Origin: Scenedesmus sp. ARA3
Taxonomy: Eukaryota; Chlorophyta; Chlorophyceae; Sphaeropleales; Scenedesmaceae
DNA: 64,000 bases
Assembly: GCA_004335835.1 (NCBI GenBank)
Contig: RWJK01001950.1
Span: forward strand, 1-64,000
Direction of reading: 5' to 3'
Shown here: piece after piece, positions 1 through 64,000 of the stretch
Layout: every line of letters begins with the position of its first letter
Position numbering within the stretch: the first letter of the stretch is position 1
The notes under the pieces: model-generated
Told to the model about the DNA's origin: nothing
The model's database searches: none
What the model saw: the letters and a program-made list of their open reading frames with translations, nothing else
Made by a program: the position numbers and the translations under genes

Positions 1-1
1 C

Positions 2-100
2 AAGACGCCGCAGCAGCTGGCTGGCCAGCAGGCCGTGTTTGTTGAGGCGTTCAAGGCGCTGCAGCATGCTCAGCAGCTGGTGCCGGCCCTCAAAACGTAG
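2..100 (+). CDS. 3' end of an unidentified protein-coding gene
   Basis: An open frame enters from the left edge and ends at a TAG at 98-100. It encodes 32 residues rich in Gln, Ala and Leu that would form an amphipathic helix (AFKALQHAQQ near the end). The family cannot be named from this tail. It lies on the same strand as, and upstream of, the CSL4-like exons but is separated from them by a stop and about 1.4 kb. The frame could be a chance opening, since CAG-rich DNA seldom contains stops. Confidence 0.4.
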   Translation, partial: KTPQQLAGQQAVFVEAFKALQHAQQLVPALKT

Positions 101-1563
101 GCGCCAAACCAAGGTGGAATATTTACACAACATGCACCGCGGCTGCTTTCCAGCAGGCCCGCTGGATGCAGCGGTCAATCCTTGAAGCGCAAGCAGTGCC
201 TTCCTGCTGATTGCTGACTGCTGGGACAGCGGGCTTGGTTTGCAGGCAAGCACGCTGAACTGCATATGCATCCAGTGGTACAGCAAATGCACGCAATGTG
301 GTTGTTGGGTGTGTCGGCCCTGTGCGTGGAGCTGGTCACGAGAGACAGCTTGTGCTTACTGCCAGCATGCGGCATGCCAAAAAGGACGATTCTTCGCACG
401 GTAACAGCATAATTGCGCACCTTCAAGCAATGCTGGTCCATCAGCGCCCAGCCCTAAGGCTCATGGCGTTCCAATTGGCTGAGCATGCAGGCACAGCAGT
501 CCAGCTGCAGTCCAGATGCTGCACAAGCTGTGCTGGGGCATGTACATTTAGTTGTCGCCATGTACATCAGCATGATGATCACCAACCGCTTGTTGATGAA
601 GCTGGTGGCGTTCAACTGGCCTGAAGTCCAAGTTGTCCTGGTGCCACCAGGCTGGATCCCTGTCATCTCCCAGTGTGGAGTGTCCAGGCTAGGGTTGTCC
701 ACGTTTACCCACATTCCTGGAGCTTTGGCAGGGGACCTCATCAGGTGCATCTCTCAATCACTTATGGCCAAGCAGATTTCAAGCATTGCGTAAAGCCAAG
801 ACCTTCAGCAGATGGTAGTGCCATCCTTCTTCAACAGCCTGCCACGCCATCAGCGATGGCTTTCCCCAGTTGAAGTGCACAGGTACGGGCAGCAGCAGCA
901 GCAGCAGCAGCAGCAGCGCAATGGCAGTTGCAACAGCAGCAGCAGCAGCCCATAGAAAATAGTTCAAGGACCACAGCAGCATGGACATCAATAGTGACAG
1001 TTGTGCTACTCAGCACACACACCTACCGTTCACATGCGACATAGGTACGTACTGATAGCAGCAGCAATAGCAGCAGGACCAGCAGCAGCCGCAGTTGCGC
1101 ATCAAGGCGGCAGCAAGGAGTGGCGCGTCTAGCTCCCTTACTAAATAAACCGCTGACACCCAGCGCGCAAGTGCCCGCCTGTGCACTATGTGACACCCTG
1201 CTGCTGCGCCATTGGCAGCATTGGCAGCAGCAGGGTCTGGCAGGGATGGCAGTACTTGTGATATTGCGTAGCAGCGGCAGCTGCGGCACTGGCTGCGCCA
1301 TGTTGCAGCACAGCCAGGCAGCCGCCCATGCTAGATGCACACGCCAGGGCATGCTCATGGTAGCTGTGTCAGCGGAGCTAGGCCACGTGTAAGAAGCAGC
1401 AGCTGCAATGCTCACACATTGCTCTGAGCGCTGTCGGCAGCTGCATAAGTTGATGTTACGTTGTCGTTATTGCACCGCACGCCGCTGACAGGGATGCTGC
1501 GATGCCTAGTATTTGTGCACACACTCGCCTACCATTTCACGCACACATGCTCTGCTACTGCAG
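101..1563. other. Non-coding stretch with a (CAG)n tract
   Basis: No convincing gene is visible. A CAG tract lies at about 890-917. I searched both strands for the N-terminal and early S1-domain exons expected upstream of the CSL4 exon at 1564 and did not find them. The longer open frames here have no recognisable protein features. Confidence 0.5.
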
Positions 1564-2331
1564 GTGGTCATGTACAACTGCTTCAGGCCTGGGGACATTG
1601 TGCGGGCCAAGGTAATGGGTGACGCACGGTCCTACCACCTCAGCACAGCAGACAACAGCCTAGGGGTGGTGCGCGCCAAGAGCCTAGCAGGTGAGCCGGC
1701 AGCATGTGCTGTTGCTGCCGTGCGCCTTTGCATGGCGTGCTGGTGTCTGGGCGGGGCCTTTGCTAGGCCGCGCTAGACCAAGTGGCCTGCTTGACAGCAA
1801 CCGACGCGCGCGTGCATGCATGCACACGCTGCTGGCACTGCCATGCCAGCTTTGCTGCGATGTGATGCAGCTGCGTTGAATGCTTGGAGCACATGCTGCC
1901 ATCGCCACACGCAGGGCTCTGACACACTGCATAGTGCAAGTGTTGCTACCTGCTGTTATGTCATGTGGCACAGTCCTTCTACTTGTCCTGTGCATGCTGA
2001 CACGTGAGAGTATTACTAGGTTCACTGCATGCGCAGCCTCAATGCTGCTAGCTAACGCCTGTAGAGTGTATCTCTGCCATATATATGGCAGATCATATAT
2101 GATGCAATGCCACATGTGACGCAAGACAGCAGGGCTGCTGTGCTGTGCTTTGTGTGCCGCCCCATGTGCGTGTGGCGATGGTGCAAGAGAACCCTGAAAA
2201 CTGCTGTGCTGTGCTGTGCTGTACTGCCCCGTGCAGGTGTGGCGATGGTGCCTGTGAGCTGGCAGGAGATGCAGTGCCCGCAGACAAAGGCGGTAGAGCG
2301 CAGGAAGGTTGCCAAGGTGGAGGAGGCATGA
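1564..2331 (+). CDS. CSL4: Exosome core cap subunit CSL4-like, last two exons only
   Basis: CSL4 (EXOSC1 in animals) is an S1/zinc-ribbon cap protein of the RNA exosome, which degrades and processes RNA 3'-5' in nucleus and cytoplasm. Two exons are visible: 1564-1690 after a CTACTGCAG acceptor, and 2237-2331 ending in TGA. The intron 1691-2236 begins GTGAGC and ends GTGCAG, and splits a Gly codon in phase 1. The joined 73 residues carry the CSL4 signature: CFRPGDIVRAKV, then GDARSYHLSTADNSLGVV, then MVPVSWQEMQCPQTKAVE with the final Cys typical of the zinc-ribbon. Two residues usually present between AKV and GDA (Ser-Leu in other CSL4 proteins) are absent. No upstream exons for the N-terminal domain were found in the 1.4 kb before, so the gene may have a very long intron, diverged exons, or be a truncated copy. 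Confidence 0.75.
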
Positions 2332-3126
2332 GCAGGCATGTCAGGGCCTGTAAATGAGCCATTCCTGCAGGACCGGCTGGTGGCTACTGCACTAGTGAAG
2401 AGCGCCTGATGAAGGTGTGCCAGATAAGCTGGCATCTTGGGTACTGTAGAGTGGTGGACCACACAGGCGTTTTAGCACTGAATTTCTTAGCTTGGTGATC
2501 TTGTCGGCATGTTGAGAGCAATGCTCAGCATGTTGCAGAGCTGTAACTGCATATATATTCTTCTTCACACAAACCAGTCGGGCTCTTGCAAACAGCAAAG
2601 CATTGGCCTTATGCTGTCCGACGCCCCCAACAGTGTTACCTAAAGAGTGCAGCAAATCACAGATTACACCCTTGTGTGGCATGTCTGGGAGGTGCTCTGC
2701 TGGCACCACGCAGCAGCCCCTCGCAGGCCAGTGGCTATGGCAGCTGGTGTAAACTGGAGAGGTGAATGGAGCACAACCAAGCTGAAGTTGGCAAATCCAG
2801 TCAGGGAGCCTCGCTGAATCGTCCATTCCATCATTGCAGCGCCACAGCCCACTTCATGTATCATCTGCCAGAATGGCCAACACGGCGCAACTGCTCATTC
2901 AATGCCACTTTGTGACATCAAACTCCATACCTGGTGCCAATCTGAGACATTTATATCTGAAAACTGTATGACAGCTCCCATTACTGTTCAAGGTTCACAC
3001 CATGTTGCCAATTGGCAATGAAGTTGTAACTTCACAGCCATGCTGACCTTCTAGTTGTACTGCTGTGCCATGCAATAGCACTGCTGCTGCTCAAGTACTG
3101 CAGTATTGTTTACCAGTTAGCAGTTA

Positions 3127-3160
3127 CCAGTTACCAAAGTAGGGCCACAAGCCCACCCAC
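3127..3160 (+). repeat. Dispersed 34-bp direct repeat, copy 1
   Basis: The sequence starting CCAGTTACCAAAGTAGGG and ending GCCCACCCAC is repeated in the same orientation at 4751-4784 with a single mismatch (33 of 34 identical). Flanking sequences do not match. Copy 1 is itself preceded by two partial CAGTTACCAG units. Confidence 0.8.
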
Positions 3161-4750
3161 GTTTACAACCCAGACACTGCTCACAACGCTGCTGCCGCTG
3201 CAGCGTGTGCTAAGAAGCATGTAGCACTGGTATGTTACCTTGTGACATTTGACGGCCACATCGCCTGCACATGCGTGTACACGCTTGACAGCGTTGCAAC
3301 ATACCTTCTTTCTCTTCTTCATACCTGCCAACTCACGGCATTTCATAACCTGCAGCTGTAACTGTTATGCTGACACAACATAACACTGTTATAACAGCAA
3401 CACAGAGGCGCTGTGCCTAACGCTGACTCTTTGACACCGCAGGCGTACACACAGAAGCTGTAACACCTTCCCATCTTGAACTCACAACTCACAGCATGCT
3501 GCGGCTGTAGCATATCACACCACGAAGCTCACAGTTCAGTCTATCAGTCAGCGCTGTGTGTAGCCTAGCCCTTCACCCCCTCCCAAAAGAGAAGACTGAG
3601 GCACAAGCAAGCCATCACAAGCCAACACTATCATTAAACAACCGACAGGCAACGCAAGCAAAGCACGCCAGCATAAACAATCCTGCAACAAGCACATAGC
3701 CACACCAACCAGGGACATGCAGATGCAGCACAGCGGTGGTAACAATCCGCACTCACAAGAGCCAGTAACCAAGCACCACTCAAAACAGCAGAAACTCAAA
3801 CAAACACCCAACAGTGTTTCTCTGCGATGCTGCACAACTGTAAGGCTGCTGAGCAATATTGTTACTGCTTCTGCCATAGCCTCATGCCAACCCGATCACA
3901 GAGGCACGCCATCAGCGGCCTACCCTCTGCCCCCAAGGGGCAGGCTGAGAACAATGCGAACACCAACACTCCACAGCACCCAAAAGGTACCATACCAGGG
4001 GCGACTCACGCCACACTGCAGTGGTAACATGCAAGCCAGAAACCGCTGCACACCATTCGCCACCCACGCACATGCAAATCGGAGACCCAACAGCCATGCA
4101 CAGCCCTGCAATCGCCCAAATGCTAGCAGCCACAGGCCGGCTGAGGGTTTGGGGCACAGCAGTGCTGCAGTGATGCAAGCACAGCACTGCCACTTCACAG
4201 CACACTACATGGTTGCTTATGTGTCCAGCAAATTTACCACACCATGGCGACAAACTCCAAGGCCAGTGCACCGCTGCTTAAGCAGCAGGTGCAGTGGACA
4301 CTAAGCAGTGCTTACTCATGCTTCACCTGATATGAAGCAGGGGGCTGCCGCTGCAGCTGCAGCTGCCTGGCTGAGCAGTTCGCCAGTGCGAGACAGCAGA
4401 CAGGGCACGTTGGCAGCCGAGGGACCCAGGCCACAGGCCATATGCCATGCATATATCATATACCATGCTCCATACGCTTCATGTGCTGTGCATGCTTGGG
4501 GATTTGATGTGACATGCATGGGACATGCTCCATGCTCTGTGCATTCTCCATGTTTCATATGCTCCATATGTTTCATATACTGTGCATGCTGCACATGCGT
4601 CATAAAAAAGATAGGGCATGGGGTTTAGGGTGCAGGGTTGATATATATATCCATGTGTAAAGCCATGCGATGGAAAAAACATATTTATCCATGGTGATGT
4701 TCCAGTAATGGGCATTCGCACCGGGCAGATCACAAACAAAGTCAGCAATG

Positions 4751-4784
4751 CCAGTTACCAAAGTAGGGCCACAGGCCCACCCAC
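4751..4784 (+). repeat. Dispersed 34-bp direct repeat, copy 2
   Basis: Second copy of the element at 3127-3160, with one substitution. The similarity ends abruptly on both sides, as expected for a short mobile or recombination-derived fragment. Confidence 0.8.
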
Positions 4785-5278
4785 TAAGGATCCAGATGAC
4801 AATGCATATGGACACGTCATGGATCCACAGAGGCCAGCAGCACATAACCACCAAAGAACCCGTCCCAGGTAACGTCAGCGCTATAAGGGCGCGCAATCAC
4901 GAAATACAGGTTTTCTAAAAACCGACATGCTTCCTGCATGTCCCTGGTAGGCTCCACCAATGGCACCGTGTGCCACTGCAAGCGTTTGTCTCTGTGGGCA
5001 GCCACTACAACCCACCTCTAGGCGATGGCAAGGCAGCACATGCAGTGTAATGCGGCCTCCATCACAACGCATCACAACAGAAACTATCTCATATGGTCAG
5101 GTGGTGAGATGGACATATGCTGTCATATGCCACCTGAGACAGTGACAGAGCCCACGTGTAAGCATTCTCTCCCATATGCGTGGCAGCAGTGCACGCAATG
5201 CAAGGCTGTGCCGGCGCTACACGCTCCATGTGGCTCCGTGCTGATGAATGGCGCTGCGGCTCAGGCCTGCTGGTTGCT

Positions 5279-8200
5279 CTATGGCGCCATCTCATAGACC
5301 TGCGCAGAGGAATAAAAGGAGCAGCAAAGGCCGAAAGCGCAACTTGATTGTCTCAGAGTAGCAGATGACCATGACTGCAAGTGCAAAACGACGGCGCTAC
5401 TTTGGCAACTGCCGACCATGCTTCTGGCAAGCACGCTGTGTCAGCGCCACCGCTTCAACCAGCAGCAGCAACCGCAAGCACAGGGCTGGCGGAGCAACAG
5501 CCTGGGCCCGCTCACCTCCATGGCGGCAAGGATGGCGTTGTCCAGTGTCGCCACAAAGCTCACGGCCATGCCAGCACCAGCCGGCGCAACCACGGTCACC
5601 TCCTGCACCGCACGCGCAAACTTGGCGCCCGCGAGCGCATACGGGTCCACCCCCGGCAGCACTGGCGCGCCGTTCACGCGCACGTCGAAGCGGCGCGCGC
5701 CTGCGGCCCCAAACCACACCTCGCTGAAGGTGAGGCGCAGCAGGTAGGTGCGGCCGGGCGTGGTGGGCACGCTGTAGGAGAAGGAGCCGCCCACGCGGAC
5801 GGTGCAGGCGGCGCAGGCCAGGCTAGGGGCGGTGCTGCAGGAGGTGGGGCAGGCTGCTGGCCCTGTCCTGCCCAGCCAGCTCTCAGCCGAGCCTCCGGTG
5901 GCAGCTGAAAGTGAGGCAGCGGCGGGCAGGGTTTGTCACAGGCACGTACGCGATTTGCGCAGATGGTGTGATGGCGGGGAGGTCTTGGCAGTGGAGCCAT
6001 GAGGTATACAAGGTGCTGTGCCAACAATGAATTTGAACTGCGGCTGGTGTGTTCAAGTGGCACAGTCGTTACACCAGCCAGGGATGATTGTGATGCACAA
6101 ATACAGCACATCAGTGAGCTGTGGCTGTGAGTATCCTGAAATAGGCTGCCCTCGGCGGTGGCAGTGGCAGGCTCACCGGGTGCTGCTGCAGTGTCGGCGC
6201 TGTAGCCGCAGATGGCTGGGCCGCCAGCGTTCACAGCCAGCACGGTGCGCGCGGCACCAGCAGGGGCGGCAGGTGTGCAGCTGCTGGGGGGTGGCGGGGG
6301 TACGGGGGTTGGAGAGGGTGTGGAGCTTGCTGGTGCAGGGGGTGGTGGGGTTGCTGAGGGACTGGGAGGTGGCACAGCAGGCGCAACGCCCAGGTCATAC
6401 ACCTGCGTGTTGCAAAGGCAGGGAGCAGCAATGTTGCAAGGTGCAGCTGACGCCACAGTCTGGTGCAGCTGAATCCACGTTGGACTTTCCAAGCATCCAC
6501 TGGCTGCTAGGGCCAAACCCACGCCCAGCTAACTATGTTTCATACGTATGCATGCAGCACATCTGCTCACACAATCAATCAGCTCAATGGTCTGCTGGTT
6601 TAGCAACCACCACAACGGTACCACTCATTTGCTGCAAGAAGCTGTTGTATTTGAGCTGTTTGTGCAAGCTGCGAGTGCATCGCAAGTGTGCTGCGCCCTC
6701 ACCTCCAGGGCTGCAATGATGGCGTTGTCTGCTGTGGCAGCCAGCCCGACAGCCAGGGAGCCTGATGCAGCCGTCACGTTGACCTCCCTCACCACGCCAA
6801 CGAACCGAGCTTGCGCTGCGTCGAAAACGTCCACCCTAGCCAGCACCGGAGCACCGCCAACGGTCACGTCAAAGCTACGCCTGCCCGCCTCTGTCCACCA
6901 CACTTCAGAGAAGGTGAAGCGCAGGGTGTAGGCGCGCCCCGCGGTCACGCCAGGCACAGTGATGCTGACTGGGTTGCCGAAGCGCACGGTGCAAGCCAGG
7001 CATGCTACGGTGGGGGCGCTGCTGCAGCTGCTGCAGGCTGCAGCGCGGGTGTACCAGTTCTCTGGTGCGCCCGTGGCAGTGACTGCAAGCGGCAGGCAGC
7101 GACAGTGACAATGCAGTTGGAGCAGCTGGACAGGGAAGTTGAGAAGCCCCGTGCCTTGACCAGCAGCGCCAAGTGCGCTGTCAGCATACGGACTGAGAAC
7201 AGGGGCACATCTGTACAGAAGACGTGCCGAATACCACCAGCTGCCTACGCATCGAGCGATGCTTGCAGGCACAGCTACCCTGCTGCAGCTGCAGCCCTTT
7301 CCCATGCCCTTGCCATTGTGGCTTGCTACTTGAACCCCACAACAAACAATTAAGGTAGGATGCAATTTGATTCTGGTCTGGTATACATGCCGCAATATGT
7401 TGAATGCGAGAGCATGTCTCATTACGATCACACCCTGCAGCAGGATAGGTATCAACTGTTGACCATAACAGGGCGCACATGCACGCAACCGTGCTGCGCA
7501 TCACCTCTAAAGCATCAAACACAACCAATCCTGCTGCCCCTGGCGCCCAGGGCCCATGCCTGCCGTACCTGCACCTGCGCCTGTGCCTGTGGCTGGGTCT
7601 GCGGCAAACCCGCAGATGGCTGGGCCGCCAAAGTTGACGCGAGCGACAGTGCCCACAGCACCAGGGGGCAGGGCAGGGGCGATGCAGCTCGCAGGAACGG
7701 GGCTGGGGCTTGCAGGAGCAGGGCTGGGGGTCGCAGGAACGGGGCTGGGGGTTGCAGGAGCAGGGCTGGGGGTCGCAGGAACGGGGCTGGGGCTTGCAGG
7801 AGCAGGGCTGGGGCTTGCAGGAACGGGGCTGGGGGTTGCAGGAACGGGGCTGGGGGTTGCAGGAGCAGGGCTGGGGCCTGCAGGAACCGGGCTGGGGCTT
7901 GCAGGAACCGGACCGGGCGATGACGGCCCTGCTGGCCCCATGTCATAGACCTCCAGCGCTGCCAGCACTGCGTTGTCCGTGGTTGGGGACAGCCGGATGG
8001 TCATCGAGGCTGCAGTGGCGATCACGCTGACTGTGCGTCTGGCTGCAGTGAAGCGCGCGCCAGCCGCTGCAAAGACGTCAAGCGATGAGATGACGCGCAC
8101 GCCGTCCACATCAACGTTGACCAAGCGGCGGCCCGCCTCAGTCCAGTAATCCTCGCTGAAAGTGAAGCACAGCGTGTAGCGGTTGCCGGGGGCCACACCA

Positions 8201-9662
8201 GGCACGGTGTAGCTGAAAGTGCCCCAACGCATTGAGCAGGCGAGGCAATCAAGGGTGGGGATGCCTTGGCAGGCAGAGCACTGAGAGTTGCCGTAGCCGA
8301 CAGTAGTTGAGCCGCCGACACCAACTGCAAGCATGGATGCATCACAGGGCAGGGCAGAGCATAAGCAAATACTTTGGTGTAGCGGGTCTTTTGGATATTG
8401 CAGTAGAGGGTGCACAGGTGGGTTTCATGGGAAATACAAAACAGTCGCAGGTGGCTGGCAGGCACGAGTGCAGGGTCAATGGCATGCCTGCACAGGGGCT
8501 TGCGGCAGCAGCACACAAAGACGCAGCACAAGGAGCGGGAGTAATGTGTGCTCACAACGGCAGGTGACGACTGACTCAGTCGTGCAGTGACTGCAAGTCA
8601 TGATGTCAGTACTGCTAGCAGCCCTGGCCAGTTCATGGATGCGTCTACAGACATATACACACATTCACACTTACACACTGTGCAAGCAGCAGCTGTGCTT
8701 TTTGCGGTTGATGGCTAGCTCATGTGCAACGTGCTGAGGCACACAAGGTTCATGTCGCACCATGCAGATTCTGGCGCTTTGACATGCAGTGATTGCGGCA
8801 GGTCAGCTAGCATGCCAAGCCCTGCCTCAGCCTGAGGCTGCTCACTGGGAGAGGTGCTGCTGTCCTCAGAGAAGCCACAAAAGGCTGGGCCGCCAGCATT
8901 CACCAGCAGCACAGTGCGGGCAGTCCCTGCTGGCGCTGCAGGTGGCCCTGTGCAGGGCAGGGCAGGCGTGGTGTAGGTCTCCCCTGGCTGCACTGGTGCG
9001 CGCTCACAGAGGTACTGCTTGATCACATCGCAGGCGAAGGGGTTCCAGAGTTTGGGCTTTTGCGGCAGGATCTCCATGCACAGCGGGCCTGCTTCGCTGT
9101 AGGAGATGCCTCTACCTGGGTAGTTGAAGTTGTTGTAACTGGTGGGCTGCAGGCATGCAGTCAGGTAGACAGGTTGTGGTTCAGTATTCTTGACAGTCTA
9201 GTACTCAATCAGCCTTGCCAGCTGTCACACCAGCTGTAAGACACAGTCAAGCAGCAGGCGGGGTTTGCCGCCTAGAGATTTTGTCATCTTTGATATCAGA
9301 TGCTGTGTTGATGATTTCTTTGTCAGCAAGCTGCAGCTGGTTACAGCAGAGCACAGCACCATATCAGCGATACAGGAACCAACCATGGCACAGCTGACCA
9401 GTTTAAAAGTACTGTATTGCATGTAATACATCCCCGCCTGGAATGAGTGAGCCATGATTGTCGCCAGCGAGGTTACCCGTGTGTAACTCTGACATTTGAA
9501 AAGTGAATGTGAGGGCTCACCAGCAACCTTGAGCCAACGCTTGCCAGAGGGGCAGTGAGCTGGCTGGCGTTCTGCAGCCAGTACCACTGGTTGTCAAACG
9601 CAGGGTCAGACGAGCCCAACTTCTTCAGCCCACTGAGCAGCAGCAGCAGCAGCAGCAGCAGG

Positions 9663-9705
<43 letters not shown>

Positions 9706-11756
9706 CATGCAGCAGCAGCGTTCAGGATAAACACGAAATGAGGCCTGGCGCACGCTGCCAGATGAAGATATAGCGGCTAGCAGCATTAGCCCGTTGTTGA
9801 TATTGTCAGGTGCTGCCAACAGCAGCTGAGCATTTGCCTGGGTTGCTGGCAATCACTTGCTTGTTTACAGCTGCCTGGGTCGCTGACCACCACTTGCTTG
9901 TTTACAAACGCAGCATGTTCAGAAGGCACTGTCGACTTGACTCGAGTTGGTTTGGTGGGCTGAACCCGCCGCCACAGTTCTTGTTCCTTACTCAGCAGTA
10001 ACACAGCTGCAACTGTGCAAGCTCACGTGTAGGTCTCTCCAAAGGTGCCGGCGTACAGCAGGTTCAGCCGCACAAATTCATCCTCCTGGGCGTCGTTGAT
10101 ATTGATCATGCTGGCGCCAGCGTGGAGGGTCTGCATGGAGGAGCAGCAGCACAGACAGATCTGGGCTACACAATTACAATGCAGATTACAGTCTGAGGTA
10201 ACACATAAGAGTACATGTCTTTCAGCGCCCATGTCATGTACTGTGTCTAAACAGAGCGATGTGCAGTTGGACAGAAGAGAGAGAGGTCGCTGCATGTGGA
10301 TCTTGGCAGTGGAAGCAGGAGGTAGGCGAAACTCCACTGGGTGCTGCATTGGCAGCCTATGGGGTCCATGCATGATAGACGCGCAAGAAAGCGGTCTTGG
10401 CTCATATGCCCCACACCACCAAAGACGCCAATCTGCTCAACAATACGCAGTACGAAGTAGTTGGCTGCCACCAATGACTGCGCCATGCACGTGTGTGCGC
10501 TTCGTGTCACACGAGCCTGTCCGCAGTGGCACGAAGCAACGCATGTCAACATCACACCAGGGAGCATGTCAACATCACACCAGGGAGCATGTCAACATCA
10601 CACCAGGGAGCAGCCGGCAGTGCAGTTGACTCACATTGCAGCGCATAACGGCGTTGTCAAAGCCACTGGAGATGCCTCTGCGGCCTGAGGACTTGTAGTA
10701 GCACCTGTCATTGGCAGGGTTGTACAGCCAGCCGTTTGCGCCGAAGGGGCACTTGTTTGGGTTGAGGTATGCAGTAAGGGGCACCACATTCAGGCTGGCA
10801 TTGGCCAGGCGAAAAGCGGCCTCGTAGTACTGCCTGACACAGGGAGGGCAGGCTGGCAGGTCGTCTGAAGCAAACTGGGCGACAGACGTGTTGTGCCAGA
10901 TGCAGGTGCGGCAGCAGTTGACGCCTCCCCAATCACCAGCCGCGCTGGCGCATGTTGAGTCGTAGAATGTGCCGAAGCCTCTGATGACCTCCTCCTCTGC
11001 CATCTGCATGGAGGGGCAGCAGCAGAGGTGCAGCAGCAGAGGTGCGTAGAAGCAGACACAGCATCACTGCCATGCCAACATGCCCGTCGCCATCATATTA
11101 ACAACCAGCAGCAGGCAAAGCACGAGCATCAGCATCACAGTCATCGGCAGCTGGGCGCAGGCAAATGTCAAGAGGTGCCCAGCATGCTGTTGTGTGCAGG
11201 GTGCCGCCTGCGTCAGCAGTTTGCCTGGCAGCCAACAGGTAACCAGCCGCCAGGGCTGCATGGCGGGCTCACCAGTGCAGGGCAGACGCCTCCGTTGGGC
11301 CGTGTCTGCCGTGTGGAGCACGCGGGGTCCGCCGGGATGCTGCCATCAGGAATGCTCATGTTGACGCCTTCGAGGGCAGCAAAAGCAACAAGAGGCAATG
11401 GTTGGGAAGCTGTTGCAAGGTGTAGTGCCGTGCATCTGTACAGTACGTGATGCTTTCTGTCATCAAACAGCCAGGTGCAGCAGCATGGCATGAATACAGG
11501 CATAGGTGAGCAGCTGCTTGGTCAGCCAGGCTCGCGCTTGATGTGGTGGGGCGGCCCAGAAAGCAAGCAGCACGTCTGACGTGTCATAGTGTCTGGGCAC
11601 AGGGATGCGGCTCATGTCGTCTATGCACGAGTTGAGGCGGTTTTCTGCATCATTCAGCAGGTGCGGCTCACCGAAAAGGACTTGGCCATGGGCGCTTCCC
11701 GCGAGGCACAGCAGCAGGAGAAGCAGCAGGGACGCTGCTGTGCAGAACTGCTTCAT
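5279..11756 (-). CDS. Secreted lectin: signal peptide, C-type-lectin-like domain, three malectin domains
   Basis: Eleven exons (5' to 3'): 11756-11498, 11367-11273, 11003-10635, 10130-10027, 9632-9521, 9146-8846, 8324-7575, 7082-6703, 6402-6177, 5904-5516, 5299-5279. They total 3,006 nt (1,001 aa) and phase is kept at every junction. Residues 1-24 are a signal peptide (poly-Leu core, then AGSAHG). Residues about 200-360 form a C-type-lectin-like domain: NDRCYY, GASMININDAQEDEFV, a YTGL motif in place of WIGL, QWYWLQNAS, and a final FACDVIKQYLCER; no clear EPN/QPD calcium motif is seen. Three malectin (diglucose-binding) domains follow, each opening with VNxGGPAxCGF/Y and closing with AALE/AAME then VYDM, VYDL or VYEM. 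Ser-Pro-Ala linkers separate them. It probably acts as a cell-wall or surface carbohydrate-binding glycoprotein. The minus-strand frame at 10247-10477 is intronic, because the lectin domain reads straight across it. Confidence 0.85.
7690..7915 (-). repeat. Minisatellite encoding a (Ser-Pro)-rich linker in the lectin
   Basis: Roughly ten 21-bp units alternate GGAACGGGGCTGGG and GGAGCAGGGCTGGG on the plus strand. Read on the minus strand they encode seven-residue units of the type SPSPVPA/TPSPAPA. This is typical of hydroxyproline-rich glycoprotein shafts such as pherophorins and links malectin domains 1 and 2. Confidence 0.85.
9638..9711 (-). repeat. (CTG)n tract at the end of a lectin-gene intron
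   Basis: An almost pure CTG tract on the coding (minus) strand, interrupted once by CCC, runs directly into the acceptor before the exon that starts at 9632. The repeat serves as the polypyrimidine-like stretch and supplies alternative CAG acceptors. Confidence 0.75.
10542..10610 (+). repeat. Three 23-bp tandem repeats in an intron
   Basis: Three identical units beginning CATGTCAACATCACACC lie end to end inside the 504-bp intron 10131-10634 of the lectin gene, close to its 5' splice site. They have no apparent coding role. Confidence 0.9.
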
Positions 11757-13016
11757 GCTTCAGATGGAACAGGGTAACCTGCAATCGATCACAACTGTTG
11801 TTGGCATGATTCAGGGCTCCAGGAAGACGGGGTCTGCTGCGCTCTCGTGTGTCAGTACAAGCAGTGCCACGTATGAGTGCCCGGTTGTTTTTATGCGCAC
11901 AACGTCAATTGCATGCAAGTCTCCGTTAGCATGGCCGATCAGACATTGATGCAATTTCACAACAATGATCAGTTTGACGTACAGCTTCACAGTGCCGCAC
12001 CCTCCGCCAAGCGTACCGCGGCGCCACCTGTCACCACTCACCACTCACCGCTACATTGATTGTGTAGCTGTGACAAGAGAGTGCACTAAACACCTATGGT
12101 ATAGAACTGTATGGTCTTTGGTTGTGTGCAAAAAGCCTCCACAATCAGCAGCATTATTCCCTAGAAAGCAGCACCGCTTGCAGCAGCACCACAAGCCTAA
12201 CAGGGCCCGACAATTGTGTACAGCTGCACTACACATGCTCAGCAGCGCGCATTCTAATACCTAGCAGCATGCTATCGACGAGCGCATGACGCTAAGCCAT
12301 GCCAGGCACCTGGCACTGGCCGCAACATACATCAACATACATAAATCCACCACATACAGCAGCCTCTGCCCAACCCAAACAAGAAGAACAGTCCCCACCT
12401 GAGCAATTAGTTGGCGTGAGAGAGCTTTATAGCAAACTTGCAGAACAATGCTTGGCCACCTGCAGAGCAGCAAGCAGCATGGCACAGCAACATTCTTGAT
12501 TGTTTGAGAGAGGGTAGGCGCACCCGCTGCACTGCAACACCGCAGGTAACGTGCTAACCCCGACCAACCACAAAAAGAGGGGGCGACACCATCCTGCAGC
12601 AGCCTGCTGCCTGAGGCGTAACATGACATGCTACGCAACTGCGGCAAGTTACAAGTTACAAGTCCTACGCGTCGCTTGCAACTGCGGCAGTTCACGTTTA
12701 TGAAGCACAAGCATCATGCATTAGTAATGACTTGCAGCATAGCCTGCAACAGCATCACAGACTTACAATAACGTTATTGTTATAACGCAACAACGCACGC
12801 TACATGCTGCACATGGCAGTACCTGGCAGCGTGAAGCTTTAACGCCTAACACCGCCTGCTGAACATCTATAACCTGCAGCAGAGCTTCAAGTTCTTAACA
12901 GAGTTTGTGCATGCACACTGCAGTGAAGTTGCAACGTCACTCACCAGAGATATCCCAGGGCACCCTCGTCAGCAAGCTGTAGGACACCAGGGGGCCACTA
13001 TGTAGGTTTAGAATCG

Positions 13017-13040
13017 TGTTTTGTCTCCTGCGACAAAACA
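13017..13040. repeat. Short perfect inverted repeat (9-bp arms, 6-bp loop)
   Basis: TGTTTTGTC and its exact reverse complement flank TCCTGC. No U-run follows and no neighbouring gene end makes sense of it, so its role is unknown. Confidence 0.6.
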
Positions 13041-13661
13041 GCAAGCACATGGAACGGCAATATGCGTTGGTGCTTCACCTATACTCGAACTCTGTCAGGA
13101 CCCGCCACGGTGCAGATCAGCAGCTGTTATTCTAAATCAGAAATGCGAGGGGTTGAAAATTCACGAAAGCAGCCTTGAGCGCAATCGTGCACGCGGAACC
13201 GTTATCAGTGTGAACCTCGAGGCAACTTGCTGGGCGCCACCCTCGATGCAACCTCGAGACAGACACCTCTGTTTAAACATGATCAAAGCATACTGCAGGC
13301 ACAGAACATCGATTGCATGCTTTCCTTACCATGTCTAGTGTGTACGTACTCACCTCGCCAGGCAGGCGCAGCGTTGTCTGTCAATGATGTGACTGCTGAA
13401 ACAACAACTCAAACCGTGTACACCATGTGTTGTTGGAGCGCCAGTTCCACGCCAACATGTTTAGAGGGGGATCTTCATGCACGCCTAGGGTTTTAGAGAT
13501 AGTATGATTTCCTGCCTCGGGTACTGCCAACAGTCTTCAGTTCGGACATCTAGCTGCAATGCCAACAATAGAAGCAAAACATTATGCATTCTACGGACAA
13601 GACACATGCATAGCAAACGATACGACAGCATCGATATATGTCATGGATGTTTATATAAACC

Positions 13662-13699
13662 AATATATAATATATTCACCAATATATAATATATTCACC
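13662..13699 (+). repeat. Two 19-bp AT-rich tandem repeats
   Basis: The unit AATATATAATATATTCACC occurs twice in direct succession within an AT-rich patch of an otherwise GC-richer window. Confidence 0.85.
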
Positions 13700-15933
13700 A
13701 ATCAACCACCCACAACACACTCAGCATCGACCCTTCGAACCACCCACAATTGTGCCGCACCATATACCGTAATTGCACTAACATTAAGTAGCATTGATTT
13801 AAGTATCCTCACGAAGTAGCACTGCACATAGCGCTAAAAATAAGTATATCACCGGCCTGAAACTTGCCAACGCGGGAATGATAGGTATGACACAACCCGT
13901 CACAGACCTTTTTTCGCTGCTTTTCAGTCGTAAGATCGCTGAGTGAAGTTTTGATAGTTTGCTGCACGCGCTGAAGTTTCCATCAGCACAGCTGTTGCAT
14001 GCTGCTGCCAGCAGCAGTGATGCTGGAGCCTGTACCCTCCACGGCACATGTAGGTATCCCCCGCTGTCGAACCTGCGCGATCGCACTTTAATAAGTATAC
14101 ATATGTTGCTATAAGTACATTACCGCTACTTACAAATAGTGCGATTACGGTAGGCTATAGCAGTACTGCTGTCACAGCAATGCTGTGCCACAGCTGCAGC
14201 CAGGCTGGCACGCGTCAACTAAAACCTTTACTACTGACACAACAGCATTTGCCGGACCACTGCTAATTTTCATTCTACATTGCTCGTGGTGGAACCGCTG
14301 CTGCTGGCTGACGCTGCCACAGAGAGGGGTCAGGGGCCAGGGTTGATGTAGCACACCACCGTCTGAGAAGGCAGTGGGGATACAATGGACCGAGGTCAAC
14401 GCAGCTCAGGAATGGGTAGCGGAAGCTTTTCTTTTGAATTAAGCCGGTTGAAGGTGGAAGCTGACTCAATCCAAAGAGGAAGCTGGATAGCTATTCGACA
14501 TGAGGCCTGCAAGTAATTCAATGTCTGTGGCCCTACCGGGTTAAGCAGCAACGTTGCTGCCTATTGAAGGACAGACAGCAACCCGGCCCAACGACCAATT
14601 ACACAAATCCTGTGATGCTCCTGCATATTATAGTGCCAACTTCCTTTACGTTAGCGTGCTTTGACCTAAGATATCTGTCAGGCCCATGAGTATTTTGTGT
14701 CCAGCAGAGCTGGACGGTGCGGCAAGCGCCATAGCTACTTGCCCTGGGCACACATGGGGGGCTTCTGGCTCAGCCAGGCTGGCAATGCTGGCAGCATTGC
14801 TTGAAGGTGTGGATGTTGTCAGATGAATGCTCAGCCTACATGCCAGCCAAGCTGACGAGTGATATTCCTGCATGCACCAGCTGCAGCCTACGCGGATGGT
14901 CAGGATACTTGGTACGAGAGATCTTCTGGCTCAGCTTTGCCTGAATGCGCAGTTTTGCATCCACTGCGGTCCGTGAGGACTCGAGGATGTGTAGATTGGA
15001 TCTTGAACATGTACAGTGTGACATTGTGGCATCAGCAGCCCGTGCCAACTACAGCGTACAGGCAACATGCTGTTGATCAGATGGATGGCAGCAGCAGCAG
15101 TTCGGCGCTGTACAAGCTCTGTCCCGACGGCTGTGGATCACAACCTGTTATGTGCTTCAAAACATAACGCCAGTGCACGTGGAGCACCTGGTATACCACA
15201 CGTATGTCCATACATGCGTACCATGTGAGGCATGTACAATTACGATTTCTAGACAAAGCCAGGATCCCCAAGGACGCTGGTCATGCACAGCTGTATGTGC
15301 TCGAGGCCCTAGAACCCAGCTCCTTTGAGAGAGCCTCGATTAGATGCCTGCTGGCCGTGAACCGTGACACCCTGACGCAGTCATAGCTTGCGTACAGGGT
15401 GGCACTCTTGCCTTGCTGGGCAGCAGTGACACCATGTCACTCAGTGACTGTACAGGCTGTACAGTGCACATGTGCTGACAGCAGTAGCTTGCCTGGGGTT
15501 GGGCAGCTGCGCCTGGACTGCACTCTCTACACTGCCGATATCATTTGATTGTCTTTTAATCGCTGTCATCTGTTGACACAAGGCTTACCAAGCACCCTTC
15601 AGAGACACCCTGTAGCCTTCCCTGTCAGGGCACCCGTCAGACGCTTTCACTGCAGAACAGATTGTTTGACTATCACAGTCTCGCTGTGTCTCAGACCCGA
15701 TTGGATCTACTATGCGCTGTCCGCATACTGTGAGATGGTCAACTTGAGGTCGTTTTTTTGTAGAAAACCGCAGCTTGGCTCTGCTGCGCAGGTCGGGATC
15801 CAGCTCCTGCTGCTGAAAGCTTCTTTGCCGTTCGCCCTATGATGGTACTCCGGTAACGATACAGTCACCGCAGACATAGCACGTGTTCTCCAGCTGCTGA
15901 ACCAGCAACCGCAGCAGCAACAGCAGCAGCAGT

Positions 15934-16662
15934 ATGGCAAGAAAGGGCCGGAAGCAACATGGGGCAAGGAGACACACGCCCTCATACAGTGCTGCTCAAG
16001 ACAACGTGGACTACGAAGATGACGAAACTTGGAGCACAGCTTACAGCAACGTCACACAGGACGCGCAGTTGATGCCCACCGTGTTGATGCTGCTCAAGCT
16101 GGTTGTTCTTGTGCCGCTGATCGTACTGTTGCTAGGGTGGCTAGTAATGGCATGGCAGGCTGTGCTGCCTACAGTGATAGGGTTTGTCATATATGCAGCC
16201 GTGAGGAGCGATGGGGACCCTGATAGGACCTTGGCTGTCCTGCGGGGCTGGGTGCCAACAGGGCAGCAGCTGCAGTCGTGGCTGTCCCGGTACTTGCCAG
16301 AGGTACATGGATCAGATGAACAGCGGCAGCAGTCCTCAAGACAAAATAGCAGCAGCAGTGGCAGGTGTAGCTTCTGTGGCTTTGACTTCATGACTGGTCG
16401 GTTGACCATCATGTTGGAGACCCGCAAACTCAAGTGGAGCTTGTTGTTTCCAAGCCGGACGGGATCAGCATAGCACAGATGGAGGAAGCTCTGGAGTGTG
16501 CAGCGGATGAGTTCAATGCCACTGACTCTCCTGTAGTGGCCAAGATGGGACAAGCAGCACAGTCAGCAAAGGTGGAGAAGCTGGTGAATCAGCACATGAA
16601 CCGCATTGTACAACGCGACCACATGAACGGAGGCAGTGCGGGTGCCAGCTCCAGCAGCAGTG

Positions 16663-16709
<47 letters not shown>

Positions 16710-17379
16710 GGCCGGCAGCAACAGCGGCAGCAACAGCGACGCCCCGGGCCAGCATCACAGTTGCAGCAGCAGCAGCGGAAGCTTGACACAGAAGCTGCTG
16801 CTGCGGCTCCTGACCTGGACAAGATGTCTGTGGGCGCTCTGAAGGAGTTTTTGAAACAGGTAGGTGGCTTGTTGATGGATGGTGCATCTGTGGTTGGCAG
16901 CATCCTGATGCTGCTTGAGTACCTAGCAGCTGTGCCCTGTGCCCGCAGTATGTACTAGCAGACGCAGTCTCCAGCAGCAGCCAGACGACGCAGCAGGTTG
17001 GAGGAGTGCTGTGCAAGCTGCAAGCAAATAAGGCGAGGTCAAACGTGATACAGCGAGGCGACAGGATGCATCTAATGTCACACGCTTGTTCACTATCTTG
17101 CTGCTGCTGCTGCGGCTGCGCTTTCGCTGCACTTCAGGTAAAGGTGGACATCCCGCATGGCATAACGCAGCGGGAGCAGCTGCTGGAGCTGGCCAAGGCT
17201 GCAGTACAGCTGTGGGAGGCGCAGCGCGTGCTGCCTGTGCGCGCATTGGGCAGCAGCACCCATCATTGGAGGTGCCTGCAGCACTTTCAATCTTCAGGCA
17301 GAAAGCACATGCAGCAGGGGCAGCCGTAACAGCAGCAGCAGAGGAGGCAGAAAAGCGGGCGCTCAAGAAGGCGTGTAGG
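15934..17379 (+). CDS. Small membrane protein with polyQ and a SAP/ARMET-like C-terminal motif; gene model incomplete
   Basis: The start ATG at 15934 follows a CAG tract and begins MARKGRKQHG. Residues about 48-95 hold two adjacent hydrophobic segments, probably a hairpin or two membrane spans. A Gln/Ser-rich stretch follows. A second coding block before 16859 contains VELVVSKPDGISIAQMEEAL, a poly-Gln run at 16664-16706 and MSVGALKEFLKQ, and ends at a perfect CAG|GTAGGT donor. A third block starts at 17138 after ACTTCAG and reads VKVDIPHGITQREQLLELA. Joined, KMSVGALKEFLKQ plus this segment resembles the helix-loop-helix motif of SAP or ARMET C-terminal domains. The join between blocks one and two (about 16304-16464) is not resolved. 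A frame change near 17270 leads to an Ala/Lys-rich helix that runs into the N gap. The family is not recognised. Confidence 0.55.
16664..16706 (+). repeat. CAG tract encoding poly-Gln
   Basis: A nearly pure CAG run in frame with the membrane-protein gene encodes about 14 consecutive glutamines, followed by more interrupted Gln/Arg codons. Confidence 0.85.
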
Positions 17380-17429
17380 NNNNNNNNNNNNNNNNNNNNN
17401 NNNNNNNNNNNNNNNNNNNNNNNNNNNNN
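17380..17429. other. Assembly gap of 50 N
   Basis: Exactly 50 ambiguous bases, so probably a fixed-size scaffold gap of unknown true length. It cuts the 3' part of the gene that begins at 15934. Confidence 0.99.
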
Positions 17430-17953
17430 CAGGGTTCTGCAACCACAGAGCAGTGCACAGCAACAGCAGAGCGCTGTAAATCACAGACTACAGTAGGTTG
17501 ATTGACCACGTCGGCTTCTTTTATGAGATCAACGCAATCACGTGCCAACTACTGGGCAATCTATGGTGAGGAATCTAAGCTGATACACTAGCAGGAAACC
17601 TGGCTGCCCACGGGCACACTCAAATGCAACCAAGAAGATGCCATAAAGGTGCTCATGTCATTCTGCATTGCTCGGCCTCGGTTGCGGGGCTGCTATCCCA
17701 AAAAAATAAATATAAGTGAGTGCAACTGCTGCACACTTGTGCAGTGTGCCTGAAACATGGGTGGCAGTGACTCATTCCTCACAGGAAGCATTGACCCTCG
17801 CTGCAGATCTGCAGGGGCTGCATGTTGAGACCATGCACAAAACCTTGCACGCCGGGCATGCAGCCAACCCCAGCCAACACGTCGCTGTGATCGCAGAAAG
17901 CATAACAACAGATGCTGCAGCTTCTGGAAGCCCTGTCTGATCACTGCCTGTGT
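17430..17953. other. Stretch between the gap and the silk-like gene
   Basis: The first 65 bases continue an open frame (Gln-rich, ending near 17496) that could be the last exon of the gene broken by the gap. The remainder shows nothing I can support. It presumably includes the 3' UTR of the silk-like gene on the minus strand. Confidence 0.35.
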
Positions 17954-20900
17954 CTACTTGCGCCCTGCCCGGCCGCCGAGCAGGTTGGCCAGCCAGCCGC
18001 CGCTGGCAGGCCTGCGGTTGTAGTAGCTGCTGGGGATGTTGGCGCCGGCCGATGTTGTCAGCGGCAGCCCACAGATGCCAAGAATGCTCTGCAGCAACAC
18101 CAACAGCGGCGGCGTCAGCACCAGACCAGGAGCTGGAAGTCCTTGCTCACACTGCCAGGTGCGCAGGTGGAGCCCGTGTGGCTGCACAGGCCAGATATCC
18201 ATTCCAAGGCAAATCCCCCCGTGCAGCCCTACCCCAGATGAAGCAAGGCCAGCTGTTGCTGCGCTCACCTGCGTAGTGGAACTGCCTGACGTTGCGAATG
18301 CGCCGGTGGGCCCGCAGCGCGCATACGCGTACGACTTGGCCTCCGTGAGAATAGTGCAGCCTGCAGCAGCACGGTGTGATGAAGCAGCGGCATGCACTGA
18401 GCGATGATCCACGGCTAGCATGCGCAGGCTCATGTATAGCCTGCCAGCCAAGGATTCCACACGTGCACCGGCCCACCATGTGTGTAACTCCAGCATGCCA
18501 GGCCAACACACACCCCTGCAAGCCCCAGGGTGCCATGCCAGCCCTGTTCCTCTGCACCGCACCTGTGTAGGGGTCCTGCTGGATGGCTTGGCTGAGCGCC
18601 TCAGAGAACGCCTCAGCAGACGCGCCGCCCTCACAGAACACAACGGCAGTGGCCACAGCAAGGCCGGCCGCCTCATCGCCGCCTGCTGCCACTGCGCGCG
18701 CCATGGCCTTGGAGTAGGCTTGGCGCGTATCGCGGCCACCCTGCTGCAGCGCTGAAGCCACAGCCCTGGCGTAGCTCTCCACGCTGTTGGATTGCCGGCT
18801 GGCCGCAAAGGCGCGCGCCTGGGAAGCCGCAAAGCTGTCGATCAGGCCGTGCGTGACCGCCTGCGCGGCAGTGGCCGCAAAAGCCGCTGCTGCTGCGGCC
18901 AGGTTGGTGGAGGCAGCGCGCGAGGAGGCGACGGCAAAGGCGGATGACATCGCAGCTGCTTGCTGTGTGCCTGCGCCCTGTGCGCTGCGGAAGCTCTGCA
19001 CGAGTGCGTCTGAGAAGGCCTCAGACACGCCCTGCTCATGTGCGGCAACCATGGAGCTGGCCAGCAGCTCACTGACAGCCTGGGGGTTGGTGGCAACTGA
19101 CTGGGCAGTGGCCTGCAGGGTGGCGCAGCAGCGGCCGGGCACGGCAACACGGTGAACACAGCTACATCACCCACGCAGGAGCTTGTGGTGGCTTTGCATT
19201 CATGTCGGAAGGCATGGACAGTCTGTGGCTGAATGCAAAGGCAGGCTGTCTGCAATGTGGCGGTGATAAGCAGGACAGATCCCAATAAAGGAATTTTAGC
19301 AGGCAGCAGTTTGAGACCCACCTGGGCAAATGCCTCTGTCAGCTGCTGTGTCGTGCCCTGGTTGGCTGCAGCACTGAATGCTTGCGCCGTAGAGCGTGCA
19401 TACTCGTCTGTTGCACCTCGTGCAACAGCCTGCGTCTGCGCTGCTGCCATCACATTGGCTGTGGCAGCTGGATCCTTTGCCGCTGCGGCAGCAGTAGCAT
19501 CTGCCACTGCCTGGGTGTCTCCTGCCTGCATTGCCTGGGCCATGGACGCGCCAGCAGCAGCAGCTGAGTCACCACCGCTGCCTGATGCCTGCACAATGGC
19601 GTCTGCTGCTGCTGTTGTGTCGGATGACCTGAACGCTGTCAGGGCCTCTTGGTTGGGCTCAACAGTAGCAATGGGCGTTGCAGGTGCAAGCACTGCACCC
19701 GCACATGCGCATGGCGGACACAGAGATTGCGTCAGGCGTCTACGACATCACAGTTTCCAGTCTGCGCTGTGATGACATAGCATTATGCATGCATCACCTC
19801 CTGTTGTCAAGTGAACAAGCATTCAACACAGCTGTGTCGGCATGCTCTGCTGCAAGTGCCACTTGGTGGCATGTCTGGCACTGCCGGGCATAACCACACT
19901 AGTGCGCACCTGGCTCTGATGGCTTGCTGTCGCCACCAGTAGGTGCAGCAGTGGCAGCTGGGTCGGTGGCAGGAGCGCCACCAGGAGCAGGAGTGCTGGC
20001 AGCAGCTGGCTCAGTGGCAGGAGTGCTGGCAGCAGCTGGGTCGGTGGCAGCAGCTGGGTCGGTGGCAGCAGCTGGGTCGGTGGCAGCAGCTGGGTCGGTG
20101 GCAGCAGCTGGGTCGGTGGCACCAGCATCTGGGGCGCTGCTGCTGCTTGCAGGCTGGTCGCCGCTGCTAGCCGGCTGTGCAGCAGCAGCTGCTGGCTGGC
20201 TGTCGCTGCCTGCTGGCTGGCTGTCATTGTTCACCGGCTGGCTGTCGCTGCTTGCTGGTTGGCTGGCACTGCCATCTGTGGTGATGCTGTCAGTAGCGGG
20301 GGCAGCGGGCTGCTGGGACTGTGCTGCAATGGTTGCTGGATCTTGCTGGCTGGAGGGGTCGCTGTTGCCAGCTCCGTTGTTGCCGTCATTGCTGAAGAAA
20401 GCTGGTGCAGCAGCTGGCGTTGTCGAGTCAGCTGTTGGGCTGGATCCTGCATGCAAGCACAACTTGTCAGTGGCTGCTGTGTTAGGTTGCTTTGATGTGC
20501 GCAATTGAAGCAAAACCACATTTGTATCACGGCTGCTGCTTGCTTACATACGTCTCGCACCTGTGTTGTCCACAGGGGTAGTGGCTTCCGTTGGCTGGGC
20601 ATCAGGAGCAGGCTGCATGTCTGCTGTAGGAGCGCCGTAGCTAGAGGTGGGCTCAGCAGCTGGGGCGCTGTAGCTTGGCTGCGGGTCAGCTGCAGGGGCG
20701 CTGTAGCTGGGCATGGGGTCTGCTGCTGGAGCACTGAAACTTGGTTGCGGGTCAGCTGCAGGGGCGCTGTAGCTTGGCTGCGGGTCAGCAGCTGGGGCGC
20801 TGTAACTGGGCATGGGGTCTGCAGCAGGGGCGCTGTAGCTTGGCATGGGGTCAGCAGCAGGGGCGCTGTAGCTTGGCATGGGGTCAGCTGCTGGGGCAGC

Positions 20901-21320
20901 ACCTGAGCTGAGGTCCCCCATGCTATCTGCGGTACGCAGCAACAAAGTGACATGTAATCAGCAGCTGCACACGCCAATTCACCAGCTCACTTGATCTGGT
21001 TTGCTGCTGTACAGCGTCAACACAAATGCATTGGTTGTTGCTGAAAAGGTGCAGTACACACACAGCTGTGAGTCTGTGTAGTTGTGTGTTGCTATGCTGT
21101 GGGTTGACCATTACCTTGCTGGAGAGAACGACCTGCTGCAAGCATTTTCAGAAGAAGATGATTGGTTAGCACAAAATGTGGGCTGAGTTATGCTGCCTGT
21201 TGCTGCTGCAAGCAGCCACTTACTCCTCAGTGCCCGCCGAGGGAGCGCATCAGCAACAGCACAGCCAGTCACCAGCAACACCAGTAGCAAAGCAGGAATG
21301 TTTTGCTGCTTGCTACTCAT
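17954..21320 (-). CDS. Secreted repetitive alanine-rich (silk-like) protein
   Basis: Eight exons (5' to 3'): 21320-21224, 21135-21115, 20926-20561, 20446-19910, 19692-19322, 19112-18563, 18360-18269, 18088-17954. They total 2,169 nt (722 aa). Every junction keeps phase; the first four introns are all phase 1. Residues 1-24 are a signal peptide (LLLVLLVTG core). Residues about 40-161 carry tandem ten-residue repeats PSYSAPAADP. Residues 162-340 are Ser/Gln/Pro/Ala-rich with DPAAAT units. Residues 341-647 are highly alanine-rich, with recurring segments of about 30 residues such as SSAFAVASSRAAS and AQAVAR that resemble spider-silk and other fibroin-like helices by composition. A short cysteine-containing C-terminal domain ends in GGWLANLLGGRAGRK. 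A structural wall or extracellular-matrix role is inferred. Homology to spidroins is not claimed. Confidence 0.8.
20020..20125 (-). repeat. 15-bp-class minisatellite encoding DPAAAT repeats
   Basis: On the plus strand GGCAGCAGCTGGGTCGGT recurs about five times in register. On the coding strand it gives (T)DPAAAT units in exon 4 of the silk-like gene. Confidence 0.8.
20640..20905 (-). repeat. 30-bp minisatellite encoding PSYSAPAADP repeats
   Basis: About eight 30-bp units fill most of exon 3 of the silk-like gene. Each encodes PSYSAPAADP with small changes (M/Q before Pro, F for Y, one SSYGAPTAD at the end). The units vary mainly at synonymous sites, as expected for a coding minisatellite. 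Confidence 0.85.
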
Positions 21321-23114
21321 TATTGAATTACTATTGTTCCGATGTTTTTCAAGGGTAGAGTGGCAGTAGATCGGTTTTGTCTGCTGTGTCTATGGTCTGC
21401 AGCGGCTACGCAACACCTGTTTATCTCAATCTTAAAACGCACTGACAGTAATATAAGCAACGGGTGCTTGTTATATAGGTCAATCAAGCAGATAGAAGCG
21501 AAGCTAGACCTATCGGTCACCAGCTGGCGCGCACTTCGCCGTAACTTACGGTTACTGCCAGCGCTACGCAGCCAATTGGCAGCACAACATATGCAACACA
21601 ATTGATTAATTATTCAACACCTTACTTTGCTGATCACCGTGCCTGATCAACATCATCACTCCTGCGCCAGGTGCGCGGCAGGTGCAGGCACCTGTACCTC
21701 CGTGAAGCAGCTGCACAGGTGGCACTGCACTCAGCACCAGCAGCGCGACGCATCAGCCTGCATGGAGCCAGCGCAATGAATAATTAGGTTACACGAGCTG
21801 CAAGACATGTTCCGATGCAGCAGTCGCTGGATATTCTTATGGGACACGCACGCGCACTGCAACAGCATGAACAACCAACCAGTACTTGAGCACTGGACAA
21901 GCTTGCCCATCCGTCACGGGGCATGGCGCACATCAACATAGAATTTGACCATCTAAACCATGCCGCTCTGCAGGAAACCAATTCTCCTTCTCTGGCAGAC
22001 CCCCATCGGTGCCTCGTGATAGATTCTGGACAGCGTCACCGAACAGCATGCAGTCACGGTGCTCAACCACCGTGGGTGACGCAGCTGGATCTGCAGCTGA
22101 AAGGACGCATGGAGTGCTGTGGAAGCCAAATGAGCTGCTGGCCAGCTTGGCCGTGAAGGCTGCAGCATGCCCACACAATGGCATCAGAGTATATGCTTCG
22201 CACCCTGAATATACTGTATCAGTCCCAACTGCTGCCACACCAATAATACATCTAACCTGACCCCTACCTTGTCCAACACAAAGAAGCCGCACAGGATTTC
22301 AAATATCCAACGCAACGTTCATGCCCAAATTGCTGTACCTGGCACACATGCATGGTATCAGCGCCTGCTCATCCCAAGGCCAAGATCACTGCACACGGCT
22401 GATAACATGCCAGCGACAATGCTAGCTGATGCACCACAAACAGGCAGCAAGCAAGCCGTATCTAAACTTTGGCGTTGTCAGCATAAAACAGCCAAAAACA
22501 CATCCAGAAGAATGTTTGCTGCACACAGTGCCATGCAAATGCCAAGCAGAACGGGCCGTCACACTCTTGCTGCACCACCACAGTATCTAGACAGCTGCCG
22601 ATCAACATGAAACACAGCTGCCAACACGCACACATGGAGCGGTCTGCTGCATGTAGTGCCATAACTGTGCAAGCACACGGGCAACAAAATGATTGACACC
22701 ACCTGGGTCTGTGAGCAGCTGCCTATTCAACACAAAACACAGCTGCCAGCATACACATACACGACAAAATCACAACCTCGATCAAAGTCAGCTGTCATCG
22801 TACTGCCTTTGATCACCTGCACAGGCACAGCCTGTGGACCAAGCCAAGATCACTGACGGGTTGCCACGGTCACTGTGCACCAATGGCTGCATGGTGCTGC
22901 TGCAGGCAAAACTGGCGGCATGGCCTTTGCATGTGCACACACGTTTGGCACGCTGCAGAGGCCTGGCTGCAGGCCAGCCCACAGCTCTGCCAAGATTCAA
23001 ACAGCAACATCACATGAAGCACATGATCACTGAGTAATGCACAACATGCGTAACTGTACCGATCAGGGCCAAAACTGCATGTGGCAAGGGCTGGAGTGCA
23101 GCACCTGCGCCAGC
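21321..23114. other. Intergenic region, no supported gene
   Basis: About 1.8 kb upstream of the silk-like gene and downstream of the START-like gene. The only frame of note is a minus-strand one at 21933-22292 with a mixed, non-repetitive composition, but it has no recognisable family and no matching exons. Nothing else can be supported. Confidence 0.45.
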
Positions 23115-23571
23115 TTACTCCTGCGCAGCACTACCAGCCTGTGCTGCTGCCTTAGCAACCAGGTAGCGCCGCGCATGTGCGCCAACGGCAGCATACTCAG
23201 GCCTGGCTGCCAGTCGCTGCGTGAGCGCGCTGCCGCTGCAGGCGGCACCAGCGGGGCTGCCAGCCCCTCCCTTGCTGCTGCTGCTGCTGTGAAACATGCG
23301 CTGCAGCACCTTGAGCACGGACTTGAGCACCAGCGGCGCAAAGACCTTGAGCACAAAGCTGATGAGCGCATCAGGCACCACCCACCTGCACACCCAGGGT
23401 GGTCGACGGCAGCACAAGGCAGCAGCAACAGCAGCAGCAGCGCAAGGTGTGTTGGTCAAACGAACGTGGACCACCATACAACAGCAGGAATAAACGGGGC
23501 ACAACGCTACCAGCCATGTCACTGGCACTGCGCAGAGCCTGCACACACTGACCGCAGGACCAGAAAAGAAT

Positions 23572-23602
<31 letters not shown>

Positions 23603-24742
23603 AGGGTCACAGCAGTCGCACCAACATGCCTGCCAAGCAGCCGCAGCCCTGCAGCAGTCCACGCAGCACTGCCGCGCACCTGCTCGCGTCGATGGACACC
23701 AGCACGGTCACCTCCATGCGGGGCACGCCCGGCCTGGCCGGGTGTGGCGGCAGCGGCATGAACTTGAAGCCGCCCGCATCCATGGTCAGCCGCTGACCCC
23801 GTGCGTGCTGCGGCAGCACCACGCCAGCCTGCAGCAGCAGCAGCAGCAGTAGCAGCCACAGGGCAGCAGGGATCAATACCGGCTCGTGCCATGCCTCAGC
23901 AGCGCTGCTCAGACAGCGGGCCTGCACTGCAGCTGATTGCACATTAGGCATGCACAAACTGAAGGACATGCAGCGTGCGCTGCCCACTGCCGCCACTGTG
24001 CGCTGCGGCGCTAGTGTGGCTGTCTGCGCTCGACATCCTAAGCAATCAACTGGCACACTGTCACAGCAGCACATCCTCTGCTGCTTGGTGAGAGCCTCAC
24101 ACTACAACCAACACAGCCAATGCCTGCTCTGCTGCAGGCCGCTCGCCTCACCGGCAGCTCTCCGCTGCAGCCGTGTGTCGCGATGAGCACTGCCTCCTCC
24201 CTGCTGTCCAGCAGGTCCAAGCCCACCGCGTAGTTGACCACCTCGGGCTGCGGCAGCGGCCACGGCGTCCACAGCAGCAGGTACAGCTGCGGCACAGCAG
24301 GCACAGCAGCAGCAGGGGGGCGAGGCAGCAGCAGGGGGGCGAGGCAGCAGCAGGGCAGGGCAGCAGATGTCAGCGCGAGCTCGAGCAGGATAGGAGTGCA
24401 GCACACACATGGCGTGGTGCGCAAATGATGTGTTGAGACAGCTGATGATGACCCGGCACCACTGCCATGCAGGTGACTCGACATGTGCTGGCGCAGCGCT
24501 GCGCTGTGTGCATCTGCGGCTGCAGCAGGTGCTGCGCTGTGTGCACCTGCGGCTGCAGCGGGTGCTGCGCTGTGTGCACCTGCGGCTGCAGCGGGTGCTG
24601 CGCTGTGTGCACCTGCTGCTGCAGCGGGTGCTCACCAGCAGCTCCGAGGGGCTGTATGCGGCCAGCTCCATCATCTCCGTGATGGCGGGGTTCCAGGAGG
24701 TGGCAAGGTCCAGCTCGCGCGCCAGGCACACCGCGTGCTGCA

Positions 24743-24786
<44 letters not shown>

Positions 24787-26340
24787 GGAAGCATGGCATC
24801 AGGCTGCTATCAGCCAAAAGGTGTGTAAGTTGGGCACGCTGCACAAGCACTGCAGTGGCCTCCGCTGCCACAGCACCACACAGCCAGCTGCGCCACACGC
24901 GCGCCAGCCGCAACTGCTCTGCCACCACGCAACACCCCGCAAGCTTGCTGCATGCTACGCGCAGGTCAACACCAGTGTGGGCACAGCACCAGGCACATAC
25001 AGCGCAGGCTCCCTTTGACCCCTCAATGCTCATCAACCGGCCTCACCTCCACTGGCTCGTCCAGCACCACGCGCCCCCGGATGATCTGCCTGTGGTGCAG
25101 CGTGTCGTGGCAGTACCACAGCTCCAGCGCGCCCCACGCCACCTGCTTGAAGCCCTCCTCACGCGCCATGCCAGCCAGCGTGTCAACACACAGCTTTACA
25201 TTGCCCAGCAGCCGCGACAGGCTGGGCCGCACGTGCTGCAGCTCGCTGCTGCTGCTGTTGGCATGGCCGCCTTGCTGCCTGGACTGCGCAGCGGCATCCA
25301 CAAGTGCTGCGGTGCGCGCGAGTGGGTCCATGACGGGTGTGGGCACTGGCAGGTCGGCGGCGCCCTGCTGCTGCTCTGCTTCCAGCAGCGGCTGCAGCAG
25401 CTGCTGCAGCTGCTCCAGGCTGGTGCCGCTGGCCTCCATGTACTGCATCAGCGCCACTGCCGGCTTGCAGCCCAGGCTGCGGCCCTGCAGGAGCAGCAGC
25501 AGCGGCACGGCAGCACCCACACAGCAGCAGTGCTTGGTAAGAACAGCTGGAGCATGCACCAGTCAAGTGCTGCTGCAGCTGTTGCGGTACCGTGCAGATG
25601 TTTGAATCAGCTCATCACGGCTGAAAACAAGACGCCTGCATGGACCCGAGCAAGCCATGGCGGAGACCAGGCTGCCTGAGCACAGCAAGGTGTGGTGCTG
25701 CAGCGGCTCGCCCACCTGTGTGTAGCGCCTGAGGATGTGCGCCAGCTCAGCAGGCAGCGCAGACAACAGCTCCTCTGCAGCCTGCTGCTGCGCCTTCTCA
25801 CTGGCTGCTGCGGCTTCTGCTGCTGCTGCAGTTGTGTCGTCGTCCTGCCAGTCCTCAGCACAGTCGTACCACTCCTCACAGCCGCCAGCATTGTCCTGCA
25901 AGCCGCTGCTGCCAGCACTGGACAGCAGCAGCTGCTGCTCCTGCTGCTCTTCTATGGCGCCGAGACATGATGAGCCGCCAGAGCTGTCTGTGAAAGTACG
26001 CACTGTAATGTTTGTTGTGCGACTGCCTGATGCTGCAACCTTGCCCATGACAGCAGCGTTGCTCAGAGTAGGGTCTGGTGCGTCAGCGCTGACGCTGCTG
26101 CTGTTGATCAAGCCTGCAAAGGGTGCACCATCCTCCTCGTGCTTCACCTGGGCCTGGATAACGAGAAAAGGTAACCGTGACGGCATGAAGAACCTTAGTA
26201 CGCAATGATGGCTGAGCAGTGGTACCAACTAAACGAGTGAGACAGCAGCTGTCGGGCCGGAGAGCAGCACGTCCGCTGTCACTCACCTGTCCGCAACACC
26301 TAAAGCCAAACACCGTGCCTCGCTTAGTGAGCTTAGCCAT
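23115..26340 (-). CDS. START-like lipid-binding domain protein
   Basis: Seven exons (5' to 3'): 26340-26287, 26153-25716, 25484-25047, 24737-24636, 24286-24152, 23828-23680, 23385-23115. They total 1,587 nt (528 aa), with phase kept at all junctions. The N-terminal 165 residues are a low-complexity acidic linker with an Ala/Glu helix. From about residue 170 onward the pattern fits a StAR-related lipid-transfer (START) fold: ARELDLATSWNPAITEMMEL, then LLWTPWPLPQPEVVNYAVG, then SREEAVLIATHG, GGFKFMPLPP, MEVTVLVSIDAS, and the long C-terminal helix WVVPDALISFVLKVFAPL. START domains bind sterols, phospholipids or other hydrophobic ligands; the ligand here is not predictable. There is no signal peptide or clear membrane segment, so a cytosolic location is likely. 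Several introns end in CTG repeats. Confidence 0.8.
23572..23601 (-). repeat. CAG/CTG tract in an intron of the START-like gene
   Basis: Ten CAG units on the plus strand within the intron 23386-23679. It is not adjacent to a splice site. Confidence 0.8.
24498..24629 (+). repeat. Four 33-bp tandem repeats in an intron
   Basis: The unit beginning GCTGCGCTGTGTGCACCTG is repeated four times with one or two changes per copy. It lies in the intron 24287-24635 of the START-like gene, starting six bases past its 5' splice site on the coding strand. Confidence 0.9.
24738..24784 (-). repeat. (CTG)n tract at the end of an intron
   Basis: A CTG run on the coding strand ends in TTGCTGCAG, the acceptor for the exon starting at 24737. 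As in the lectin gene, the triplet tract takes the place of a normal polypyrimidine tract. Confidence 0.8.
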
Positions 26341-27111
26341 TAGCCCCTCAGCTTATGAAAACCTCCTCTGCTTGGACCCCCCGACCCAGCAGTTTGCTAC
26401 CTTCTGTTTAAGGTTAGCGCTGCAGGCTATGTTTGCTACTTCATTGTGTCCACAATGCCTCGACAGTGTTTGTGTAAGCAGTGCGTCGGCCGAAACTTCA
26501 GGCGCCCCTGGTCTGTTTTCGCCATTTGTCATCAGCTGTCATACAGGCCTGAGGGTTCCGTGCACAGGGGCAAGATCGCCAGCGCCGCAGGCAGCAAGCA
26601 GCTGGTCCATCCAATTTCAAGGATTTGACGCCACACGATGGGGTGGCTGTTCACTTGTGCAGCACTTGTTACCATGACATCAGCACAAGTTCATGATGGC
26701 CATGCACCCAGCTGGGGAACTTCCCCAGTATGGCACTGCAAGGCCTGCACCAACTGAGTGCCTGCATGCCGGCAGCCTAAGTCAGGTCACAAGCTGGGTC
26801 ACGAAGCCCGTAGGCCTGTTGAGCCTCATGAGACCACCTGGTACCAAACACAACCAAAGTGCTTAAGGCAGTGTGTAGACAATATAACAGCAGCGTCTCT
26901 GAGGGAAGCCACGCAGCAATGGCCTACATCCACGCTGCCGTGCTTTGAGCTTGGCCAGTTCATATGTGTTCAGGCGCACAGGCGTGCGCTGCTCCTCAGT
27001 AGTTGATTGAGCCTCCGCCTCAGCCCAAGCTGCCCCAGTTCTGACTTGAGGCGGCTTGCGGGCTTGGAGGCATGTGCGCCTGTGCTGCAGCTGCTGATGA
27101 GCAGCGCGTGC
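26341..27111. other. Intergenic region: START-gene promoter side and EF-hand 3' side
   Basis: A 771-bp region between two minus-strand genes. It should include the START-like gene's promoter and 5' UTR and the EF-hand gene's 3' UTR. No further gene or motif can be supported. Confidence 0.5.
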
Positions 27112-29306
27112 TTAATAGGGCACCAGGGCCTTGATCGCGTTGAAGGCCACGCCCAGCGCGGGCGCCAGCACAGCCAGCGGCACGTCCTTGAGGCCCTCCA
27201 TCCTGCAGCGCAGCAGCAGCAACATACATCGGCATTGAGATAACATGTTGCACCAGGGCTGGCCTGGTTTGGTGGGCAATGTGTGCAAGAAGATGAGCTG
27301 AACTGAGCTTTAGATAAGGAATCACGCTGACTCACTCATATGGCATGGCCCAGCCACAAGCTTCAAGCGGTTCAAGCAGCCTGAACTGCATCTGCTGCAG
27401 GCTCTCAGCGCAGTGCTCACCCGGGCACCTCGCCGCCGGCCTTCTTCACGCCCACAGTCAGCGCGGGCAGCAGCGCGGTCTTCACCACGGCGTCCTTGCC
27501 CACGCGCGCAAAGAACATGTCGGGGCCTGCAGGAGGCACAGCGCAGGCAGTCAACGCAGGCAGTCAACACAGGTGCAGCAATGTGGATGAGTTGCGCAGC
27601 GCATTACGGCAGCGACAGCTGAGGGCACTGAAAGGCACCACAGCTCCCATACGCAAAAGGCATGCCTGGAAGCTGGCAAGCCGCGCAAGAGCCACGCTGC
27701 TGCTATGCAAGGGGTAGCTGCCTTGACATGAACGGTTCTACAGCAGCCCGCCGCACCCGTGCTCATGAGGCTCTTGGCGAAGCGCTCAAACTCGCGATCA
27801 TCCAGTGCGCCATTGTGGTCGTCGTCAAACGACTTGAGCGCAGCCTGTGCAGGTGGCAGACAGCAGCAGTAGCAGCACTGATAGCCAGTCAGTAAGCATG
27901 CATTCACTGCGCAGGCACATGGTGTTGGCAGGGCGTGTGAAGAACGGAAGAACAGATGTGCAGACATGCCAGTGCACCCTGCAGCATGCTGGCCGCCAGG
28001 AGCGGGAACGTCATGCAGAACACATGTGCTGCAGCTGAGCAGGCTCGGCAGACAGGTGGCTGCAGCCGGCGTGCAGGTGCGGCCACCCACCTGGATGGCG
28101 TCCCTGTTCGGGGGGTCCTGCCAGCCTGCAGGCAGCAGCAGCAGCAGAAGTGTGCATGTGCAGGTGCAGCAGGCAACACCTTCAGCACATGGTGGATGCA
28201 GGGGTGTGCCAGAAGGCTACTCATACAGCAATGTGCTGGGTTCCAGCTGAAGTCCACAGCGGCGTGCACGTGCACTGAGGCAGCGACAACGCTGGAGCAG
28301 GGCTTGCGGCATTGCTGTGTGCTGCACAGCATAGCGGGTCTGTAAAGGACTGCTGCGCAAGATGTCTTCAAGTATGCTGATGCCGGAGCTGCCTGTCTGA
28401 TTGCAGGCACGGCTGCTGTGCGCCTTTGCTGCTCACCTGGCAGGCGCTTGTTGATGATGTTGTAGCTGCAGGCAGCAACAGCAACAGCCGCAGGCAATCA
28501 TAACCATATCATAGTGGATGTTGAGTGTGCACAGCTGCGTGAGAACTGCAAGCTTGAGCAGCCCTCAAAATCATGCGGAGCCCACCTGCTGTACAGCGGC
28601 TCCCGCTGATACCAACTCGCCAACCTGCCGCTGAGCACATATGCTGAGCTGCGTGGTGAAGATGCCAGCAATGCAGGCCTACGGACCAACACGGACTTGC
28701 TACCGCTGTGCTATGGCTGCCGTCGCCGGCCGCAGGCTGCCTGTGGACACTGCCAGTGCTGGTAGTGCCAGCTGGCGACTCACAGTGCCAGGATTGCCAC
28801 CTCAACCTCCAGCGGCTCGATGAGGCCATTGTTGTTGTAGTCGACCTTCTTGAACACCTGCGCACACAAGACTGGTCATGCTGGTTTGTTGCCAGCACGG
28901 CTTGGGACCCATGCAGTGCTGATCGAGTCTAGGATCCCTCTGGTTGCGGGACACCAAACACAGCCAGAGCATCTGGCGTGGACGTTGGATATTGACAAGC
29001 ACTTTATAATAACCTCAGCTCAAATGCTTTGCGTTTTTTGAGATCTGGTTGTGGCGGGTGCCTTGTACTTACCCTCTTGCACCTGCAAGCACAGGAGCAG
29101 CAACAGGAGCAACAGCAGCAGCAACAGCAGCAGCGATCTTGTCAGCAGCATTCACAGGCTGCATTTGCATTTGTAGAAGCATTGTATCGGCGATTTAGCT
29201 CTGTGCATGCACGGTCATACACGCACATCTGCAATGGACACACTGCTAGCTGTCAGAGGGTTGCAGTGCCTCACATCCATGAGAACAGGTAGTCAAAGAG
29301 ACCCAT
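27112..29306 (-). CDS. Small two-EF-hand calcium-binding protein
   Basis: Eight exons (5' to 3'): 29306-29275, 29082-29073 (a 10-nt microexon), 28857-28784, 28465-28437, 28125-28091, 27844-27757, 27526-27421, 27202-27112. They total 465 nt (154 aa), and all eight join in phase. The product begins MGLFDYLFSW. It carries two canonical EF-hand loops, DYNNNGLIEPLE (about residues 19-30) and DDDHNGALDDRE (about residues 67-78), each with the expected acidic/Asn ligands, central Gly and final Glu. Between them is an INKRLPGWQDPPNRDAIQ linker. The C-terminal half is hydrophobic and Ala/Val-rich, ending VAFNAIKALVPY, and may pack on or into a membrane. It is a calcium sensor or buffer by family; the target is unknown. 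It is divergently arranged with the GCP5-like gene across 714 bp. Confidence 0.88.
29073..29082 (-). other. 10-nt microexon of the EF-hand gene
   Basis: On the minus strand, TGTGCTTGCAG precedes ten bases, followed by GTAAGT. The ten bases complete a split Met codon and add Cys-Lys-Arg. Skipping them would shift the frame of all downstream exons, so phase strongly supports inclusion. Confidence 0.75.
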
Positions 29307-30020
29307 TGTAAGGTGAAAGGCTTTAGATGCTTAGAAAAGTTAATATATGCCTTTTAAGGCTTGATCGTGCGTTGTAAGCGGACTCGTTCGTTGGATATGT
29401 GTAACTTGAGCTGTTTGCTGAGGCGTTTGTCGCCGTGCAGCTGCCTATAAGTATCGGGTGGCCTGGCTCAACGTAATGACTCCACCAACGTGTGATCTGC
29501 TGCTTCAGAAAGAACCCTTTCCGCCCGTAAGAGAGCGCCAAGTAACACCCCGCTGTTCCGTGGTAGGACGGTTCTGCTAGCTGATGTAGATGAACGTACT
29601 AACAGCTCTGATAAGCTATTGCATCACTGGACTCAACTGGACCAAGCTTGCGCAGGTCCCCAAACTTGTTTCTTTTTGAATTCTGGAAGTGCAGGCCTGC
29701 TGACTTCCTGCAACCTGGCAGCTTTTACATCAGATCTCTTGTGTTTAAATCATACAGTATCATTGCAGTGCCCGTCAGCCACAGCATGCTGCTGGACACG
29801 CAGCAGAACTGCCCATCTGCCTACTCTTCACTGCTGAGACGATCTTGAAGACATATATGCATACCTTATCTATCAATTTGCAATTTGGTGTGCGATGCAC
29901 GCCTGGCTGGCAGCAGGGAGGGCTGGCTCGTCCATAGTTGAGCAGCAGTGTGGTGCTGCAGTGTGTCACAGCAACTACAACTCCTGCAGCAGCTAGCAGC
30001 AGAGCTAGTCGGCAGGAATC
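29307..30020. promoter_or_regulatory. Shared 5' region between divergent genes
   Basis: The 714-bp interval separates the EF-hand gene (minus) from the GCP5-like gene (plus), head to head, and must contain both promoters and 5' UTRs. No TATA box or known algal motif stands out clearly enough to mark. Confidence 0.5.
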
Positions 30021-33000
30021 ATGTCAGATTTCAGTGCCAAAGTACACGAGAAACGGCATCAGCTTACCACACAGCTTGTGGCGAAGCTGCTGGGCCTGCA
30101 GGTATGCACCAATATGTTGCATCTGCCAGGAGACAAGCTCGGGTGCATCAAACCAATTGTTGGGTTGTTTGCTTGCTCTGCTCCCTGCTGCAAGCCATGC
30201 CACTAGCTGCAGACATGGTGTGCACGTGTGCAGGGCATGCCTGAGATTCTGTTCTCACAGTGTGTTGTGCGCTGCCCCAACTGCTTCCCCACAGCCTGAG
30301 GACGAGAACTTCAGCCTTGCGCATGACTTCTGCCTGCAAAAAGAGTACTACCACAGCTTCGGGGATGTCAACCCATCAGCAGTGGAAGCCTACTATGCAG
30401 AGTGGGCACTAAGGGCAGAAGCAGCAGCAAGAGCATTCTTGAGCCTGCCCGCCAGCAACACTGCCAAGGCAGTAACGCTTGCCAGCCTACTGCCAACTGC
30501 CGGTTGACACACTATGATACTGCATCACTTCCCAAAAGAGAATGGCATGCGGACCAAGCATTTAGTATGTTGGGCTTCTGTATGTGCTTGCCTGCATCGC
30601 CTCAGCCTGCTGCTGCTGCTGCCTCTGCTTTGATCGCCTCTGCGCTCACCCAACATTCCTGCAGGCTGGCGCAGCGGCTGCAGGAGGACAGCCAGCCCAG
30701 CAAGGCCGCGGCGCTGTCAGCGCTCACCTGCAGCCTGCTGGGCAGCGACCTGGCTGCTGATGACACCCCGGAGCTCAACCACAAGCTGCTGCAGCTGCTG
30801 TCCAGCCTGGCAGGGCAGCCACTGGACAGCACACTTGAGGAGACGCCGCAGCTGCTGCAGCTCCTGTACCAGCCAGCAGAGCAGCAACAGCAGCAGCAGC
30901 AGCAACCAAGGCAGCAGAGGCAGCAGAGGCAGCAGCAGCAGGTGACGGCAGTGTCACGCTTCAGGCAGCTGCTGTGGGGCGGCAAGGCAGCAGCCGCAGA
31001 TGCCGTGAGTGAGGATGCTGCGTCAACAGCAGGCAGCAGCAGTGAGGACGAGTATGATCCTTACGCAGACGAGTCGGACCTCAGCAGCTGGGAGCCTGAC
31101 GATGAACAGCAGCAGCAGCAGCAGCAGCTGAGGCGAACAGCAGCAGCACAGCAAGATGCTGGTGATGATGCAGCAGCAGAAGCTGGGCAGCTGCAGCCTG
31201 ACACCAGCAGCAGCTCTGCGCCGGCCCTGGCAGTGTACCGGCCGGCTGCTGCGCTGCAGGCTCCACGTCAGCTGCAGCCCGGCCGCGCCACCCCTGGCAG
31301 GCACCAGCTGCTGGGCAGGCTTGCAGCAGCGCGCCCAGCTCAGCTGCAAGCCATGTGGCCTGACAGGGGCTGCTGCTTCTCTGAGCAGTACCTGGCGCAG
31401 CAGCTGCTGCGGGTGCTGCAGGGGCAGCAGGCGCATGGCTTCCTGCTGCAAGCAGAGCAGCAGGCTGGCGCAGCGCTCCTGGCGGCTGACAGCCGCGCCA
31501 CAACGCCGGTGCTGTCCCAGGGATCGCTGCAAGCGCTGCTGGCGGAGTTTGCCGAGGCAGGCAGTGCAGCACGGCAGCTGCGGCGGCTGGCTGCGCAGCT
31601 CACGCGGAGCAGGGGCAGGCCCTGGCTGCTCAGCAGCAGCAGCAGCGCCGCAGAGGCAGCGCCACAGGCAGCAGCCGGTGGCGGCACGGAATGTGGCATT
31701 GCAGGCGTGCCTGCAACCAGCTGCCTGCGCGCGTTTGGCGTGGCGCTGCAGCAGCAGCTCGACCTGATGGGCCAGCAGCTGGCAGCACTGCAGAGCACAG
31801 GCGTGGCGGCAGCAGGCACCAACAGCAGCAGCGCTCTGGCACAGCAGCCAGCGTTGACGCTGCTGCTGGTGAAGCAGCGCACGCGGCCCATCGTGCGTCG
31901 GCTGCAGCTGCTGCACAACACGGTGGAACCTGTGCTGAAAAACCTCGGCGGCTGCCCTGCTGACGCGTCAGCAGCGCTGCTAGATGGGCTACAGGAGGCA
32001 ACCAGTGCAGCAGCACTCACAGCAAGTGGGGAGCAGGGCGTGGCAGATGCTGCAGCGCTGCTGCACCTGCTGCTGTGCTCGTGTGTGCCGCTGGTGGCTG
32101 CGCTGTCGCAGTGGCTGTGGAGTGCGGCAGACGGCGCAGCGCCAGACGACAGTCAACTTGCAGCACTGCCGCCTGCTGATACAGCTGCTGCGGGCAGTCG
32201 CAGGAGCAGCGCTGATGCAGCTGATGCGCAGCAGCAGCAGCAGCAGCAGCCCCAGGGTGTCAGCTGCTGCTGCGAGGATTTCTTTATCGTGAAGCACGCA
32301 GCAGTGGCAGCCACAGACGCACGCTTCTGGCACGCTGCTTACGGCTTCAGCCAGCGGAGAACTGCTCCCTGCAACAGCAGCAGCGAACCTGCTGCAGACA
32401 CTGCCCTGGGATCAGCAGTAGCTGGCAGTACTGGCGCTGTGGAGCCAGGGGCAGATGCTGCTGTGGCCTGCCCGGCCTTCCTGCAGCCGCTTGCAGGCAG
32501 CATCATGACAGCAGGCAAGAGCGTGAGGCTGCTGGACTACATGGAGCAGGAGGAGCTGCGGCGCACCAGCTTCTGCAGCAAGAGCAGCAGCAACGGTGTG
32601 GTGCGCGCTGCCTCTGGCGCATGGCTGGGTGTTGCAGCAGCAAGGGGCAGCAGCAAGTCAGCCTGGCAGCTGGTGCGCAGCAGCAGTGCAGGAGCTGCCA
32701 CGCAGCACCTTGGGCGCCAGCCTGACAGCAGCAGCAGCGGCGATGGCAGCAGCAGCCGGCAACCCTTTGGCAAGGCCAGGAGCAGCAGCATGGGTGGGGG
32801 CAGGGCTGCAGGCCTCGTTGCTGCAGCAGCAGCAGCTGGCAGCCGTGGAAGAACACACAGGAGGCAGTGGAGCAGCACTGGCGCTGCACCTGCACCTGCA
32901 GCAGCAAGCCATCAGCCTGGTTTGAGCTTGTCCAATTTCACAAAGCAGGTGCGGCTGCAGCTGGCTGTAGCAGCGGCCGTTGCAGGTCGGTCGGAGCAGG

Positions 33001-36000
33001 ATCAGCTGCCACAGCAGTTCATTGCTGCGGCAAGCAAACTCCTGCAGCGGCAGCAGCCTGACGCGCTCCTGGCCGCAGCTGCGGGCCCGTTCGGCAAGCA
33101 AGCTGCAGGCGTTGCAGTGAGTGCAGGTGAGCTCATGCGGCAGGTGCTGCAGGCTGCTGGACAGCAGCTGTCCCAGCCATGTGCACACCCCAGTGAGGCC
33201 AGCCTGGGGCAGCAGCAGCAGCATGCAGCAGTCAGCTTGCGGGATGCGCTGCTTGCCGCAAAGGCGCAGCGGGCTGCACTTACTTCGTCAGACAAAGGCA
33301 GCGCAGTAACGCCTCCCAAGCAGCAGCCGACGCCAGCCAAGCAGCAGCAAGCACCGATCAAGGAGCAGCAAGCGCAACTCAACACAGAAGAGGCACAGCC
33401 AGAGCAGCAGGAGACAACACAGCAGCAGCAGCCGAGTGCTGACGAGGCGTGTGCTGGCAATGATCCTGCGGAGGCAGCTGACGCGCCATCAGCTGAGGAC
33501 ACGGCAGCAGGTGGCAGCAGCGGCCATGGTGCCGAGGCAGATGCTGCTGCTGCTGCTGCTGCTGCTGCTGAGTCAGCGCCTGACGTGCCGCGGCTGCTGC
33601 AGTGGCGCGACCAGCTGGAGGCGCGGCTGGCGGTCACGGGCAGCTGCCTGCAGCACATGGCACCCTGGCAGCAGCAGCAGCAGCAGCACAGCAAGCTTGG
33701 CGGGGCTGGCAGCACATGCACACCTGATGCAGTGCAGCCAGCAGCGCGTGATGCACCAGTCGCTGCTCGCGGCTCGCTGCTGCTGCCTGCTGCTGGCAGC
33801 GCCATGCCTGGCAGCTTCTCAGCCAGCCTGGCTGGGCTGTGGCCGCTGCAGCAGCCGCTGAAGGCGCACAGGTCGGCAGCAGCCGCCATCAAGCAGTGGG
33901 GCGCTGCCGGCTGCAGCAGCAGTGCAGATGACCAGCAGCAGCAGCAGCAGCAGCGGCTGTCGTGGCTGACTGGCGGCGGCCCTGGTGAGGAGCTGGTGTG
34001 GCTGCTGCTGGAGCCACCCCGCTCGTTGCCGCCGCTGCCGCAGCTGCTGGAGCAGGCGCTGCTGGCACCCATCCAGGAGCGGGTGAGATCATGGCTACCT
34101 GGCCCGGGGTTAAGGCTCAGCTGGCTGCGCTGACACGCTCGTGCTTGTGCTGCTGCTGTGCTCAGCTGCTAGCTGTTTCTTGCCGCATCGTCTGCAGCCT
34201 TTGCTGGTTTCAGGTCATGCGGCCTGCACGCTAGCCGTTCACCAATACCGCCGCCTTTGCTTCGTCTGCTGCAGCTGGAGCTTGTGGGCAGCCGGCTGCT
34301 GGGCAGCCTGATGGGCGAGTGGGGGCTGCTGCACCAGCTGCAGGGCCTGGTGGCGGTGTCCCTGCTGGCCAGCCCCACCATGGTGGAGTGGTGCGAGGCA
34401 GCCTTTGCGACAGCAGAGGCGGCACTGGAGGCCAAGCGGCAGCACAACAAAAAGGCGCGGCCGGGCAGCCCTGGCAAGGACAGGGCGGCGGCTGCTGGGG
34501 CGCGGCTGGCGGCTGGCGGCGGCGTGGGCGGCGGCCCCAGCGTGGTGCTGGGCGCGGATGAGCTGGACGTGGTGGAGCTGGAGCTGCTGCTGCAGGTGAG
34601 GCACTCGTGTTTGATTTCAGCGCTGACAGGCAGCTGCACTCTCGGGCCTCTTGCTGTAGCACACAAGCGGCCCTGGCTGACGGTGTGCTCAGCATTTGCA
34701 GAAGGCACCTTGACAATCTGTGGGTTAGCAGCTGATCCACAATCTGTGTGTTACGCCACCCAATGCAGCTGACGAAGCAACACCCCTGCTTGCATTTGCT
34801 GCTGCTGCCCTGCAGGACCTGGTGTCTGCTGCTGACTGCCCAGAGAATCCCTTGCCCGACCCCGCCTGCCTGCACCTCAGCGTCAACGTGGCAGCACTCG
34901 CAGAGCTGCGCACAGCGAAGCAGAAGCAGCTGCAAGAAGGCGGCAGCCAGGCAGCCATAGGTGACGCTGCTGCAGCAGCAACCCCAGCCGCAGCGGCGGT
35001 GGGCGCTGCGAGTGCTGCAGCCACGGGCGGGCTGTGGGGCTGTGCAGGGGAGTGGGCGGGGCTGTCATGCCGCCACCGTGGCAGCTGGCAGCTGTCGCTG
35101 CTGTACAACCCTGAGGAGCTGGCCCGCTTCAGCACGGTGAGTCACTGCAGCCGCAGCAACGCACGCGGCCAGGCACTGCCAACGAATAGCAGAGCTGCTG
35201 CGCCGGCCCAGCAGGCCAGCCGCCACTGGCTGCTGTGGCACTATGCTCTACGGATGTGGCCGAGATTGTGGCGGCAAGTGCTGTGCCCCACCAGCTGGCA
35301 TGTGAACCCCGGTCGCTGCAAGCCATTGCACACAAAAATGTTGCTGGCACGCACATGGTACCGAACCGCTGGTAGCTCCGCAAGCCTGCTGCTGCCCGCA
35401 TGACAATTGGCTGTGCTTGCTGCTGCTTGCCGCTGCCTTGTTTTTGTTCTGCTGCAGGCGTGGCGCTTCCTGGTGCAGCTGCGCTGGGTGCGGCGGCGGC
35501 TGGACGCTGCACGGCACGGCGCCTGCAAGGGCACAGCAGCACGGCACGGCGCCTGCAAGGGTGCAGCAGCGCGGCGCGGCGCCAGCAAGGGCGCGGCAGC
35601 GCGGCATGATGCAGCGGGGCAGGATGCGCGCGAGGAAGCGGCAGTCGCGGCAGCAATGCGGGCGGCCGCTGCCAGCAGGGGCCTGGCACACAGCAGGGCA
35701 GCAGGTGGGTTCGGCATGTGCTGTGCTGGGGCATCATCATGCTGGTGCATGGTTGCCGTGTTGTATTATCAGGGCTGATGGCTAACTGGTTAGCGCACAG
35801 CTGCATTATTACGTCCATGTATGTCAGCTGTCATGGCTGACTGTGTTTTGCGTTCTGTTGTTGCTGCTTGGCGGCTGCTGCTGCCTGTTGCTGCAGAGCC
35901 CGGCAGCGGCGGCAGCGCTGCCCCCAAGTGGCTGAGCGGCCGCCAGGAGCTGCTGCTGCTGCAGGAGATGGGCCAGATGATGGCGCGCTGGCAGCAGTAC

Positions 36001-36977
36001 ATCATGGACAGGCTGCTGCGCGCGGCACTGCCGGCGCTGCTGCAGGTGGGGGCGGGCCCGACAGCAGCGCACACACTGCGCACTGCGTGTGATTTGACTG
36101 AGGGGCATGCGATGAGCTCAACTGCTACGCAATTGCCAAGTGTTGGATGCATGTGCGCTGGCACGCATCTGCATACTACCTTGCACAATGCGACCTGCAC
36201 GTTGCTGCCCTGCATTGAGCGTTTGCAGCCATTGCGCATTGCTGGGTTGCATTCCTGGCGCCTCTGCACTGCTTCAAAGTGCTTGTGCACCATTGTTGCT
36301 TCCTCGCTGTGCTGCCAGGCGCTGTGCTCTGCGGGCAGCCTGGACGAGGTGCGGTCAGCAGCAGGCGCGTTCCTGGCCAAGGTCTGCAACCTGTGCAACG
36401 CGCGGCCCAGCGGCAAGGGCGCAGGAGGCACGTGGCAGCACATCGGCAGGGTGCTGGCACGGCTGATGGACAGATGCCTGGCGGCAGCAGCGGCAGCGGC
36501 GCGCCTGCAGGAGCTGCGGCAGATGCTGGACCAGGTGAGATCAAGTGGAGGTCTGCATGTGTATGTGTGTTCACAGCCTGCCAGGCAGCAAGCCGCTCTC
36601 AGGGTTGGGATTGGGATCGGCTTCGTTAGGCTCCTGCTGGTGCTCATCTGCGGCAGCCTTGCGTCCCATGTTTGCTAACGCGGAACATAGTTCATGTCAC
36701 AGTGCCTGATGTTGAGTGTGTGCCTTGCTGTTTGCTGCAGCCCGGGCTGGAGCCGGCTGAAGCGCAGCGCAGCTGGCTGGAGCTGTGCGGGCTGCGGGCG
36801 CGGCTGGCCGCCGTATCTGGCGATTGGCGGGGCGACGTGGGCTACCTGCTGCGCATTTTAAAAATGCGCAGCACCACCCTGGGTGATGCCGACGACCTGG
36901 AGGCGCTGCTGGGCTGCCTGGACGCCAACGGCTACTGGCAGCGCCTGGCGGGACACCAGCTGGCTGCTGCGCGGTAG
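30021..36977 (+). CDS. GCP5: Gamma-tubulin complex component, GCP5-like, unusually long
   Basis: Nine exons: 30021-30101, 30295-30401, 30665-34082, 34275-34595, 34816-35136, 35458-35704, 35897-36045, 36319-36534, 36741-36977. They total 5,097 nt (1,698 aa), all in phase. GCPs form the ring complex that nucleates microtubules. The N-terminal block, after a YYHSFGDVN motif and a helix ending SKAAALSALTCSLL, matches the start of GCP5-type GRIP1 regions. CPAFLQPLAGSIMTAGKSVRLL is the conserved core of GRIP1, and FFIVKHA lies before it. The GRIP2 half is recognisable from LLLEPPRSLPPLPQLLEQALLAPI through AWRFLVQLRWVRRRL and MDRLLRAALPALLQ. Animal GCP5 is about 1,000 aa; the excess here is poly-Gln, poly-Ala and Ser-rich insertions, mostly in the 3.4-kb third exon. 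Assignment to GCP5 rather than GCP4 or GCP6 is likely but not certain. Confidence 0.82.
35512..35601 (+). repeat. Three 30-bp repeats inside the GCP5-like coding sequence
   Basis: Three in-frame units each encode a ten-residue block of the type RHGACKGTAA. They lie in exon 6, right after the conserved WRFLVQLRWVRRRL helix of the GRIP2 domain, where other GCPs have a short loop. Confidence 0.85.
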
Positions 36978-37407
36978 TGGTGGAGCTACGGCTAGCTCGT
37001 CAGCAGCAGCAGCGGCGCTGTGGCGGCGTTTGGGGTGCTAGGCGGCAATTGCTTTGACAACTGCGCAAGTGTGCCGAGGGGCAGGGCTATGTTGCATGGG
37101 ACAGCCCAAAGGTGGCACTGCTCAGCAGCAGTATTGCCATGAGTAGCAAAACTGGTGACCTTTCTGACCATTTCGCATGAGTAATTCGCGCCGTGAACCC
37201 GCATGTTAACAGTTTGCACCGTGATCAGCACAACACATGTTACAACTTTACATTCACAGACAACTACAACTGTACACAAACGGCAAATTATCCTTTTCCG
37301 CCACTTCTCCTACATGTCACATGTAACATGTGTAAAATCAGCCACAAGCGGGTCAGTCCCATCCCTGCTCCATCCCCGCTGCTCTGCACACCAATACACT
37401 GCTCACG
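36978..37407. other. 3' UTR region between convergent genes with TGTAA signals on both strands
   Basis: The GCP5-like gene (plus) and the giant gene (minus) end 430 bp apart, tail to tail. The chlorophyte polyadenylation signal TGTAA occurs on the plus strand at 37322-37326 and 37331-37335. It occurs on the minus strand (read as TTACA) at 37240-37244 and 37248-37252. If used, the two 3' UTRs would overlap by roughly 80-100 bases. Confidence 0.5.
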
Positions 37408-40400
37408 CTACAGATAGTCCACCATGACCTTCACGGTGATCATGTCACCCAGGATCTCACTGAACCTCTTCACCAGCCCATCTACTGCCGTGCACTCTGC
37501 AGCAATCTGCACAAACACCTGGCTCAGCTGCATGCCGCCAGCAGCAGCATGGAACTGCCCGCCAGCTGCCATGGCCATCTGCTGCAGCAGCGGGGTGCCT
37601 CTGCTGTATGACTGCCCAAATGCGATGGTGTGCACCTGCAGGTTCCTGCTGCTGTACTTGGCATGCAGCTGCTGCATGACGCTGACTGGACTGCCGCCAC
37701 CGTCATCACCATCCGACATGAACACCAGGATGGGTGTGAGGCCAGCAGGTGTCGCAGCCAGCAAGCTGTCGCACCGCTGCAGCGCTGGCGTGAAGCAGGT
37801 GCCGCCACCGCTGTAACTGAAGCTCTGAGGAGCTGAAGTCAGCTGCTGCAGCTGAATGGCAACCCTAGGCGAGGAATCAAAGGCAACCACTGACACGTAG
37901 TCGCCTGCGCACTGGTCGCTGGTGCGGCGTGTCAGCAGCTGCTGGTAGGCAGTGAGCAGCTCCTGCCATGGCCTGCGTTAGTGGCAGCCGTACGCAAGCA
38001 AGTCAGTGAGTTATGTTTGCCAACCGGCTTTTGCGCGCAATTGCTGTATGTGACAGCCTGCCTTCGTCTTTGTTCTTCCTCTCAGCAGTCGATCAATCAG
38101 TCAGGTTTGAAACAGCACTTGGTTGAGGACTTCACAGCATTTGCTGCCGCATTTGGGCTTGCTGTACATCATCAGCGTCAAGCTTCCACATGTAACGCCG
38201 GTGGTACTACAGCAGCGCCATTGACACCGCCGCTCACCTGCCGCTCATTGAGCCAGATGAGTCCAGGCAGAACACAAAGTGGAAGGCATGTGCAGGCTGC
38301 TTGCTGCTGTCAAACAGCGGCTCGCAGGACAGCTTGCGGTCCTCAGCTGGGCAGTCATAGTGCTTGCGCATGGCGGCTGCAGTCTTGTCTAGTTTATGGG
38401 CCTGCAACCAATGGCACGCAGGGACACGAAGGTGAAATACAGTCAGGTTCATGTGCGCAGTTGCAAAACAGCAGGATGCGAGTCAGGCACAAACACTTGG
38501 TTGTTGCTGCCACCAACTGGTCAGGAACAAGTACAAGTGCAGCCTGGTGCGATGCACAAGCAGCATGTATGCATCTGAAGAGACAGATGTACATATGTGC
38601 GGGTCCTAGACCCCCCCACCCCCACATTATGTGCATGCAAGCTCACCTTGACTGGCATGACCAGCAGGTCAACGTGCTGCTTGCGCAGCTGCTGCATCAC
38701 GCTGCGCACATCGCAGCCAGGCCGGGGGCTGCCTCCCGGGTGTGCGTCCTTGGGGTCGTCATTGCAGTCCCTGGGGTGGTGCATGAGGGAGTGACAGCAG
38801 TCAAGGTAGAAAGCATTAGCCTTCTTGAAAAGGAAACCTGTGTGGCATGTTTTTGAACCAACCGCGCAACGCTTAAGCACAACAACCAATAGCCCATTGA
38901 AATCAGCAGTGGAAGGTGGATTCAACAGGCACTGCAGGCAGGCCTCCTGCAATTGCGTCAACCAGCCACAGGCGCCACACCTCCGCACACCACATTAGGG
39001 TAGCTGAAAGCGGAACCTTGCGCACACACCGGATGCACCCACACAACCTGCTTTGTACAATGCGAGCTGCCTCACCTGCCGTGCGCTGGCGAGTCTGCGA
39101 TCAGCACCAGGAAGCGCGCCTTGGCCTGCCACTGCAGCTGCGCAGCAGCAGACAGCGCAGCCATCATGTCCTCCGGCTCATCGCCGCCACCCTGCGCCTG
39201 CAGCTCCTTCACCTGCGGGTAGTAGGCGGCCACAGAGAGGTCGCAGAGCACAGGCAACAGCGTGTTATGTCAGAGCATGGTCATGCCACCTACGTGTGCA
39301 GCGCACAAGTGCTTGCACGCTGACACGCTAGCAATTGATAGCACATGGCAGCACACATCAGGCAACTGGAGACTGAAACTGATGCGTCATGACGATCACA
39401 AAAGCTGGCGGCAGATAAATGCCAACGCCGCAGCCAGCAGCGACCACATACCTGCACATGCAAAGCTGCACAGCACAAGCTCCAATGTTAATGCCACCCC
39501 CAGCCCAGCTCACCATGGCCACCAGCTCCTTGCTGTCCTCCGTGAAGGGCAGCTCCTGCAGCTGTTGCGCATCGCCCACGTCCCTGTACGCCACCAAGCC
39601 CCAGCGCACGCGCACGTCGATGTCCTTGCACTTTTCCTGGATCTTGGGCAGCAGGCCGTCCGCAATGGCCTGGATCTGCGCCTTGCAGGCCTCGATCCAG
39701 CCGCTCATGCTGCCGGTGACGTCGATGCAGAAGCACACGTCCACGCTCATCTCATCGGGCTGCGCATGGATCAGCTTGGCCTCCTTGTGCTGGCCCAGCT
39801 GCTTCACCAGGTCGCCAAACACGCTGCTCTGCTGCTGCAGCACCTCCTCCACAGTGGCAGCTGCGCCAGACATCACAGGCATGAGCTCCGTCCAGTCCTC
39901 GCCTGCTGCAGCAGCCGCACTGCCGCTGCTGGCTGCAGCCATGTCATCTGCTGCGTACAGCGCCTGCAGCGCGTCTGGCAGCGCACTCGGCAGCTTTGCT
40001 GTAGCCCAGCGCTGGTAACACATGGGCACGTGGCTGCGGTCAAAGCCCACGCTGAGGCCCACCACCTCCACGCCAGCCTGCTCTGCCTGCTGCAGCGCTG
40101 CTGCCAGGGCCAGGCCGCTGGTGCCGTATCCGTCGCTGATGACAAAGATCTTCTTGGCTGCCCTGCTGTTGCTGCTGCCGAGCAGCGCTGCAGCTGCCTG
40201 GATCGCTGCCGCATCCATTGATGCAAGGTGCTGGTCTGCAGGGAGTGGCAGTGCAACGTGGAGCACCAAACTGCTGAAGGCTGTGCTTTGCGGCCAGACA
40301 ATGCTGGATGTAGGTGACATGAGAGAAAGCATGTGTCACTGCAACATCATGTGCGACAGGGTGGCTCAAACTGGCGAGTGACCTACCTCGGCAAGCAAGC

Positions 40401-43400
40401 ATTAAAGCAAGCAAGCAAGCACGCACACACGCACGCACGCTCGCATGCACGCAAGCAAGCGAGCAATCAAAGCATACAAAAAGCAAAGCAAGCAAGCTGT
40501 GACTGCCATGCTGTCCCATTGATTAGCCCAGACATTCGCAACCTTGACTTCATCCCTCACCTGGCTTGCAGTTGACCTGCTCCAGCAGTGCCAGCTGGCT
40601 GGCCTGGTCCCAGGCCGTGTCAGGCCCCTTGACCAGCACAGGCGCAGCACCAAACGTCATCACCACAAAGTCGTCCAGCCCCACCTTGCCCAGCGCATCA
40701 GCCAGCATGGCCAGCACCTCCAGGCTGCACTGCTGCAGGTGCCCCTGCATGGACTGCGAGACGTCCAGCAGCAGCGCAACCTGGTAGGTGCGCTTGCCGC
40801 CTGCGGTCTTGCGCGCAAAGATCTTGTGGCTGCTGTAGTTGCTGATGACAGCCTTGATAAGTCCTTGCAGGTGCAGGGTGGGGCCGGATTCCTCTGCACG
40901 GCGCCGCGTGTGCTTGTTGTGTGGCAGTACAGCGCCCTCAAGCACCTCCACCAGGCGGTTGACCTGCCCCTGCACTGCTGGCCTGGCCAATGCAAGCCGC
41001 CACTGCTCCTCAACCTGCTGCAGCGCTGTGGAGTGCAGCGGGCTCTGGCGGATGCTACTGCAGTACTCTGCGAGCTGGGCCTGAGCAGCTTCCACCTGCA
41101 GCTGCAGGGCAGAGCTGCTGGCGCTGCTGCTGTCATGAGCACTGCCTGCTGCGTCCTCTGCTGCCAGGGCTGCTGCAAAGGGAATGCTCGCGCCAACAGG
41201 GCTGTGTCTGAACATTGCCGCAGGCTCGACGCCACCCTGCAATGCTGCTGCATTGTAGCTGACCGCACCCAGCGCTGCCAGCCCTTTGCTGAGCACAGGC
41301 AGCAAGAGCGGCTGCGTGCTCACAGATGGAGCGTTCAATCTTGCAAGCGCTGGCAGCTCGGCAGCAGCAGCAAGAGGCTGCATGGTGCTGCTACTGCTGC
41401 TGCTACTGCTGCTGCTAGTGTTTGCTGTGAAGCTGGTACCAGCTGCGCGTGCAGGTTGCGCAGCAGGTGGTGCTGCTGCCAGCTGCAGCTCGCTGTCCAG
41501 GTATGAGGTGATGAGCTTTGCCACCACCTTGGACATGTCTGCTGCGTGCTCCTTGCTGAGGGTCTCTGCGTGGTCTGCTGCTGCTGCCCACAGGTCGTTG
41601 ATGCGGCCCATCATCTCCTCCTGCTGCCTGTCGTACAGGTTGAGCACTGCCAGCTTGATGCCCTTGGGCTGCAGCGCGCTCAGGTAGTCCTGCAAAGCAG
41701 ACAGGGAGCAACAGGGGCCGCAGGGGCAGCAGGCCAGCGGCAGCAGCAGCATTTGCTTATGCCGGAGAATTGCTGATAGGTAGAACATGCAGACGGCCAG
41801 CTGGTGTACTGCACTGCTGTCTTTTGGCACAACTCAAGGCATCAGCACACTGAGAGGAAGAAGCGACATGTCGGTATGTGCGGCTGTTTGGAGCCATTAC
41901 ATCAGGCATAGAGGCGGCCTCACCTCAGCTCGCATCTCCTGAGTGAGACCATCCACCAGAGCTAGCACCAGCCTGTGGTGCACAATCTCAGGGCTGCTGC
42001 TGCCTCCACTGCTGCCCACCCCTGCTTCTGCTGCCGGCAGTGATGCCTGGCCGCCATTGCTGCTGCTGGAGCTGATTGCTGGTGCGTCCTTGAACACCTC
42101 CCGCGCAGCATACTCGCAGGCTGAGGCTGGGTACGTGCCTTCGTCAAACGTCATGGCCTCCAGCGCCAGCTGCAGCGCCTGAGCACTGAAGGGCTCCTGC
42201 AGCCCCTTCAGCACCACCTGCCCATGCGCCCTGCCAAACCGCACCACTGCAAAGCGCATCTCCAGCCGGCGCAGCACCTCAGCCAGCAGCACCAGCGCCT
42301 GCTTGGTCTCATCAGCAAGGCGCGACATGCTGCCGCTGTTGTCCAGCAGCACTGCCACCTCAAAGGAATGCTGCTGCCGCCCGCTGCTGCGCTTGTAGAA
42401 GAGCTCAATGTAGCGCAGCAGCTGCTGCACCACCACCGTGCTGGCCTTCTGCATGGGCGCACTCGCGGCCAGGCGCTGGTAGGTCAGCTGCCCTGTAGCA
42501 GCTTGCAGTGCTGCTGCTGCCGATCCAACAGCTGCAGCAGCAGCTGCGCTGTTGCGCGCAGCACCAGCCGCTGTGCTGCTCCTGCTGCCGTGCTGGCCCT
42601 GCTTGCGGCTGGTGCCTGCCTGCTGGTAGAGCTCTGCAAGGTTGCTGGCTGCCAGCACGTCTTGCTTGATCTTTGGATCGATGGTGATGCGGCCGACAGC
42701 TGTCGTTGCCAGCTCAAACTCTGGCGTCGGGCCGCTGACCTGCAGGCAGCAAGGCAGCCAGAGAAGCAGCAAGGGGCGGAAAGCTTGCTTAGTTGCCTGC
42801 AGGCAGGTCCAGCTGCACCTCGGGCAAACTCAGACGCAGTTGGTGTGTCAAGGGCAACCACCAGTACTTTTCAACCTGTATTCTGTGCATTCTTGGTGGC
42901 CGTTTGCTGCTGCAAACCACCTCACAAACAGCAGCCATTGTCTGAAGTTTTTGTACGGCTGCAATGACGCGTGTTGCGCCTCACATGTAAGCGTGCATGC
43001 AAACCACAGCAGAACAATGCCTGCGCCCATGGCAAATCAGCACTGTACGCAGCCTACCTGCAGGTTTGGCTTGATCTGCACATTCTTGCCCAGAGGCCTG
43101 TTGCTGGGCGGCAGCACCAATCCGCGCCTGTTGGACTTGAGCTGGCCCAGCACGTTCACCTTGCCGCCCGCCAGGCCACCCGGCCACTGCATGCTGCCCA
43201 GCTGCTGGCCGCCCCTGCTGCTGCTGCTGCCCAAGCCTGCTGCCCCGGCTGCATCTGGCTGTGTGCCATCTGCAGCACCTGCTGTCTGCGAGGTATCTAC
43301 AGCCAGATCCTCAGTTGTGACCTCAATGTCCTGGTCAAGGTGCAGCAGGTTGTCAGGCGTGGCTCCCGCTGGTTCTGCTGCTGCCTTGGACGCAGACAGC

Positions 43401-46400
43401 AGACGCGTGCCAGGCATGTGCCCCTCGTCATCCTCGCCTGCTGCTGCAGAGGAAGCCGCCAACTCATCCAGATGCTGCAGGGCGTAACTCAGGTCTGCGC
43501 TGCTGCTGAAGTGTGCAGCCATCTCTGCAAGCTCCCTGGCCTTGGCGTCAGTGCTGTCGGCGCCTGGCAGTGCTGCTGCATCATCCTCAGGCAGCTCAAA
43601 GTCCTCTGCTGCATCTGCTGCTGAAGCGCCTGCCGCGCCGCTGCCATACTGTATGCCCAGCTCCTGCAGCTGCCGCTGCACCTGCGGCGGCAGCCTGTCA
43701 GGCGGCAGAGCAGCCAGCAGGCAGCGGATGCTGTGCTCTTCAACTGCAACTGCCTCTGCTGCACCTTGCTCCATCACACCTGCCTGCAGCTTCAGAGCGG
43801 TGATGGTCTGCAGCATTTGTATGCCCTGCAGGTGCAGCAGTGCGGCGGAATACTTCAGGGGACATGAAACCGTGGTGTAAACGCCTGCAAGTGCACTGCC
43901 CAGTCCATCAACCCGGTGGATAGCAGTAAGCAAGCGCAGGATTGCTGTGCCCGCACATTGTATGCCTGCAGCACAACACAAGCTACGTCACAGCTGCCTG
44001 TCCTAAGCACTACTGCTTGTTCCTGCAACCCTGGCAGGCAGTCACTGCACTCCACATGCGGTTACAACTGCGCATGTGTGAGCAGCACAAGGCCCACCTG
44101 CATGACCATCTCCCCGGCAGCCACAGCCACAGCGTGTGTGGAGCGGCCCTGGATGAGCCTGCAGGCAGAGCTGAAGCCTGGCAGGGGCACAGCAGCAGCG
44201 CAGGCAGATGCAGGCATGGTAAGGTGGTGCACAACCGTGCCTTGCAACAGCCTGGCGTGAAGGTCTACTTGTCCACGTTCATGCGCTGCTGGTGACTGCT
44301 CAGGTGCACAAGCTTTCTGCCATGCGTGTATATCACAGTTGCTGCAGCCATCATGTACGCCAGGGACAACCATGGTGCTGCATCCCACCCTGCATACACA
44401 AGTAATCCACTCGCCATGCTGCCACTAGGTCAGCAGTTTGGCTTGTGTGCACCCACCTGTTTCCCAAGCATTGGCAGCTTGTTTGACATCTGCCAAACTC
44501 TGCATCAGCAGTGTAGCGGCAGGGTAGCCGGCGGCGCTGCTGCTGTCTCCCCTGCCCTGATGCAGTGCTGCAGCCCCTGATGCCAGCTTGCCCCTGCAGC
44601 TGGCCAGGCTGCTGCTGCACTGCTGCATGGCCTTGCTGACACCTTGTGCTAGCAGCTCCTGCTCACGATCCGACAGCAGGGCAGCAGCTGGTGCACTGCT
44701 TGCGTCCGGGCTGCTGTCACTGCTTGCTGCCCCATCCATGGCGCCGGCACTGCTGCTGTCTGCAGCGTCACGCGCATCGTCTGCACTGCCGGTGCTGCTG
44801 CTGTGGCTTTCAAGTTCTGGCTCAGCATTCAGCCCAACTTGGCCACCACCAACCGCAGCAGAAGCAGCGCTGGGCATGGAGCTAGGCTGTGCAGCATGCC
44901 GGGATGTGCGTACGGCAGCCCTTGTGGTGGCTCGCACGTGACTGCCAGTGGCAGCGCGAACCCTTCTGCCTGCGTTGCTGCTGCGGCTGCTGTTCTGTGC
45001 GGCTTCACCACCAGCGTGTGCTGTTGCAGCACTCACGCTGCTGGCTGGTGCTGCTGCACTACCAGCAGTGCTTGCAACTGCACTACCAGCTGCACTCAGG
45101 GTAACTTCAACTGCCTGATGTGCAGAGCTGCTACTGCTGCCCCTGCTTGCTGCACCTGTATAAGACTGGCTAGCGTTGCTGTGGCTGCTGACAGCAGCTG
45201 CGACACCGTCAATGCCGCTGCTGCTTCCAGCCTGTCCTGTTGCAGCATTGCTGCTGCTCCTTGCAGCTCCGCCCAAGCGGGCAGCAATACCCAGGGCTGC
45301 AGCAGCTGATGCTGCAGTGCTGCTGGCAGCAGTGGATGCACCAGCAGCGGCGGCCCCAGCCAGTATGGAGATGGCAGGAGGTACGCTGCCTTGGCCTAAG
45401 CTGCCTGGTATCACACCACCGTTGCCGCCTGCACCGCCAACCGAAGCACCTGACCCGCCACTCCCACCACCACCTGCACCTACACCAGCGGCACCACCAC
45501 TGCCTGTACCAGCTGTGCCGGCACTGCCACCTGCACCAGCAGCACCACCACTGCCTGTACCAGCTGCGCCGCCACTGCCACCTGCACCAGCAGCACCACC
45601 ACTGCCTGTACCAGCTGCGCCGCCACTGCCACCTGCACCAGCAGCACCACCACTGCCTGTACCAGCTGCGCCGCCACTGCCACCTGCACCAGCGGCACCA
45701 CCACTGCCTGTACCAGCTGCGCCACCACTGCCTGCACCAGCGGCACTGTCGCCACCTGCACTGCCAGCAGCACCAGCACTGCCCTGGCTGCCGTTGCTGC
45801 CTGCAGATGCTGCATCACCATTGCCGCCTGTACCAGCAGCACCAGCACTGCCCTGGCTGTCACCACTGCCTGCAGAAGCAGCATCACTGTCACCACCTGC
45901 ACTGCCAACAGCACCAGCAGCACCAGCGCTGCCCTGGCTACCGTTGCTGCCTGCAGATGCTGCATCACCACCGCCACCTGTACCAGCAGCACCAGCACTG
46001 CTTTGACTGCCGCCACTGCCTGCTGCAGCTGCATCGCTGCCGCTGCCTGTACCGGCAGCACCAGCAGCATCAGCACTGCCCTGGCTGCTGCCATTGCCTG
46101 CCGATGCTGCATCCCTGCTGCCACTCGCATCAGCAGCACCAGCACTGCCCTGGCTGCCGCCGTTGCCTGCCGCTGGTGCATCACTGCTTCCAGCTGCACC
46201 AGCAGCACCGGCAGCACCAGCGCTGCCCTGGCTGCTGCTGTTGCCTGCAGATGCTGCATCACCACTTCCTGCACCGGCAGCACCAGCAGCACCAGCAGCA
46301 CCAGCGCTGCCCTGGCTGCCGCCACTACCTGCTGCAGCTGCATCACTGCTGCCGCCTGCACCGGCAGCACCAGCAGAACCAGCAGCACCAGCACTGCCCT

Positions 46401-49400
46401 GGCTGCCTCCGTTGCCTGCCGATGCTGCATCACCGTCGCCACCTGCAGTGCCAACAGCACCAGCAGCACCAACACTGCCTTGGCCGCCGCCACTGCCTGC
46501 TGCAGCTGCATCACTGCTGCTGCCTGCTGCAGCTGCATCACTGCTGCCGCCTACACCAGCAACACCGGCAGCGCCAGCAGCACCAGCACTGCCCTGGCTG
46601 CTGCTGTTGCCTGCCAATGCTGCATCACTGCTGCCACCTGCACCGGCAGCACCAGCAGTACCAGCACTGCCCTGGCTGCTGCTGCTGCTGCCTGCAGATG
46701 CTGCATCACTGCTGCCACCTGCACCAGCAGCACCAGCACTGCCTTGGCCGTCGGTGTTGCCTGCAGATGCTGCATCACTGCTGCCACCTGCACCAGCAGC
46801 AGCAGCAGCAGCAGCGCCAGTGTTGCCCTGGCTGCCGTTGCTGCCTGCAGATGCTGCATCACTGCTGCCACCTACACCAGCAGCACCAGTGCTGCCCTGG
46901 CTGCTGCCACTGCCTGCTGCAGCTGCATCATTGCTGCCGGCTGTAGCGGCAAAACCAGCAGCACCAGTGCTGCCCTGGCTGCTGCCACTGCCTGCTGCAG
47001 CTGCATCATTGCTGCCGCCTGCACCTGCAGCTCCTGTACTGCCAGCAGCACCAGCTGCATCAACACTGCCTTGGCAGCCGGTGTTGCCTGCAGATGCTGC
47101 ATCACTGCTGCCACCTGCACCAGCAGCACCAGCAGCACCAGTGCGGCCCTGGCTGCCACAACTGCCTGCCGATGCTGCATCACTGCTGCCACCTGCAGCG
47201 GCAGCACCAGCAGCACCAGTGCGGCCCTGGCTGCCACAACTGCCTGCCGATGCTGCATCACCGCTGCCGCCTGTACCACCAGCACCAGCGCTGCTTTGAC
47301 TACCTCCACTGCCTGCTGCAGCTGCATCACTGCTGCTGCCTGTACCGGCAACACCAGCAGCACCAGCACTGCCCTGGCTGCCGCTGCTGCCGGCAGATGC
47401 TGCATCACTGCTGCCACCTGCACCTTCAGCACCAGCACTGCCCTGGCTGCCGCCACTGCCTGCTGGAGCTGCATCACTGCTGCCACCTGTAGCGGCAACA
47501 TCGGCAGCACCAGCAGCACCAACACTGCCCTGGCCGCCGCCGTTCCCTGCAGATTCTGCATCACCACTGCCTGCACCGGCAGCACCAGCAGCGCCAGCAA
47601 CACCAGCAGGGCCGGCACTGCCCTGGCTGCTATCAGTGCCGGCAGATGCTGCCCCGCCACTGCCTTCTGCACTGGTAGTGTCGGCAGCACCAGCCCTGCT
47701 AGTGTTGCTTCCTGCTGCACCTGCCTGCTGAGCAGCAAGGGCAGCACTCGCTGCAGCACTGCTTGCTGTGTTGGCTTGTACACGGCTGCTGCCCACGGCA
47801 ACATCAGAACTGCCGGTGCCCTGTATGGGGCCTGCTGCATTGACTGCTGTTGGCGTGCCATTGCTGGTCATTGCTTCTTCGTCACCAGCACCAGCATCGC
47901 CGTTGCATGCACTGCTGTTCTTGCTGCTGCTGCTGCTTGCAGTGGACTCAACACCCTGGCTGCTGCTGCTGCTGCTGGCTGCTTGCACCATTCCAAAGAA
48001 TGCTGCAAGACCTCCCATGAAGCACAGCCGTTGCATACCCGGGTGCTGCACACCCATCAAAACACAGTGCTGCAGCAGCTGCAGCTCAAGTGCAAACTCC
48101 AATGCTATACCGCGGCTGCTGTCGTTGCTACTGCCATTGCTAGAGCCTGGCATGTGCTTCAGCTGTGTGGCTGCTGCCAGGAACTGCAGCAGTGCATCTA
48201 CCTTGAGCGGCAGCAGCCCTGGAGCTTGAGCCCATGAAGTGGGGTCTGAGCACAGCACTGCTGCGTGTGGCAGCAGCTGCTGCTGCAGCACACTGAGTGA
48301 CTGCTGACATGGCTGGCTGGCAAGAGGCCTTACTGTCTCTGCAAGCTCTGCCAACACTGCAGCTGAAGGAGAGCTGCAGGAGGTCTGGTCGCAGAGCTGC
48401 TGTAGGCCAAATAGCATGCTGCTGTAAGCTGAGCCTAGCTGCTGTGGAAGCAGCAGCTGAGGCATAGCCAGCAGCAGTTGTGCATGGTGCTGGTCTGGTG
48501 GACTGTTGGCCGCTGCTGTTTCTGCTGCTTTCTGCAAGCAGTCAGCAGCCTGCAGCAGCCAAGCACTGCCTGCAGAAGCTGGATGCAGAGCTGCATCACC
48601 CTCTCCTGCTGTTGTTGTTGGGGCACCCGTTGCTGCTGTGGTGGCAGCTGCTGCTGCTGCTGCTGCTGCTTTCAATGCTGCTGCTGCACTAGGCTTCTCC
48701 AGCAGGTGCCTGCCCTGCTGCTGCACTGCAGACCAGGTGGCGTCTGGGAGCAGCCCCAGCCGCTGAGCTGCCAGCCAGCTCTGCTCCCACTGCTGTGAAG
48801 GGCTGCAGCCGTCTGCTTCTGCCAGTGCCGCAACCTCAGTGGTGAGGGCCAGCAGCTGCTTGGCGCCTGCCAAGGGCAAGCCTGTGTAAGCTCCAATGAA
48901 AGTGGCAGCACGAGTACAAACCCTCTGGCAGCTGGTGTCACGGCTGTGCACAGCACTGATCAGGCTGCGTAGATGGCTGCTTGCCACAGTACTGGCAGTA
49001 TCTTCTGGCAGCAACTCCTGCACTACCGCCTGTTGCACAATGCGATCAAGATCTGCCCACCCGGCAAAGCGGTGATGCTGCAGCAGCTGCTGCAGCGGCA
49101 GGATGGTGAGCAGGGTGCGTGCATGAGCACCTGCATACTGCTGCATGGCTGGGGCAAACAGCACGCACTTGACAAGCGTGACTGCTGCTTCCAGCACTGC
49201 AGCGGGCTGGTCCCCAGCCTGCTTGGCAATGCACAGCTGCTGCAGCTGCTGCGACAGGGCAGGACTTGCCCTGGTGGCCAGCGCAAGAGCGCACATGCTG
49301 CCGTCACGCAGCTTGTTGGCATCATCATGCTCTGCTGCTGCAAGCAGCAGCTCAAGGCTGTGCAACGCAGCGCCTATCTCATGCTGCTGCGCAGGCAGCA

Positions 49401-51123
49401 GCAGCTCCTGCCCTGCTGGTGACTCAGCCACTGCCACAGCTGCTGAGATGCTGCAGGCACTGCTGGATGCGCCTCCGCTGCCTCCGCTGCTGCCAGCACT
49501 GCATGCTGACACGCCTGCTGCCTGCAGCTCTGCCACGATGCGCCTGACATCTGCAGGCAGCAGCTGCGACACAATGCTTGCCAAGGCAGCTGTGTCTCCA
49601 GGTGCCCCAGCCACGTACTCCAGCAGCTGCTGAGCAAAGCCCATGGCACTGGATGGCTCAAAGCCGAGCAACTGCATGAGGTGTACTGCCTCCTGGTTGC
49701 TGAGCTCCATTGCCGAGCTGGTGCTGCTGCTGCCAGGTAGGGCTCTGGAGACCAACCAATCTACTGCTGTAGCTGCACTAACAGCATTGGCTGCTGCACT
49801 GGATGTGCTGCAGCTGCTGCTGTTGCTGTGGCAAGCAACGTTAGCCTGGCCTGCTGCTACATCAAGGATGGCCTGCATCCGCTCGGGCAGGCTGGCCAGC
49901 CCCTCCAGTGATGATGCCATTGGCTTCAGCGCCTGCTGCAGCTGCTGGGCGAGCTGCTGGTCCATGTTGCTGGCCTGCAGTGCTGCCACGGCTGCACTCA
50001 CTGCAGGTGGCTGCAGCAGCTCAGGCTCCGCAGAGATCAGGTGCAGCAGGGCGTTGGTGACGGCTGCTGTGTCTGCTGGCGCTGCCTGCAGCAAAGCCGC
50101 ATTGAAGACTGAAAGCTGCTGCGACGCCGTGCCCGCAGCTGCTAGCAGCCCCTTCAAGCTCTCCCAGGCTGCCTGCAGCTCTGGCCTCGCAGCAGCACTG
50201 CCGGTGTCCATCGCCTGAAGCACGTCAGCTGCGCTGAGCTGCCCAGCAAGCAGCAGCGCTGCCTCCATCAGCTGCTGCTGTTGGCTTGTTCCAGGGTTGG
50301 TGTGCAGCCGCTGCAGCAGCGACCATGCCGCCACTGCTGCTTCTGCTGAAGGACCACCAGCTGGCAGTTGAGCTGCCACGACAGCAATGATGCCTGCATC
50401 TGCACCAAAAGCTGCTGAACTGGAGCATACCTGCTGCAGTAGGGCAGGCGGCACTGAGCCCCATGCAATGCTGCGGACGGGCTTGCTGCCTGGCACTGCC
50501 TGAGGAATGCTGGCATTGCTGTTGCCTGGGCTGCCAGCGGCACCAGTGCTGCTGCCGCTGCTGCTGCTGTTGGAACTGGTGCTTGCCGCCGCCACTTCAA
50601 CAAGCACAGGCAGCTGCATCGTGGCTGGCTGCATGTCCATGCCAATGCCATTGAGGCACCTCACGGCTACACGGCTCTGGTACATCCCTGGCTGCTGTCC
50701 TGCAAGCACCCGTACTTCCAGCTGCAGTGCCTGCCCCGCATGGCACACCAGGGGCCTGTCTGCTGCTGACACCTGCCCAGGTATGCATGGATGCAGTGGC
50801 CGCAGTTTGCCTGCGGCACTGAGCAGCACTGCCATCTCAAAGCTCTCATCCAGTTGTTCAGCTTCACAGCTGTTGTACTCCACAGACACGTAAGCAGTTG
50901 CATTGCCAGTGTTGCGGATGCTCAGCTGCCCTGCTGCTGTCGCGCCTGGCTGCAGCTGCTGCAGGTATACTGCCGCAGGCTGCACTTCTACATGTGGGCC
51001 GTTGCAAGTGAGCCTGCAGCTGATCTCTGCAACTGGCTGGTGCTTGCTGTTCGTGCAGATGAGTGTTTTGAAGTCTGTTGTGGCTCCATACACCAGCTGC
51101 TGTGGCCTAGCAGCAAACAGCAA

Positions 51124-51166
<43 letters not shown>

Positions 51167-52626
51167 AAGCTGCTGGTGTAGCTTAACTTGGCTGGCTGCA
51201 GCGTAAGCGGCAGTTTGGAGCTGCAGCATGTCAGCTGCACCTCCTGCTGCTGAAGCTGCGGGCAGAAGTCAACCTCCAGCGGCAGGCTGCCAGCGTTGCT
51301 GATGATGAACTCCCTGACAACACCCCTGAAGCTGCCGTCTGGGCCGCAGTAGCGCTGCTGGAACTTCTTGATGCTCTGCGGCAGTGCATCATCAGGTGCG
51401 TTGATGGTAAACATCACTGGCACCTGGTGCACCTTGAGCTCTGGCTTGCCGTGCGTGATGCCAAGCGCAAAGTGCAGCGGCTGCGGAGTGCCCTGCACAA
51501 CCATCACGCATGGCTCTGTGTAGCTGCCAGGAGGGCACTGGTCAGCTGCACAAGTGACTGGTATGCTAGCGGTGGTGCCCACTGCCACGCTGCCCTGGTG
51601 GCTGCCAAAGCGGCCTGCCGACAGCTCATAGTGCAGCACGGTGTCACCTGCAGGCAGGAGCAGCATAGCAGAATACACACCTTGTGATTGTGTTGCTTGG
51701 AAGCCCAATAGCTGGTTGTTGATTGGTTGCTCTGGTCTCATCAATGTCAGGTACTGGTGGTGGCTGCCAGCCCTACAGTATTCTAGATTTGCGCTACAAA
51801 AGTGTATGTTTCTGCAGCAAGGAATGCAGGCTGGCCGTACATGGACATGCAAGCGGGTTGTCGCATCAACAAAGAGGCCACTGCCACAGTGTGTTTCATG
51901 TCCGCATGAAGATCACCCTTGCACAGACATGCGGGTACAGTTGTAACCACCTGCACCCACCTTCGTTGTGAAGCTGGAAGTCCAGCTGCTCCGACTGGCC
52001 TGGCTGCAGCGGCACCACTGGCACCTCGCTGCGCTGTGCCACCTGCTGCCCGCCTGGCAGCCGCAGGCTCCACACGGGCTGCCGCACCTCAGCACTGATG
52101 GGCACCTCATGAACGCAGCCAGCGCCACCAGCAGCAATCAGCAGCTTGACATCCCTGATGGACTCGCTGCCGCTGCTGCAAGGCTGCATCTGCAGCTGCA
52201 GTGGCCGGCTGGCTTCATACGGCTGTAACACCACTGCGGCTGGCTCTAGAGCAAAGGTGGACTTCATGCCGTGTGGCACCTGCACCCTGCTCTTCAGCCG
52301 CACCGCCACACCAGTGTTGTTGCTGACGCGCAGCACATGCCTCACAGCTGGCTTGTAGCACGGCACTACTCCAAAGTCGATTGCCGCTGTGTCCACTGCC
52401 ACTGACAGCTGCTGGTACTCTGCCTGCACTGCAACGGCCACTGGTGCGCAGTCACCGCCAGCGGGCACCGCCAGCAGGAACTGGGCTGTCGCCTTGCCCG
52501 CTGCCGAGGAAGTGCCTGCCACAATGACAAGCTCAGACGCTCTGCCGGGGCTGATCAGTAGCTGCCGCTTAGGCACCTGGATCACCTGTGCTAGCTCAGC
52601 TGCAGCAGCCTCGGAGCTGCTTCCAT

Positions 52627-52658
<32 letters not shown>

Positions 52659-55150
52659 GTGGTCTCGTCCAGAAGCTGCAGCTGCAAGGGCTTGGAGGCA
52701 GCGTTGATGATGCGCAGGTGGCGCTCCTGCGGCTCTGCGCCAGTCAGCTGCGCGCCAAAGTCCACAGCCACGCTGCCTGGTATGGCAAACAGCTTGCCAT
52801 CAGGCAGCTGGCCAAACCTCACCTCAGCATCATGCGCCCTGGTGACAGCCCCCATGGCTGCTGCTAGCTGCTGCTTGTCCTGCTCTGAGCAGGGCTGTGC
52901 TGCAGCTGCAGCAGCCTGCTGAAGCAGATGCTGCGACCTGTGCAGCTTGCCAAGCAGCTGCTGCCTACGGGCCAGCAGCTGCGCCACCACACCTTCAAGA
53001 TACTTCACATGCTGCGCTGCTGCTGCATTGGCATCTGACCGCAGCAGTGACCTTGCCAGCTTGTGCAGTGCTTTGCTGCCCTGGTTAAACCTCTTCTCTG
53101 CTGCTTGCAGCTCGCTCAAGCTGCCCGCTGTTGCTGCCAAGATGCAGAGGGCCAGGCCCAGCGCCTTGTAAGATGCAACTAGAACTGCATCAAGCTGTGC
53201 TGCCAGCTGTTGCAGCTGCCGGGGTGCATCCTGCTGCAGCGCCTCATGCATGCCAGGGCCGGCCACGCCAGTGATGGGCTGCTTGATGTCACACCCCAAG
53301 TCCATCGTGAGCAGTGGGTGTAGAGGGTACAGCGCACGGTGCTGCAAGCAGCAGGCAGGACATAAGCAGGTGAGATCCTGTTGCAGGCAGCTGCAGCAGC
53401 AATGCAGTGCTTGGATGGCAATCGGCAGCAGCAACGAGGTGGCTATGCAAGGCCATCAGTTGGCCACCACAAACAGGACTGCCAAGCACTTGCACACTTG
53501 AGGTACAAACTTGGAGTGTAACTATGGTGAATTGGCAGCTGATGAGCTGGACACTTATGTATGTCATCGCTTTTGTTTGTGATAACAAATGTTGCAGCAC
53601 AGCTGCAGTGAATTCAGGCTATGATCATGCTAAGCTTGATACTGGTGAGAAGTGAGCAACATTCAAGTGGCACCACATTGGTTTGCAGCCCTCTGACAGC
53701 CACTGTCTTGCGTTCAAGCAGATGCCAGGCACCTCGGCTCACCTGGTTCTGTAAGCTCCTCAGCTGCACCACTTGGTCCTGTACACTGCTGCTGCTCAGT
53801 GCCTGGCACAGCTGCTGCACGGCAGCCTGCATTGCAGCTGCGCCCTGCGGCTCGCCCACTAGCAGGGTCGACAGGCTGCTGCAGGCACCCAGCAGCTGCT
53901 GCACATCTGCGCTGCTGGCAGATACTAGCTGCACAAGCTGCTGCAGCAGCTGTGTGTGCGGGCTGCAGCTTAGCTGCTGCTGCTCCCTCTCCAAGTCGGA
54001 GAGGATCTGGCGGCTGCTGCTCTGCTTAAACTCTTCCGGGTTGGGAGGAGCCGTAGCGACTGAGGTGAAGTTCTTGGCTGCATGCTCGGCTCTGCACAGG
54101 TTGGAATAGCTGGTCTGCAGCTGACGCAGGCAATCCTGCAGCTCTGTCTGCAGCTGGATCAGGTCCAGCCCCTGCCAGTTGCCGTTGTTGGGCAGGCCAG
54201 CAGCATCAGTAGCTGTGCTGCCGCTGCCGGCCGCAGCAACAGCACTCAGGTCACCGCCTGCAGCGTCAGTGCTGGCGCCGCTGGGGCTGCTGTCCATGCT
54301 GTCCAGCTCATGCCCACCCGACAGCGGTGCAAACCTGTCGCTGCTCAAGTTGCTGCTGCTGCTGCTGTTCTCCCGCTGCTGCATTGCGATTGCACTGCTG
54401 CTGCCAGCGCCTGGCGGTAGGCTGCCGCTGGAGTTGTTGCCAGTGCCACTGCAGGCGCTGTCGCTGAGCGCAGCGCCAGCATGCAGCGGCTCCTGCCCTG
54501 CAGCTTGCATGCTGGCATCAGAGCTGCCGCTGCTCTCCGGCTGCTCGTTGGGCAGACAGAGTTGCTGCATGTAGGCTGCTGCTGGCCTGTACTGATAGCT
54601 GAGAGCGCTGACTGTCAAGCCCACCTGCAGGCGTGAACCGCTGCCAAAGGTAATGGATGACCGGTACTTAACAGCCGCCACATCAAATGTGACGGGCTTG
54701 CCCATGGGCACACACTTGCTGAAGTCAGCAGGCCTTTGCAGCATTGCATCGACCACGGCGCCAGCAGCGTCAGCCACGGCACCAACTGCCCGGCGCAAGA
54801 AGCTGCTGTTCTGAGTGCTGTCCTTTGGATCTCCAAAGAACCACGCTGTCATCTGGCAGTTATCAGGGTCGGCAATCTGTATGGTGTAGTCAAACCGCCC
54901 ACCCGTTAGGTTGACTGCTTGCTGAGCACTGCCCTGCACCATAAAGCTGCCTGCTGCAGGCGGCAGCTCCAGCCGTGCATAGCTGAAGCCCTTGAACTGC
55001 TGTCTATCAGCTGAACTCAAGTAATGCCACACAAAGTCGCTGCGGAGCCTGACCTGCCTGGGGCCACGCTCACACTGCTGCCTGATGCGCTGCAGCACTG
55101 GGTTACCGTGCAACGGGTTGGCAGGGGTAGCGTCGCCGGTCACCTGGTGC

Positions 55151-55195
<45 letters not shown>

Positions 55196-58100
55196 GCAGC
55201 ACAGTGACACACTAGCTGAGCTGGTGTAGACACCCTGTCCAGCAAGGCGCATGAGCTGTGGCAGCAGGCAACTGAAAGGCAGGGCTGACTCAGCTTAGTT
55301 CGCCAACTAAGTCAGCACAAAGCGCCCTTTTTTGGGACCAGCCTCTGCGTCCTGGTCATTTTGCATTGTATGCATGATTCATGTGGCACAGCTGTTGAGC
55401 CAGGTCTCTGTACATTTGCCCACGCACCACAAACAGCTCTGTCAGGCCACAGGACCACGTGCTTTTGCCCGCCGCCTGCTGCGCTGTGGCTAGATGGCAG
55501 CACAGCTCAAAGCAGCTCTCCAGCTGGCTCTCCGTGGCGCGCAGCTGCGTGTCAAACTCCTCCTTGGCTAGTAGGCCCTGCTCGTGCATGCGCCTCCATG
55601 CCTCCAGCTCCCCCGCTTTCTGCACAACACAGCAAGCAAGCAAGCAATAAATGTTGTCACTTGCTACCAGCCAGGCGGCAGTCCTGCAGCACATCTCCAA
55701 GCCGCCACATAACTTTTTGTATTATTATGCAATGAGCATTTTATGTTTGGCTGAACAGGTGTTGCTGCAATGGCTGTCTGCATGACCATCTGCATAGGCA
55801 TCAGAGCTGCGAAGGCAACCTGTCGCACATATATGTGCGCATACTTGCCATGCAAACCAGTGCCAGACGCACAGCATGTATGTAGACACGCACAGCATGT
55901 ATGTAGACAAGCACAGCATGTATGTAGGCAAGCACAGCATGTATGTAGGCAAGCACAGCATGTATGTAGGCACGCACAGCATGTATGTAGGCAAGCACAG
56001 CATGTATGTAGGCAAGCACAGCATGTATGTAGACAAGCACAGCATGTATGTAGGCAAGCACAGCTGCCGGCAGTGTCCTGAGGTTGAGCTGCGCTTCAAC
56101 ACCATACACTGCACAAAGAAAAGGCAGAAGCTGCATCAGATCCTTGCAGCCAGCTCTTGCAGCAAGGCAATGCTGTCCATCCCAGCTCACCTGGTGCAGC
56201 AGCTTCTCCATCAGGCCCCGCCTGTCAAGCCTCCTCGCCTCCACCAGCTCATCACAGCCCTGCTGCCACTTCTTCAGCACTGCTGCCACCTCAGCCTCAC
56301 GCTGCAGGAAGCCCTCAGGCTTGATGCCTGACAGCACCTGCTGCAGCTCCCCACACACAACAGCAGACACCTGGGAGTACGCCCAGTCCTCCTGATGCTG
56401 CAGCCGGGTGAGCACACTCAGCAGCCCATCAGCAGCTTTGGCGGCGCCGCTGCTGCTTTCGGCAGCATCCAGCTTGCTAGTTGCTGCCTTGCTGTGGCTG
56501 CTGCTGCCCATGCTGTTGGCGCCTGACAGCAGCTCTTGCAGCAGCATCTCAGCTGGCAAGCTGCTGCTGCTGCTGCTGCTGCTGCCATCTTCCACATCAG
56601 CAGAGCTGACACCAACTGCTGGTGCCTCTTGTGGCGCATCTGCTGCTGCTGCAGGCCCACCCTGATCCCGTAGGTTGCTGACATCAACCTCTGCTGCAGA
56701 GGGCAGCGCCTGCTGGCTGCCATTGCTGTGGCTGCTTTGTGCGCCGCTGCTGACAGCAGAGCAGGCGTCACTGATGCTCTGCAGGGGCTGCTGCAGCAGG
56801 CGCTTCCCAAGCAGCGCATTCCTGCGGTGGTCGTCCAGCAGGCTCGCAACCCGCAGCACTCTGGGGCAGAAGTCATACACGGAGTGCAGCAGCTGGCCCT
56901 GGCCTTCAATGCCATGCCGCAGGCACGCCTCAATCACCTGGTGCTCTGCAATCCACGCCAACACAGCTGTGCTGCCTGGCTCGAGCTGGCCCGCTGCCTC
57001 TGCAGGGCCCCGCGCCTCCAGCAGCTTGAGCACAGCTGGCAGCTGGCTGGGGGCCAAGCAGCCAAGCTGGATGAGCTGCCAGTCTGGAACAAAGCCGGCG
57101 ATGTCATTGCTGCTGCTGCAGGTGTCTGGCAGGGCCCGCCACAGGCTGCTGCTGCTCGTCTGCATGTGCTGCAGATGCTCCTCCTGGCCGGCTTGCACCT
57201 GCACGCATAACACGCACATGCCGAGTCAGCAACAATCAACTGATGGCAGGCTGCTAGGATGGTGGTTGCCTGCCTGCACGCTGCTGGCAAGAGATGCAGC
57301 AGCGCTGGTTGCAGGGGGCGAGAAGTTCAAGCAGCAGCAACCCTGGTGCCTTTGCTTGCGCGAGTTTACTTGCAGAGTCCTGCCAATCACATTCTAGAGA
57401 TACGCCAGTCAACCACAATCTCATTTCAACAAAGCAACGACAACGTGTGAGTGCAGTCAGGAGTAGTCCAGCGGACTAACAATCACCTGGTATGCAAATG
57501 CCTGGTCCACAAGGGTCACTTCTGCCTTCAGCACCTCCTTTTGCAGCAGCTCGCCCCTGCCGCACAGCATGCGGCAGCAGGGCTGCAGCTTGGGCCTGCC
57601 CTGCTCCATCTGCTCTGTGCAGCTGCTGAGAGCCAACTTGAAGCCGTCAAGCAGCTCGCTGGCGCCGCTGCTGGCAACAAGGCCCGTCTCTGGCGAGGCG
57701 CTCACATCTAGTTGCATCAGCGCAGTGAAAGCACGCAGCAGGCCCTGCACTGCTGCGGCGTCTGCGCCGTTGAGACACTGCGCTGCCACTGACTGCTCCA
57801 GCAACTGCAGTGGGCTGCCTGGCTCCTGCTGTGCACTCACAACAGCAGCGGCAGCAGTGCCAGTGCTGGTGGTTGCTGCTGCTGGCATGCTCACAAACAG
57901 GCTCTGCTTCATGGCCAGCAGCACGTCCACAAAGCGCAGCCCCAGGTACGAGGCAGGCAGGAATGCCCTGCCAGTGGCATGTAGCTGCATCTCTGCAGCC
58001 TGCAGCATGGCAACCGGGCCAGCTACAGTGCCTTGGCGGCACTGAAGCAGTAGCCAGTCAGGGTCTGTTACAGCAGCTGCTGCGTAGGGCAGCAGCTGCA

Positions 58101-61100
58101 TCTGGTGCCTGATAGGTGCCTGCAGGCTTGCAGCCTCATGCGGCATGGCTGCAAGGGCGTCTGCAAGTCCCAGCTGCCTGGCCGTAGCCGCTGCTTTCCT
58201 GCCCAGCTCATCTAGGTCAGCGCTGCTGGAGGGGTGGTGGCAGCGTGCCAGGCGGCAGCACAGCAGCAGCAGCTGCACTGCCACACGCTGCAGTGCCATG
58301 CAGCTGTCAGCAGCAGGCTCCAGCCCTGCAGTGCTGAAGGATTGGATGTGCCACTGCAGCGAGTTCTTGGCAAGTGGCGCTGCTGCCTGAGCTGCTGCTG
58401 AGAGGTGAGCTTGCTGCTGCGGCTGCTGCAGCTGACAGATGAGCAGCACGCTGTGTGCAGCCTGCAGCACCTGCTGTGCAGTGGCTGTGCGGCTCCTGCT
58501 GGCTGTTGCCAGCGCATCTAGATCCTGCTGCAGGTCATGCACCAGCTGCTGCAGCTTTGGGTGCTGCTGCTGTAAGCAGCTGTAGCTGTCACTTGTGGCC
58601 AGCGCCTGGTGCTGCTGCCACTCGTCAATGCAGCTGCCGGTGCTGCTCAAAGCCACTGCCAGGGTATCTGCAAGCCAGGCGAGGCCTCCTGCGAAAGGAT
58701 CTCCAGCCTGGAACTCATCTGCAAGGCCCTTCAGGCGGTCGCAATCCTCCTGCAGCAGAATGTTCAAGCACAGCTGTTGAGGTAACCACATCGACACACC
58801 CCATCACACAATCCAGGTGCAGTTCATCAATGTCCACCCTGCTGAATTGCAACAGGTGCTGCCTGCATGTGTGCAATACGCGCATGTTCAAAGCTGATGT
58901 GAAGGTTGTGACCTGGCCTGCTTGGGCATGCAGCTGCCCGGTCTGCAGATTCCCTGTGCGCCTTCCTGTAGTGCGCATGCAAGACATGGCCTGCGCAGCT
59001 GAGACTCCACGGTAACGCCACCCACCTGCAGCTGTTGCACGGCGGCTTGAACCTGCCGGTGGCTGGTGAGATCCAGCGCCTGGCTGCCGTCTGCCTTTGC
59101 CACTGCCTCTGCCAGCTGCATGTGCAGGCCAAGCTGCTGGCAGTGAGCAGCCACTGCAGAGGTGTCAGACACACCAGCCGCTCCTGCCCAGTTTGCTGCC
59201 GCAGCCGCTGCTGTAGGAGCTACTGCGCCTGCTGTGCTCCTGATCAATCCAGCCACTGCATATGACAGCTCAACCAGGACGTCAGCAGCAGCCTGCACTT
59301 GCTCAGCTGCAGCGCGCTGCTGTGCAACGTCTCCTTCAGCCGCCAGCTCTGCCTCCTGTGCTGCCAGACGCTGCACAACCTGTTGCTGCTGCTGCAGCCG
59401 GCTTGTTACAGCTTGCTGCTTGGCCTGCTCTGCTTCAACCATCTTGACAATCTTCTGCACCTGCTGCTCCTGGGCACGGCTGGGCTTGAACTGGTGGCTG
59501 AGCTCAGCCTCTGCACGCTGGCGCTGCCGCTGCAGCTCCTCAAGCCGCTCCTCGAGCTTGTCGATGTCGCTGCATTAGCAACAGATTGGCGATAGATAAG
59601 GATATGTTAATTCGTTGACCACACATGTGCAACCTCAAGGAGGGGAAGCACGCCTGAGCAAGGAGAAGCAGCCACCCAAATCGACCAGAGCAGTTGTGAA
59701 GCTGGCTCGAAGCAGGTGCGCTGCCATGCTTTGTACAACTGAAGCAGTCTTGTCTAATATGTCCTGTGGATGCATTGCTGCTGGATTGATGCAGCTGCGC
59801 AGCTGCACGCAAGTTGCCGTACGCCCTGCTGGCAAGCCGCCTTGCACTTGTACAGGACTGCCAAGCAGCAGCACATACCACCGCAAGATGTACGCAAAGC
59901 AACACAGGTACAAGACTAGGGTTGCATTTGCCAAAAGCAGGCAGCCCACCTTGATTGGCGCAGCTTTGCCAACTCCGCTTGTGCTTGCCTGCGCTGAGAC
60001 TGAACTTGTGCTAGGTGCTGCTGGTGCTCGCGTGCAACCGCTGAGGATGTCCTGACAGCAACACGGCCCTGCAGCTGCTCAACAGCACTGCTGCAGCAGC
60101 TAGCAGCAGCCCCGCATGCAGCGGCAAGTGCCATGGCTGCTGCCAGCTGGCTCTGGATGCTGCTGCTGCTCTTGCCGCCAATGCCTGCCGTGCAACCTGC
60201 ACCTGTTGCGGCACCTGCTGTGATCTGTAGCTCACGCAGCCCTTGCTGCCATGGCAGCAGCCACGATGACACCTGGAACACCTCTACAGCACCCTGCTGC
60301 TGCTGCTGCTGTTGGGAACCGCTTGCGATGTAAGCAAAAGCAGCTGCTCCGCCTTGACTTGACGGCACAAAAGCTGCTGCTCGGTTGGCCACAAGCTGGT
60401 CGGCCTGGCTGCAGCCTGCCAGCGTGAGCATGAGTGCCTCGTCCTGTGGCGCAACGAGTGCTGCCGCATCCAGCAGTGTCAGGCCCAGGGGAGCCAGCAC
60501 AGCCGCGCACTTGGTGGTGCCACTGCTGATGGTGTCAGTGAGCGCTGCTGACTGGCGGTACAGCAGCTGCAGGTGCTGGAACTGCCCGATGAGGCTGTCA
60601 CCCAAGCTGGAGATGCCATTGCTGCACTCTGCTGCCTCCTGCAGCTGCCGGCACAGTGCAGCTGTGTCTGCGTAAGTCAGCTGGTTGCTGTGCTGCAGGT
60701 GCTGCGTCCGGAACGAAGCATAGCCTGCAGCAACCTGCAGCAAGAAGTCAGGTGGCAGCTTGGCCGGCCTGCTGCTGCTGCTGTTGGCCAGGCTGTGCTG
60801 CTGCAGCTTCACAGCTAGGCGATCTGGCGATAGAACAGCACACAACGCAGCCAGCTCAGCAGCTAGCTGCTGCGGCTGCTGTGTGTCGTCTCCATGCTCC
60901 GCTGTCAGCTGCTTGCACACTTCCAGAGCCCTGAGCCAGCTGCTGCACTGCATCTTGGCCTGCAGCAGTGCCTCAGCTGCGTTGATACTGTCCTGGTGCT
61001 GTTGCAGTGCCGTGGGGTCCAGCAGCATGCTGTCAAGCTCTGCAAATGCTGCCTGCAGCTGCACTAACTGCTCTGCATCAACCAGCACTGCATGGCTGCC

Positions 61101-64000
61101 AATGCTGCTGCCCAAAGCAAGCTCCTCTGCAGCTGCCTCGCCCGCTGTGCGCTGCCATGCTGCTGCTGGGATGCTGCAATCCTCCTGCTCCATGCCAGCT
61201 CCCATGTACGGTATCTGCCTGTACAGAGGGTTGCTGGCCTGCAGCTCCACAATGTGGCTGCGCAGCTTGGAGCGCAGCCCATTGATCTGCATCTCCAGCT
61301 GCGAGATGGTGTGCAGGCTGATGGTGGCCAGCTGCTGGCTGCCTGACATGTGCCGCACCTCAGCAAGCACCTGGCAGATGGCGCTCACCTGCAGTGCACC
61401 ACAGCAGCAGTCGCGTTGGTGTTGATGTATAGCAGAGAACAGCCAGTGGCAGACACACAGCGCATGCCGCGCAAGGGAGAAAACGGCACATGAATGTACG
61501 CTGTCATAACTTGGTACCCTCAAATTGACAGCAAGCTACAGTAGTGGCAGCAACTGCGGGCAGCAAAGCCCACACGGTTGCAAATCAAGGAGGCAGCAGA
61601 CTACACTGTTGACCAGGCATGTACAACAGCCACACACTGCTTTTGCAGGCCACCCTTGCGCCAGCAGCAGCCCAACAGCACCCGCCACTCACCAGGGCTC
61701 CCGGGCTGGGCTTCACTCCCCTTGCCTCCGCCAGCAACCTGGCCAGCTGCTGCTCTAGGCTGGACAACATCTCCTGCTTCTGCTGCAGCCGTGCAGTTGC
61801 ATTGTCAAGCACTGCCCTGGCACGCAGCTGCTGCCCTGCTCCATCTCCCGCGTCCTCTGCTGCTGCTACTGCCGCCACTATTGGCGCAGTCAGCAGCTGC
61901 TCAAAGGACACGAGCAGGCCAGCAAACCCACGCTGCTCAACTGTGCTGCGCGGTACCACCAGCTGCTGCAGTATGGCCAGCAGCTGCTGGTCATACAGCT
62001 GCAGCTGCTCGACAGTGTGCTGCCTCACCAGCCGGATGCTGCTGTTGGTGGCCTCAAAGCAGCCCAGCACGTCACCACAGACCTGGATGAGGAATGCTGC
62101 TGCGGCTGGTGCTGCTGCATACAGCTTGTCTGCCATGTCCTGCTGCCCTGCCAGGGGGCTGGAACCTAGCTGCTGCTGTGCAGAAAGGCTAGCAACCTTG
62201 CAGAGGCCCCGCAGCTTGCTCACCAGCTGAGTGTACTGCAGGTATGTGTCTGCGCACCCCATCTGATCCTTGATAGCTTTGGTGAGGCGGCGCAGCTCCA
62301 GCGCGTGCGGCGCCTGCTTAGACAGCTGCTGTAGCTGCGCCAGCATGCGCTGGCCAGCTGCCAAGCTGGTTACGCGCAGGTGTCTGTCATGCAGCTGGCG
62401 CACGTGCTGCTCTAGCTCCTGTGCCTGGCTGCGCAAGCCAAACACAGAAACAGGCATGGCCTTCATCTTCTGCTTAGCAGCAGTTGCTTCCGAGCGCACA
62501 TCTGTAGAATCTAGCACATCTGCAAGGCAGTCCTGCAGCTGCTGCACCTGCAGCAGCAGCTGCTGGGCATGCTGAAGCAGCTTGATCTGCTCCTGGTTGC
62601 TGTGCTGCTGCAGCGCTGCTGCCAGGAAGCCTTGAGCAGCTGCGCTTGCTGCTGGTGGTGCTGTTAGTGTTTCAGCACCTGGAGACCCCGCTGTGCCTGC
62701 CAGCACCAGCTGCTTGACCCTGCTGCTCAACAGCACCAGCAGCTCGTGCTGCGCCTCTGCTGACTCATCATCATCTGCTGCTGTTGCTGACAGATAATGT
62801 GGCTTTACCTGCTCCATGCGTTGCGGCTCCTCCTCCAGCCAAGCCTGCAGCGGCGCCATCACATCTTGCATGCTGCTGCTATCAGCAACCACATGAGCAG
62901 CCGATGGTCGTCCAGGCTGCTGCTGCCACACCAGCGCAGCAGGGCAGGCTGCTGCATCTGCACTGCTGCCGTCCACCACCAGCAGCACTTGAAGACGAGG
63001 TGCACCAGCCGCCGTGCCATCCAGGCTGCTGCAGGCTGCCTCATGCAGGCTGCAGAGGGTGTCTCGCAGGTCATCAAGCTGCAGCACCTGCACTGCCGTA
63101 ATGCTGGCTGCTGCAGCCGCAGGCAGGCCAAGCAGCAGGTCAGCCCAGCAGCTGGCAAGCGCGGGCGACAGGCTGGCAGCGCCTGCACCTTGCAGGCAGC
63201 GCCCAAATTGCCCAGACTGAGCTACATGCAGCGGCAGAGGCTGAGACCCGCCTGCTGCACTTGCTGCCCCTGCCGCCTTGCAGTCTGCCAGAAGTGCCTC
63301 TGCGAGGCTGCTGTGGGCCGTGCACTGCGTGTGAGACAGCCACCTCAGCAGCTGGCATGCATCCTCACCATCTGCAAGCACATCAACTGCTTCGGCTGCT
63401 TGCTGGAGACTGGCAATAGCTGCATTACTGTGCAATGCTTTGAGCTCTTGCTTCTGCTGCCTCTTCTGCTGCTTCCTCTTTGCCTTCTGTTTCTTCTTGA
63501 TCCTGCTGCCTGTCCTCTGGCGGTGGCTGGCATCTGCACTGCTGCCGCCAAATGATGCCCCCTGTGCAGCCTGGCTTAGCGCCTTGTCAGCGCCCTCCAG
63601 AGCTGCAGCCAGCCCATTTGCCAGGGTGGCTTGACAGCTGAGAACTGCCAGCCTGTCAACCAGCGCTGCTGTGATGCCAGGCCCCTGGCTGGCCCCAGCA
63701 GCAGCAGCCAGCAGCAGCGACTCTGGCAGCATGAGGCCACTGCACCAACGGCATGCTGCTAGCTGCAGCAGCACTGACAGCCGCTTCAGCACCAGAGCCT
63801 GCTCCTCCTGCCCTTGACGCAGGCTCTGCTGCACAATGGCGCTGATGGTGGTGCTGATGTCATCGTGACAGTGCCAGATTGGCCGCAGCAGCAGGCTCTG
63901 CAGCTGCCACACCAGCGCCCTGTTGTGGCTTTTTTCCATCAAGTAGCTGGCTTCAAGCATGCTGCTGCCCAAAGCATGGCTGCAGAGCTCCTGCTGCCAC
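37408..64000 (-). CDS. Giant multidomain protein with four C-terminal VWA domains (5' end outside window)
   Basis: Eighteen visible exons (5' to 3'): 64000-61693 (open at the window edge), 61388-59950, 59569-59026, 58749-57487, 57198-56191, 55619-55428, 55143-53743, 53341-51961, 51647-44457, 44177-44098, 43825-43058, 42739-41924, 41689-40561, 40235-39514, 39212-39076, 38770-38647, 38401-38238, 37972-37408. All joins keep phase, giving 21,232 nt and 7,076 residues before the stop at 37408. In order, the protein has a long Ala/Gln/Leu helical and coiled-coil region (to about residue 2250), a mixed beta-rich segment, ASH/Hydin-like beta-sandwich repeats (about 2900-3600), more helices, a Gly/Ala/Ser-rich tract, and four VWA domains (about 6240-7040). 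No Walker A motif or AAA unit was seen. VWA domains bind partners through a metal-ion site. A huge intracellular scaffold or cytoskeletal/ciliary role is inferred. The least certain junctions are the exon starting at 43825 and the donor at 55428. Confidence 0.82.
37480..38290 (-). other. VWA domain 4 of the giant protein
   Basis: Encoded by the last two exons (38401-38238 and 37972-37408). The metal-ion site reads FCLDSSGSMSGRPW, with the phase-2 intron between Gly and Pro. The second metal loop is GGGTCFTPAL, the third is FMSDGDDGGG, and a final beta strand is QVHTIAFG. This is the closest of the four to classical VWA proteins. Confidence 0.85.
38647..39760 (-). other. VWA domain 3 of the giant protein, VwkA-like
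   Basis: VDVCFCIDVTGSMSGWIEAC is the DxTxS metal-site variant seen in alpha-kinase VwkA-type VWA domains. It continues with VRWGLVAYRDVGD, then GGGDEPEDMMAAL and FLVLIADSPAHGR, over exons 40235-39514, 39212-39076 and 38770-38647. GGDEPEDMMAAL followed by DSPAHGR is characteristic of that subfamily. No kinase domain follows. Confidence 0.85.
39960..40795 (-). other. VWA domain 2 of the giant protein, midasin-like
   Basis: The metal site VALLLDVSQSMQGHL and the strand DFVVMTFGAAP lie in exon 41689-40561. The second half, KIFVISDGYGTSGLAL and VEVVGLSVGFDRS with KLPSALPDAL, lies in the next exon. The order and spacing resemble the MIDAS domain of midasin (Rea1/MDN1). Confidence 0.8.
40395..40490 (+). 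repeat. Degenerate CAAG/CACG tetranucleotide repeat in an intron
   Basis: CAAG and CACG/CGCA units run through the intron 40236-40560 of the giant gene. Confidence 0.75.
41600..42370 (-). other. VWA domain 1 of the giant protein, midasin-like
   Basis: The metal site is VAVLLDNSGSMSRL. It is followed by RRLEMRFAVVRFGRAHGQVV, a TFDEGTYPA loop, and HHRLVLALVDGL. The last strand IKLAVLNLYD falls in the following exon. LEMRFAVVRFG plus a FTFE/MTFDE loop is typical of the midasin MIDAS domain. Confidence 0.8.
45410..47690 (-). repeat. Gly/Ala/Ser-rich coding minisatellite in the giant gene
   Basis: About 760 residues of imperfect units of the kind SQGSAGAAGAAGAGGSSDAA (15-30 residues each), ending with simpler (GGAAGTGSGGAAGA)n units at 45480-45740. 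All are in frame on the minus strand within the 7.2-kb exon. The composition (Gly, Ala, Ser, some Asp/Thr/Val) recalls silk fibroins and elastin-like linkers. The DNA is so depleted in stops that other frames on both strands also stay open. Confidence 0.9.
50580..52825 (-). other. ASH/Hydin-like beta-sandwich repeats of the giant protein
   Basis: Several consecutive units show the ASH (ASPM-SPD-2-Hydin) pattern. Examples are SVAVDFGAQLTG with LRIINAASKPLQLQLL, then AAIDFGVVPCYKPAVRHVLRV with SNNTGVAVRL and ALEPAAVVLQPYE, then EFIISNAGSLPLEVDF and LSIRNTGNATAYVSVEYN. Such Ig-like domains are common in ciliary and centrosomal proteins and in membrane-coat relatives. They span exon 53341-51961 and the start of the 7.2-kb exon. 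Confidence 0.6.
51126..51165 (-). repeat. Triplet tract encoding poly-Ser in the giant gene
   Basis: A CTG run on the plus strand, read as AGC on the minus strand, encodes about 13 serines between two ASH-like units. Confidence 0.8.
55150..55194 (-). repeat. (CTG/GCT)n tract at the end of an intron of the giant gene
   Basis: A triplet run directly before the GCGCACCAG acceptor of exon 55143-53743. Without splicing it would read as about 16 alanines. Splicing is supported because the upstream open frame ends in an unrelated stop-containing stretch and the phase matches the previous exon. Confidence 0.65.
55869..56057 (+). repeat. Nine 21-bp tandem repeats in an intron of the giant gene
   Basis: Nine head-to-tail units of GCACAGCATGTATGTAGGCAA, differing by G/A at two positions. 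They lie in the intron 55620-56190. Because 21 is a multiple of three, the repeats also stay open as protein (LAYIHAV units on the minus strand), but a clean GT donor at 56190 places them outside the coding sequence. Confidence 0.9.
59026..59569 (-). other. Coiled-coil exon of the giant protein
   Basis: This exon encodes DIDKLEERLEELQRQRQRAE and further Glu/Gln/Lys/Arg-rich heptads up to about VEAEQAKQQAV, followed by an Ala-rich helix. It is the clearest coiled coil in the window and suggests oligomerisation. Confidence 0.7.

Follow-up and report, generated by a model that had tools for sequence, protein, structure and literature searches.

A probable second midasin-class AAA+ protein, highly diverged and with four C-terminal VWA domains, from a giant gene of Scenedesmus sp. 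ARA3

What kind of protein is encoded by a very long minus-strand reading frame of the green alga Scenedesmus sp. ARA3, and does it belong to a known family? The window analysed here is a stretch of 64,000 nucleotides, bases 1-64,000 of contig C1525 (127,482 bases), from a genome assembly of 87.3 Mb in 1,567 contigs. The initial annotation of this window had joined 18 exons, ending at position 37,408, into one frame of 7,076 residues that was still open at the window edge. It described coiled coils, ASH-like repeats, a silk-like Gly/Ala/Ser tract and four tandem VWA domains at the C-terminus, and it regarded the protein as a candidate new system that matches no described family. We find that the gene structure largely stands as described. 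The reading that no described family is matched fails, because the N-terminal third of the protein, which reveals the family, lies beyond the window.

Our own splice model recovered the giant frame with 17 exons and 7,096 in-frame residues in the window, the stop codon ending at 37,408 (Table 1). This part is the C-terminal rear two thirds of the gene. The exon at the window edge extends to 64,497, hence the frame is indeed open there, and 17 further exons lie beyond the edge. The full model contains 34 exons and 11,149 residues (about 11,150), and all 33 of its introns have GT-AG borders. A candidate exon of 80 bp at about 44,098-44,177, outside the 17-exon model, may be the source of the small difference in exon and residue numbers from the initial annotation. 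Extension to the right toward the start, which had been proposed as a check, followed the gene from 37,408 to about 81,170 of C1525. The start codon is provisional: residue 2 of the ortholog P0001 aligns to residue 4 of the model, in a small exon at 81,112-81,170. The model was trained on open frames. The Gly/Ala/Ser tract and one acceptor were adjusted, the tract, which stays open in a single frame, being modelled as one exon on that ground and the acceptor being placed by P0001. One upstream candidate exon was left out, as P0001 gave it no support. An open frame of 630 aa resembling leucine-rich repeats, upstream of the giant gene (C1525 91890-93779, minus strand), was judged unrelated and was also excluded. 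The longest minus-strand open frame between 37,408 and 64,000 has 2,495 aa; the longest is 498 aa in 200 first-order Markov resamples and 927 aa on the actual plus strand. One intron of the gene harbours a 21-bp minisatellite of 9.3 copies (window 55869-56064), which is open in the frame of the preceding exon.

Table 1. Features of the giant gene. Positions are those of contig C1525, with which the window shares its numbering.
Feature	Position	Strand	Basis or remark
Giant gene in window	37408..64000	(-)	splice model, phases, collinear ortholog P0001
Window exons 1-6	64000(64497)-61693, 61388-59950, 59569-59026, 58749-57487, 57198-56191, 55619-55428	(-)	
Window exons 7-12	55143-53743, 53341-51961, 51647-44457, 43965-43058, 42739-41924, 41689-40561	(-)	
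Window exons 13-17	40235-39514, 39212-39076, 38770-38647, 38401-38238, 37972-37408	(-)	
AAA1	about 77741-76780	(-)	
AAA2	75516-74714	(-)	
AAA3	74071-73115	(-)	
AAA4	72248-69387	(-)	
AAA5	68784-67990	(-)	
AAA6	67049-65307	(-)	
Coiled-coil-like heptad stretch in stalk	59346..59568	(-)	by eye
ASH / HYDIN-like Ig-like block	50583..52825	(-)	sub-threshold Pfam; ASH at cut-off in P0003
Gly/Ala/Ser-rich low-complexity tract, 815 aa	45402..47844	(-)	in frame, about 81% G+A+S
VWA1	41629..42370	(-)	DNSGS 42343-42329; one intron inside; Pfam VWA 24.6 bits on exon
VWA2	40041..40789	(-)	DVSQS 40765-40751; one intron inside; MIDAS-like with upstream segment
VWA3	38649..39750	(-)	DVTGS 39723-39709; introns inside; Pfam VWA_4 59.1 bits, joined tail
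VWA4	37611..38284	(-)	DSSGS 38263-38249; one intron inside; Pfam VWA_2 29.1 bits on exon
C-terminus VMVDYL + stop	37408..37443	(-)	DYL end common to P0001 and P0003

The N-terminal third, upstream of the window, contains a long N-terminal region followed by six AAA modules of the midasin (MDN1/Rea1) type. Pfam AAA_5 exceeded its cut-off in four upstream exons (modules 1, 2, 5 and 6), and modules 3 and 4 fell under it on single exons, the module 4 exon with 21.6 of the 22 bits required. The midasin lid PF17867 scored 30.4 and 32.2 bits in two upstream exons (cut-off 22.7); PF17865 reached 14.7 bits on this gene, below its cut-off. Searched alone against solved structures, the AAA5 exon matched midasins with E 7e-83 and cytoplasmic dynein with E 1.1e-6.

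Six Walker A/B pairs lie in one frame. The pairs are GPTGVGKS/DELNLAP in module 1, GPAAVGKT/DELNLAD in module 3 and GPPGIGKT/DEINLAP in module 5. Those of modules 2, 4 and 6 are GRDGSGKS/DGLGEA, GPTCFKSK/EDFDGP and GETCSGKT/DNFNTAP, respectively. Modules 2, 4 and 6 therefore lack the usual Asp-Glu of Walker B, and in module 4 a proper P-loop is missing too. Both motifs are intact in modules 1, 3 and 5 only, and P0001 has the same odd-even pattern. Judged from these motifs, the alternation would set the ATPase activity of the ring.

At the other end of the protein, the four tandem VWA domains of the initial annotation were recovered when Pfam was run on the joined tail, where the profiles VWA_2 (E 1.6e-35) and VWA (E 1.8e-31) each matched four stretches. 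On individual exons only VWA1 and VWA4 passed a VWA cut-off, and VWA2 and VWA3, both split by introns, stayed below. The metal sites had been named beforehand as a test, and the motif was located in each of the four domains: DxSxS in VWA1, VWA2 and VWA4, and DxTxS in VWA3, where Thr replaces the first Ser. The later Asp motif is also present in all four. VWA2 together with the segment preceding it matched the MIDAS domain of midasin, both in the solved structure 6or5 (E 2.8e-6) and in Balamuthia midasin (E 8.6e-11). VWA1 and VWA4, each searched alone against solved structures, gave no match, and a search of NCBIfam gave no useful match. In a search for further copies, a 427-aa query from VWA2 hit a single locus of the genome. 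With six AAA modules and midasin lids upstream and a MIDAS-like VWA2 in the tail, the protein does have a described relative.

A long stalk region lies behind the ring and is followed by an ASH-like block. The ASH-like repeats of the initial annotation stood in part: in this protein the best Pfam score of the block was 20.3 bits against a cut-off of 25.5, whereas ASH in the distant relative P0003 reached 27.0 bits at a cut-off of 27. The top sub-threshold matches of the block were Ig-like domains of the HYDIN, CFAP65 and Cep192 type. Two AlphaFold runs of the block without an alignment gave mean pLDDT values of 33.5 and 32.7, too low to be informative about its fold. The silk-like Gly/Ala/Ser tract was confirmed in length and frame (Table 1). 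It lies between the stalk and the VWA domains, the place of the acidic segment in midasin, and by its composition it is a possible tether. No Asp/Glu-rich segment was found in the giant protein: any 200 aa scanned contained at most 21% D+E, that maximum lying within AAA4, against a maximum of 54% per 200 aa in Balamuthia midasin. Elsewhere in the window, Ala/Ser/Gln-rich open frames at 18150-19747 on the minus strand contain repeats such as SEAFSDALVQSFRSAQ, silk-like by eye, and an assembly gap of 50 N is present at 17380-17429.

Midasin is usually seen as a single, essential ribosome-assembly factor, and its MIDAS domain holds UBL-bearing assembly factors on the pre-60S particle. The same genome contains a canonical midasin on another contig (C1010:151,076-178,326, minus strand), with one C-terminal MIDAS and an Asp/Glu/Gln-rich segment in its translation. 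A rough model of 6,634 aa, in which part of AAA2 is missing and part of AAA6 is probably misread, aligns with Balamuthia midasin over the AAA modules, the linker and MIDAS. In genome-wide searches the one PF21108 match and both PF17867 matches were located at this gene. The giant gene is absent from the genome-wide PF17867 list, and its own lids pass only in single-exon scans. A genome search for NLE, a candidate partner, gave two weak matches on one contig. Because the canonical midasin is a separate gene, the giant gene is a second gene of the midasin class.

Three homolog searches, scoring 1,105, 968 and 1,349 candidates, yielded 2, 3 and 1 proteins, respectively, two of which were the query itself. 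With so few relatives recovered, the distribution of the family is badly sampled. The ortholog P0001 (EukProt, 5,975 aa) is collinear with the giant protein in nine blocks, which extend from close to the start as far as the final residue. Its identity is 53.6% over 5,408 residues of the giant protein and 77.5% from before VWA2 to the end. The annotated P0001 has neither the Gly/Ala/Ser tract nor VWA1 and little of the ASH block; it jumps from inside the first ASH-like repeat straight to the segment preceding VWA2. This missing middle may be an assembly or prediction gap. Another protein found, P0002, is Balamuthia midasin.

P0003 (JGI metagenome, 4,567 aa) carries VWA domains besides its ASH match and is perhaps cut, because its first residue is Val. 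Its tail is 34.2% identical to that of the giant protein over 1,011 positions, and the four metal motifs are present. Pfam found no AAA module in P0003, thus the linkage of the ring to a four-VWA tail rests on the giant gene and P0001. When five parts of the giant protein were compared with four parts of P0003 by hhalign (20 pairs), the VWA parts aligned with E 4.2e-78. The ASH parts were in register but weakly matched (E 0.023, 2.1% probability). The other 18 pairs had E values of 0.05 to 0.78 and so give no homology support for the stalk or helical parts of P0003. As a homolog-search query P0003 found itself only.

A protein of Mesostigma viride, P0004 (3,767 aa), has one VWA similar to VWA4 (39% identity over 30% of the query). 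Its architecture is odd, combining a VWA with several AAA modules and cysteine-rich repeats; these repeats and its different AAA modules led us to reject it as an ortholog. In scans for a prokaryotic or viral origin, 546 pattern matches in genome contigs included one weak VWA relative (a Bryobacter MAG), and no relative was seen among 169 pattern matches in viral contigs. These scans are weak tests, because each used only two short patterns from a two-row alignment.

The relation of the ring to midasin was examined in a tree of 24 modules, six each from the giant protein, P0001, Balamuthia midasin and the C1010 midasin. Modules 2 and 6 of the C1010 model entered it with incomplete or doubtful second halves. 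The even modules separated from the odd ones (UFBoot 96, FastTree 0.98). Module 3 of the giant protein grouped with midasin module 3 (UFBoot 56, FastTree 0.83), and other one-to-one pairings with midasin were not found or were without resolution in this tree. Between the giant protein and Balamuthia midasin, module 3 shows 43% identity. The best BLAST matches to Balamuthia midasin were at the same position for modules 2, 3, 4 and 5; the exceptions were module 1, which prefers AAA3, and module 6, which slightly prefers AAA2. An old divergence suits the tree and BLAST results better than a recent copy, with the reservation that long branches could mimic this pattern.

The giant protein thus shares with midasin six AAA modules in one chain, their odd/even split, the lids, a long region behind the ring and a MIDAS-like VWA. 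It differs in its size of about 11,150 aa, its ASH-like block, its Gly/Ala/Ser tract and the absence of an Asp/Glu-rich segment. Midasin has a single C-terminal MIDAS, whereas the giant protein has four VWA domains, of which the second is the MIDAS-like one. The Walker pairs are intact in modules 1, 3 and 5 here but in modules 2 to 5 of Balamuthia midasin; the motifs of modules 2 to 5 of the C1010 midasin also served for comparison. Because the protein lacks the acidic segment of midasin, its single terminal MIDAS and its pattern of ATP sites, we call it midasin-class and not midasin.

Dynein heavy chains also hold six AAA modules in one giant chain, and the AAA5 module resembles theirs weakly. 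The fit to midasin is far better, however, and unlike dynein the giant protein has VWA domains. The Dynein_heavy domain (PF03028) had at least 21 matches on at least 12 contigs of the genome, none on C1525 among the matches listed; the same domain is named in the precomputed domain lists of both P0001 and Balamuthia midasin. We therefore rejected the gene as a dynein. The block matches the Ig-like repeats of the ASH, HYDIN and CFAP65 proteins at the sub-threshold level, and the giant protein differs from these proteins in its AAA ring and VWA domains.

Since its ring and VWA2 are of the midasin type, the giant protein is not categorically new, and the proposed new system gives way to a divergent member of the midasin class. 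The most probable reading, in our judgement from sequence comparison, is that the gene product, an AAA+ mechanoenzyme of about 11,150 aa, is a second member of the midasin class, highly diverged and acting as an ATP-driven remodeller of another client. The ring would drive the movement of the stalk with ATP used in modules 1, 3 and 5, and the Gly/Ala/Ser tract would replace the acidic segment as a flexible tether. A metal ion bound by the VWA domains would mediate their grip on the client, in the manner of the MIDAS of midasin with its UBL-bearing partners, and the ring would then detach the client from a complex or extract it. Since the canonical midasin is also present, the pre-60S ribosome is probably not this client. 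We suggest more tentatively, and as somewhat short of likely, that such proteins are an old class of AAA motors with six modules in one chain, the third after dynein and midasin. Its marks would be an alternation of intact (1, 3, 5) and degenerate (2, 4, 6) ATP sites, ASH repeats behind the stalk and a gripping tail of four VWA domains, and it would be retained in distant lineages for a task outside ribosome assembly.

A ciliary or basal-body version of this machine is a less likely alternative. The ASH-like block would serve as its anchor at the axoneme or transition zone, and the ring and VWA domains would assemble or remodel ciliary complexes. The HYDIN/CFAP65/Cep192-type matches of the block and the ASH match of P0003 point in this direction, and the genome has ciliary genes: besides the Dynein_heavy matches there are five radial spoke matches on C867 and three IFT46 matches on C1338. 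However, ASH domains occur in non-ciliary proteins too. We consider it improbable that the protein is mainly a structural scaffold, its ring having few functional ATP sites or none and its VWA domains serving as adhesion modules. The degenerate motifs of modules 2, 4 and 6 are consistent with such a role, but the intact Walker A and B of the odd modules, in P0001 as well, argue against it.

It is very improbable that the splice model has merged two or more separate genes. A boundary could hide in the long low-complexity tract, a part that P0001 is without. Against this, one uninterrupted frame of 4,567 codons in P0003 includes both ASH and the VWA tail, in agreement with the one giant gene of the initial annotation; P0001, itself a gene prediction, joins the ring with VWA2-4; and the intron borders are regular throughout. 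That the giant gene is simply the ordinary midasin of the alga, as its ring, lids and VWA2 might suggest, can practically be dismissed, given the canonical gene on C1010, the fourfold VWA tail and the low D+E content.

If the giant gene is a second midasin-class gene, a huge machine would have been co-opted to act on a different client, its grip made fourfold and its pattern of ATP sites altered. The protein would offer a natural comparison with midasin for how ring, tether and metal-dependent grip divide the work, and it may carry out a remodelling step that has gone unrecognised in algae.
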